Shown here piece after piece: positions 1 to 64,000 of a stretch of DNA of 64,000 bases; the first letter of the stretch is position 1; each line of letters begins with the position of its first letter. Source of the stretch: Liolophura sinensis (lineage: Eukaryota; Mollusca; Polyplacophora; Chitonida; Chitonidae). The DNA lies in contig NC_088304.1 in NCBI RefSeq assembly GCF_032854445.1, positions 32,046,810-32,110,809 on the forward strand, in the 5' to 3' direction. The position numbers were made by a program, and so were the translations under genes. A model generated the notes under the pieces. The model was not told the origin of the DNA, did not search any database, and saw only the letters and a program-made list of their open reading frames with translations.

Positions 1-760
1 GAGGTTTAGAGACTAAATTTAGAATACCATGTGGATACCAATCAGAGACCTTTAGAGAGTATCTGAAGGGTAAAACAAAAGGACCAATGAGAACTATCAA
101 GGAATCAGTGATATGAGGAAAGTAGTACCATACTGGAATGGAGTGAGATATAGATAATTTGTGATTAACATGAGGGAAACAGTACTGTATGGGAGGATGG
201 TGTATGTTTAGACAGCAAACGGGGTGTATAGCACACTTCTATTCTGAAATTATCCATGTATAGAACTTAAAAGACAACACATAATTTAACTTTAGTTTTC
301 TCGAAGAGAGTTGGAAACAGACTTAAATAGCCACAGCAATTTAGTTCTGACAAACGTCCTAACTCAACTCTTAATTTCAACTCTTAAAATCAACTGTTAA
401 TCTGGAATTCTTACTTGGCCATGGGATGCTGAAATGATGCCGCTTCACCTGTACCTCACGCTTATATGGATAAAAAGCAAAACAGGGTTGACGTAAGTGG
501 AAATTGCTGCGCTCCCGAGTAATAGAAATAACTCGAGTCAGATTGGTTTCAGTTGATACCATGAGGGCGCTTTACACATCATTTTGTGTGCAACATCACA
601 AAAATAGAAACATTTGTTTTTTAAACTTCCTCTGGGGGTACTTGATCGATACATATATACATTGGTCTGGTGTTGTCTTTTCTTTTAAAGGATTACAAGA
701 ACTAGCCAGATATATATAAAACTCGTTTATATTTGAATACTTGAGGTTTCAAGCACCGAC
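1..760. other. Intron 2 of the - strand CARD gene, nothing else seen
   Basis: AT-rich sequence. I looked for a CARD2-like exon on the - strand and found none. Short open frames here lack splice context and similarity. Confidence 0.4.
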
Positions 761-895
761 CTAGATACTGTAGAGTGTTGATGAAAGTATTCCACTTTCC
801 CTTATCTTCGCTCTCCTCCAATGTCTTCAGAAACACCTCGTTGGCATCTTCATCTCCTTTCGTCTTAAAAACTCTCCGCACTTTGGATGAAAAGG
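761..895 (-). CDS. Paralogous CARD gene, exon 2: second half of CARD1
   Basis: On the - strand the acceptor CTGTTTTCAG|CC completes the phase-1 codon from exon 1. The 45 residues (SSKVRRVFKTKGDEDANEVF and on, then KWNTFINTLQYLG) are a typical C-terminal CARD half and align with exon 2 of the + strand gene. A donor CTAG|GTCGGT follows, again phase 1. No later exon is recognisable before the left edge, so CARD2 and any helicase of this gene lie outside. Confidence 0.68.
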
Positions 896-2780
896 CTGAA
901 AACAGTAAGATGTAGGTTGCTTCTTGTTTCCGGTAGTATGCAAGATTATTTTCACTGCTATTGGTGTTTATGACAAGAGCTAACGAAAAAGCAACAGGGA
1001 ACTGTTTTACGACGCAGTTGCAAATTGCACGTGTTTTCTTGAAAAACGAAAGACAATGAACAAACAAGGGAAAAAGGCTGAAGTCAGACTTAGGAATCTG
1101 ACTAATTTCCAACGGAAATCTTGCAGCAAATCCCAATGGCGATAAAACTGACCCAGACCATAGGCAATTTGTAACAATTCCAGGCTCGGTTTAAGCGGTC
1201 TACTCTTCTGTTATTCTCTGTAATAGCCTACTCTTTCTGTATAATAGTTGTCCTCGCATAACAAAATAGCACTCGGCAAATGAGGCGGTGTAACGGAGAG
1301 TGATGCTTTCCTACAGAGCTTGGATTCGGCCTGTTAAGGCAGAGAATGTTCCCTGCCTTCAGAAAACTAGGCCTATTTGAGGGTACCTGAATGGCCCCCT
1401 AACGATAATGAGGCACTTTCACTGGTGATCATTATGTGCCGATTTTTCTTTCAATCGAAAGACCTGTGTCTTGAGCGTTAAAAACATACCATCACATAGA
1501 TAACTTTTCATACAAATTGGTAAGAATTCTGTGCATAATTTTGACATAGGTGTGAAATTTTTTGACCTAACCAGGTTGTTTTGGATTAGCAGTGGTTTAC
1601 ACTCTTCGTGATGTTGTTAGGAAACGTTATACATTACCCCCCTTGGCTATTAATGCTCTGGCCCCGGGTATCACGAAACAATCTTAGACTTAAGTCAAAA
1701 TCAAGACCACTTGCAAATTTTTATTTCTTTCATAAAAACTGCAAAATCTTGCGTGACAGCGTAAACTCTAGGTAAGTTATTGAAATAAAAATTTCAGCTA
1801 AAATAACGAAAAAGAATGTACAAAGTTTCATGACTGCAATTCTTGTCGCTTGGAGACCCCGGGGCCTGGGGTTTTATTATGTTTCAAAATATATATTTTA
1901 GCTCATAATTTACTTCTTTATTTTTTAGCTTTACAGACTGAACAGGAGATTTTTGACAAAGAGTCAATCTGCGCAAATCTCAAAAAATGTTTGCTAATAT
2001 TTTGGAATAGCCCACAAAATATCTTTTCACAAAATATTAGCCTCGTTGGTGCATCCTTTAAAATCCATAATAATGTTCGTAAACTTTATAAAGCAGGTCA
2101 CCTTATAGCTTTTCAAACATAAGAATTATATTAAGACCGACAATAAATAGTACAAATACCCGTCATCTTTTCTAGAAGGCCAATAATTTTAGACATAATT
2201 GGTAAAAATAAAAACTTTCCTTTGATCTGCGGCTATGGATTTTTGCGCAAAAATTCCGCTAAATCCTCTTTGGCGTGGTTGTAAACATGAAAAGAACGGA
2301 GTGCTTTGGCCTTAAAAACTTGTAATACGTTAATTAAATAGAATTATCACTTGTTTAAGATTGCAAGGCAATGGTCTGAAGATAATGAAAGTAGCGTGTT
2401 TTGTACTTCGGGAGAGTCTTACTACTGAAGAGGCGACTGCCACATTTCTTTGTGAAAGCCTTTCTAGTGTCACTACCCAAGACATCAGGACATAACACAA
2501 AATGACGCCCCTGCCTACAGGAACAGGAAATAGAAATTAACGAAACATTTACAACAATGAAAAAGTTCGAGTGTCCGCATTCAGTACAGTGTTAGTTTTT
2601 CCATTTCTTAATGGGCCTATCTTAATTTTTTTAATGCTCGTTGTTTAACATTATACAAAACAAGATTTTTTACTCCCGCGATGACTGTCAGTTTTATGGG
2701 CGAGGAAACCAGAGTGCTTCGGGTAGAAAACCATCGACCTTTGGCAAAGTTACTAACAGACTTTCCCAATTGTGACATGC
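896..2780. other. Intron 1 of the - strand CARD gene
   Basis: Low-complexity, AT-rich intronic sequence with no recognisable exon or transposon. A 90-codon + strand frame at 1850-2122 has no splice sites or similarity I can see. Confidence 0.4.
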
Positions 2781-3035
2781 AGAAATACAGACCATATTGG
2801 TGGAAGACAAGTGGTCTTCAACAAACTATAGCCTGAGCAAACGGCAATTCGAGGTGTCGTCGATGCTTAGGCTAATTATTGTCACAAAGGCTCCATAAAA
2901 AAGTCAGGGCGTCGGCAATTTACAAATTCCCGGTTGAAGGGCTGTTTTGAACTCTCCCCTCGTTTTAAACTCACACCTCGTGAGTCCTAATGTTTGAAAG
3001 GCAATCACTTGTTACAACTAGACCACTAACAGCAG
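2781..3035 (-). repeat. tRNA-like SINE fragment (family D)
   Basis: Shares two blocks with 45911-46115: a block around 'acaagtggtcttcaac' and, about 130 bases later, a B-box-like block ending in 'cctcgtg.gtcct'. Reverse orientation. In the better copy the reverse complement gives a tRNA-like A box and the B box GCGGGTTCAAACCCGGC. This copy is diverged. Confidence 0.5.
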
Positions 3036-3212
3036 TGTTACACATTTGGGCACTTGGGAGAATTACACAGTCTATGCCTAAATGAATTAAATTACAGCAT
3101 ATATCACGTGACCATTACAGATTACGTCGTGTGACATGGGTTGTGATATTGTAATATTACAAAACTATAATAGGCCTAAATGCGTCATATATTACTTCTC
3201 ACTAGTATTTAC

Positions 3213-3378
3213 CGCGATCAAATCCGTCTATCACTCCACAGACGTTTGGCAGGCATTCCGTACAGCGCAGGTAGCGGATAAACATCGGTCTGTTGTCACG
3301 CAGATTCCGGCTGACTTTTTTACTGAAGCTCAGCTCCGACTCTTCAGGATTCCGCCTTTTGCATGAGCTGGTCGCCAT
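3213..3378 (-). CDS. Paralogous CARD gene, exon 1: first half of CARD1
   Basis: Read on the - strand, Met at 3378 (a second in-frame Met lies at 3393) begins a 55-codon exon ending GATCGCG|GTAAAT in phase 1. Its core, RPMFIRYLRCTECLPNV, matches exon 1 of the + strand RLR gene. The N-terminus MATSS is close to MAARD of the other gene. It probably belongs to a second RLR or a related CARD protein running off the left side. Confidence 0.7.
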
Positions 3379-5103
3379 TATGTTGCTGTACACGTACAGG
3401 CCTGCAGCTTCGTACTTCGCACTAACCTACATATCTCGGAATTCCCAACAAGTTATGCTCCCGAAAGTTTCATAGATATACATGTATGGCTTATCCAGAC
3501 TAAAAAGCCGAGGGTGTCGAATACGTCATGTCTCAAAATATAAATGACTATAATGACAGTCCGATGCTCATTCAAAGTAAACTTGATGCTTGATTGCCAA
3601 TCTCCAACGCGGTCTACGCCCGATAATTTACCTCGGCTGTTTGTGGTAACTTCTGTTCAATTGTCTGTATGAATACGTTTAGTGAGTTTTACATGACTGT
3701 GGACCGTCTCCTCTTAAGTGCTTAAGTGTCATCGTCTCAGCACATCTGTAGTGTCTCGTATTTCAACAGCTTGCACCAGCCTTGGGATCATGAGCTGCAT
3801 AGTTTTCCAGTATAGGTGAAGAACGTGCTTAGAGTGCCGAATAGGTCGAAAATGAAAGTAAATCGTCAGTTGTCCGTGAATGCGTTTTATTTTTATTTGT
3901 TGTATTACTGGGTAGAAAACTTTTCGTGTGGTGCATTATGTAATCTAGATCCTGTAGTCCTTAATACAGGGGCCTCTGTGGTCGATGTAGTTAACACGCC
4001 AGCGCGACGCATCGCCCAGGAGGCTCTATCCGTAGCTAAGCTGGACGTTCCTACCGTAACGCCCAGCTGCGGATGGTCGTCGGTTCCCCTGGGCCCTGTC
4101 CAGTTTCCACCCACCCAAATAATGAAATATTTTTGAGTACACAAATCAAATACATAGGTAAATAAATCACTTTAATACATATTAAATGGAATATTCTACA
4201 GAAGGGCAATCACTTAAACAACAAAACCACCTCATCGCTGCGAGGTAGCTCAAGTGTTACTGGAGAGGTAAATAACCAGTCACGTGACTTTAATAATTTG
4301 GCCTTATTTCATTGGACCTGCACACCGATATGACCACAATTAGCTAGTACATGGACGTGTAATACTTGCGAAAACAAAGAGACATTCTCCAAAAGCCAGA
4401 CTGCATTATATGAAATCAGCGGTGTTATCAATCAGGCCAGCATATAATGTTAGAAAATGTTATATCTGTAAAAAGCATATTATGTTCATCACAGAGTCAT
4501 ACGTTCAACTGTATTTTACACTACTGAGGCACAAGTAACAAGTCCTTGGATGAGGTCATGTCTCAAAATATAAACTTTTGGGCACTGACAGCAATTCTCA
4601 CAGCTTACTTTCGATTTCGTTTCGCATGCATTGGTTCGGTCGTCATTAGTAAGATGACTGCTTCAAGTGTAAACCCTGTCAATTTAGTCGTTCGTGACTT
4701 TCTTACACTCTGCAGGTCGCATGCAGTGCTAAACGCTTGGTCATGTATGTATACACTGTACCACTTACCTAACATAAGAGGTCATCGAGTTTAATAAATT
4801 CGAAACGTCGGCGTTTAAATCAAACAAACAAACCAGCGACAGAAGAACCGACCCGGAAGATACGAGGTGGTGGCTACGTATATTGTGCCTCTTGTGGAGA
4901 TCGGTTAGCTGACAGGAACAGTGTGACATGTCTGGGTGGAGATGTCTGTGCGTTGTGACGGGTGTACTTGGAAGGTGTCGAGGATGTGAATGATGTGAAC
5001 GTCCGCAACACCAGTCTGCAAGGGATAATCCATTAGCCGATTTCATGTAGAACGTGTGTTTACTTGTAGCGGTCTATGATAGGATTTCGCTAACGCTCTA
5101 ATC
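3379..5103. promoter_or_regulatory. Divergent intergenic region between two CARD genes
   Basis: About 1.7 kb separates the two divergent start codons, so it must hold both promoters or one bidirectional promoter plus 5' UTRs. A 20-base string GTCATGTCTCAAAATATAAA occurs twice in the same orientation, at 3525-3544 and 4555-4574, each with a TATA-like ATATAAA. A diverged SINE lies at 3968-4175. I saw no convincing immune-response element by eye. Confidence 0.45.
3968..4175 (+). repeat. Diverged tRNA-derived SINE (family A)
   Basis: Matches the family A order: 'gttaacacgccagcgcgacgc', 'gcccaggaggctct', 'gcggatggtcgtcggt', 'gtccagtttccaccca', 'aatgaaatatttttgag', then an A-rich tail. Clearly older and more diverged than the other copies. 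Confidence 0.7.
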
Positions 5104-5248
5104 ATGGCAGCCAGAGACCGGTCCAGACAGTTCCGCTACAGCCAAAATGTCACGAGAAAATTCGACACACACAGGCCATATTTCGTGAGGCGTCTTCGCT
5201 GTACAGATTTTCTGCCTCATATGACGGACGTTCAAGGGTTTGATTATG
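5104..5248 (+). CDS. RLR exon 1: first half of CARD1
   Basis: Opens with ATG at 5104 and reads 48 codons to a donor G|GTATGT, leaving phase 1. Residues 24-48 (RPYFVRRLRCTDFLPHM and on) fit the first helices of a death-fold CARD. The same exon exists on the - strand at 3378-3213 with matching core (RPMFIRYLRCTECLPNV) and the same donor phase. I chose this Met because it precedes the shared core at about the same distance and there is no convincing upstream in-frame Met. The next exon is 15.5 kb away. Confidence 0.75.
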
Positions 5249-8200
5249 GTATGTGTAGTATATGTGTCTTATGGCAAGTGAGACTATGTACACTTACGAA
5301 TGCTAATTGACAATTAATAACCGAGAACACATCATGTCACTGTAGACATTCATATACACATTGTCACATTGATCACACATTATAGACGACGTCAGTGAAC
5401 ATAATGTATGTCCATGTATCTCCACTGTGACGTCACCTGTAATGTCTGATAAGTGTGCTAATTTAACCATAATATGTCACCATCGACACACATTAACCCT
5501 GATATGTCACAGTGGACACACATTAACCCTGACCCGTCACAGCGGACTCACAATAACCCTGATATGTCACAGTGGACACCCATTAACCCTAATATGCCAA
5601 AGTAGACACCATTTGACCCAAGTATGTAACAGTGGACACATATTGACCTTGATTTATTACAGTGGACACACATTAACCCTGGTATGTCACAATGGGCAGA
5701 CACTAACCCTGATATGTCACAGTTGACACACATTAACCCTGATATCTCACAGTGGACACACATTAATCCTGCCTATATCACAGTGGACACACATTACCCT
5801 GATCTGTCACAGTGGGTACACATTAGCCCTAATATCTCACAGAGGACACACATTATTCCCGATATGTCACAGTGGACAAACATTAACCCTGATATGTCAC
5901 AGAGGACACACATTAACCCTGATATGTCACAGTGGACAAACATTAACCCTGATATGTTACAGTGGACACACATTAACCTTGATATGTTACAGTGGACACA
6001 CATTAACATTGATATGTTACAGTGGACACATTATCCCTGAAAAGTCACAGTGGACACACTAGAACCCTGAAATGTCACAGTGGACACACATTAACCGTGA
6101 TATGTCACAGTGGACACACATTAACCGTGATATGTCACAGTGGACACACAGTAACCCCAATATGTCACAGTGGACACACAGTAACCCCAGTATGTCACAG
6201 TGGACACACATTAACCCCGATATGTCACAGTGGACACACATTAACCCTGATATGTCACAAAGGACACACATTAACCTTGATATGTTACAGTGAACACATC
6301 TTATCCCTGAAAAGTCACAGTGGACACACCATTAACCCTGATATGTCACAGTGGACACACATTAACCTTTTTGTGTCAACATATGTCACAGTGGACACAC
6401 ATTAATCTTGATATGTCACAGTGGACACACAGTAACCCCAATATGTCACAATGGACACACAGTAACCCCAATATGTCACAGTGGACACACATTATCCCCT
6501 ATATGTCACAGTGGACACACATTACCCAGATCTGTCACAGTGGACACACATTAACCCTGATATATCACAGAGGGCACACTTTAACCTTGATATGTTACAG
6601 TGGACACATATTATCCCTGAAAAGTCACAGTGGACACACTAGAACCCTGGTATGTCACAGTGGACACACATTAACCATGATATGTCACAGTGGACACACA
6701 TTAACCGTGATATGTCACAGTGGACACACAGTAACCCCAATATGTCACAGTGGACACACAGTAACCCCAGTATGTCACAGTGGACACACATTAACCCTGA
6801 TATGTCACAAAGGACACACATTAACCTTGATATGTTACAGTGAACACATATTATCCCTGCAAAGTCACAGTGGACACACATTAACCCTGATATGTCACAG
6901 TGGACACACATTAACCCTGATATATCACAGAGGGCACACATTAACCTTGATATGTTACAGTGAACACATATTATCCCTGAAAAGTCACAGTGAACACATA
7001 TTATCCCTGAAAAGTCACAGTGGACACACATTAACCCTGATATGTCACAGTGGACACACATTAACCCTGATATGTCACAGTGGACACACATTAACCTTTT
7101 TGTGTCAACGTATGTCACAGTGGACACACATTAATCTTGATATGTCACAGTGGACACACAGTAACCCCAATATGTCACAGTGGACACACATTATCCCCTA
7201 TATGTCACAGTGGACACACATTACCCAGATCTGTCACAGTGGACACACATTTCCCAGATCTGTCACAGTGGACACACATCAACCCTGATATATCACAGAG
7301 GTCACACATTAACCTTGATATGTTACAGTGGACACATATTATCCCTGAAAAGTCACAGTGGACACACTAGAACCCTGAAATGTCACAGTGGACACACGTT
7401 AACCCTGGTATGTCACAGTGGACATATATTCCCTGATATGTGGGGATTAGCACAATCTGGGGTAAAGACACAGTGTCAAAGTGGAAACACATCTACTAAA
7501 ATGTCACTATGCAACCAGTTACCAGAGGACATGTGTCAGTGTGATTCTACATTAACACGCAGTCAGTGTGGTCATACATTAACACACTGTGTCATAATTG
7601 GTATACAATCCCAGACTCTATCTCTCTGGTCATACCTTAACATACTGTGTCACAGTCAACATACATTGGCAGACTGTACCACATTAGGTGTACATAAGGA
7701 AGATGTGTCACAGTGAACATACATTGGTAGACGGTATCACACTGGATATACGTTAACACACTGTGTCTCAGTGAACATACACATGTACACTGGCAGACTG
7801 TATCAGATTGGGTGTACATTAGGAAGCTGTGTCACAGTGATACCTTGACGCACTGTTTCAAAAGTGGAGATACATAAGGAAACTGTCACAGTGAACATAG
7901 ATTGACAGACTATATCACACTGGGTATACGTTGGAAAACTATCTCAGTGAACATCGATTGGCAGACTATCACACTGGGTAGACATTAGGAAACTGTCTCG
8001 TTGAACATATCTTAACACACTGCTTGAAAAGCGGACATACATTAGGAAACTGTGTCACAGTGAACATACATTGGCTAAGTGTCACAGTAGACATCCATTG
8101 GTAAAGTGTCACAGTAAACATCCATTGGTAAAGTGTCACAGTGGACATACATTAGCACACTGTGTCACAGTGAACATACATTGGTAAAGTTTCACAGTGG

Positions 8201-11200
8201 ACATACATTGAGAAATTGTCACAGTGGACATACATTGGCAAAGTGTCACAGTGGACATACATTAGCACATTGTGCCACAGTGGACATTCATTACCAGATT
8301 GTATGACAGTGTATATACATTAACAAACTGTGCCACAGGAGGCACACTTAAGTACATTGTGGGGGCCTCCATGGCTCAGTTGGTTAGCACGCTAGCGCAG
8401 CGTAATGACCCAGGAGCCTCTCACCAATGCGGTCGCTGTGAGTTAGTCAAGCTCATGCTGGCTTCCTCTCCGGCCGATACGAGGGAAGGTCTGCCGGCAA
8501 CCTGCAAGTTCTCGTGGGTTTCCCCTGAGCTCTGTTCGGTTTCCTCCCACCATTATGCTGGCCGCCGTGGTATAAGTGAAATATTCTTGTGTACAGCGTA
8601 AAACACTTATGAGATAAATAAATAAATAACACAGTGTGTCACAGTGGACATACATTACCAGATTGAGTCACAATGGACATACATTAGCAGAGTGTCGCAC
8701 TGGACATAGAAAAACAGAGTGTATCACAGTGGACACACATTGGCACACTGAGTCAGACTGGACAAACATTAACAGACTCGCACTGCGCATACATGAACAT
8801 ACATTAGCAGACATTAACACAGTCACAGTGGCCATAGATTAATATGATGTATCAAACTGGACATACAATAACATGCTGTGTCATAGTACATATGCACTGA
8901 CCAACTGCCAGACTGGATATACATTCGCAGACTCACACCCACATACCTTAATGTGCTGAGTCAGACTGGACATACATTCGCAGACTCGCACCAAACGTAC
9001 CTCATCGTGCTGAGTCAGACTGGACATACATTCGCAGACTCGCACCGAGCGTACCTCAACGTGCTGAGTCAGACTCGACATACATTTGCAGACTTGTACC
9101 GAGCGCACCTCAACGTGCTGAGTCAGACTCGACATACATTCGCAGACTCGCACCGAGCGTACCTCAACGTGCTGGGTCAGACTGGACATACATTCGCAGA
9201 TTCGCACCGCTAATACCTCAACGTGCTGGGTCAAAGTGCACATACATTCGCAGACTCGCACCGAGCGTACCTCAACGTGCTGAGTCAGACTGGACATACA
9301 TCCGCAGACTCACACCGAGCGTACCTCAACGTGCTGAGTCAGACTGGACATACATTCGCAGACTCACACCGAGCGTACCTCAACGTGCTGGGTCAGACTG
9401 GACATACATTCACACATTCGCACCGAGCGTACCTCAACGTGCTGAGTCAGACTGGACATACATTCGCAGACTCGCACCGAGCGTACCTCAACGTGCTGAG
9501 TCAGACTGGACATACATTCGCAGACTCACACCGAGCGTACCTCAACGTGCTGAGTCAGACTGGACATACATTCGCAGACTCACACCGAGCATACCTCAAC
9601 GTGCTGAGTCAGACTGGACACACATTCGCAGACTCACATAGAGCGTACCTCAACGTGCTGGGTCAGACTGGACATACATTCGCAGACTCACACCGAGCGT
9701 ACCTCAACATGCTGGTACAGACTGGATATACATCTGCAGACTCACATAGAGCGTACCTCAATGTGCTGGTACAGACTGGACATACATCCGCAGACTCACA
9801 CCGCTAATACGTCAACGTGCTGGGTCAAAGTGCACATACATTCGCAGACTCACACCGAGCGTACCTCAACATGCTGGTACAGACTGGACATACATCCGCA
9901 AACTCACATCGAGCGTACCTCAACGTGCTGGTACAGACTGGACATACATCCGCAGACTCACACCGCTAATACGTCAACGTGCTGGGTCAAAGTGCACATA
10001 CATTCGCAGACTCGCACCGAGCGTACCTCAACATGCTGGTACAGACTGGACATACATCCGCAGACTCACACCACTAATACCTCAACGTGCTGGGTCAAAG
10101 TGCACATGCATTCGCAGACTCACACCGAGCGTACCTCAACGTGCTGAGTCAGACTGGACATACATCCGCAGACTCGCACCGAGCGTACCTCAACATGCTG
10201 GTACAGACTGGACATACATCCGCAGACTCACATCGAGCGTACCTCAACGTGCTGGTACAGACTGGACATACATCCGCAGACTCACACCGCTAATACCTCA
10301 ACGTGCTGGGTCAAAGTGCACATACATTCGCAGACTCGCATCGAGCGTATCTCAACATGCTGGTACAGACTGGACATACATCCGCAAACTCACATCGAGC
10401 GTACCTCAACGTGCTGGTACAGACTGGACATACATCCGCAGACTCACACCGCTAATACGTCAACGTGCTGGGTCAAAGTGCACATACATTCGCAGACTCG
10501 CACCGAGCGTACCTCAACATGCTGGTACAGACTGGACATACATCCGCAGACTCACACCACTAATACCTCAACGTGCTGGGTCAAAGTGCACATGCATTCG
10601 CAGACTCACACCGAGCGTACCTCAACGTGCTGAGTCAGACTGGACATACATCCGCAGACTCGCACCGAGCGTACCTCAACATGCTGGTACAGACTGGACA
10701 TACATCCGCAGACTCACATCGAGCGTACCTCAACGTGCTGGTACAGACTGGACATACATCCGCAGACTCACACCGCTAATACCTCAACGTGCTGAGTCAG
10801 ACTGGACATACATTCGCAGACTCACACCGAGCGTACCTCAACATGCTGGTACAGACTGGATATACATCTGCAGACTCACATAGAGCGTACCTCAATGTGC
10901 TGGTACAGACTGGACATACATTCGCAGATTCACACTGCTAATACCTCAACATGCTGGGTCAAAGTGCACATACATCCGCAGACTCACACCGAGCGTACCT
11001 CAACATGCTGGTACAGACTGGACATACATCCGCAAACTCACATCTAGCGTACCTCAACGTGCTGGTACAGACTGGACATACATCCGCAGACTCACACCGC
11101 TAATACGTCAACGTGCTGGGTCAAAGTGCACATACATTCGCAGACTCGCACCGAGCGTACCTCAACATGCTGGTACAGACTGGACATACATCCGCAGACT

Positions 11201-14200
11201 CACACCACTAATACCTCAACGTGCTGGGTCAAAGTGCACATGCATTCGCAGACTCACACCGAGCGTACCTCAACGTGCTGAGTCAGACTGGACATACATC
11301 CGCAGACTCGCACCGAGCGTACCTCAACATGCTGGTACAGACTGGACATACATCCGCAGACTCACATCGAGCGTACCTCAACGTGCTGGTACAGACTGGA
11401 CATACATCCGCAGACTCACACCGCTAATACCTCAACGTGCTGGGTCAAAGTGCACATACATTCGCAGACTCGCATCGAGCGTATCTCAACATGCTGGTAC
11501 AGACTGGACATACATTCGCAGACTCACACTGCTAATACCTCAACATGCTGGGTCAAAGTGGGCATACATTACATTCACATATATATATGGACACATGGGA
11601 CTTACATTACAGTGAACATACTTGAACACAGTGGACTGATTTTTCAACAGACTTGCTGACATCACAGTGGACTTGGACCAACACATGGTGCTGGCTCCAC
11701 AGTGGACTTGGACGAACACATGGTGCTGGCTCCACAGTGGACATGCACGAACACATGGTGCTGGCTCCACAGTGGACATGCACGAACACATGGTGCTGGC
11801 TCCACAGTGGACATGCACGAACACATGGTGTTGGCTCTACAGTGGACATGCACAAACACATGGTGCTGGCTCCACAGTGGACATGCACAAACACATGGTG
11901 CTGGCTCCACAGTGGACATGCACAAACACATGGCGCTGGCTCCACAGGGAACATGCACAAACACATGGTGCTGGCTCCACAGTGGTCATGCAGACGAACA
12001 CATGGCGCTGGCTCCACAGTGGACATGCAGACGAACACATGGCGCTGGCTCCACAGTGGACATGCAGACGAACACATGGCGCTGGCTCCACAGTGGACAT
12101 GCACAAACACATGGCGCTGGCTCCACAGTGGACATGCAGACGAACACATGGCGCTGGCTCCACAGTGGACATGCAGACGAACACATGGCGCTGGCTCCAC
12201 AGTGGACATGCAGACGAACACATGGCGCTGGCTCCACAGTGGACATGCAGATGAACACATGGCGATGGCTCCACACTGGACATGCAGACCAACACATGGC
12301 CCTGGCTCCACAGTGGACATGCAGACCAACACATGGCCCTGGCTCCACACTGGACATGCACAAACACATGGCCCTGGCTCCACAGTGGACATGCACAGAC
12401 ACATGGTGCTGGCTCCACAGTGGACATGCACGAACACATGGTGCTGGCTCCACAGTGGACATGCACGAACACATGGTGCTGGCTCCACAGTGGACATGCA
12501 CGAACACATGGTGCTGGCTCCACAGTGGACATGCACGAACACATGGTGTTGGCTCTACAGTGGACATGCACAAACACATGGTGCTGGCTCCACAGTGGAC
12601 ATGCACAAACACATGGTGCTGGCTCCACAGTGGACATGCACAAACACATGGTGCTGGCTCCACAGTGGACATGCACAAACACATGGCGCTGGCTCCATTG
12701 TGGACATGCACAAACACATGGCGCTGGCTCCACAGTGGACATGCACAAACACATGGCGCTGGCTCCACAGTGGACATGCACAAACACATGGCGCTGGCTC
12801 CACAGTGGACATGCACAAACACATGGCGCTGGCACCACAGTGGACATGCAGACAAACACATGGCGCTGTCTCCACAGTGGACATGCAGACGAACACATGG
12901 CGCTGTCTCCACAGTGGACATGCAGACAAACACATGGCGCTGGCTCCACAGTGGACATGCAGACGAACACATTGCGCTGGCTCCACAGTGGACATGCAGA
13001 CGAACACATGGCCCTGGCTCCACACTGGACATGCAGACCAACACATGGCCCTGGCTCCACACTGGACATGCAGACCAAAACATGGCCCTGGCTCCACACT
13101 GGACATGCAAACGAACACATGGCCCTGGCTCCACACTGGACATGCACAAACACATGGCCCTGGCTCCATACTTGACATGCACAAATACATGGCGCTGGCT
13201 CCACACTTGACATGCACAAACACATGGTGGTGGCTCCACAGTGGACATGCACAAACACATGGCGCTGGCTCCACAGTGGACATGCACAAACACATGGCGC
13301 TGGCTCCACAGTGGACATGCACAAACACATGGCGCTGGCTCCACAGTGGACATGCACAAACACATGGCGCTGGCTCCACAGTGGACATGCACAAACACAT
13401 GGCGCTGGCTTCACAGTGGTCATGCAGACGAACACATGGCGCTGGCTCCACACTGGACATGCAGACCAACACATGGCGCTGGCTCCACAGTGGACATGCA
13501 GACGAACACATGGCGCTGGCTCCACAGTGGACATGCACAAACACATGGCGCTGGCTCCACAGTGGACATGCAGACGAACACATGGCGCTGGCTCCACAGT
13601 GGACATGCAGACGAACACATGGCGCTGGCTCCACAGTGGACATGCAGACGAACACATGGCGCTGGCTCCACAGTGGACATGCAGATGAACACATGGCGAT
13701 GGCTCCACACTGGACATGCAGACCAACACATGGCCCTGGCTCCACAGTGGACATGCAGACCAACACATGGCCCTGGCTCCACACTGGACATGCACAAACA
13801 CATGGCCCTGGCTCCACACTGGACATGCACAAACACATGGCGCTGGCTCCACACTGGACATGCACAGACACATGGTGGTGGCTCCACAGTGGACATGCAG
13901 AAACACATGGCGCTGGCTCCACAGTGGACATGCACAAACACATGGCGCTGGCTCCACAGTGGACATGCACAAACACATGGCGCTGGCTTCACAGTGGACA
14001 TGCAAACGAACACATGGCGCTGGCTCCACAGTGGACATGCAGACGAACACATGGCGCTGGCTCCAGAGTGGATATGCAGACGAACACATGGCGCTGGCTC
14101 CACAGTGGACATGCACAAACACATGGCGCTGGCTCCACAGTGGACATGCAGACGAACACATGGCGCTGGCTCCACAGTGGACATGCAGACGAACACATGG

Positions 14201-17200
14201 CGCTGGCTCCACAGTGGACATGCAGACCAACACATGGCCCTGGCTCCACAGTGGACATGCAGACGAACACATGGCCCTGGCTCCACACTGGACATGCAGA
14301 CGAACACATGGGACTGGCTCCACACTGGACATGCAGACGAACACATGGGACTGGCTCCACACTGGACATGCAGATGAACACATGGGACTGGCTCCACACT
14401 GGACATGCAGACGAACACATGGCCCTGGCTCCACAGTGGACATGCAGACGAACACATGGCCCTGGCTCCACAGTGGACATGCAGACGAACACATGGCCCT
14501 GGCTCCACAGTGGACATGCAGACGAACACATGGCCCTGGCTCCACACTGGACATGCAGACGAACACATGGCCCTGGCTCCACACTGGACATGCAGACGAA
14601 CACATGGGACTGACTCCACACTGGACATGCAGACGAACACATGGGACTGACTTCACTTTGGACATGCAGACGAACACATGGGACTGACTTCACACTGGAC
14701 ATGCAGACGAACACATGGCGCTGGCTCCACAGTGGACATGCAGACGAACACATGGCGCTGGCTCAACAGTGGACATGCACAAACACATGGCGCTGGCTCC
14801 ACAGTGGACATGCAGACGAACACATGGCGCTGGCTCCACAGTGGACATGCAGACGAACACATGGCGCTGGCTCCACAGTGGACATGCAGACGAACACATG
14901 GCGCTGGCTCCACAGTGGACATGCAGACGAACACATGGCGCTGGCTCCACATTGGACATGCAGACGAACACATGGCGCTGGCTCCACACTGGACCATGCA
15001 GACCAACACATGGCCCTGGCTCCACACTGGACATGCAGACGAACACATGGCCGTGGCTCTACACTGGACATGCAGACGAACACATGGCCCTGGCTCCACA
15101 CTGGACATGCAGACCAACACATGGCCCTGGCTCTCACACTGGACATGCAGACCAAAACATGGCCCTGGCTCCACACTGGACATGCAAACGAACACATGGC
15201 CCTGGCTCCACACTGGACATGCACAAACACATGGCCCTGGCTCCATACTTGACATGCACAAATACATGGCGCTGGCTCCACACTTGACATGCACAAACAC
15301 ATGGTGGTGGCTCCACAGTGGACATGCACAAACACATGGCGCTGGCTCCACAGTGGACATGCACAAACACATGGCGCTGGCTCCACAGTGGACATGCACA
15401 AACACATGGCGCTGGCTCCACAGTGGACATGCACAAACACATGGCGCTGGCTCCACAGTGGACATGCACAAACACATGGCGCTGGCTTCACAGTGGTCAT
15501 GCAGACGAACACATGGCGCTGGCTCCACAGTGGACATGCAGACGAACACATGGCGCTGGCTCCACAGTGGACATGCAGACGAACACATGGCGCTGGCTCC
15601 ACAGTGGACATGCACAAAACACATGGCGCTGGCTCCACAGTGGACATGCAGACGAACACATGGCGCTGGCTCCACAGTGGACATGCAGACGAAACACATG
15701 GCGCTGGCTCCACAGTGGACATGCAGACGAACACATGGCGCTGGCTCCACAGTGGACATGCAGATGAACACATGGCGATGGCTCCACACTGGACATGCAG
15801 ACCAACACATGGCCCTGGCTCCACAGTGGACATGCAGACGAACACATGGCCCTGGCTCCACACTGGACATGCACAAACACATGGCCCTGGCTCCACACTG
15901 GACATGCAGACGAACACATGGCCCTGGCTCCACACTGGACATTGCACAAACACATGGCCCTGGCTCCACACTGGACATGCACAAACACATGGCGCTGGCT
16001 CCACACTTGACATGCACAGACACATGGTGGTGGCTCCACAGTGGACATGCACAAACACATGACGCTGGCTCCACAGTGGACATGCACAAACACATGGCGC
16101 TGGCTCCACAGCACAGTGGACATGCACAAACACATGGCCCTGGCTCCACAGTGGACATGCACAAACACATGGCGCTGGCTCCACAGTGGACATGCACAAA
16201 CACATGGCGCTGGCTCCACAGTGGACATGCACAAACACATGGCGCTGGCTCCACAGTGGACATGCACAAACACATGGCGCTGGCTTCACAGTGGACATGG
16301 AACGAACACATGGCGCTGGCTCCACAGTGGACATGCAGACGAACACATGGCGCTGGCTCCAGAGTGGACATGCAGACGAACACATGGCGCTGGCTCCACA
16401 GTGGACATGCACAAACACATGGCGCTGGCTCCACAGTGGACATGCAGACGAACACATGGCGCTGGCTCCACAGTGGACATGGAGACGAACACATGGCGCT
16501 GGCTCCACAGTGGACATGCAGACGAACACATGGCGCTGGCTCCACAGTGGACATGCAGACGAACACATGGCGCTGGCTCCACAGTGGACATGCAGACCAA
16601 CACATGGCGCTGGCTCCACACTGGACATGCAGACCAACACATGGCCCTGGCTCCACACTGGACATGCAGACGAACACATGGCCCTGGCTCCACACTGGAC
16701 ATGCAGACGAACACATGGGACTGGCTCCACACTGGACATGCAGACGAACACATGGGACTGGCTCCACACTGGACATGCAGACGAACACATGGGACTGGCT
16801 CCACACTGGACATGCAGACGAACACATGGCCCTGGCTCCACAGTGGACATGCAGACGAACACATGGCCCTGGCTCCACACTGGACATGCAGACGAACACA
16901 TGGCCCTGGCTCCACACTGGACATGCAGACGAACACATGGCCCTGGCTCCACACTGGACATGCAGACGAACACATGGGACTGACTCCACACTGGACATGC
17001 AGACGAACACATGGGACTGACTTCACTTTGGACATGCAGACGAACACATGGGACTGACTTCACACTGGACATGCAGACGAACACATGGCGCTGGCTCCAC
17101 AGTGGACATGCAGACGAACACATGGCGCTGGCTCCACAGTGGACATGCACAAACACATGGCGCTGGCTCCACAGTGGACATGCAGACGAACACATGGCGC

Positions 17201-20200
17201 TGGCTCCACAGTGGATATGCAGACGAACACATGGCGCTGGCTCCACAGTGGACATGCAGACGAACACATGGCGCTGGCTCCACAGTGGACATGCAGACGA
17301 ACACATGGCGCTGGCTCCACATTGGACATGCAGACGAACACATGGCGCTGGCTCCACACTGGACATGCAGACGAACACATGGCCCTGGCTCCACACTGGA
17401 CATGCAGACGAACACATGGCCGTGGCTCTACACTGGACATGCAGACGAACACATGGGACTGGCTCTACACTGGACATGCAGACGAACACATGGGACTGGC
17501 TCCACACTGGACATGCAGACAAACACATGGGACTGGCTCCACACTGGACATGCAGACGAACACATGGGACTGGCTCCACAGTGGACATGCAGACGAACAC
17601 ATGGCCCTGGCTCCACACTGGACATGCAGACGAACACATGGCCCTGGCTCCACAGTGGACATGCAGACGAACACATGGCCCTGGCTCCACACTGGACATG
17701 CAGACGAACACATGGCCCCTGGCTCCACAGTGGACATGCAGACGAACACATGGCCCTGGCTCCACACTGGACATGCAGACGAACACATGGCCCTGGCTCC
17801 ACACTGGACATGCAGACGAACACATGGGACTGACTCCACACTGGACATGCAGACGAACACATGGGACTGGCTCCACACTGGACATGCAGACGAACACATG
17901 GACTGACTTCACACTGACATGCAGACGAACACATGGCGCTGGCTCCACAGTGGACCATGCAGACGAACACATGGCGCTGGCTCCACAGTGGACATGCAGA
18001 CGAACACATGGCGCTGGCTCCACAGTGGACATGCACAAACACATGGCGCTGGCTCCACAGTGGACATGCAGACGAACACATGGCGCTGGCTCCACAGTGG
18101 ACATGCAGACGAACACATGGCGCTGGCTCCACAGTGGACATGCAGACGAACACATGGCGCTGGCTCCACAGTGGACATGCAGACGAACACATGGCGCTGG
18201 CTCCACATTGGACATGCAGACGAACACATGGCGCTGGCTCCACACTGGACATGCAGACCAACACATGGCCCTGGCTCCACACTGGACATGCAGACCAACA
18301 CATGGCCCTGGCTCCACACTGGACATGCAGACGAACACATGGGACTGGCTCCACACTGGACATGCAGACGAACACATGGCCCTGGCTCCACAGTGCACAT
18401 GCAGACGAACACATGGCCCTGGCTCCACAGTGGACATGCAGACGAACACATGGCCCTGGCTCCACAGTGGACATGCAGACGAACACATGGCCCTGGCTCC
18501 ACACTGGACATGCAGACGAACACATGGCCCTGGCTCCACACTGGACATGCAGACGAACACATGGGACTGACTCCACACTGGACATGCAGACGAACACATG
18601 GGACTGACTTCACACTGGACATGCAGACGAACACATGGGACTGACTTCACACTGGACATGCAGACGAACACATGGGACTGACTTTACACTGGACATGCAG
18701 ACGAACACATGGGACTGACTTCACACTGGATAAGCATGAACACATGGGACTGACTTCACACTGGATATGCATGAACACATGGGACTGACTTCACACTGGA
18801 TATGCATGAACACATGGGACTGACCTCACACTGGATATGCATGAACACATGGGACTGACTTCACACTGGATATGCATGAACACATGGGACTGACTTTACA
18901 CTGGATATGCATGAACACATGGGACTGACTTCACACTGGATATGCATGAACATGTGGGACTGACGTTATAGTGGATATGCATGAACGCGTGGGACTGACT
19001 TTACAGTGGATATGCATGAATGCGTGGGACTGACTTTGCAAGTCAACATGGTTAAACACATAGGACTGACTTCATATTGGACATAGATAAACACATAGGA
19101 CTGACTTCACAGTGGATAAGCATGAATGCAAGGGACTGACTTTTCAGTGGATATGCATGAACATGTAGGACTGACTTTACAGTAGATATAGATGAACACA
19201 TGGGACTGACTTCAAAGTACACATATACTAACACATGGGACTGTTTCCGCCTAAGATATGCATGATCGTGTGGGACTGATTGTGCAGTGGACATATACTA
19301 ACACATGGGCCTGACTTCATAGTAGATATGCATGAACGTGTGGGACTGATTTTACAGTGGACATAGCTAAACACATGGGACTGACTTCATAGTGGATATG
19401 TAGATGAATAAATGGGACTGACTTCTCAGTGGGTATGCATGAACGCGTGGAACTGACTTTTCAATGGACATACAGGAACACATGTAACTGACTTTACAGT
19501 GGAGATCCATGAACATATGAGATTGACTTCAAAGGTGACCGCCATGGACACATGGGACTGACTTTACAGTAGACATATATGAACACATGGGACTGACCTA
19601 ACAGTTGACATAGTTGAACACATGCGACTGACTTTTGAAGTGGACCTGCATAAACACCTGGGACTGGTTTTACACTAGACATTGATGAACCCATGGTACT
19701 GACTTTACATTCAATATGCGCGAACACAAGGAACTGACTTTACAGTGAACATTCTTGAACACTTGGGACTGACTTCACAGTGGACACGCATGGATACATA
19801 GGACTGACTTTATATTGGACATTTTTCAACACTTGGGACTGACTTCACAGTGAAAATGCATGGGACATATGACACTGGACTTATTAGTGGACATGCGTGA
19901 AGACGTGATAGTGACTTTACAGTGGACATACATGAACACAGGAGAATGACTTTACAGTGGACATTGAACACATGGTACTGACTTCACAGTGGGCATTATG
20001 AACATTTGATATTGGCTTTACAGTTTACGTATAGGAACACGAGACTGACCTTATAGTGGACGTGAATAGACATGTGAGACTGACTTTACAGTAGACATGC
20101 ATGAACACATGAGACTGACTTTACAGAAGACATGCATGAACACATGCGACTGACTTTACAGTGGGCATAGATGAACAACCTAATTTTACTGTAGATAACC

Positions 20201-23200
20201 ATGAACTCATGAGACTCAGTAGAGGTACATGTAGAAATAAGGTTGATATTATAGTTTATGAATATGCGAAAAGGAGGCAGATGTAGAGGTACATGTATTT
20301 TTTAATGTATTCCACACTAAATGCACATAGACACCTTCAGCTGATGTGAAGAATTTTTCACTTATGCATGTACGACGGCGGCCAGCATTAGAATGGGAGG
20401 AAACAGGGCAGAGCCTCGGGGAAAATCCCCGCCCGTCCGCAGTTTGCTGGCATAAACATGTCTGCATGAGTAAGGTTGATTCTAATGACACGAAATTAAG
20501 TCTGCTCTACCGCTTTGAGTTGAAGCGAATGCCTCGACGTCAGGACATCTGAGATCAAACCCGGGTCAGATTATACCTAAGGCTTTAAAAAGTAGAATAC
20601 TTCTTGCTACCTCCCTTGGGAGAGAATGCACACAGGACTGGTTGGCTCAGTGTCAGTATAATGTGACTGGGTGAGGGGACATGTCTGCTATCTTCGGCGT
20701 AATACTTCAGAAGCGGCAACACTTTAATAATCTACCTTTAATAATTACCGGGGCGCCATGTTAAACTGGATATTAAAGGTTTGATTGGTCACTATTGTAG
20801 ACACACGGACAGCCATTCGAGAAAAAGCAAAGGTGTCCACGCAAGCCGAAACCAATGAGATGTTTTTGGAGGACACTGAGAAAGAGCGATGGACAGGGGA
20901 AATGGTTGAGATTTGTAGAAGTCTTGGATAAGCTTGGTGAGATATTTATTTTGTTACGAGATGCGTCAATAAGCATGTTTGTCATTTATAATATATACAA
21001 TATATAAAATAATCGATAATATATAATAGTCCGACATATACTCACAGCGCATGTGCCGCTTTCTACCCTCGCTTTAGGTCTGTCATCACCACACAAGCTT
21101 GGAGCCTGTGCGACACGTGTAGGCCTAGCCTCATCACTGCTTTCCTTGCAAAACTATGTATCCAGTCATTAAAATTGTTTATGGTGTTGGTTAGAGTCCT
21201 GAATTGTACACGCTTTAGATGAAGGGAATGCATGTGTATAAAGTATTCCTATTAAAAGCTTTTTGTGACAGAGTTTTGTGTTTTCTGATATCTCTTCCTG
21301 CCTCATCACCGTGACCCCAGCGGCGTTGTTCAAGATTTCTGTGCAAACTTCGTTAGTGATGGCAGGAACTGGCAGTAACAGCAGAAACCCTGCAAAGTTT
21401 CTTGATGTTTGTTGTTAAACTACCCAGAAAATCATTTAGTTTTTCAAAAAGTATGTAAATGGTTAACACAAAATACGGGAGCTTCCAGTCCGAACTCTTT
21501 TGTCACTAAAGGTAGAAACCATATAACGTGGCATATGACTTTTTAAGGTTTAATGATAAAAGAGTACGAGCTCGAAGCGCTCCTATTGCTGTTTGGCACA
21601 TAGATAGATAAACAAGTTAACCAGATTTCTGACATCTCTGACAGTATCGGGGTCGGGGTGGATGCGGTTGGGACTTGGTGGTCAGCGTACTAGTGCAACA
21701 CAATGGACCAGAAGCCTCTCACTAATGCGATCTCTGTGAATTCAAGTCCAGCGCATGCTGGCTTCCTCTCCCGTCGTATGTGTGAGAAAGTCTACCAGCA
21801 ACGGTTGCCTCGCAAAATAATACTGGCCGCCGTCGTATAAGTAAAATATTCTTTATCACGGCGTAGTACTCAAGATATGTTAATAAATGAGTAAATAAAT
21901 AAATAAATCCGTTACAGTGTCGAAAGGTCACCAATGATGGTTGCATTGACCTGCCCAGCCAGAGAACAGAGCATGTTCTGTGGAGAGCCAGTATAGCATT
22001 TTGGAATGAATTGGCAACCAATCAACAACCATTGAACCACTGAATATAAACAAGTCAACAAATAACTAAATGAATATATATTAATATTTTAGGTTATGAC
22101 CTGCCTAAGGGATATTCTGACGGGAGAGCCAGACATTGCTGAAGTCGAACACAGTGAGAGATTTCTGGAATATTTAACGCCTGTGATCAAAACAAAGTTT
22201 AATCCCATAAAGCTTTTGACCCACCTTGGTGGGTATTTAGACGAAGTTGACAGACAGGCAGTTGAACGCGAGAATGAAAAACAAAGGCAGAATATCTGCG
22301 GCCGAGCTGTTACTGAATCGTGTTCAGCGTTTGAAAAAGGATGTGTGTTCTGGCCTTCGGGATGCCTTTCGGAAAAGCGGCATGGATGGTGTCATTGAGG
22401 AGATGACTCAGTGTTATGAAGGTCAGTAGCTTCCATTTCTCTACGTTCATGCTGAAATATTATTTGATTGATTTGGCTGCTGTGAAAACCCTACCGGCAT
22501 TCCACCTAGTTCTCACTTGTACGGTGACTATCATTTTTTTAGGGGGTGGTGGGGCGAATTCTCAGAGCAATCTTTCGGTAAGTACATCTAAACGGAACAT
22601 TTTGCCACGTTTTGGCTCCTTGTACACTATACTGGTGGGAGCTAAGTTGTTTTCAGTGAACCTAAGGCTGCGTAAACGGTCAAACAAGGGCCATCAACCA
22701 ATTCCTTTAGTTTAAGCCGAACCAAACATAAATAGTCCTTTGCAGTACAATGATTCAGGAAGATCGCCTCTGACAATTACGTGGTGGGTGGGGGATGGAG
22801 GGTGTTTGGTGGAGGGGAGAGGGACTCGGTGGCTTAGTGGTCAGCGTGCTAGTGCAACACAATGATCCAGGAGCCTCTCGACAATGCAGTTGCTGTGAGT
22901 TTAAATCCAGCTCAAGCTGGCTTCCTCTCGGTTCGTACAGCAGCCTGCCGATATCGTGTGTTTCCTCAGGGCTCTGAACGGTTTTCTCTCACCATAATGC
23001 TGGCCGCCGATTCGCCCTTGAGTGTGTCATTTGTGTTCATGGATGTTAGTAATCTTGGGAGCAAGATATCAGGTAATCTTATGAGCAAGATATCAGGAAA
23101 TCCTGTGAGCAAGATATCAGGTAATATTGTGAGCAAGATATCACAAAAATTAAACATTTTGTACCCAATTGTACGCTGTGTACAATCATGGACATTTTAG

Positions 23201-26200
23201 TTTTTGACAAGATTTTACAGATTTTGAAATTGTGCAACTTTTTGTGGGATTGCGTGTTACATTTTCAGCAGGGGGTTTGCGTGTTACATTTTCAGCAGGG
23301 GGTTTGCGTGTTACATTTTCAGCAGGGGGTTTGCGTGTTACATTTTCAGCAGGGGGTTTGCGTGTTACATTTTTCAGCAGGGGGTTTGCGTGTTACATTT
23401 CAGCAGGGGGTTTGCGTGTTACATTTTCAGCAGGGGGTTTGCGTGTTACATTTTCAGCAGGGGGTTTGCGTGTTACATTTTCAGCAGGGGGTTTGCGTGT
23501 TACAGGTGGTTTGCGTGTACATTTTCAGCAGGGGGTTTGCGTGTTGCATTTTCAGCAGGGGGTTTGCGTGTTACACTGTGGAAAGGTCTAATCTACCCAG
23601 TATACACATGTACGCACACACGTACACGCACACGCACGCACGCACGCACGCGGCCGCTTTAACCATAACCCATCCTCCGATGGTTCGTGTTGTTTTTCAT
23701 AAAAAGCTAAACTTGATTTCGACAGTTTACAGTTGTATTCTTATCTCTGTAGGGTCATGTGGTTGTTATCTCAGGTAGACATTGTTCTGTTGCTCTCTTA
23801 GATACTAGTTTTATTATTTATTGACTGCAGCTCTTAGAATAGTGTATTTATTTTCTCCGCTGTTCAGTGCGCACCCAAGAATAAATTGCCTTTGTCACAG
23901 TTGTAAGGGTGACAAGATTGTAGGGCCTATGGCAGGGAATCTGTAAATTCCACCGTTCTTACTGCTTGTTGGGCCATGGGCCACAGTTAGACACAAACCC
24001 TAACTCACACATTTGCCGGGTATCACACAGTCGTCGCCAGTGTTTTTTTTTTCTTTCTTTGCTGAACATTATTCATTCCGGGTGCTCAGTTTTCATGCTC
24101 ATGAATCAGACCGACATGGTATAAGCCGAGCATTCTTGATATCGTGTATAAAGTACATATATAAAGGTTTGAGAAGCGAAACAGAGTCTGCTGGGAAACA
24201 ATACTATCTTCCCATACATATACCTTCTAAACTTAACCTCTAAAACCCGAACTTACCCTGTAAATCCCCTAATTTACCATATAAATCCCTAACAAAACCC
24301 TGTAAACCCCTAACTCACATTCACACGGAGAGAGATTGTCGACTTTAGAATGAAGGGCTTCCAGAATGGATCCATAGTTCATCAGTAAAGCCACGCTTTA
24401 CTGAACAAAATGGTTCTTCGTTTCACACTAAGCTCTTTAACTTTCATGTAGAAAACGAGCTGGCAGTTCTGATGCCAAACAAGGCTGAACGAAATGATTC
24501 TTCGTTTCACACAAGTTATGAGTGAAGGAATTGAATGGTACATTTATGCAAGAACTGCATTAAGGTTGGTGTCATTTTAGGTGTGTAATGGCATGGTGTA
24601 TCAGTGGCCTTCCCACAGAAAATTTGTAACATATTGTAATGTAACCCATCCAAAGGAAAGGAATTTGAAAGTGTTAGTTTAGGAAAGTTGGGCTTGTGTT
24701 AATCGTTTGTTTACGAATGGTTAAAAGCGATTTATCTTATTTTTTCTTTTGTCCCTGAAAACAGACTTTCAAGAGAAAGATGAAGGCGATGAAGATTTTG
24801 GTTTGTCTCCATCGTTGTCTAGATTGAGTCTTGGAGGTTCATTCAGAAAGCGTTCAAGCCTCGGGAGCAGCGGCCTGTCTGACGAGGAAGAAGCCTCCTC
24901 ACCACCAGGTCAGCACACCTTAATTCGGATGGTGTATGAATTTTCCAGCGTCTGTTAAATGGTTTCAAATTATGGTGTTATCTTAGATGTCACCTACATA
25001 AACTTGAGACTCCCAGATGTCTACTGACACGTATCTGAGTGAACAATCGGATGTTCGGAGAAGCGGTTTCGCTTTTACCATCAGCTTAATTTATTTATTT
25101 ATTTATTTGATTGGCGTTTTACGCGGTACTCAAGAATATTTCACTTATACGACGGTGTCCTGTATTATGGGGGGGGGGGCAAAGCCTGGGGGAAATCCAC
25201 GACCATCCGCAGGTTGCTGAAGTCCTGGCCATGTATGCCCGGAGAGGAAGCCAGAATGAACTGTATATGAAAGTTATACTGCCAGTCGATCGTTTGGAGA
25301 CACGAGTAGGCTAATAAACATATTCTTTCATTTTCAGTCAGATTCATTAGACGTTTGCTAAGTAAACTTAGAAACTCTACATTATGGCAACAAAAACAGG
25401 ATTGGAGACCAATAAAAACCAGTGACGTCAGGTAATATTGGGCAGCGACTTGACAAATTACACATGATTGTGTGCGTTATATATGCACGGGGAGTTCGAC
25501 AAAGGAAGAGGTGTTTAAGTTCTGTCGATGTTCTCATGATTTATTTTTCTTCATCCGAGTAGGAGCAAGGTGCGTATCTCCCACACTTTGTGAACCGAAG
25601 ATTCTGACTCTTAGAGATTACCAAAAGGAACTGTATTCTGTCGTGAAAGAGTGTAAGAAAACAATGATTCTGTGTCCAGCAAAAAGCGGGAAGCGCTTTG
25701 TGGCTCTGAAAGCTATAAAGGTGAGCAACGGAGAGATGATGTCTGTTTTCTTATAATACCTTAATGGGTTTACAGTTGATCTCTCAACTAAATACTGACT
25801 ACCTTTTTTGTCAATATGCATTGCTTGTTTTGGTTTGTTTGTGTGTTTTTTTTAATTTTTTTTCGCATCAGTTTTGGGGCCATGGGCCCTAGTTTGCCGA
25901 GTAATCTAACGAGTTATTAATACAGAGGTATTTATTTATTTATTTATTTATTTTCATTGGTGTTTTACGCCGTACTCAGAAATATTTCACTTATACGACA
26001 GCGGCTAGCATTATAGTGGTTGGAAACCGGGCTCAGCCCGGGGGAAACCCACGACCATCCGCAGGCTGCTGGCAGACCTTCCCACGTACGGCCGGAGAGG
26101 AAGCCAGCATGAGCTGGACTTGAACTCACAGCGACCGCATTGGTGAGAGACTCCAGGGTCATTACGCTGCGCTAGCGCACTAACCAATTGAGTCACGGAG

Positions 26201-26319
26201 GCTGTCAAAAGCTCAGAAATTTGTGGGTCTAGTCGGTTCCAGTTTCGAAAGTAGCTGTGCTTTATATGGCAGTGTGTGAGGGCGTAAGACAAGAAAGATA
26301 ACACATAAAAAGAAATATG

Positions 26320-26397
<78 letters not shown>

Positions 26398-29300
26398 GAA
26401 CAATCAATATACGGATCAGTGTGACAAAAATTGCATATACCAGACACAATGTTCTATCTAACAGTTCACTGATCAAAGTGTCGAAATTGAAACCAGACAA
26501 ACCACTGTTGAATCCGCGACACACCCACTAGTGCTCTCTTCTCTTCTCTTCTCTCTCTATATTAACCCCTCCCCCCCAACCCCACCCCAACCCCAACCCA
26601 CCCCATCGCTTTCTTATGTACTCCTCTGGCTTCCAAGAGAATGTTCTGGGATATTCACCACTGACCTATCAGTTTTCTTTAACTTGTCACAGCATAGCTC
26701 ACAGCATACTAGTGTCGCCTGTCATGAAATACAATGGGCGATCTCGCTTCCCAGGCTTATAACTACATGTTCTTCGTGTAACACGAGTTGAATTGTAATG
26801 GCTTCTGCATAACTCAGTGTATGCCGCTTATCATAGCTAAAATGTTCCACAATAACAAAGTCAACAACCCTATGCATGTCACAACCACTGCCTGCACAGA
26901 TCATTACAGCAATATTTGACAAACACGCCCCCCCCCCCCTTTTCTCAAGAAAATATTTCATAAATATATCATAAATCAACTTTTCAGAAAACATACCTGC
27001 AGGTCTACCACAAACACAAAAACATTATTCTACATTGCTGATATAATCTGCTCCAACATTCTCAGACCCTTTGATTGCTTCAACCCTATATCTGAAGGTC
27101 TGAAGAAACAGTGCATATTTCATGATGCGACCATTTCCTGCCTGCATCTTTTGGATGTAAGCTTGAGGTTGGTGGTCTGTTTGCAGTATGAATTCTTTCC
27201 CATAGAGGTACTTGTAAAACTTCTTGACTGCAAACACCAGTGCAAGGCACTCTTTCTCAATCACAGAGTAGTTGAGCTCACTAGCTTTGAGCTCCTTGCT
27301 CACGTAAGCTACTGGAAACCTACCATCTTCATACTCTTGCAGTAAAACTGCACCTACTCCTGTTTCTGAGGCATCTGCCTGCCTGCACTATGAATGGCCT
27401 ACTGAAGTCAGGTAATCTCAGTATGGGCTCTTGTGCCAGCATCCCTTTTAGTGTTTGGAAAGCTTTCTCTTGGGGTCCACCCCACCCCACCCCACCTAAC
27501 TGCAATCGGTTGACCCCTTCTTGGTCAAGTCAGTTAAGGGTACCGCAATTGTCGAGAAGTTTGGGATAAATTTGCGGTAATATCCCGCAAGACCTAGAAA
27601 TGACCTGACTTGCCTCTTTGTCCTCTTTGACTCCATGGCCATTTCACCTGCACCTATTGTGTGGCCGATAAACCCTAGGTTGGTGTAACCTATCATGGTT
27701 TTTGAAGGTCTGATGGTGAGACCTGCTCCTCTTATCTTTTCAAAGATATCTGTGAGGGTCGTCATGTGTGTGGACCATGTCTCGGTGTGGTGCAACACAT
27801 CATCTACTAAGCTATCTACATGGTCAACACCATTCAGGACCTTCCTCATCATACGGTTGAACAAAGCGGCACTATTCACTAGTCCAAATGGCATTCTCTT
27901 GAACTGAAAGCACCCTTGTGGTGTTGTGAATGCGGTCATGTGCCTACATGCTGGAGCAACTGGGATCTGCCAGTACCCTTTACTGAGGTCTAGCTTCGAG
28001 TGAAACTCATCTTTTGCTAGTTTGGCCATAATGTCATCAGGATTGGGCATGGATTCTGAATCAAATTTGGTGACCATGTTCAATCTGTGGAAATCAATAC
28101 AGAACCTGGAGGACCATCTTTCTTTTTGACCAAGACAATTGGTGAATTGTAAGAGGAAATTGACCTCAATGATCCTTGCTTCCAGCTTCTTCCTGCCCTC
28201 TTCCTCAACTACCTGTCTCAGTGCATAAGGCACTGGAAATGGCTTTACGCTTACAGGACTTGGAGTCGTGGTCTCGATGACATGCTTCTCCACATCTGTG
28301 GAAGGAGGCTGCTCTGTGAAAATATCTTCATACTCCCTCAATAGAGCATGAGCCTCAGCCTTTTGCTGTGGTGAGAGTCAATCAGAAAATCAGAATCCTA
28401 GATAGTCTCTTCGCCTGAGCCAACACCCAGCTCTAGCAAATCTTCCGCATCATCTGCACTCTCGCCAATCTCTGGCTCAATCACGGCCATGGCTGCAGCC
28501 TCAGTGTCATCATCATGAGAACCATCATCTCTCTCAATGTACTGTTTAAGCAGGTTAATATTATACAGTTTTGGCGTGCCTTTGACCTTGACCTTATAGT
28601 CAACCTTGTTAACTACTTCACTAACCTGGTTTGGTCCTGGCCACTGCCGCAGCAGCTTGTTGTGGTCAGTCGGTAATAAGACCAAAACCTTATCTCCTGC
28701 TTTGAATCTTCGGTCTTTGGCCTTTTTGTCATAATGGTGCTTGTACACACCCTGAGCCTCATACAGGCTCCTTCTGGCCAATTCACATGTCTCTTCAAGG
28801 CGGTTTCTTAGGTCCAGGACATACTGGTACGTATTACTGACCTCTGGAGTTTCCTGCTCAGTCCACAGCTCCTTCAGTATCTGCAGAGGTCCTCTAACCG
28901 CTCTGCCATAGAGCATTTCAAAGGGAAAGAACCCCGTACTTGCTTGTGGTACCTCACAGTAGGCAAACAACACAGCTGACAAGTACCTGTCCCATTCTCG
29001 GGGTTGCTCAGCACACATTTCCTTGAGCCTTGGGTATAATCCTTTGACAGATATCACATGACTGACAGAATCTGGTCACATCACTTGTGATACCAGGCCA
29101 GTGAAAACTGCTCGTGATTCTGTCCACTGTCTTATTTGAGCCTAGATGACCACCCACTACAGACTCATGAGCGACACTCATAACTTGCTTCCTGTACTCC
29201 CTTGGTACAACTATCTGTTTGACCTCACCCGCCGAGTCTCTACGCTCCTAATATATTCTGTACAGCACACCTTTCTGTACCTAATACTTGTACCTCATAC

Positions 29301-31719
29301 TTGTACCCGTGATGACCTCTCGTGGTGAGTTCTGTGCCTTCCCCAGCCAACTCCCACAACTTTGCCAGACCTTGGTCAGCCTTTTGAGCCCTCTTGAACT
29401 CATCCACTGTCAACGTTTTGACATCAAGTGGGTGTGAGACAACCAGAGGTTTCAGTGGCTGCTCTGCCTTCTTGGCCTGAGCTCTGGTCACAGCTGCTTG
29501 TGCTCCTCCGTTATCTCTTGAATCTTTCTCACTTTGGGAGGGTTGGTTGCCCCAGGGATATACCTATATGACCAGATCACATATGGGCTTTTGCATGCGC
29601 ACAGCCTCAACCTCTCCTGTGTAGAACGGGGTATCCACCTGGATTTTGGCAATGGGAAACTGGCGTATAGTGCCATCAATCAGCACACAAGCGTATACAT
29701 TTTCAGTCATTTGTTCAGGCTGGACCAAACTGCTGCGAACAGTTGCACTGCTACACCCAGAATCCCGTAACACCTGCACCTTGGTATCACCTACAAACCC
29801 TTCTCCCACTGGCATGCCATGATCAAGTGGTAACTCATGATTACATGCACCACTTATCACTGGGATGGATTCACCATTGGCCATTTTCAACTGACCATCT
29901 TCCATGCACTCTCTAATGGAGGCAATCCGCTGGCTGGTAGCTTGATAGGCTGCTGTAGACTTGCTGTCTGTGACCTTCTGGTCAGATGGTGCCCCTTTCT
30001 GGCTCAAGATAGCCTGTTTATCCGCTCTGCCTTGTTCACCGTCACTACCCATGTACTGGCACCAAATGCCAGCACTGCCACGCCCTCCAGGGATGGATTG
30101 AGCACCAGCAACCTTCTGTGTTTGGTGTTGACCGGACTGAATCTTAACCCTGCAGTCCCTCGCTTTGTGACCCAATCTGTGACAGATGTAACATTCAAGG
30201 GGCTTCCTGCTACCATCGGTGCTACCTTGAGCCGGGTTACCCAGAGAGCTACCTGGACTTGACTGCTTGGGCTTTGTGTCACCACCTTTGGATGAGCCCA
30301 AAGTGTCTTTCTTTTTGTTCTTGTTGAACAAAGTACAGCCATGAGCTTCAACATACTGCTTAGCAACATGAGCCATCTTTTCAATGCTGGTAAGTTCAGG
30401 CATTCGTTCTTTCAAAAACATAGCCAAATCTTCATGATTTCAAATAGAAATGAACTGATCTCTCAACATCATGTTTTTCAGGCTATCATAGTCCTCAGTG
30501 ACTTTCGCTAACTGCATCCATCTAGTAAAGAAGATTTGTAATTTGCCCACAAACTGTGATGCGGTTTGACCTGTGTCAGGTTTTGATTCCCTGAACTTTT
30601 TCCTGAACCCTTCTTCATTAAGCTCATAGCGTTTCAGCAACGTCGTTTTCAACCGATCATACTCATTGACCTCTCTAGTTGGCATATTGGAATACACCTG
30701 GAAGCCCCTGCCTGTCAAAAGGGGACTCAAACACACCGCCCAGCTCTCTCCCGGCCACTTTTGGCTCTGAGCAAAACGCTCAAATCTCTCTAGGAAATCA
30801 TCCACGTCATCCTTCCCTTCATCAAATTTGTGCAACTTGGGCAAAGGGGATTTCATAGCTACAGCTAAACTCCCCCCTCCCTGATTTCTAGCCTGCTCTA
30901 ACGGAATCTGCAACTCTAGTTCGCGCTGCCTAGCTCCGGCTTCACGTTGAGCCCTTTCTCGCTCAGTTGCAACCTCACGTTGAGCCCTTTCTCTCTCAGC
31001 ATCCCTGGAAGCTGCCTTTTCCTCCCTGTCTTTAGCCTGCTGCTCTTTCACAAAGTCTTGCAATGCCGGGCCATCGTAGCCCATATCCTTCCATAACTCT
31101 ACTAATTTTGCAAGATCCATATCTGCCAGCGAGCTCAGCTATTCTGGGGACTGACTACTCTCAATGGAAATATGCCTTCTGCCCTATACTACTACTGGGG
31201 AATTATCTCTCCTGTCGCACCAAGTCACACTGCCTTTACGTCGAAACACCAGAAATCCTCAAAAATTTTCCAAAATTAATTTATCTCACTCACAAATTTC
31301 TAGCTTTCCCAAACGAGCCCCCAATTGTCAAAAGCTCATAAATTTGTGGGTCTAGTTGGTTCTAGTTTCCAAACTAGCTGTGCTTTATATGGCAGTGTGT
31401 GAGGGCGTAAGACAAGGAAGATAACACATAAAAAGAAATATGCAATATGTATATTTATTTATTTGATTGGTGTTTTACGCCGTACTCAAGAATTTTTCAC
31501 TTATACGACAGCGGCCAGTATTGTGGTGGGTGGAAACCGGGCTCAGCCCCGGGGAAACCCACGACCATGCGCAGGTTGCTGGCAGACCTTCCCACATACG
31601 GCAGGAGAGGAAGCCAGCACGAGCTGGACTTGAACTCACAGCGACCGCATTGGTGAGAGGCTCCTGGGTCATTACGCTGCGCTAGCGCGCTAACCGACTG
31701 AGCCACGGAGGCCCCTGCA

Positions 31720-31791
<72 letters not shown>

Positions 31792-34700
31792 GAACAAACA
31801 ATCAATCTACGGATCAATGTGACAAAATTGCATATACCAGACACAATGTTCTATGTAACAGTTCACTGATCAAAGTGTCGAAATTGAAACCAGAGGGTAT
31901 GTCATAGAGCCTACTCACGACCTTGAATGTCTCGAACAGTCCACTCGTACAGTTCCTGCGTACCCATCGCACCGTGCTCTGCACACCCGCTGTATACAGC
32001 TGTCAGACGCAATCCACAGAGTCCACTGTAGTCCACCAAACGCGCGTCGCAACTCACAGCCTCCCAGGAAACCGTGTCCGGTATCACCCTCGTGATACAT
32101 AGAGCGTTGTAACACCTCTTTCGTAATCCACTCGTCCGCAGTTCGTCGCGGTTCACTGGAGACACCTTGCCCCCTAGTGACGAATAATCCAAACGCATGC
32201 AGCACCACTGCTGGTCTCTGTTGATCCTCGCGGGCCACAGTTCTTCTGACTATAATCGGCCCTTTGTTGAACATTGGTGATCACTAGCAGTAACACTAGC
32301 CCACTGTCAGAATTGACAAACCACTGTTGAATCCGCGACACACCTACTAGTGCTCTCTTCTCTTCTCTCTCTATATTACCACACCTCCCCCCCCACCCCC
32401 CACCCCCCACCTCGCTTTCTTATATACTCCTCTGGCTTCCAAGAGAATGTTCTGGGATATTCACCACTGACCTATCCGTTTTCTTCTAACTTGTCACAGC
32501 ATAGCTCACAGCATACTGGTGTCGCCTGTCATGAAATACAATGGGCGATCTCGCTTCTCAGGCTTATAACTACATGTTCTTCGTGTAACACGAGTTGAAT
32601 TGTAACGGCTTCTGCATAACTCAGTGTATGCCGCTTATCATAGCTAAAATGTTCCACAATAACAAAGTCAACAACCCTATACATGTCACAACCACTGCCT
32701 GCACAGAGCATTACAGCAATATTTGACAGAGGCCCCTATTAATACAGAGGATGAACCTTGGCCAATGACGTTGCCTGTATAATGCCTTAGACTTATAAAC
32801 GCATGTGGGTTCAACGACAACAGCGAAGTCAAAGCATCGCCACGTAAATTGTAAAATGTTTAGACCATCTGCAAAAGATCTCGGTAAGTGGATCGAAAGC
32901 CTGTGAAACATTCTACATTTATGTATAATAACAAGGAAAGCAATGTTAAACAAAAGGTTAGGGTTGATGTCTTAAAACGTACGCAGTCTGCACACATGTG
33001 GAGCACAATAACACAATGGACATGTTACATGTTTGATTCCCTGTGAGCATATCAAATACAGTAAATTACAAAAATGTTAGCTGTGTTATCCCAAAAACTA
33101 CTATATCTTGATTTATTTATTTATTTGATTGCTGTTTTACGCCGTACTCAAGAATATTTCACTTATACGACGGAGGCCAGCATTATGGTGGGTGGAAACC
33201 GGGCAAAGCCCGGCGGAAACCCACGACCATCCGCAGGTTGCTGTCAGACTTTCCCACTTACGGCCGGAGAGGAAGCCAGCATGACTATATCTTGAGGTCA
33301 GGTTTGCATGTGTATAAAGCACAAAGACATACTGGGGGATGCTCCATCGATGATGTTCTGCTTGCATAGTATTTACCGTAAATTACCAAATTCACGACTT
33401 CAGTGTTTATTGAACTGAACTTTTGCATTCATATGAAGTTTTGCATTCAGATGAGCTCTGTTATGAAATCTCAGTTATTATTTATCTCTTGTTCAGTTTG
33501 TGAAAATTACCTGAGGTGTAGCCTTAACTCGCTTGCTTGTTTTGTTTAAGGAACATCTCTCTCTTGCTTGCAACCCGGATGGGAAGGTGGCCTATCTGGT
33601 GACAAAATCATCCTTGGCGGGTAAAGTGCTGAGAAGATGCCAAGTCTTTCTCAACGATATTCCATGTGTTCAAATTGGAACTGAGTCATCTGATGGACCT
33701 TTATCCAAGGTTCTTCAAGAAAACAGTGTGTTGATCGCTAAGGCGAAACTCTTCAAAAATGCTCTGGAAGAAGATGTGGTTAAATGGACAGATTTCTCCA
33801 TGGTGATTCTAGAATTAGGTGCTGACTACTACGAACAACGAAAGGACGTGTATAAACAAATCATGAAAAAGTATCACAAGTTCAAACGGCCCTTCCAGCA
33901 AGCCCAGCAAGCCCAGCATATGCCCCAGGTATCTTGTGCTAAAATGATCTGGATAGTAAAGAACCCATCAAAATATAACCTTGAAAAGCGTCTCCCAAGC
34001 TACTTGTTTAATTCGTACAAGTATCAGAACTTTGTCTTTTTCATGATTTTGAAATGCCCATCAGAAATACTGGCATATGTATGTATGTATATTACATGTG
34101 TGTATGTATGTATGTATGTGTGTATGCTTGGGGTTTTAAGTCGTACGTCGATATGGACGTTCTTCTTTTGGCCACCGAAGCGGTCTGAAATTCTGGTAGC
34201 TGTACCCTTAATGGGAAAGAAACATAGAAAATGAAGTAATCATCCGTAGAAAGAATATTCAAAACTGTGTGCTAATTATCAGATACCATCAGCTATTTAT
34301 TCTGTTTCTATTTTATTAAATTACCTGCAACCAAATGGATTGTAAGGCTGGCCCCAATATCATATGTGCTTAGTTTTGCTGCGGCAGGCATTACAAGAGT
34401 ACATTTTTGTCATTGACGTTCGGTATTCCATAAACCCCACCTCACAGTATAAACGTTTGACTGCATTTTAATCTTTGAAAAATAGAGTGAGTGAGTGCTT
34501 CGGGTTTAACGTCGTAGTCAACAATTTTTCTGTCATATGACGACGAAGGAATCCGTAGGGTGTATGTAATGTGCCTCCTTGTCGCAGGACGGATTTCCAC
34601 CGCTCTTTTATCTAGTGCTGCTTCATTGAGACAACTTACGGAAGGCAAGTAATCCGCCCCGCCCGAGCCATTATACTGATACGGGTCAACCAGTCGTTGC

Positions 34701-37700
34701 ACTATCCCCTTCATGCTGAACGCCACGTTACAACTTCCTCTTTCAAGGTCTTAGGTGTGACTCGACCCAGGATTGATCCTGGATCTACCGCTGCCGTAGC
34801 GGATGCTCTACCAACTGTCCTATCCGGGCCGGTATTGAAAAATAGACAAATGTATTTCAGATACAGTTCCTAATGGTCTTCCGACTATTCCTTGCTTCAT
34901 TTTTAATATTTCTTTCCATTTAGCAAGATTAAAATACCGTATCAACAATCACCATGTCAAAACGATGGTTGTTGTGGAAATGGATCTTGCGATTATCGAC
35001 TTGGAACGCCCTGTATGGACTACGAATGGTATAGGAATGTCGGACTTGACGCTTATATTTAATGATTTCTGGTTGGCTTGATGGTTTCCATTGGAGAACA
35101 TGAGAGCCAGTCAGGAGTTACTGACGTCAGAGTTTAGTGACGTCAGACAATTTGGTTACGATAATGGAGACACATTTCTAAGAGTTACAGATGTTCAATA
35201 TACATTTTAATTAATACAGACCGCCATAAGGACACTTGTGCTAATTACATAGTAGAGAAAGTTGTGTTTTTACAGGCATAAATAAAATAAATTAAAATGG
35301 TCAAAGACTAGTTAACAACTAATAAATATGATTATAATCATGAATAATAACGGGTAAATAATGAAATTATTGAAGTAGATACATGTAGCTCTTCATGTGA
35401 TAAAGGTGTCCATTTTAGTGAGCATTTCATAGGTCACTTTTCCATGTATGTATTTTTTCTCATTGTTTTTTTTTTCTTTTGGTATCTTTATTCAGATACT
35501 TGTGCTGTCGACCTCACTGTGCAGGGAATCCCCTTTGGAAAACCTGTTTTGTACAGCGATGGAAACTTGTGCAAATTTTGACATCCATGCCGTTGCTGTG
35601 GTTCGACACCACATCGACTCTTTACGACAGCATGTGTCCATACCCCATTTGGGTAAGTACCTGAATTGCAGAGGTAAAACTTGTTCGGCTTTAATTGTGT
35701 ATTCACTGAGAAGAAAGGGTTCCAGAGAAAGAGGATAGTCTATGGTGGATTGTGTGCAGTTAATTTTGGTCATGTCCATTCTATCAATTGTATACATATG
35801 CACAAGATGTAATTGGAGTTCGCGAGATTGGAAAGAGATTACTAAAAGTGTTAATTCGGCGAGGTATTTATTTCCAGGTATTTGGCGTACCTGCGTGTTC
35901 TTTGAATTCAGTGCCTTTGCCTCTCGGCCAACATTGATCGAAGGATATTGTCCAAGTGATCTATATATCTCCTTCCATCCATCCTAGAACTCTGTGGGAC
36001 TACACTGAGTTTTTTTTTCATTACTATTATAGACCTACTTTCAAACGTTCTTGTGCCAAATTCAATCGAACTTCAAAACTGCGCTAACCTAGTCTTCCCT
36101 GATGGCATCGCATGTGGTCTGCGTGAATGATCGTCGGGCTACTCTCTGAAATCAAAACCCATGTGGTCTGCGTAAATGATCGTCGGACTGCTGTCTAAAA
36201 TGAAAACCCATGTGGTCTGCGTGAATAGTCGTCGGGCTACTCTCTGAAATGAAAACCCATGTGGTCTGCGTGAATGATCGTCGATCTACTCTCTTAAATC
36301 AAAACCCATGTGGTCTGCATGAATGATCGTCGGGCTACTCTCTGAAATGAAAACCCATGTAGTCTGCGTGAATGATCGTCGGGCTACTCTCTGAATGAAA
36401 ACCCGTGTACTTTGCGTGAATGATCGTCGGGCTACTCTCTGAAATGAAAATCTATGTGGTCTGCGTGAATGATCGTCGGGCTACTCTCTGAAATGAAAAC
36501 CCATGTAGTCTGCGTGAATGATCGTCGGGCTACTCTCTGAAATGAAAATCTATGTGGTCTGCGTGAATGATCGTCGGGCTACTCTCTTAAATGAAAACCC
36601 ATGTAGTCTGCGTGAATGATCGTCGGGTTACTCTCTGAAATGAAAGCCCATGTGGTCTTCGTGAATGATCATCGGGCTTCTGTCTGAAATGAAAACCCGT
36701 GTAGTCTGCGTGAATGATCGTCGGGCTACTCTCTGAAATGAAAATCTATGTGGTCTGCGTGAATGATCGTCGGGCTACTCTCTGAAATGAAAACCCGTGT
36801 AGTCTGCGTGAATGATCGTCGGGCTACTCTCTGAAATGAAAATCTATGTGGTCTGCGTGAATGATCGTCGGGCTACTCTCTGAAATGAAAACCCATGTGG
36901 TCTGCGTGAGTGATCGTCGGGTTACTCTCTGAAATGAAAGCCCATGTGGTCTGCTTGAATGATCATCGGGCTTCTCTCTGAAATCAAAACCCATGTGGTC
37001 TGCGTGAATGATAGTCGGGCTATTCTCTTAAATCAAAACCCATGTGGTCTGCGTGTAAGGTCGTCGGGCTAAAGTCTGAAATCAAAACCTATGTGGTCTG
37101 CGTGAATGATCATCGGGCTACTCTCTGAAATGAAAACCCATGTGGTCTGCGTGAATGATCGTCCGGCTACTCTCTTAAATGAAAACCCATGTAGTCTGCG
37201 TGAATGATCGTCGGGTTACTCTCTGAAATGAAAGCCCATGTGGTCTGCGTGAATGATCATCGGGCTACTCTCTGAAATGAAAACCCATGTGGTCTGCGTG
37301 AATGGTCGTCGGGTTACTCTCTGAATGAAAACCCGTGTAGTCTGCGTGAATTATTGTCGGGCTACTCTCTGAAATGAAAACCCATATGGTCTGCGTGAAT
37401 GATCGTCGGGCTACTCTCTGAAATGAAAACCCATGTGGTCTGCGTGAATGATCGTCGGGCTACTCTCTGAAATGAAAACCCATATGGTCTGCGTGAATGG
37501 TCGTCGGGCTACTCTCTGAAATGAAAACCCATGTGGTCTGCGTGTAAGGCCGTCGGGCTGTTCTCTGAAATGAAAACCAATGTGGTCTGTGTGAATGATC
37601 GTCGATCTACTCTCTGAAATCAAAACCCATGTGATCTGCGTGAATGATCGTCGGGCTACTCTCTGAAATGAAAACCCATGTGGTCTGCGTGAATGATCGT

Positions 37701-40700
37701 CTATCTACTCTCTTAAATCAAAACCAATGTGGTCTGCGGGAATGATCGTCGGGCTACTCTCTGAAATCAAAACCCATGTGGTCTGCGTGAATGATCGTCG
37801 GGCTACTCTCTGAAATGAAAACCCATGTGGTCTGCGTGAATGATCGTCGGGCTACTCTCTGAAATGAAAACCCATGTGATCTGCGTGAATGATTGTCTAT
37901 CTACTCTCTTAAGTCAAAACCAATGTGGTCTGCGTGAATGATCGTCGGGCTACTCTCTGAAATGAAAACCCATGTGGTCTGCGTGAATGGTCGTCGGGCT
38001 ACTCTCTGAATGAAAACCCGTGTAGTCTGCGTGAATGATCATCGGCTACTCTCTGAAATGAAAATCTATGTGGTCTGCGTGAATGATCGTCGGGCTACTC
38101 TCTGAAATGAAAACCCATGTAGTCTGCGTGAATTATCGTCGGGTTACTCTCTGAAATGAAAGCCCATGTGGTCTGCGTGAATGATCATCGGGCTTCTCTC
38201 TGAAATGAAAACCCATGTGGTCTGCGTGAATGATAGTCGGGCTATTCTCTTAAATCAAAACCCTTGTGGTCTGCGTGAATGGTCGTCGGGCTACTCTCTG
38301 AAATGAAAACCCATGTGGCCTGCGTGAATGATCGTCGGGCTACTCTCTGAAATGAAAACCCATGTGGTCTGCGTGAATGATTGTCGGGCTACTCTCTTAA
38401 ATCAAAACCCATGTGGTCTGCGTGAATGATCGTCGGGCTACTCTCTGAAATGAAAACCCATGTGGTCTGCGTGAATGGTCGTCGGGCTACTCTCTGAAAT
38501 GAAAACCCATGTGGTCTGCGTGAATGATCGTCGGGCTACTCTCTTAAATTAAAACTTATCTGAATAATTCTTTAGATATCAACTTTACTGATCCAAACTC
38601 GGAGCCAAATTCAATGAAATGCTTAAATCCAGATTCGATATGTGATCACTGTAACTCACCTCTGACTAACGCCTCACATCAGAAATAGTATTTAAATCAT
38701 TAGCTCCTTTGAACACAAAAATCTCCCATGATCCTGTTCTGCACTTTGTATATTTGAAAACCCTTTCAAATCCCCCATGGGGTGATGCCACTCAACTTTG
38801 TGTTCAAAAGTTGTTTAACTAAGTTCTTTATGAAGAGGTGGAAAAGCAAAGGATTAATAACCCATGGTGAGTTCAAGCAAATACTGTGCTTCATACCGTC
38901 ACTAGTTACAAAAATATCATTTTTGTTCTATATTACAATAGGTGAAGAATGGCCTAAATAGTGGAATCCCGATTTGGATCGCTGATAAAATGTAACGAAT
39001 AAATGTAAAAGTAACAGAAAGCTAAAATATGAAGTAAGTTTCACCACACGGGCAACTGAAAACTATGTGTACAAATAATTTTATATATATTTTTTAGAGT
39101 TTTGGAAGAGTGTTGAAAGGCATTCAAATATTTGAATTTCATGGTGGGCTTACTATGAGCCATACTGACGGTATCTAGGAACACTGACATCACATCACCT
39201 TTTTTCCTGATGTTTACCAGAATAGAGCAATTTTCTGAGAACGTTATTTTGTACTTATGGGTAAAAAGAGTTATTACAACATTCGGTGTCATAATCAGAG
39301 TTGGATAAACTTCCTGTGATGTCAGAGTTCCTAGACTGATAATATTGTCCATAAAGTCCACTTTAGAATTTAAACGTTTGAACGCCTTTAACTCTCTTCA
39401 CAAAACTCGAAAAACATAAATGAAAGTATATTTACGCATAGTTTTAAGTGGTCTATTTAGTGATGCCTACTTCCGTTTTAGATATATTTTTCTTTAAGCA
39501 CCAAGACCAAGCGGTCAACAAAATTACAACCAAATTCCTGTGTATTTTTTTCCGTAAAAGAAAATAAGCACAGGAAAAGCAGTCGTAAACAATGGTGTTT
39601 TGTTTATTTATTTTATTGAAGATATGCCGTTCTCAGCTGTATAATAATACAGTTTTAAGATGAATTAAATCTAATATATTTCTTTGTCCACAGAGAGGAC
39701 GACAGTACCGGAAAAACAGGACCGTGGTTTTGATGAAAGGGTTAATGAGCTTATGTCTCGTGTAGAAGAGACAATGAAGAAAGTCTATCAGTCCACGAGT
39801 AAGCCACCTTAGCAAATATTAAAATCGTTTGTTGGCACTGTACTTATAGATCTTTTGAAGTCGTTCTCAGATATTACATGCATACATCTCTAGTAATCTG
39901 AAAGCCTCAGTGACTTAAGCTGTCGCATATGTATATTCTGAAAACACCTAGCCGGTTTGCTATAACACTTTGTTTGCTGTAGAGATGCCAGTTGATGAAG
40001 ACCACCCAGAAAACAGAAGGGCCGAGGTTATCTCCCCTCCTGCGGACAGAACTTCTGTGAAATACATGACCTGGTTGAAAACGAACAAAGCAAGTCTGAG
40101 ATATGGAGCTAAGAAAGGTCAATGCAAACGCGCGGCGTTCTTCTGGACCTGTTTAAGACTAGCCACGGTATATATTTTGTGTTTGACTTCTTTCTTCGTG
40201 TATTATTAATGGATGAGTTTTAGGCTGACAATAAGGTAGGCTTATATAGCTAGGTCTGAAAAAAGGGGCACAACCATCTGACTCTCTTCACAAAGCTCTA
40301 GGTTGTATCCTCCTCATTATAAACCTGACTGACGACATGTATACACAAGAAACCTGTACGAAGTCATGTCCACACCATGAGCCTGACCGACCTCATGCCC
40401 ACACCAAAAACCTGACTGACGTCATGTTCACACCATAAACCTGACTCACGTCATGTTCTCACCATAAACCTGACTCACGTCATGTCCACACATTAAGACT
40501 GACTGACGTCATGTCCACACCTATAAGCCTGACTGACGTCATGTCCACACCATAAACCTGACCGACGTCACGTCCACACCATAAGCCTGACTGACGCCAT
40601 GTCCACACCATAAGCCTGAGCGACGTCATGTCCACACCATAAGCCTGAGCGACGTCATGTCCACACATTAAGCCTGACTGACGTCATGTCCACACCATAA

Positions 40701-43700
40701 ATCTGACTGACGTCATGTCTACACCATAAACCTGACTGACGTCATGTCCACACCATAAGCCTGACTGACGTCATGTGCACACCATAAGCCTGACTGACGT
40801 CATGTCCACACCATAAACCTGACTGACGTCATGTCTACACCATAAGCCTGAGCGACGTCATGTCCACACCATAAGCCTGACTGACGTCATGTGCACACCA
40901 TAAGCCTGACTGACGTCATGTCCACACCATAAAACTGATCGACATCATGTCGACATGATGAAAGTGACCCGTGAAATATACAGGAGTAATGACAGTGAAT
41001 GTCTTGGAAAGGTTTTTGCTTATTTTTAGATCTAAAAGACAAATATAACAAACTAAACATGTGTCTAGGCGTTGAAACAGACATTTGCATACCAGCCTTC
41101 AACCAAAATAGACGTTGCAGGCCATTAATTGCAAGGTCAGTTTCCAAAACAACCTTTTACAAAAGCCATCAATTGAAAGAACTAAAAACAAAATATGAAA
41201 TTAACACGGATTCATACAAAGAGAAGCAGTCGACAGTTTTCATCGATGTTGAAGACGCACGGAATGTTCCAGGCGAATCAGCATCCCAGTCGGGTACCGG
41301 GCTAAGTTGTCGATAATCAAAATATGTATATCAGTTGCTCTTTTATTACAACTGTTCATATATCCATCGAGACTATTTAATTCAACACGACGAACATACA
41401 CAGTCCCGAATTAGACACAGTTATTATTCTGCTCTCGCTGTCCAAATTTAGTTACAAGAGCATTAAACCAATGTATAGATAAAGTGAAGACAAGAGTATA
41501 AACAGGGTGGAAGAATCATCCGGCCGCTATTTATACCTAATATATAAAACAAGGTACATAACTTCAGTGCCTAGGACGGGACACCCAACTTTACATAACT
41601 GGATACAAAACACGGAACCAAACGACGTTCGTTCAAAAGTTGACACATGTAGAATTCGGCCCACAAACGTGCTTTCACTTCGCTATGCGAAGCCGAAAAC
41701 CCGCAAGTTTATATGTTTTTTGTTTAGAGCTAAGCTTTTATCGCCCAGACGGATTGCATTGATGCAGGCAAGTTGAACCGACAGATTTGCGTTTATGGAA
41801 AAAAAAAAAAACAGAGAATGGAGCATAGACCGTAACTAATCGAGTTATTTGAAAGTGTTTTATTAAAAGAACATTTCACTTGACCTGGAAGCCTGCGTGG
41901 CTCAGTTGGTTGGCGCGCTGGCGCAGCGTAATGACCAAGGAGTCTCTCATCAATGCGGTCGCTGTGAGTTCAAGTCCAGCTCATGCAGGCTTCCTCTCCG
42001 GCCGTAAGTGGGGAGGTCTTCCAGCAACCTGCAGATGGTCGTGGGTTTCCGCCGGACTCTGTCCGGTTTCCACCCACCATAATGCTGACCGCCGTCGTAT
42101 AAATGAAATATTTTTGAGTACGGCGTAAAACACCAATCAAATAAATAAATAAACACTTGATCAGTGGTAGAAATTTGATGACTCCAGCGGTTTTCACCCC
42201 TGAGAAATCAAGCCAGAATTCTCGCCCGACGGTCTTCCTGTTAACCGGATTTGTCCGAATAAACAAAAAACCTACAAACTTACTGGTTTCCCGGTTTTGT
42301 GTAGCCAAGTGAAAGCATGCTTGTTTAGCCAAGGGAAAGCATGCTTGTTTACCAGTTCACACGCCAGTACAAAGCTTAACGTATCAGCTTTCAGCTTTTG
42401 TTTGGTTGAGATTGGGTCATTTTTCCGTGTTTTATGTCCAGTTATGTAAAGTTGAGTCTTCTTTTTGAGCATTAGAGTTACGTACCTTGTTATATATTAG
42501 GTATGAATGTGGATGTATATGTAGAATGGCGTTCGGATGATTCTGCCACCTATGATATAACGCAATTTCGTTCAGATTTATCAGTCTGGCTTGTTCATCA
42601 ACACTGAGTGCCGGAGGTTCGACGCTTTGAATTATATGAGGAGAAAGGTGAAGACGTTAAAGGAAAACCTAACTGGACCTTTGGATGACAATCTGATGAG
42701 CTTATTTGAGGACTTCTATGGTAAGATAGATGTCTAATTTAAATATCGTTTAACTGGAAATAAAAGTTTATTTGTGAATGTAATATGAAACTGTATGACG
42801 TTAAAGTGACCTCCTCGGTGGGTCAGGTGATTCGAGTACCGACTCGTTCAGACCCTTGAAAAAAGGGCCGCGTGTTCGAATCTAGCGCTCGGTGTTTCGG
42901 CTGCGCTTTTACGTCATGAGATTTGCCAGTTACCTGGCGAAGGGTTAGGGTTAGGGTCTCCGGGCATTCTTATTCACCCTGATTAAGATTATGGCCATAA
43001 TTATCATTAGTATTATTATTATCATGTATTTATTGTCATTACCACCATTCTTGATTAATAATTGATAAATAATTATTATTATTGTCATTGTTGTTGTAGA
43101 GAAAGAGAATTATCTAAAGTCAATTTCTAAACCGTACGAGGAAGACAACACTGCCACAGTCGTGAGGAACAAACTGGTAGAAATATATCGCGTCAATACA
43201 ACTTACAAAGTGGCTGTTCTTGTGAAGTACCCTATGGCCATTTTGTCCATGAAGTTTTGCTTGATGAAAACACTTTCCAACCTCGAGCTTGCCTGTGTTC
43301 TAGGTCATCAGCAGGGTATGTCAACTGTGCAAATTAGTTCCAAAAATGTATCGCTAACACCAAATAAATTTTGCGAATTGTTACACATTGTTATATTTAG
43401 AGTGAAATTTTGACTATCTGGGAATTTATCCAGCTGAATATGATAGGCCATGTTCGGTCACTGGTAATGTGACCGAACATGAAAGTCAGTTATTTATTAA
43501 TTTAATTGGTGCTTTACGCCATACTCAAGAATATTTTTCTTATACGACCTCGGCCAAGAATATGGTGGTGGGAGTGGGGGATCCAGAGACCGGGGGAAAT
43601 CCACAACCATCCGCAGGTTGCTGTAAAACCTTCTCACGAACGGCCGGAGGGGAAGCCAGCATGAGTTGGATTTGAACTCACAGCGAGCGCATTTGTGAGA

Positions 43701-46700
43701 GGCTATTGTGTCATTACCCCGAGGTGACATGCTAACTCCCTCGACCACGTAGGCCTCAACATGAAAGTTAGTTCAATCATGATAACAGAAAAAAACCCGC
43801 TTAATTGGCGGTCCAATTACGTTCCTTTTTATCTCCTATCTTATATGTATATCATTGACGCAAAAGGATGCAGTTATGTATACCGTTACTTTCATGCGTT
43901 CCACCGTACACTTACATAGCATTTAGTTTAACTCGTTATGTCTTTGTGGTTGATTCCCGACAGCCGGGGGCATTACAGGGAAATTTGTGCTTCTCTCTGA
44001 CTCATACCACCCCTTATGACACTGGCCAAAACGATCTGATATCAATTAGAAAACTTCTTATACACTTGCACTTTCCCAAGATGTCGTTAGTTGGCTTAGA
44101 TATAAATTAGTCTTACCTGATGTTTCACAGGCAACGCCTTTATTTTCCCTTTACAATTAAACTATGTTACAGACTACACGGTAGAGACTAATCGGCTATT
44201 TGAGACGGGATTCCATGTGCTAATTACTACCTGGCCGATCCTCGCCTTTCACTTGGGCAAAGAGATGAGGACCTGGGACTATGTGGTGAGGACGGACTGT
44301 CCGGGCAATGACGTCATCACATGGACACATCCGGGTAAGGCAGGGTAAACTTGCAAGCAATTATGCTTCTGATTTATTGCCGCGGTTTGGTGTCTAAATT
44401 GCAACTTATTTCATTTCTGAATTGTAAACTGGCGCGTGAATTGTAACCCTCGACAGGGTAACAATGCGCTTGGTGTACCTGGAGCAAGCTCGGATATTTC
44501 ATCTGAAATAACGAACACTGCAACAACATCGCACTGTACTTATGAGAAACTTGCCGCAACTGCAACTGCATGGCCGCCAGTTTTCACTGAATCTAGCCCA
44601 CCATTATGTTCCAAAAGCAACATACGTGTAACAAACAGTGAAAATAAACTCTCTTTCCTGGTTCCACATCCAAATCCACACTGACGCTCCAATAACTGAA
44701 AACATTCAAACATACCTACCAGATCAACGAGGTGATCACGAGTGATAGGCAGGACACAGGTCACTCGATGCAGACAGTTCATTTCATCGTTTCTCGCGGA
44801 CATATTTAAAAATTATTGGCCTTTCTCACTTAAATTGGCGTGCTCTGTATCATTGTTATTGCCAAATATTTGCTGTTTTGCATTAAACATGTATATGTAC
44901 ACCAGTAAAGCTGACAGTGTTGTAATGGAACTGTATGTTCACCGCGTAGTCATGTGGCTATGGCCAACAGTGCGCCGTCTGACCTAGGCTGTAGTTCGTT
45001 TACATTTATAAAAATGTCCGAGCTTGAGCTTAGAAAATGTTCGCTTTTCCCCCCACTTTTATCAGTCTCAGTTGTGTGATAAACAGAATCGTACACTCGC
45101 GGTCATTTCATATGAAAGTTAGGAAGCTAAATGAAGAAATTTTGCATATGTTGCTCACTAAATCTTGAAGCATATGTAAAATTTCTTCGTTGCATATGAA
45201 ATGAGCACTTGTCAGGTCCTCTACATATGAAGTCACTTTCTCTCAGTTTTGAACAGTTCATGGATTTTGTTTTAAATTGTTGTTTTCTTTGTGTTTCACA
45301 TCAAAAAACTGTCTGGTTTTATTATACTGTATATACATGCATTCTCTTAAAATATACACAAGACCTGAAACAATTTTATTGATAAATGCTGATTAAATAG
45401 ATCCACGTGAGGCTAAGCCTAAACAAGCCTACAAACATTACACAGGCTCCAAACGCGGAGCTTGTCTAGGGGTGGCAGTGGTGAGGAACAATGCATCCTT
45501 ATAAAACGCTTAATCATTATTCTGTAGAATCCTACCATCGAGAAAATTGTCACTGGTCACTTATAAGCCTTAAGAATTAAAATGCAATTGACATTTAAAA
45601 TGGAACACCTTTGACGTGTTAACTGTAACTCCTATGCTGCGAAACTATTTGCTGGTGAAGCGTAATATCGTATCTAAGCATTTTGGTTCTTGGTTATCCT
45701 TTTTTTGCTGTGTTTAACATGTTGAAGTTATGACACCAACGGGAGCGTTCAATTTCACAGCTGAAGGGCTGTATTGAGCAGTTAAACTGTATTAAACCTT
45801 CGATTATGTACTTAGTGGAGGGCATATAGCATCTTCACTGCCCGTTCGTGTGTCCGTCTGATATTTTGACTGATGATTTTGTCTGACGAACATCCTCACA
45901 CGTGGCGTACATGTATGAAGACCATATTGCTGGGACACAAGTGGTCTTCAACGAACGTTAGACTGCGCAAACGCCCACCGGAATTTCGTCGATACAAGCA
46001 GTGAGAGCAGGAAAATCAGCTAATCCCTTGCCCAAGGCCGGGTTTGAACCCGCGCCTCGTGTGTCCTAGATATTGAAGAGCAAACGCCTTTAATCGCTAT
46101 ACCACGACCCGTTACATGAAATTATTGACAGTACTCTCATATTTGTTGCATAGATTCAATAAGGAATATCAACGTTCAGTAAACATTCCTTAAAGTGAAA
46201 GTTTTAGCTCTGTAACGCCTGCGATTTCTTGTTTGTTTCAGGGAGACCAGTGACCGATTCAGCACAGTCAGAGAATCCGGTTGACCTGTTGACAGAGTCA
46301 TCCATTGAGAAAGTTGCTTTAGAGATCGCACAACAGCAGCAAGACTCAAGCGGGCTCTACCGGGCTCTTCTGAATGATATCCAAATTGCCTCATCCGAAC
46401 GGGAGTTATGGAGTCGCTCTACCCGCAACCTTACAAAGTTGTATGACGAAATTGTGGGCGATTTCTTCTGCAATGGCTGCGGAAATTTTGTGTGTAACAG
46501 AGCGCATGTGCGGAATTTGGATGACCTCTGGTTAGGCTTGGATCCGAATCTCATTCACAGATTTAGCGCAATAAAGCACTCGACACAGATTGTCTTCAGC
46601 AATGGCTACGCCAAACTTGGCCGATTTGTCTGCAAAGAGTGTGGCCAAAAATGGGGCATCATAGCGCACGTGCTAGGCAGAACCCATTTGGCTTTCTCTA

Positions 46701-46891
46701 AGGAAGGACTTGACTACCTGGTAGATGGTCGACTTCAGGAATACCATGGGAAATGGAAGTACGCGAATATAGAAATAAAGTTGTTCGACTATAACCGGGA
46801 CGTACTCCGTTGCTTGCCCTCCTCTTTCTGTGTAGAAGGCGAGACTATCGCTGAACTTCAAAGCCGTTTACCAGAACCTGTAGAGGATTAA
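5104..46891 (+). CDS. RIG-I-like receptor with degenerate helicase (whole split gene, 13 exons)
   Basis: RLRs are cytosolic sensors that bind viral double-stranded RNA and signal through N-terminal CARDs. The reconstructed order is CARD1 (exons 1-2), CARD2 (exon 3), Ser/acidic linker (exon 4), helicase lobe 1 (exons 5-7), helical insertion (exons 8-10), helicase lobe 2 (exons 10-12), pincer and CTD (exon 13). With one base added in exon 2 and one removed in exon 3 the coding sum is 970 codons including stop, close to human RIG-I and MDA5. Exon joins 3-4 through 12-13 are all GT-AG and phase-compatible. Colinear resemblance to RIG-I/MDA5 is clear in every exon. ATPase motifs I, II, V and VI are degenerate, while the zinc cysteines persist. 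Introns are swollen by repeats. Alternatives are a decaying pseudogene or a functional pseudo-enzyme; the open frame across ten exons favours the second. Family assignment is sure; activity is inferred. Confidence 0.85.
5427..7445. repeat. Minisatellite array 1, 30-bp unit
   Basis: About 65 units of 30 bp around the core CATTAACCCTGATATGTCAC followed by AGTGGACACA. Start of the large intron 1 array. Long open frames in several registers (SQWTHIN.. or CHSGHTLT.. repeats) follow from a unit length divisible by three and are not genes. Confidence 0.95.
7446..8920. repeat. Degenerate minisatellite domain 2, split by a SINE
   Basis: Irregular units of about 27-35 bp around GTGTCACAGTGAACATACAT, with 'ttggcagact', 'ttggtaaa' or 'ttagcacact' variants. 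They share the CACAGTG-ACA core with array 1. A family A SINE interrupts at 8362-8629 and the array resumes after it. Confidence 0.85.
8362..8629 (+). repeat. tRNA-derived SINE (family A) in the minisatellite
   Basis: Full-length. The head has a tRNA-like A box TGGCTCAGTTGGTTAGCACG and a B box near 8436 (diverged here, GAGTTAGTCAAGCTC). The body ends at 'gtacagcgtaaaacac' and the tail is (AAAT)n. The insertion postdates the array unit it interrupts. Confidence 0.88.
8921..11570. repeat. Minisatellite array 3, 54-bp unit with higher-order repeats
   Basis: About 49 units of 54 bp; one unit holds ACTGGACATACATTCGCAGA, CTCGCACCGAGCGTACCTCA and ACGTGCTGAGTCAG. Variants alternate (TTCGCA/TCCGCA, GAGTCAG/GGTACAG/GGTCAAA). 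Identical stretches recur at 10087, 10573 and 11221, that is 9 and 12 units apart, so blocks of units were duplicated together. Confidence 0.95.
11640..18720. repeat. Minisatellite array 4, 35/37-bp units
   Basis: About 195 units of two kinds: 37 bp (ACATGCAGACGAACACATGG then CGCTGGCTCCACAGTGG) and 35 bp (with CACAAACACA). Variation within units gives GGCGCTGG, GGCCCTGG, GGTGCTGG and GGGACTGG types. Large blocks are duplicated, for example the rare 'cagaccaaaacatgg' at 13071 and 15148. Units contain almost no stop codon in any frame, producing spurious frames up to about 1300 codons on both strands. Confidence 0.95.
18721..20230. repeat. Minisatellite domain 5, diverged 35-bp units
   Basis: Units like TGAACACATGGGACTGACTT then CACACTGGATATGCA. 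Regular until about 19050, then increasingly diverged and of uneven length up to about 20230. Derived from the GGGACTGG type at the end of array 4. Confidence 0.9.
20346..20452 (-). repeat. Family A SINE fragment
   Basis: Reverse-oriented piece with 'ttttcacttatgcatgtacgacggcggccagcatta'-like content, the 'cagagcctcgggg' and 'cgtccgcagtttgctggc' blocks. Both ends are missing. The rest of 20231-20800 shows nothing recognisable. Confidence 0.7.
20801..20936 (+). CDS. RLR exon 2: second half of CARD1, frame disrupted near its end
   Basis: The acceptor TATTGTAG|AC completes the phase-1 codon left by exon 1. The translation (NEMFLEDTEKERWTGEMVEI and on) aligns with the - strand paralogue exon at 895-761 (NEVFLKTLEESEDKGKWNTF). 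The frame hits TAA at 20929-20931, just before a strong donor G|GTGAGA at 20937. One missing base near 20927-20931 would remove the stop and put the exon in phase 0, which exon 3 needs. Alternatively, an extra A at 20928 has broken a perfect GGTAAG donor; that reading then requires a second indel in exon 3. Confidence 0.65.
20937..21667. other. Intron 2 of the RLR gene, first part
   Basis: AT-rich sequence with no recognised repeat or exon. Family A SINE copies follow at 21668. Confidence 0.4.
21668..21908 (+). repeat. Family A SINE, diverged
   Basis: Head 'gggacttggtggtcagcgtactagtgcaac', B box 'gtgaattcaagtccagc', body to 'cggcgtagtactcaag' and an (AAAT)n tail. It shares the 'agtgcaacacaatg' variant with the copy at 22806, so the two form a subfamily. 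Confidence 0.85.
22093..22421 (+). CDS. RLR exon 3: end of CARD1 and CARD2, with a 1-base frameshift
   Basis: Acceptor ATTTTAG|GTTATG, donor GAAG|GTCAGT (phase 1). The first half (FLEYLTPVIKTKFNPIKLL) resembles the start of RIG-I CARD2; the second half (SAAELLLNRVQRLKKDV and on) has the usual CARD helix 4-5 pattern. The two halves lie in different frames. The switch is within or near the run GAAAAAC at 22274-22280, where five A would need to be four. The exon end phase agrees with exon 4 only in the second frame. A homopolymer indel can be sequencing error or true damage. Confidence 0.75.
22806..23014 (+). repeat. Family A SINE, 3' truncated
   Basis: Head 'gactcggtggcttagtggtcagc', B-box region 'gtgagtttaaatccagc', body to 'ataatgctggccgccg', then breaks off. 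Same subfamily as 21668-21908. Lies in RLR intron 3. Confidence 0.82.
23055..23148. repeat. 24-bp tandem repeat, about 4 units
   Basis: Four units around GAGCAAGATATCAGGTAAT. Intron 3. Confidence 0.85.
23250..23580. repeat. 27-bp minisatellite, about 12 units
   Basis: Nearly identical units TTTTCAGCAGGGGGTTTGCG plus TGTTACA. Each has a 'ttttcag' acceptor-like string and a G-run, with a few 1-2 base indels. A CA/CG-rich microsatellite follows at about 23604-23652. Confidence 0.95.
23660..24764. other. Rest of intron 3 of the RLR gene
   Basis: At 24230-24315 there are degenerate 'cctgtaaacccctaac' units, vaguely telomere-like but irregular. A duplicated phrase 'tgaac.aaatg.ttcttcgtttcacac' is at 24401 and 24487. 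No exon found before 24765. Confidence 0.4.
24765..24908 (+). CDS. RLR exon 4: CARD-helicase linker
   Basis: Acceptor AAAACAG|AC, donor CCAG|GTCAGC, phase 1 on both sides. It encodes 48 residues that are acidic at the start (EKDEGDEDFG) and serine rich later (SLSRLSLGG, RKRSSLGSSGLSDEEE). No globular fold is expected. It occupies the position of the flexible linker between the CARDs and the helicase in RLRs, and several serines sit in basic/acidic contexts that could be phosphorylated (inference). Confidence 0.75.
25087..25264 (-). repeat. Family A SINE, truncated
   Basis: Reverse orientation: (TTTA)n tail, 'ttggcgttttacgcggtactcaagaatatttcac', a run of G, 'atccgcaggttgctg', ending at 'ggagaggaagccag'. 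The tRNA-like head is missing. Intron 4. Confidence 0.85.
25563..25720 (+). CDS. RLR exon 5: helicase Q motif and degenerate Walker A
   Basis: Acceptor CGAGTAG|GA (phase 1), donor AAAG|GTGAGC (phase 0). LTLRDYQKEL matches the RLR Q motif (LRxYQxEL). The Walker A position (25673-25696) reads CPAKSGKR where active RLRs have APTGxGKT: the lysine stays, the following Thr that helps hold Mg-ATP is Arg. The following FVALKAIK matches the helix after motif I. The next intron contains the nested SINE/Gypsy insertion. Confidence 0.85.
25929..26202 (-). repeat. Family A SINE, left part, split by the Gypsy element
   Basis: Nearly full reverse-oriented SINE from the (TTTA)n tail to 'gagtcacggaggc'. Its last bases continue at 32729-32736 after the LTR element. 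The SINE's own target duplication TATTAATACAGAGG is at 25915-25928 and 32737-32750, which proves it was there before the Gypsy insertion. Confidence 0.93.
26203..26921 (-). repeat. LTR (3' LTR of the - strand element), internally deleted
   Basis: About 719 bp, TGTCAAA...TTTGACA. Contains an (AT)n microsatellite at 26323-26393. Lacks a roughly 420-bp segment present in the other LTR (31896-32310); the junction is after 'gaaattgaaaccag'. Confidence 0.93.
26929..26945 (-). promoter_or_regulatory. Polypurine tract of the LTR element
   Basis: On the - strand a run of A and about ten G lies a few bases before the 3' LTR, the expected place for priming plus-strand synthesis. Confidence 0.7.
27025..27495 (-). 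pseudogene. Gypsy RNase H, broken
   Basis: ELNYSVIEKECLALVFAVKK and FILQTDHQPQAYI are the conserved RNase H blocks of Gypsy pol (the DH and the E helix), open from 27303 to 27025. The upstream part linking to RT (27495-27304) contains stops and a C-rich slippage run (ccaccccaccccacc), so frame is lost between RT and RNase H. Confidence 0.85.
27496..28341 (-). pseudogene. Gypsy reverse transcriptase with altered YxDD box
   Basis: 281 codons. FCIDFHRLNMVT, SKLDLSKGYWQIPV, TTPQGCFQFKRMPFGLVNSA and FLGLAGYYRKFIPNFS are standard Gypsy RT blocks. The catalytic box reads SLVDDV, with Leu where the family has Tyr or Phe. It begins after the integrase stop at 28398. RT copies RNA to DNA during retrotransposition; this copy is probably inactive. 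Confidence 0.9.
28398..29491 (-). pseudogene. Gypsy integrase with catalytic core deleted
   Basis: Segments in order on the - strand: a linker (TRAQAKK ... DEFKRAQKADQGLAKLWELA) to 29240; an HHCC zinc finger (HESVVGGHLG ... HWPG ... FCQSCDICQ) at about 29230-29060; then directly LKEMCAEQPREWDRYLSAVL, the part that normally follows the third catalytic residue. The roughly 130 residues holding D, D and E are missing. The C-terminal GPY/F-like module (QWPGPNQVSEVV ... LLKQYIERDD) and an acidic tail remain. Stops and a frame change separate the pieces. Confidence 0.87.
29488..31120 (-). pseudogene. Gypsy gag-protease, with stop and frameshift
   Basis: MDLAKLVELWKDMGYDG opens at 31120, with an Arg/Glu-rich coiled coil and then a capsid-like block (FERFAQSQKWPGESWAVCLS). 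An in-frame TGA lies near 30440; the same frame resumes with LAMFLKERMPELTSIEKMAH. CYICHRLGHKARDC is a CCHC zinc knuckle. VLRDSGCSSATV is the aspartic protease site (DSG). Near 29564 the frame shifts by one before GATNPPKVRK. Packaging and polyprotein cleavage are the family roles. Confidence 0.88.
31306..31323 (-). promoter_or_regulatory. Primer-binding site, tRNA-Pro-like
   Basis: Two bases inside the 5' LTR the - strand reads TGGGGGCTCGTTTGGGAA, close to the tRNA-Pro primer site known from murine gammaretroviruses (differences in three positions by memory). Confidence 0.65.
31326..32728 (-). repeat. LTR (5' LTR of the - strand element), with inserted SINE
   Basis: About 1403 bp. Matches the left LTR at both ends and around the (AT)n run at 31722-31788. 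It differs by a family A SINE at 31449-31715 and by a 420-bp segment (31896-32310) missing from the left LTR. Without the SINE it would be about 1.13 kb. Confidence 0.92.
31449..31715 (-). repeat. Family A SINE inside the 5' LTR
   Basis: Full-length, reverse oriented, (TTTA)n tail to 'gagccacggaggcccc'. Flanked by TGCAATAT (31441-31448 and after 31716). B box on the - strand 'gtgagttcaagtccagctc', A box 'tggctcagtcggttagcgcg'. The youngest layer of the nest. Confidence 0.92.
32729..32736 (-). repeat. Remaining end of the split family A SINE
   Basis: GAGGCCCC continues the SINE interrupted at 26202; its first five bases are the Gypsy target duplication. The SINE's own target duplication follows at once (32737-32750). 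Confidence 0.88.
33112..33283 (-). repeat. Family A SINE, head truncated, with target duplication
   Basis: Reverse orientation from the (TTTA)n tail to 'gaagccagcatg'. Perfect 12-bp target duplication ACTATATCTTGA at 33100-33111 and 33284-33295, so it inserted in this 5'-truncated form. Confidence 0.92.
33551..33928 (+). CDS. RLR exon 6: helicase lobe 1, motif II lost
   Basis: Acceptor GTTTAAG|GAA and donor CCCCAG|GTATCT, both phase 0; 126 codons, fully open. The order of elements follows RIG-I: KVAYLVTKSS (motif Ia strand), SVLIAKAKLFKNAL at the place of DIIILTPQILVNNL, then FSMVILELGADYYEQ at the place of the DECH strand. The DECH box (codons 33812-33823) is ELGA, so neither the Mg-binding Asp nor the catalytic Glu is at its usual place. 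The exon ends HMPQ, like the PLPQ before motif III. Confidence 0.85.
34072..34125. repeat. (ATGT)n microsatellite
   Basis: Imperfect run of ATGT/GTGT in RLR intron 6. Confidence 0.8.
34487..34834 (-). repeat. tRNA-derived SINE (family B), full length
   Basis: On the - strand: tRNA-like head 'gcccggataggacagttggtagagc' with B box near 'ccaggatcaatcctgg', body with 'gtgcaacgactggttgaccc', tail of GTGA/CACT repeats. Target duplication TTGAAAAATAGA at 34475-34486 and 34835-34846. Intron 6. Confidence 0.92.
35496..35652 (+). CDS. RLR exon 7: motif III region and end of lobe 1
   Basis: Acceptor TTATTCAG|ATA (phase 0), donor TTGG|GTAAGT (phase 1). ILVLSTS sits where RLRs have GLTAS. Downstream, CANFDIHAVAVVRHHIDSL closely follows the conserved RLR stretch CASLDxxxIxTVxxNxxxL. 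The next exon is 4 kb away, past the 49-bp minisatellite. Confidence 0.85.
36105..38560. repeat. 49-bp minisatellite, about 50 units (intron 7)
   Basis: Unit contains GTCGGGCTACTCTCTGAAAT, GAAAACCCATGTGGTCTGCG and TGAATGATC. Variants include GATCTAC, AATCTATGTGG and TTAAAT. Some variant pairs alternate in blocks, so local block duplication is likely. Lies between exons 7 and 8; each unit reads mostly open on the - strand without meaning. Confidence 0.95.
38561..39693. other. Intron 7, 3' part
   Basis: AT-rich; no repeat or exon recognised. A - strand frame at 39361-39041 (106 codons) has no similarity I know. Confidence 0.35.
39694..39798 (+). CDS. RLR exon 8: start of helical insertion domain
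   Basis: Acceptor TGTCCACAG|AG, donor CACGA|GTAAGC, phase 1 on both sides, 35 codons. FDERVNELMSRVEETMKK is an amphipathic helix at the place of the first Hel2i helix in RLRs. Too short to identify alone; position and phase make the case. Confidence 0.75.
39983..40167 (+). CDS. RLR exon 9: helical insertion domain
   Basis: Acceptor TTGCTGTAG|AG (phase 1), donor GCCACG|GTATAT (phase 0). VKYMTWLKTNKASL matches the KYExWIxxxxKxx signature of the RLR helical insertion, followed by a Cys/Arg helix ending CLRLAT where RLRs have the CxALFLYTxHL helix. The intron after it carries the TGACGTCA array and the foldback element. Confidence 0.8.
40330..40960. repeat. 29-bp minisatellite with perfect CRE-like palindromes (intron 9)
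   Basis: About 21 units around CTGACTGACGTCATGTCCAC plus ACCATAAGC. I count 11 exact TGACGTCA palindromes, the consensus for CREB/ATF bZIP proteins; other units carry one-base variants (CGACGTCA, TCACGTCA). Confidence 0.95.
41030..41316 (+). other. Unassigned open frame after a good acceptor in intron 9
   Basis: TTATTTTTAG precedes 41030 and an open frame of about 95 codons runs to TAA/TGA at 41316 (ends ESASQSGTGLSCR). No similarity recognised. Its start would need a phase-1 donor, so exon 9 (phase 0) cannot join it; exon 8 could. It might be an alternative terminal exon or chance. Confidence 0.2.
41506..42550. mobile_element. Foldback (inverted-repeat) element, SINE in the loop
   Basis: Left arm from 41506 (GGTGGAAGAATCATCCGG) and right arm ending 42550 (CGGATGATTCTGCCACC) are inverted copies. 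Further matching blocks: 'cctaatatataaaacaaggtac' with 'gtaccttgttatatattagg', 'actttacataactgga' with 'tccagttatgtaaagt', and 'gtgctttcact' with 'agtgaaagcatg'. Arms are about 300 bp and imperfect. A family A SINE lies between them. No coding capacity: probably a MITE or other non-autonomous DNA transposon. Confidence 0.75.
41884..42153 (+). repeat. Family A SINE, full length
   Basis: A box TGGCTCAGTTGGTTGGCGCG, B box GTGAGTTCAAGTCCAGCTC, body to 'gtacggcgtaaaacaccaat', (AAAT)n tail. Target duplication CACTTGA at 41877-41883 and 42154-42160. Confidence 0.93.
42576..42720 (+). CDS. RLR exon 10: helical insertion to lobe 2
   Basis: Acceptor CGTTCAG|ATT (phase 0), donor TATG|GTAAGA (phase 1). 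IYQSGLFINTECRRFDALNY aligns with the RLR helix LxKYNDALxIxxxxRxxDAL, and MSLFEDFYG with the stretch before lobe 2. The exon starts only 25 bases after the right arm of an inverted repeat (41506-42550). Confidence 0.82.
42806..42965 (+). repeat. tRNA-like SINE fragment (family C)
   Basis: 'cggtgggtcaggtgattcgag' and 'gccgcgtgttcgaatctagc' sit at A-box and B-box spacing; 'gagatttgccagttacctggcgaaggg' follows. A related stretch lies at 63785-63905. Two TTAGGG units at 42944 are part of this sequence, not a telomere. Confidence 0.5.
43100..43315 (+). CDS. RLR exon 11: helicase lobe 2, motif IV region
   Basis: Acceptor TTGTTGTAG|AG, donor CAGG|GTATGT, phase 1 on both sides. KLVEIYRVNTTYKVAVLVKY matches the RLR region LxxxLxxxFxxxxxxxxIIFVKTR (motif IV strand), and LSNLELACVLGHQQ falls where RLRs have LxPGxLTGRGK. 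The GRG of the latter is lost. Confidence 0.82.
43492..43757 (-). repeat. Family A SINE, full length
   Basis: Reverse orientation, from the tail to 'gaccacgtaggcc'. Imperfect 16-bp target duplication AACATGAAAGTCAGTT / AACATGAAAGTTAGTT at 43476-43491 and 43758-43773, one mismatch. Intron 11. Confidence 0.92.
44173..44334 (+). CDS. RLR exon 12: helicase lobe 2, motifs V and VI lost
   Basis: Acceptor TGTTACAG|AC, donor CCGG|GTAAGG, phase 1 on both sides. LFETGFHVLITTWPILAFHL occupies the place of FxxGxxNxLIATSVADEGID (motif V): the strand LITT is kept, the ADEGID is gone. The exon ends DVITWTHPG, where RLRs have the arginine-finger motif VI (QxxGRxR); one Gly-Arg remains across the junction into exon 13 but the other arginine is absent. 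Confidence 0.82.
44335..45910. other. Intron 12, 5' part
   Basis: No exon or known repeat recognised. 'gcatatgaaatgagca' and neighbouring phrases around 45110-45230 repeat the string 'catatga' loosely. Confidence 0.35.
45911..46115 (-). repeat. tRNA-like SINE (family D)
   Basis: On the - strand: 'gtcgtggtatagcgattaaaggcg' (A-box region) and GCGGGTTCAAACCCGGC (a near-perfect B box), followed by a body shared with 2781-3035. Ends about 125 bases before exon 13. Confidence 0.65.
46242..46891 (+). CDS. RLR exon 13: pincer and zinc-binding CTD, stop
   Basis: Acceptor TGTTTCAG|GG completes a phase-1 codon; 216 codons to TAA at 46889. The first half is helical (pincer). The CTD follows: CNGC (codons 46469 and 46478) and CKEC (46631 and 46640) supply the four zinc cysteines, with CGQKWGI matching the RLR CxxxWGI signature. 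FSKEGLDYLVDG and YHGKWKYANIEI fit the later RNA-facing loop and the YxKWKDxxFxI strand. In RIG-I this domain caps 5' ends of RNA duplexes. A SINE copy follows 48 bases downstream. Confidence 0.92.
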
Positions 46892-46939
46892 AGGTCATTG
46901 CTAGCACTTTGAAAGAACTAGCTAATCCATTCTTCATGG

Positions 46940-47179
46940 CATAAAGGGGATAGTGCAACGACTGGTTGACCCGTATCAGTATAATGGCTCGGGCGTGGCG
47001 GCTTACTTGCCTTCGGTAAGTCGTCTCAGTGAAGCAGCACTAAATAAAAGAGCGGTGGAAATCCGTCCTGCAACAAGGAGGCACATTACACGTACATGCA
47101 CCCTAATGATTCCTTCGTCATCATATGACAGGAAAATTGTTGAGTACGACGTTAAACCCCAAGCACTCACTCACTCACT
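46940..47179 (+). repeat. Family B SINE, 5' truncated, just after the RLR stop
   Basis: Starts inside the body ('aaaggggatagtgcaacgac') and ends in CACT repeats. Perfect 13-bp target duplication CCATTCTTCATGG at 46927-46939 and 47180-47192. It holds AATAAA at 47043-47048, which may serve the RLR transcript. Confidence 0.92.
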
Positions 47180-47382
47180 CCATTCTTCATGGTTTCTTGA
47201 ATAGTTTGTTCTCTACTTGATGCTTGTGTTTTTAAGAAAGTAAGGACTGTGCGGCACACAACAAAAACACTGCTGACATGCATCTGTAAGAAGAAACACC
47301 AACTGTGTGTATATGAATATGACTCTATGTGTATTTCAGCATGTATCTGTGCAAAGGAAAAGTGGTTGTAAATATATTTTTG

Positions 47383-47505
47383 GTAGGTATTCGCTGAATA
47401 CATTTTCAGTAGGTATTCATTGAATACATTTCCATTAGATATTCACTAAATACATTTTCAGTAGGTATTCACTAAATACATTTTCAGTAGGTATTCACTA
47501 AATAT
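47383..47505. repeat. 26-bp tandem repeat, about 5 units
   Basis: Units around AGGTATTCACTAAATACATT plus TTCAGT. Confidence 0.85.
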
Positions 47506-49392
47506 TACGTATCAAAAGGACATTGTTGATTCAACAACATTGTAAAGTTTCTTGTAACGAATTAATCTGTGATCGGTGACGGGTTAATCAGTTAAATCGA
47601 CGAAAATACAATCCGTCATCCCTCAGGGAACGGATTTAACGGAAGATATTGACCCCAATTACTGTAAATACTGATTCGTCTTTGTAGTCTGGAAGATTGT
47701 CATTTTGTCTTCCCTTCGCCGGCATCAGCGAGTTAGATTGGCGTTGACACCCTTAAAAATTAAAAGGCAATTAAAACCCCTAAAATAAAGTATTTATCTG
47801 ACGAAAGGCCAATGAGCATTGTGCAGAAAAATAGTTGGACAGTGCCTTCAAAACACCAGATTCTACGTGGTCTGTTGGGAACCACGGTATCGGTGATGTC
47901 ACATCCAATGTTTTTGCTTGAAACAGCTCATTTCAGGTTGCATTCGGGGAATGTATTTTAAGTGATGAAATGATGTGACGTCACTGGTTCCAATATGGTC
48001 AGAAAAGGCTACCGTAGAATCCAACCTTTCAAAAGCATTTTACGTTCGGGTTAAAAAAAATTGAACTACTTTGCTCAACAGTGTTAATGATCTTTCGTCC
48101 GACTTAAACTTCACATTAAGGTTTTCTTTTTCCCTTTCTTTGGCCTTTAAACTCCAGTACCGCACACAGAGATCCACAATGGCGAAGTAAGTGAGTTCAC
48201 ACTGACATTTTTCAAAATGAATTTGTTTCCAAGGCGTCCAAAGACGACGTCAGAACCCAGGTTAAACGTGTCTTTCTCTACGACATGTTCGAAGCTATGT
48301 TCTCTTGAAAAACACGTGATTTTCTGATACTGGCGGAAAGCGTCTTAACCCGTGTTGGACAACGAACGCTTCGGACGAGGAAAATACCTTGGCAAGCGTG
48401 TGATCATTGAGCCGGAGTCTACCCCAGTTAAACTCTGGCGTGGCTTACTGGGTCAGTTTTCTCTGAATTCGACATTTTCATAAGTCGAAATGGAGGTGTG
48501 TCCTCAATGATAGTCCTGTAAACTTCTGCGGATGCATGATGTTGATTAGGGATCTAGTCTCACGCTTCCAACGACAAAAAACGCCAGTTAATCGAGATAC
48601 AAAGTTCTTACTATGACATATGGTATGTAAGTGGTTGTTTTGAAAATAGATCTAGAAACTATCGAAATATCATTTAACGAAGATGTGTTGTACACAGTTG
48701 TTGGCATAACAATTAATATACATTTTAAAATATTTATTTACGTTGATATGTTATACACAAATGATGGCATTGCAGTTAAGATCTTGGAATTCAACAATAA
48801 TCCCATGTTCACTTGAGTGATTGTCAGACGCGCAGTTTACAAGTGCACATTTACAACATTGGTAATATAGATGAATCATATTATTTACGTGAGCGTTGGT
48901 TTTCTGTTATGTTGATAAGATTACTCGATGTTGGCCTGACGTTTATGGATCATGGGCTTTAAATCGTTATTTTACTGATGTTTGTTGTTTTGCTACTCAT
49001 CATGCCTATAGTTTACCTGCATAATGTTTTGTTCTACTACTGTTGTTTTGTATGTCCACCAACAAGAGGTATTGATCTTTCGTGATGTTTTCTTATTATT
49101 GCATGAATTATTATTACAAATGTCAAGAAGTAAGTAAGTCAGTCACTCTCTCTCTCTTACTGATCAAACGCATAGGAAATACTACTGGTGACAGCAATTG
49201 CTAGACGCGAATCGTCTGCCTGTTTGGACAGTCCAACTGTCTTCCTAGACCAATTGTTTTGCCAAAGGTTAATGGTTTACCTCGGGGTCATTACTGTTTC
49301 CTCCACTTATAAAACTGACCATCATCGTATAAATGACAAATTTCTAATTGTGAGATTATTAAGCAGCATTAATCAGGATAACTGCTAACTGT
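47506..49392. other. Downstream flank of the RLR gene
   Basis: No coding exon, SINE or array recognised. A faint family A-like string ('atcatcgtataaatgacaaatttct') at 49321-49346 may be a very old SINE remnant. Confidence 0.35.
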
Positions 49393-50396
49393 GTTAGTGA
49401 ACACACTCCCTCTTACAAGTGTTGGTGAACACACTCCCTCTTACAAGTGTTGGTGAACACACTCCCTCTCTTACAAGTGTTGGTGAACACACTCCCTCTT
49501 ACAAGTGTTGGTGAACACAATCCCTATTACAAGTGTTGGTGAACACACTCCCTCTTACAAGTGTTAGTAAACACACTCCCTCTTACAAGTGTTGGTGAAC
49601 ACACCCCCCCCTTACAAGTGTAAGTGAACACACTCCCTCTTACAAGTGTTGGTGAACACACGCCCTCTTACAAGTGTTGGTGAACACACTCCATCTTACA
49701 AGTGTTTGGTGAACACACTCCCTCTTACAAGTGTTGGTGAACACACTCCATCTTACAAGTGTTGGTGAACACACTCCCTTTTACAAGTGTTGGTGAACAC
49801 ACTCCCTCTTACAAGTGTTGGTGAACACACTCCCTCTTACAAGTGTTAGTAAACACACTCCCTCTTCCAAGTGTTAGTGAACACACTCCCCCTTACAAGT
49901 GTTAGTGAACACACTCCCCCTTACAAGTGTTAGTAAACACACTCCCTCTTACAAGTGTTAGTTAACCAACTCCCTCTTACAAGTGTTGGTGAACACACTC
50001 CCTCTTACAAGTGTTGGTTAACACACTCCCTCTTACAAGTGTACGTGAACACACTCCCTCTTACAAGTGTTGGTGAACACACTCCCCCGTACAAGTGTTG
50101 GTGAACACAATCCCTCTTACAAGTGTTGGTGAACACACTCCCTCTTACAAGTGTTGGTGAACACACTCCCTCTTACAAGTGTTAGTGAACACACTCCCTC
50201 TTACAAGTGTTGGTGAACACACTCCCTCTTACAAGTGAACACACTCCCTCTTACAAGTGTTGGTGAACACACTCCCTCGTACAAGTGTTGGTGAACACAC
50301 TCTTCCGTAGAAGTGTTGGTGAACACACTCCCTCTTACAAGTGTTAGTGAACACACTCCCTCTTACAAGTGTTGGTGAACACACTCCCTCTTACAC

Positions 50397-50760
50397 ACCG
50401 GCCCGGATAGCACAGTTGGTAGAGCGTCCGCTTCGGGACCGGTAGATCCAGGATCAATCCTTGGTCGAGTCACACCTAAGACTTTAAAAGAGGAAGTTGT
50501 AACTTCCTCGCTTGGCGTTCAGCATGAAGGGGATAGTGCAACGACTGGTTGACCCGTATCAGTATAATGGCTCGGGCGGGGCGGCTTACTTGCCTTCGGT
50601 AAGTCGTCTCAGTGATGCAGCACTAAATAAAAGAGCGGTGGAAATCCGTCCTGCAACAAGGAGGCACATTACACGTGCATGCACCCTAATGATTCCTTCG
50701 TCGTCATATGACTGAAAAATTGTTGAGTACGACGTTAAACCCCAAGCACTCACTCACTCA
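50397..50760 (+). repeat. Family B SINE copy 1 in the 28-bp array
   Basis: Full length from 'accggcccggatagcacagttggtagagc' to the CACT tail. Differs from copy 2 at few sites, for example 'cgggaccgg' versus 'cgtgaccgg'. Confidence 0.93.
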
Positions 50761-51803
50761 CTCCCTCTTACAAGTGTTGGTGAACACACTCCCTCTTACA
50801 AGTGTTGATGAACACACTCCCTCTTACAAGTGTTGGTGAACACAATCCCCCTTACAAGTGTTAGTAAACGCACTCCCTCTTACAAGTGTTAGTTAAGACA
50901 CTCCCGCTTACAAGTGTTAGTGAACACACTCCCTCTTACAAGTGTTAGTGAACACACTCCCTCTTACAAGTGTTGGTGAACACACTCACTCATATAAGTG
51001 TTGGTGAACACACCCACTTTCACAAGTGTTGGTGAACACACTCCCTCTTACAAGTGTTGGTGAACACACTCCCTCTTACAAGTGTTAGTGAACACACATT
51101 TTCGTACAAGTGTTGGTGAACACACTCCCTCTTACAAGTTTTGGTGAACACAATGCCTCTTACAAGTGTTAGTAAACACACTCGCTTTTACAAGTGTTAG
51201 TGAACACACTCCCTTTTACAAGTGTTGGTGAACACACTCCCCCTTACAAGTGTTGGTGAACACACCCACTTCTACAAGTGTTGGTAAACACACTCCCTCT
51301 TACAAGTGTTGGTGAACACACTCCCTCGTACAAGTGTTAGTGAACACACTCCTCCGTACAAGTGTTAGTGAACACACTCCCTTTTACAAGTGTTGGTGAA
51401 CACACTCCCCCTTACAAGTGTTGGTGAACACACCCACTTCTACAAGTGTTGGTAAACACACTCCCTCTTACAAGTGTTGGTGAACACACTCCCCCGTACA
51501 AGTGTTAGTGAACACAATCCCTCTTACAAGTGTTGGTGAACACACTCCCTCTTACAAGTGTTGGTGAACACACTCCCTCTTACAAGTGTTAGTGAACACA
51601 CTCCCTCTTACAAGTGTTGGTGAACACACTCCCTCTTACAAGTGAACACACTCCCTTTTACAAGTGTTGGTGAACACACTCCCTCGTACAAGTGTTGGTG
51701 AACACACTCTTCCGTAGAAGTGTTGGTGAACACACTCCCTCTTACAAGTGTTAGTGAACACACTCCCTCTTACAAGTGTTGGTGAACACACTCCCTCTTA
51801 CAC

Positions 51804-52167
51804 ACCGGCCCGGATAGCACAGTTGGTAGAGCGTCCGCTTCGTGACCGGTAGATCCAGGATCAATCCTTGGTCGAGTCACACCTAAGACTTTAAAAGAGG
51901 AAGTTGTAACTTCCTCGCTTGGCGTTCAGCATGAAGGGGATAGTGCAACGACTGGTTGACCCGTATCAGTATAATGGCTCGGGCGGGGCGGCTTACTTGC
52001 CTTCGGTAAGTCGTCTCAGTGATGCAGCACTAAATAAAAGAGCGGTGGAAATCCGTCCTGCAACAAGGAGGCACATTACACGTGCATGCACCCTAATGAT
52101 TCCTTCGTCGTCATATGACTGAAAAATTGTTGAGTACGACGTTAAACCCCAAGCACTCACTCACTCA
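51804..52167 (+). repeat. Family B SINE copy 2 in the 28-bp array
   Basis: Exactly 1407 bp after copy 1 and almost identical. Flanking rare units such as 'cactcttccgtagaagtg' are also present before both. Confidence 0.93.
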
Positions 52168-55100
52168 CTCCCTCTTACAAGTGTTGGTGAACACACTCCC
52201 TCTTACAAGTGTTGATGGTGTTGATGAACACACTCCCTCTTACAAGTGTTGGTGAACACAATCCCCCTTACAAGTGTTAGTAAACACACTCCCTCTTACA
52301 AGTGTTAGTTAAGACACTCCCGCTTACAAGTGTTAGTGAACACACTCCCTCTTACAAGTGAACACACTCCCTCTTACAAGTGTTGGTGAACACACTCCCT
52401 CGTACAAGTGTTGGTGAACACACTCACTCATATAAGTGTTGGTGAACACACCCACTTTCACAAGTGTTGGTGAACACACTCCCTCTTACAAGTGTTGGTG
52501 AACACACTCCCTCTTACAAGTGTTAGTGAACACACTTTTTCGTACAAGTGTTGGTGAACACACTCCCTCTTACAAGTTTTGGTGAACACAATGCCTCTTA
52601 CAAGTGTTAGTAAACACACTCGCTTTTACAAGTGTTAGTGAACACACTCCCTTTTACAAGTGTTGGTGAACACACTCCCCCTTACAAGTGTTGGTGAACA
52701 CACCCACTTCTACAAGTGTTGGTAAACACACTCCCTCTTACAAGTGTTGGTGAACACACTCCCTCGTACAAGTGTTAGTGAACACACTCCTCCGTACAAG
52801 TGTTGGTGAACACACTCCCTATTACAAGTGTTGGTGAACACACTCCTTCTTACAAGTGTTGGTGAACACACTCCCTCGTACAAGTGTTAGCGAACACCCC
52901 CCCCCCCTTACAAGTGTTGGTGAACACACTCCCCCGTACAAGTGTTGGTGAACACACTCCCTCTTACAAGTGTTAGTAAACACACTCCCTCTTACAAGTG
53001 TTAGCTAAGACACTCCCTCTTACAAGTGTTAGTGAACACACTCCCTCTTACAAGTGTTGGTGAACACACTCCCTCGTACAAGTGTTGGTGAAGACACTCA
53101 CTCATATAAGTGTCGGTGAACACACCCACTTTCACAAGTGTTGGTGAACACACTCCCTCTTACAAGTGTTAGTGAACACACTTTTCCGTACAAGTGTTGG
53201 TGAACACACTCCCTCTTACAAGTTTTGGTGAACACAATGCCTCTTACAAGTGTTAGTAAACACACTCGCTTTTACAAGTGTTAGTGAACACACTCCCTTT
53301 TACAAGTGTTAGTGAACACACTCCCCCTTACAAGTCTTGGTGAACACACCCACTTCTACAAGTGTTGGTGAACACACTCCCTCTTACAAGTGTTGGTGAA
53401 CACACTCCCTCGTACAAGTGTTAGTGAACACACTCCTCCGTACAAGTGTGGGTGAACACACTCCCTCTTACAAGTGTTGGTGAACACACTCCCTCTTACA
53501 AGTGTTGGTGAACACACTCCCTCTTACAAGTGTTGGTGAACACACTCCCTCTTACAAGTGTTAGTAAACACACTCCCTCTTACAAGTGTTAGTGAACACA
53601 CTCCCCCTTACAAGTGTTAGTAAACACACTCCCTCTTACAAGTGTTAGTTAACACACTCCCTCTTACAAGTGTTGGTGAACACACTCCCTCTTACAAGTG
53701 TTGGTGAACACACTCCCTCTTACAAGTGTACGTGAACACACTCCCTCTTACAAGTGTTGGTGAACACACTCCCTCTTACAAGTGTACGTGAACACACTCC
53801 CTCTTACAAGTGTTGGTGAACACAATCCCTCTTGCAAGTGTTAGTGAACACAATCCCTCTTACAAGTGTTGGTGAACACACTCCCTCTTACAAGTGTTGG
53901 TGAACACACTCCCTCTTACAAGTGTTAGTGAACACACTCCCTCTTACAAGTGTTGAACACACTCGCTCTTACAAGTGAACACTCCCTCTTACAAGTGTTA
54001 GTTAAGACACTCCCTCTTACAAGTGTTAGTGAACACACTCCCTCTTACAAGTGTTGGTAAACACACTCCCTCGTACAAGTGTTGGTGAACACACTCACTC
54101 ATATAAGTGTTGGTGAACACAATCCCCCGTACAAGTGTTATTGAACACACTCCCTCTTACAAGTGTTAGTAAACACACTCCCTCTTACAAGTGTTAGTTA
54201 AGACACTCCCTCTTACAAGTGTTAGTGAACACACTCCCTCGTACAAGTGTTGGTGAACACACTAACTCATATAAGTGTTGGGGAACACACCCACTTTCAC
54301 AAGTGTTGGTGAACACACTCCCTCTTACAAGTGTTGGTGAACACACTCCCTCTTACAAGTGTTAGTGAACACACTTTTCCGTACAAGTGTTGGTGAACAC
54401 ACTCCCTCTTACAAGTTTTGGTGAACACAATGCCTCTTACAAGTGTTAGTAAACACACTCGCTGTTACAAGTGTTAGTGAACACACTCCCTTTTACAAGT
54501 GTTGGTGAACACACTCCCCCTTACAAGTGTTGGTGAACACACCCACTTCTACAAGTGTTGGTGAACACACTCCCTCTTACAAGTGTTGGTGAACACACTC
54601 CTTCTTACAAGTGTTGGTGAACACACTCCCTCGTACAAGTGTTAGCGAACACCCCCCCCCCCCCTTACAAGTGTTGGTGAACACACTCCCCCGTACAAGT
54701 GTTAGTAAACACACTCCCTCTTACAAGTGTTAGTTAAGACACTCCCTCTTACAAGTGTTAGTGAACACACTCCCTCTTACAAGTGAACACACTCCCTCTT
54801 ACAAGTGTTGGTGAACACACTCACTCGTATAAGTGTTGGTGAACACACTCCCCCTTACAAGTGTTATTGAACACACTCCCTCTTACAAGTGTTGGTGAAC
54901 ACACTCCCTCTTACAAGTGTTGGTGAACACACTCCCTCGTACAAGTGTTGGTGAACACACTCCCTCGTACAAGTGTTGGTGAACACACCCACTTTTACAA
55001 GTGTTGGTGAACACACTCCCTCTTACAAGTGTTGGTGAACACACTCCCTCTTACAAGTGTTAGTGTACACACTCTTCCGTACAAGTGTTAGGAAACACAA

Positions 55101-55654
55101 TGCCTCTTACAAGTGTTAGTAAACACAATCCCTCTTACAAGTGTTAGTAAACACAATCCCTCTTACAAGTGTTAGTTAACACAATCCCTCTTACAAATGA
55201 TGGAAGAGGAAAGGAATGTGTGCTTGAAACATGCAGTTAGTTAGATACGCCACCAGTTCAGTGATGTACCAAAGAGTATCAACGATAGATTGACAGAGGC
55301 ATTACTTATGGATAACAGTTCCTGAATTTATTGTGTTGGTGACGTTTCGATGTAGGTTCTTACATCGTTATTAAACCACAGAGATACAAGACAACATATA
55401 TACAGTAAGAGAGTGAGTGGTGTCAACAACAGGCAACAATGTAACATAGATAGTAACTTCAGGGTAATGGCTTCAGGGTTTAAGGCGGTCACTGTCTAAT
55501 CTGATGAGGTCATTGTAGGCGCTCGGTAGGTGGTACCCGCTGTCACTGTTAAGCTGTTAATTGTGTCGTCGGATCATGATGGCTTCCAGCAGTTTCCTTC
55601 TTTTATAGTCTGACTGGTTGTTTTGTAGGGTATGAACTGTGTTCCAGTGGAGTT

Positions 55655-56472
55655 GGGTTTTCCTCTGGGCAAAACTTCCAAATCTTACATCAACAAACTT
55701 AAAGACGTTCCAGGCACAGCCCAACTGATCAGTTACGACGTCATCGACCTATTCACCAATATCCCTAGAGAAGAATCCCTAGACATCATACGACAGAAGC
55801 TGAACAGCGGACAACACCCTCTCAACACAGCCATGAAACCTGACAGCATAATCAGCCTCCTGGACTCGTGTATGCATTCCACCTATTTCACGTGGGGGGA
55901 TGATATATATGAACAACTCCACGGTTTACCGATGGGATCCCCCCTATCACCACTTATCTCCGAAATATACATGACAGAATTTGACAACAAAGCCTTAGCT
56001 GCAAGCCCCATCAAACCGTTGTGTTGGATCCGTAAGGTAGATGACACATTCGTAGCACTAAACAAGACTGACAACCCCCAGTCCCTACTTGACCACCTCA
56101 ACACCCAGAACAACAGGATACAGTTCACCATGGAACAAGAATGCAACAAAACCATACCGTTTCTGGATGTACTTATTACCAAGAGGTACGACAAACTCCT
56201 CACTTCAGTATACCGCAAACCCACACACTCAGACCAATGCGTGAATTACCAATCTAACCAACCTAATCGGATCAAGAGAGGAATAATATCTACCCTAACA
56301 AAACGAGCCCTACAGATTTTCAGCATCAACCTCCAAGAAGAAATAAATCACCTCAAAACAGCCTTCACCACCCAAAAGCGATACCCCCCACAATTAGTGG
56401 AGAGAACGATCAGCAAAACCCACAATCCGACTAACAAGACCAGAACAACGAGACCCGACCACCCCAATATAT
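55655..56472 (+). pseudogene. Penelope-like reverse transcriptase, 5' truncated
   Basis: LISYDVIDLFTNIPREESLD, QLHGLPMGSPLSPLISEIYM and IRKVDDTFVAL are Penelope-type RT blocks 3, 4 and 5 (usual box YVDD, here KVDD). TIPFLDVLITK and TSVYRKPTHSDQ are the next conserved blocks. The apparent start MNCVPVEL at 55632 is encoded by the inverted terminal copy, so the real N-terminus is missing. The frame stops being RT at the transposon insertion. Confidence 0.87.
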
Positions 56473-58008
56473 ATACTACTGGGCAAAAGAAACGTATAAC
56501 TTTTAAATGCAGTTTTTTCTATGGAAATATAAGTTGAATAAGTTTGAACGTTGTGCGAATACGTTTGCACATAAGCACCCTGTGTGCACGTCACTTTTTA
56601 ACGAGATTCATTGAAATTGGTGTAAGACATCATGAAAAATCGGGAAAACAGAGTTTCGGGCCCTGTTGAAAATTCTCGATAATGACCGCCGTATAAATAC
56701 CGATGTAGCACATGGTAAGGGTGCAATACAATAAAAAACATCTAAGAGATGCCAAGACTCACACAAGCAGAACGTGATAGAGCCACTGGTATGGCCGACA
56801 TGGGGGCCAGCCAACACCACATTGCCAGAACATTCAATTGCAGTCAAGCCACCATCAGAGACTGTTGGGTCACAAGATCGTCCAAGATCGGGCAGGCCAA
56901 GTGTTACAACGCCTGACGAAGACCGGTACATCCGCACAATCCACCTGCGTAACCGGTTTGTGACGGCGACGTCAACGGCGGAAACGGCACTGGGACACCC
57001 CATCAGCAAATGCACAGTCTTACGACGACTCCGCGTGAGTGGTATCAGAGCCTATCGCCCCTTCCGTGGAATGGCATTGACTCCTCTACACCGTCAAAAC
57101 AGGCTGCGTTGGGCAAGAGTTGTACGTCGATGGCAGCGACGAGACTGGGAAAGGGTGCTGTTCACTGATGAAAGCCGATATAACCTCTTCAGAAATGATG
57201 GTCGAATTCGTGTGTATCGAAGCAGGGGAGAGCGATTGGCACAAAACTGCATTCAGAATGTCCACCCTTTTGGTGCTGGTTGGGTGCTTGTATGGGGCGG
57301 AATTTGTGGACAGGTGAGAACGAGATTGGTCATCATCCAGGGAAATCTGACTGGCCAAAGATACCGAGATGAAATATTGGAACCTGTTGTGGTGCCATTC
57401 GTGCATCAACAGCAAAGGGGTATCCTTTTGCAGCAGGACAATGCACGACCTCATACCGCCAGAGTTGTACTAAATAATCCGGACACCGTTGATGTCAACG
57501 TACTGCCTTGGCCAGCACGATCGCCAGACATGAATCCCTTAGAGCACCTGTGGGATCATCTTGATCGACGTCTTAGGCAACGCGTCCCTCCCCCACAAAA
57601 CAGGCAACAGCTCGAACAGGCTTTATTTGAGGGGTGGGACAGAATTCCTGATGACGTCATCCGGCGGCTGACGACTTCCATGAGGAGACTTATTTTGACT
57701 TTAATTGATGCAATGGGTGCTCACACACGCTACTAACGATCTGTCTGATGACATGATAGGACATTAGGTACACCTTTTTAAGGGAGTCCCTTTACTTGCA
57801 TTTGTGTAATTTTTCAGATTTACCCCATGCCTTGTTTACTCGGCCTGACAGCAAGTGTAATATCCATATGGCTTTGAATTTTTGAACAGAACTTGGAAAA
57901 TGGTTTATTGCAATATAATGCTTATCATGTTGATACTGTCTGTCTTTCTTTCTCTTTCTTGTGGTGCTGAACAAGGTTATACGTTTCTTTTGCCCGGTAG
58001 TATATATA
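56473..58008 (+). mobile_element. Tc1/mariner-type DNA transposon inserted in the Penelope-like element
   Basis: Inverted termini: left TACTACTGGGCAAAAGAAAC, right the complement with one change (GTTTCTTTTGCCCGGTAGTA), plus TATA sequence on each side as expected for a TA target. The RT frame continues on the other side, which fixes the insertion order. Confidence 0.9.
56749..57736 (+). pseudogene. Tc1-like DD34E transposase, frameshifted near the N-terminus
   Basis: MPRLTQAERDRATGMADMGA begins the N-terminal helix-turn-helix at 56749; that frame ends soon after 56910. The rest is open in another frame: DRPRSGRPSVTTPDEDRYI, then the catalytic residues in VLFTDESRYNLF, ILLQQDNARPHTA and SPDMNPLEHLWDHL (D, D, E). 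The frame change lies near 56865-56885 and some residues of the second DNA-binding motif appear missing. Cut-and-paste transposition at TA is the family role; this copy cannot make it. Confidence 0.9.
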
Positions 58009-58380
58009 ACCATTCCGTATATAGGCACCCCAAGGTACCAGATAAGAAGACTCCTGCATGACAAACTGAACATACAAACAACGTTTACCTCCGCCTCTAA
58101 CCTTAAAACCTTACTCAAAGCCAATGGAAAAAACAGCCAACCCATAGGGAAGAACCCAAAGGATCTGTGTACTGCATTAATTGTGATTAACTCCACTGGA
58201 ACACAGTTCATACCCTACAAAACAACCAGTCAGACTATAAAAGAAGGAAACTGCCGGAAGCCATCATGATCCGACGACACAATCCACAGCTTAACCGAGA
58301 CAGCGGGTACCACCTACCGAGCGCCTACAATGACCTCATCAGATTAGACAGTGACCGCCTTAAACCCTGAAGCCATTACC
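58009..58380 (+). pseudogene. Penelope-like element 3' coding remnant with broken GIY-YIG endonuclease
   Basis: IPYIGTPRYQIRRLLHDKLN and SASNLKTLLKAN continue the RT C-terminus. Next the sequence reads GSVYCIN in a shifted frame (the GIY-type start) and soon YKRRKLPEAIMIRRHNPQLN with RDSGYHLPS, the end of a Penelope endonuclease. The middle of the domain is absent. Confidence 0.8.
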
Positions 58381-58460
58381 CTGAAGTTACTATCTATGTT
58401 ACATTGTTGCCTGTTGTTGACACCACTCACTCTCTTACTGTATATATGTTGTCTTGTATC

Positions 58461-59539
58461 TCGGGGTGGGGGGGGGGGCATAATATTCTTGTTGAAGTCA
58501 GGGGACGTAAAACCTGCTTTGTTTTATTAATATCAATCATTTTTCTCTGCACAAATCGGTCATCTGTTCAATCATGAATATAGTGAATGTCTATATATAT
58601 TTTCGGAAATGTTTGTTTGTCTGTCTGTCTGTCCGTCTGTATGTATGTATGTGGGTGGCTATGGACGCTATACTAATCCTCCGTTTTGAACTTCGGTTTA
58701 ATTTATTTTGGCTCCAATGCAACGTGCAACTTTGACGGCCTCCAACTTCCGTGGTCACAGGTTGGGAGACAGTAACTTGGACGGCCTGTAAGTTCTGGAC
58801 CTTTGACTTGGGTGACTGCAAGTTGCACAGCCTGCAGCTTAGATAGATACAACTGCCACTTTGTTGGCATAGAATTTTGTAAATATTAGACTTTATGTTA
58901 CTCTCCATGAATGTTGAAGTTGAAGTATACTTTCATGCCGCAAATATATAATGAAATATACACAAAAAATATTCGCAATTTTTAAGCAAAGCAGAGCGTT
59001 TTATTGAATCGTAATTGGTAAAAAATAAACATCCAAAAATTGTTTTTTCAAACAGTTGAATAAATTTAATGATTTAATTAGCCCATATAAAGAAAAAGTG
59101 ATGTTTCCTGTTTATGACAAGCGTATGTTTGAAAGATAGATTATCAAATTACAATAAATTAATTATTACTAAAACAACTTATTTGAAATGAAGAAAATAC
59201 TATTTTTATAGAATAAAAATCCATGATGAGACAGATCCGTGTTATAATATAACTCGTGTGTCCCACAGGGACAGCAGTGGTAAGAACCACTCCATGCCGG
59301 GTAGAATGGTTTGGCTGACTTTCTACAAAAGATTCCTGAATTACAATAGCAGAGGAATAAAGAGTACAAAATATACCATAAACGATTCGGACACAGCAGG
59401 AAGGAGACTGTGTGTGATCTCAGAGAATTATGTCGTCCAGAATACGGCAGGCTCTAACAGCAGGGATAATCGAATAAAACAGTTCTCATTAAGAGATTTG
59501 AACAAATAACAACAGTACTTTTGATTCCGAAATATCACC
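58461..59539. other. Non-coding flank
   Basis: A G-run at 58464-58479 and a (TCTG/TATG)n microsatellite at 58607-58650. 58700-58860 loosely repeats 'caacttg.acggcct'. No gene recognised; the open frame at 59258-59509 lacks similarity. Confidence 0.4.
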
Positions 59540-59905
59540 ACATAAATCAGCACTCTGGTTCCGAGACATGACTATACAGATCAGCACTTTGGTTTTGGGA
59601 TATCACCATATAAAGCAGCACTTTAGTTCTGAGATATCGTCATATAAAGCAGCACTTTATTTCTGAGATATCGTCATATAAAGCAGCACTTTTTATACCG
59701 AGATATCACCATATAAAGCACCACTTTAATTCTGAGATATCACCACATAAATCCGCACTTTAGTTCTGAGATATCGTCATATAAAGCAGCACTCTTTATA
59801 CCGAGATATCACCATATAAAGCACCACTTTAGTTCTGAGACATCACCACATAAAGCCGCACTTTTGGAACTATCACAATTTAAAGCAGCACTTTTGGCCT
59901 CAAAA
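59540..59905. repeat. Tandem repeat, about 34-bp unit
   Basis: About 10 units around GAGATATCACCATATAAAGC plus AGCACTTTAGTTCT. Confidence 0.9.
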
Positions 59906-60004
59906 AATCACACACAAAAGAGTGTCCCGAAAATTATCATATGCAACACTTTTGGCTGTGATATACAACACTTCCATCATATATAACAGTTTTGGTGGCT
60001 GGGG

Positions 60005-60292
60005 TAAACTGTACATGACAATTGCGGTAAATTGTATATGACGTTTATTGTAGTAAGTATATATGACGTTTATTGTGGGTAAAATATATATGACGTTTAT
60101 TGTACTAAGTATATATGACGTTTATTGTGATAAAGTATAAATGACGTTTATTGTGGACGTTTATTGTGGTAAAGTATATATGACGTTTATTGTGGTAAGT
60201 ATATGTGACGTTTATTGTGGTAAAGTATATATGACGTTTATTGTGGTAAGTATATGTGACGTTTATTGTCGTAAAGTATATATGACGTTTCA
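60005..60292. repeat. Tandem repeat, 24-26-bp unit
   Basis: About 11 units around GTATATATGACGTTTATTGT plus GGTAAA. Confidence 0.92.
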
Positions 60293-60815
60293 ACCGACGA
60301 GGAAATAATATCTAAGACAACATGGATTTACCTCCCACAACACATCCGACGACAGAGATGTACTCAACTTAATTTTTCTTAGCACAGAAATTTTTCCAAA
60401 ACGACAGAAATTTACCAAATGTGATACCTTTGACGACACAGATTTACCAAATAATATAGTTTTTACGATAGGGATGTACTCTAAATAACACAATACAGAA
60501 ATTTGTCTAATACGATATTTCTGTCGACAAAGATTTATTAAATACAACACTTCTGCGTGCGGAGATTTACTAAATACGGTACCTTTAGCGACAAAGATTT
60601 GTCAAATACGACACTTCTGACGACAAAGATTTACCAATATACGATACTTCTGATGAGAAAGATTTACCAAAATACGACACTTCTGTCGATAGAGATTTAA
60701 GACCACAAATACGGCACTTACAACCACATAGATTTACTACATGCGACATTTTTGATGACAGAGATCTACCAAATACGCCATTTCTGGCGACAGAGATTTA
60801 CCAGATGCGACACTT
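60293..60815. repeat. Degenerate tandem repeat, about 31-34-bp unit
   Basis: Units around ACACTTCTGACGACAAAGAT plus TTACCAAATACG, strongly diverged in the first third. Confidence 0.8.
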
Positions 60816-63800
60816 TTTGCTTCGAAAATTCATGAGTGTTCCAGATGCGCAGCTGAATGTCTGAGCGAAATGATTGGAGTTCTGCAAAGTCCCTTTAACA
60901 CTGCAAAAAAAAATCAAAACAGAACATTAGCGTTGTCTATTCACCGTGTGAACACGCAAGAATATACAATCCACCTACATAGTGCCACACGGTGAAGCTT
61001 GGGCACTGTACAGCAGATATACAGAAACAAATGCGTCCAACTTTAATTCAATTCAGCTTTAATTCCAGTTTACACAACGTGGCTAGGTTCGGGTGTATTG
61101 GAACAACGTGCGTGACACGTAGATTGGCAAAGTGAGACACAGTTGTGAAAGTACACACCATTCACTGTATGACGTTTACCTTTACAAATGATGTTACACA
61201 CTTCGATGTGGCTTTAAGTCAGGCAGTTTGTCAAGTAGCTGGAGATAGCTGGCAGTATACTCAGCGAGAAAAAATCTTGATTACGGGGGTTAAAGACTAA
61301 CCAGATAAACAAATCGGTAACTTACAAAGCAGGCCGTTTACGGTAGCTGTAAAAATGAGTTTATCAGAATATCCTGGGAAATTCAAGAGACTTTAATCTA
61401 GTACGTGACGGTAACATATCTGAATAAAACATACGAAACTCATTCGATTTTCTCCACAAATGTTCATTCTATCGACTTCGTAATTGTGGACAGTACTGCG
61501 GAGCCCAAGTCTCTCGAAAAGGCCGCATAGTAACTGTGCCGCATAGTTGTGGAATGCATACGACTACACAAAAGTAAACGCATGCCTTTTACACAGTGAT
61601 AGATATGGAATATTTTCAACGGACAAGGCCCTATAGTTCAAGCAACTAGGAGATGTAATGCTTGACATAAAAGGCCTACCGAAATTCTCCTGGGCTGTGC
61701 AGGTTTTTCTTGGCGTCATATGAAGCGAACTTGCTGCCTCGAGTCTCACACCAACGCTGTAGTGAAAAAAACAAATCAGCGACAAAACACTGTCAGATAT
61801 ACACCTTGTTTGAAAAACATAGGAATATTGTCTTGTTGAGAGACACAAAAACGTGATACTAAAGAATATTTAACTTATACGACGTCAGCATTGCAGTTTG
61901 TTAAAACCGAGCAGCAAACGTGATAAGGTAAGAGTCTACATAATATAAATTAGTTTACCTTTGATATCCCATATTTGAATGTAATATAATGTAACATCTT
62001 AAATGTAGCGGCTAATAATTTTAGGTGCACAACGATGAAAACGTTGCACGCGTTGTAAGTTGGCAGCTGATCATTTAAGGTGAACAAACTGACAATAATG
62101 AAAAGGTATTGATTGGGACACAAAGGATGTTAAAGAAATACTAGTGGGAAATATATTGGCAGGTGATCATTTAAGTTGAGCGAGCCTCCATCCGACATGA
62201 TAAGTCGTATTCCATCAAATGGATTTTGAAACGCCATAGCACAAATGCACGTTGTCAATGGAATTAAAGCACTGTACTTACCTGTGCAAATGCCAGGTAA
62301 AACACCTGGTTATTTGTAAGTCCTAAAAACGGCACGGTCGAGACCTTTGCCTGACGATTAACCCATTCCGTGTATGCCTGCAAACACCCATATCACGTGA
62401 TAATTTAATCGATGTGTGTTTGTTGTCATACTTAAGAATATCTGACGTATATGAAGATGGTAATATTTAAGACTGTAGCAAACCGACCCGAGAGAGGGTA
62501 AAACACACAACTGAGGCAGAATAGACTGTTTGGTCGACGAGTAATTAGGGGTTTAAACCATCTAGGTTTTAAGAAGTACTTGAAATTTTGGTAACTTGAT
62601 CGTGTAAGTTGGCCGTCATGTTGGATTTTATGCAAAATGAAATAATCCCATTTTCTCCAGAACGGCTAACACGATTGATCAGAAATTGAAACGGCACTTG
62701 CACAGCTGGGCATGTTCAATTTGTCCATGAGGACTATTGGCTGAAAATGTCAAGTGGCTAAAAAAACTCCTTCTATGCTAATAATTTCTACACCTTTGAA
62801 AATTTCTCTCTGGGAAATAGTCTATCTGATGCAGATTTGGAGGCTCATTCCGCATGTATAATTTTGGCAAAAACCAGAAGTGAAACCCTCGAAATCGGAA
62901 GTTGGTATTTCTCTTTAACAAATTCATCTGGAGACGCAGTCATAAGGCGTAGCATCATCCTAAGGCAAGGAGACAAATTTTATATAGCAGGGAATGACGT
63001 AAGCACGCGCAAAAGCTGCAATTTTCCCCATATTTGCAGCTCGCGTGACAAAAAAATCGTTATAACTGTACACCTGAGTGAAAAGGGCCATATATCTACT
63101 TTATATAAAGCTGAAAATCGTTCACCTGTGCTACATCTGCCACATTATCATGCTATATAGTGAATTACACTGTTTTAACGGCTAGGAAGAATGCACGCTT
63201 TCTAATTGCATGCAACTTGTTTATATCTAAATGCATAAAGACACCATTCAAGTAAATGGATGTGAAACTAGGCCGGAAATACCGAGTTGAACCCCGGCAT
63301 CGCTGCTACCAAGAAAAGTAACCAGAATACGTGTGGCCCTCAAATATCGTAGTTTCATTGCCCTGTAGGACAAATCTGCAAATGTCAACAATTCGCCCAT
63401 TTAGCCCAACGTTATTTGTCACTTCCTGATCCTTGCAAAGATTTTGGATGTTCAAAACTTCCTATACTATAGCCAGCACCCGAAACTGCCGAGTACGCTA
63501 GCGACGAATATCAAGTGCATTTTTAAGCACCTATGTACAAATACCGGACGATTTGAGTTGATTCAAACAGCTTCAAAAGATGGTATCTTTATACAACTGG
63601 GTCTAGAAATCGAGTTAATGAATCAATGTGTGAATTGGAACTCTCCTTAGCGGTAATAGACGTCATAAATGTTTTACCATGAAAGCGTCACGTATGCCCC
63701 CGTTGTCCGCTATGTTCTCCCCCAGCGTTTTCGTACCATTTACCTGAAATATACAAGAAGCAAAAACCGGTGATTTGTTAAATAAGACTGATCTCTTGAC

Positions 63801-63957
63801 CAACGACCTAAGAAGTCGTGAGTTCAAATCTACACCCTGTCGGGTCTACTGCGGTTTTCAAATCACCACCTTTTGTCAGGTACCTGACGAGATGCGGTGG
63901 TAAAATAACTTGCTTTAATTCTGTGTAAAATTAAACAAATTTTTACGATAATTTGTG
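60816..63957. other. Non-coding or unrecognised sequence
   Basis: An old family A SINE remnant may lie at 61862-61915 ('aatatttaacttatacgacgtcagcat'). A short hairpin CCAGGT-AAAAC-ACCTGG is at 62291-62307. A 107-codon + strand frame at 62837-63160 resembles nothing I know. A family C SINE-like piece is at 63785-63905. No exon chain could be built. Confidence 0.4.
63785..63905 (+). repeat. tRNA-like SINE fragment (family C)
   Basis: 'gtcgtgagttcaaatctacacc' is a B-box-like string and 'gtcaggtacctgacgagatgcgg' resembles the family C body at 42920-42945. Confidence 0.4.
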
Positions 63958-63964
63958 TTTTAGA

Positions 63965-64000
63965 GCGAGTCCATGCCGCCAAAGTGCTGTCCGCACTGAA
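63965..64000 (+). other. Possible exon start at the right edge
   Basis: TTTGTGTTTTAG ends at 63964 and the following 36 bases are open in one frame (RVHAAKVLSAL). It could begin an exon of a next gene, but the window ends. Confidence 0.2.

Follow-up and report, generated by a model that had tools for sequence, protein, structure and literature searches.

In the accessible parts of the respective papers, ATP turnover is reported as RIG-I's way of avoiding self RNA (PMC4733034) and as a restraint on spontaneous MDA5 filaments (PMC12589613). The RIG-I mutant K270I, which binds ATP poorly, still co-purifies with stimulatory RNA without signalling, and RIG-I E373Q holds ATP and signals on self RNA (PMC4733034). 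LGP2, as far as the available text reports, halts the motor of MDA5 while helping filaments to assemble (PMC12589613), and in DRH-1 the lysine and threonine of motif I and the aspartate of motif II contact ADP-Mg (PMC11095941, in part). Lophotrochozoan RIG-I-like receptors (RLRs) have expanded by tandem duplication, according to the accessible text of a survey (PMC8998645).

Here, we describe a gene of the chiton Liolophura sinensis whose predicted product resembles an RLR with a pseudo-enzyme helicase; it lies in a window of 64,000 nucleotides, i.e., the whole stretch of DNA that was analysed (contig NC_088304.1, positions 32,046,810 to 32,110,809). To our knowledge, pseudo-enzyme cases among RIG-I-type helicases are known only from Dicers. 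A natural, apparently constrained RLR without its ATPase parts would offer a direct test of the helicase scaffold and C-terminal domain alone and, if our reading is true, would add a pseudo-enzyme case to the RLRs.

Gene model and surroundings of the locus

An earlier note on this DNA had described ten consecutive exons (4-13) with canonical, phase-matched splice sites and no stop, which proved exact. Exons 4-13 occupy 24765-46891 on the forward strand, their nine junctions are all GT-AG with matched phase, and the 765-codon product keeps an open frame without internal stop. This product is 100% identical to the NCBI protein of LOC135476093 (P0002) over the searched residues 48-765, and at full length in the alignment. 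A chance chain of exons was ruled out by this identity together with colinear homology to a second L. sinensis protein, P0003. In the exon scan, strict splice-site thresholds yielded zero candidate exons, lowered thresholds combined with phase yielded candidates, and homology settled the choice. The gene extends beyond the earlier finding, as a paralogue-guided search recovered three upstream exons encoding two CARDs. The exons of the gene, followed by two exons of an RLR-like neighbour, are as follows.

5104..5248 (+), exon 1: holds the start codon and the beginning of CARD1 (53% identity to P0003 in tblastn, E 7e-11; donor and phase)
20801..20936 (+), exon 2: remainder of CARD1, with a frame change near 20872 (tblastn in two frames; frameshift-aware alignment)
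22093..22421 (+), exon 3: CARD2, its frame altered near 22104 and again near 22273 (tblastn with P0003; frameshift-aware alignment)
24765..24908 (+), exon 4: acidic serine-rich linker without P0003 counterpart
25563..25720 (+), exon 5: retained Q motif (LTLRDYQ), followed by Walker A (PAKSGKR) (RLR alignment)
33551..33928 (+), exon 6: degraded Ia (TKSSLAGK), degraded Ib (AKAK) and DECH position (ELGA) (RLR alignment)
35496..35652 (+), exon 7: motif III (STS for TAS) and end of Hel1 (RLR alignment)
39694..39798 (+), exon 8: Hel1-Hel2i junction and first helical stretch (Pfam, RLR alignment)
39983..40167 (+), exon 9: Hel2i helical insertion (Pfam, RLR alignment)
42576..42720 (+), exon 10: Hel2i (Pfam, RLR alignment)
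43100..43315 (+), exon 11: start of Hel2 and motif IV position (VLVK) (RLR alignment)
44173..44334 (+), exon 12: of motif V just the strand (VLITTWPILAFHLGKE), then the beginning of the motif VI position (WTHP) (RLR alignment)
46242..46891 (+), exon 13: remainder of the motif VI position (GRP), then the pincer, a C-terminal domain of RNA-binding type bearing two CxxC pairs, and the stop
3213..3378 (-), neighbour exon 1: holds the start codon and the beginning of a CARD1 (46% identity to P0003 in tblastn; frame intact)
761..895 (-), neighbour exon 2: remainder of CARD1, frame intact (tblastn with P0003)

Exon 1 alone matched Pfam CARD_2 at E 0.23 only, and the two pieces of exon 3 at E 0.015 and 0.00027, both under the Pfam cut-off. 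Exon 4 is phase-symmetric (in 2, out 1), so its skipping is possible. An alternative acceptor of exon 12 at 44131 would add 14 residues, and the NCBI protein agrees with 44173. The neighbouring RLR-like gene stands head to head with the window gene, with ~1.7 kb between the start codons, and runs off the start of the window; its exons 1 and 2 joined gave Pfam CARD_2 at E 8e-4, under the Pfam cut-off.

Intron 1 consists largely of minisatellite arrays (5463-20177), among them one of a 37-bp unit in ~200 copies (11663-18946), and these arrays account for long false open frames on both strands. Intron 5 carries a Gypsy-like-looking retroelement (27025-31138, minus strand), broken by stops and frame changes, with a Pfam RVT_1 match (E 1.8e-25) in 27496-28374; two other scanned pieces of it were without a Pfam hit at 1e-3, and its gag-like and integrase-like frames are by-eye assignments. 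Downstream of the gene lie a 28-bp tandem array of ~207 copies (49391-55203) and, at 55629-57736 (+), a reverse-transcriptase frame (RVT_1, E 1.8e-9) beside an open transposase frame (DDE_3, E 4e-11; HTH_Tnp_Tc3_2, E 1e-10). The published L. sinensis assembly, presumably the source of the window, was built, according to the available part of its report, from PacBio HiFi reads at 14x with Omni-C scaffolding (PMC11068029), and the species name of the assembled animal was corrected from L. japonica (PMC12441733).

RLR identity and domain organization

A phmmer search of the window protein against the PDB returned MDA5 as the best match (E 4.8e-22), and the 40 distinct sequences matched up to E 0.1 were RLR-named except for two Dicer-related helicases and three "RNA helicase" entries. 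A profile built from three paralogues matched MDA5 at E 9.8e-31 and the RIG-I C-terminal domain chain 4a2v at E 1.3e-5. In P0002, Pfam RIG-I_C (PF18119, E 1e-12) and RIG-I_C-RD (PF11648, E 2e-9) were both over cut-off, i.e., the RIG-I-type helical insertion and the C-terminal RNA-binding domain that mark RLR membership are present, and exon 13 matched RIG-I_C-RD at E 2.9e-10. Up to E 10, P0002 matched five Pfam families, the DEAD-helicase model not among them; in P0003 this model was barely over cut-off (28.8 bits vs 26).

The scaffold that the earlier note had called still clear (Q motif, helical insertion, lobe 2 strands) is indeed recognizable, with Hel1, Hel2i and Hel2 kept by sequence. 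The window protein keeps the Q motif, the helical insertion and the two C-terminal CxxC pairs, including all four cysteines of the C-terminal domain. Near the second CxxC and near the KW pair, a histidine, a phenylalanine and lysines that in RIG-I contact the RNA 5' end seem kept by eye. AlphaFold models from 3- and 4-row alignments had mean pLDDT of 35.6 and 35.0 and were not used. Judged by its sequence matches, the window protein is an RLR.

Degradation of the ATPase motifs

The motifs were compared with MDA5, LGP2 and RIG-I in an alignment in which the RIG-I letters stop at motif IV, so that MDA5 and LGP2 alone serve as references for motifs V and VI. We found Walker A, DECH, Ia, Ib, III, V and VI to be degraded in the window protein. 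Walker A changes from PTGSGKT to PAKSGKR; the earlier note had read CPAKSGKR with Thr replaced by Arg, and the letters are right, but the P, G and K are retained (P..SGK) and therefore most of the motif is lost, not all of it. The strand IIIDEC(HH) is replaced by VILELGADYY, and the ELGA proposed for the DECH position holds as an ungapped reading, the alignment setting a two-residue insertion after ELG. Motif Ia has lost its glutamine, Ib reads KAK for TAQ, and III reads STS for TAS. As had also been claimed, motif V keeps only its first strand (LITTWPILAFHLGKE in the RLR alignment), with one T and one G retained and E, E and D lost, and motif VI lacks the arginine pattern, QARGRAR having become WTHPGRP with the Q-R-R positions gone.

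Among the SF2 ATPase motifs typical of RLRs (I, II, V and VI), the DECH and the motif VI arginines are thus gone, and the signature of an active SF2 helicase or translocase is absent, with GKR for GKT/S, EL for the Walker B DE and no motif VI arginine pattern. Nor are the ATPase motifs kept as they are in LGP2. At the positions corresponding to the DRH-1 ADP-Mg contacts, T is changed to R and D to E. The changes include residues for Mg binding, for ATP hydrolysis and for the coupling between the lobes. Since the motif I threonine and the motif II aspartate are lost, no hydrolysis and weak or no ATP binding would be expected, and the motif losses predict an absence of dsRNA-stimulated ATPase activity.

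Helicase motifs are normally the best-kept part of the protein. Among columns invariant in the active RLRs of the alignment, the window protein retained 10 of 42 in motifs I-VI vs 46 of 111 elsewhere in the helicase core (Fisher P 0.06), and with the C-terminal part included the non-motif figure was 59 of 159 (P 0.14). For P0003, the corresponding figures were 9 of 42 in motifs vs 40 of 111 in the rest of the core (P 0.12). Motif columns are not significantly enriched among the losses, and general divergence therefore also fits. By these counts, the motifs are kept no better than the rest of the core, and a specific attack on the motifs is not shown by the test.

Paralogues sharing the motif losses

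P0003 (LOC135477010), an L. sinensis paralogue of 928 aa, is identical to the window protein at 496 of 722 residues (69%). Its CARDs are in frame, with Pfam CARD_2 at E 2.2e-13 and two matched stretches when the limit is relaxed to E 10. It carries the same altered letters as the window protein at Walker A, at DECH, at III and at every lost motif V column except one, and because a full-length paralogue at 69% identity shares them, the losses are not the private decay of one gene. Between the two proteins, the motif windows, placed by canonical motif positions, were identical at 12/12 residues for I, 9/12 for Ia, 9/11 for Ib, 12/14 for II, 8/9 for III, 5/11 for IV, 18/18 for V and 8/12 for VI. 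The eight windows together reached 81/99 identical vs 496/722 overall (hypergeometric P 0.0013), although IV and VI were not conserved above average; letters at IV and VI differ between the paralogues, and both lack the motif VI arginine pattern. Of five blocks compared, the pincer and C-terminal block was the best conserved (161/213 with P0003).

A third protein, P0004 (LOC135481683; 489 aa, on a 29.7-kb contig), is 42% identical. Its record lacks Hel1, so Walker A and DECH are not readable there; motif V reads LITTWPLLVYHL, and the motif VI position is likewise without the arginine pattern.

Most simply, to judge from the shared letters, the motif losses predate the duplication that separated the window gene from P0003. 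Simulated neutral drift of the window's coding sequence to 69% identity introduced a mean of 13 stops and a minimum of 4 in 200 simulations, against none observed in exons 5-13; the simulations covered substitutions only, excluded the exon 4 linker and placed the entire divergence on one path, so that about half as many stops would be expected for the window lineage alone. Sequence comparison suggests constraint on both genes over much of the period after the split; for the present-day window copy it is less certain, given the state of the CARD exons.

The earlier note had held that orthologues with intact motifs would mark the losses as individual decay; none of the relatives found shows intact motifs, these being paralogues of one species. 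The word-based searches recovered no orthologue outside Liolophura, the 3 of 6956, 2 of 7992 and 2 of 2228 candidates being Liolophura proteins only, including the window's own, and no canonical RLR of L. sinensis. These searches rely on shared 5-residue words, and one of them scored only the top word-sharing candidates and missed P0004, a row of its own query; orthologues in other molluscs may therefore have escaped them.

CARD exons and competing explanations

Exons 1-3 align with P0003 at 121 of 202 identical residues only when three frame changes are admitted (near 20872, 22104 and 22273), all within the 610 nt of these exons, and translation from the exon 1 ATG terminates after 91 residues. 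The reading frames of the two tandem CARDs are thus broken in the window copy, whereas those of P0003 are intact. This damage fits a recent pseudogene, belonging to an otherwise working pseudo-helicase RLR family, in which the CARD exons decayed first and the remainder is as yet untouched. We consider such a history rather unlikely, since exons 4-13 (2300 nt) contain zero stops, exons 5-13 align with P0003 at 499 of 712 identical residues with zero frame changes, and three random changes would all fall in exons 1-3 with a probability of ~0.009 (length arithmetic, post hoc). In addition, the NCBI protein P0002 (beginning MKNKGRIS) starts at the ATG at 22274, within CARD2, just past the last frame change. 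Either the window copy has shed its CARDs in favour of an internal start and yields an LGP2-like protein poor in CARDs, or decay has begun in these exons, or the frame changes reflect an allele or error. The neighbouring minus-strand CARD1 reads cleanly, which argues slightly against generally poor base quality.

Alternatively, the CARD-bearing form could be an ATP-independent sensor that signals from RNA binding alone, without ATP proofreading, an explanation that covers P0003 and would extend to the window gene if its frame changes were assembly errors or alleles. The in-frame CARDs and the similarly altered ATP-site motifs of P0003 speak for it, as does the constitutive signalling of some ATPase-deficient RIG-I forms (E373Q, in the accessible part of PMC4733034). 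However, RIG-I signalling needs ATP binding according to the same text (K270I is silent), the T and D are changed here, and one would hardly expect three errors so close together in a 14x HiFi assembly (PMC11068029, available part); we regard this sensor as improbable. We see only a slight chance that the gene encodes a fast-diverging RLR whose ATPase remains active despite unusual motif letters: the Walker A G and K are kept and motif loss is not significantly above that of the rest of the core, but one and the same protein has changes at the Mg-binding T and D, at the catalytic E and, within motif VI, at the Q and R positions. We know of no SF2 ATPase that works without these residues.

A proposed ATPase-dead RLR and its relation to known systems

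The explanation that we prefer, at about an even chance, is an ATPase-dead, RNA-binding RLR acting as a regulator or decoy, its mechanism being inferred. The pseudo-helicase RLR proposed in the earlier note stands by sequence, and most of its losses are common to P0003. As to the roles proposed there (decoy, regulator or ATP-independent sensor), the frameshifted CARD exons of the window copy, which that note had not foreseen, speak less for an ATP-independent signalling sensor than for a regulator or decoy poor in CARDs, or for incipient decay; a sensor is possible for P0003.

RNA would be bound via the C-terminal domain and a static helicase clamp, and the lack of ATP hydrolysis would entail no translocation and no proofreading. 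Motifs Ia and Ib of Hel1, presumably RNA contacts, are changed, and so the helicase clamp on RNA may itself be gone. The window copy would have no signalling of its own and would hold RNA as a regulator or decoy of other RLRs, a model that would parallel LGP2 or an RNA-binding, non-signalling RIG-I mutant; the CARD-bearing P0003 may signal, or act by mixed assembly with active RLRs. Since LGP2 stops the MDA5 motor and promotes filaments, a motor-dead relative could be a permanent brake, a nucleator or a decoy. That the gene belongs to a small Liolophura RLR subfamily with a pseudo-enzyme helicase seems, from the sequences compared, about equally probable as its contrary. More tentatively, and somewhat against the balance of probability, this would be a lineage-specific chiton subfamily without ATP use, with one CARD-bearing and one CARD-shed member, that senses or regulates by RNA binding and mixed assembly. 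With the losses shared by a sister gene, an enduring functional change seems a better description of the locus than random decay.

New here are a CARD-bearing paralogue, P0003, with most of the same losses, and P0004, which shares the motif V state and the missing motif VI arginines. In the available main text of the lophotrochozoan survey (227 RLRs, 58 species; PMC8998645), the terms Walker, degenerate and chiton are absent. Searches on mollusc RLRs, pseudoenzymes and degenerate helicases, which covered titles and abstract openings and few subscription papers, returned no RLR with this motif loss, and combining chiton with RIG-I, or RIG-I with pseudohelicase, gave no match among mostly non-subscription papers.

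The window protein shares with MDA5 and RIG-I, its best PDB relatives, the CARDs (in frame in P0003), the Hel1-Hel2i-Hel2 core and the C-terminal domain with two CxxC pairs, but differs in its degraded motifs (I, Ia, Ib, II, III, V and VI) and in the broken CARD frames of the window copy. The window copy resembles LGP2 (DHX58) in having the helicase scaffold and C-terminal domain without a usable CARD pair, and in its candidate regulator role; LGP2, however, keeps its ATPase motifs, and the window protein retains half of CARD2 and a serine-rich linker. Dicer is an RNase III enzyme without CARD or RIG-I C-terminal domain, i.e., not an RLR. Drosophila Dicer-1 shares with the chiton proteins a degenerate RIG-I-type helicase, one that works without ATP according to the accessible parts of two papers (PMC10328071, PMC11095941). 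The RIG-I mutant K270I, as described in the available text, behaves as proposed here, with reduced ATP binding, retained RNA binding and lost signalling, but it is a single laboratory mutation of a lysine that the chiton protein retains, whereas the chiton changes lie elsewhere and are natural.
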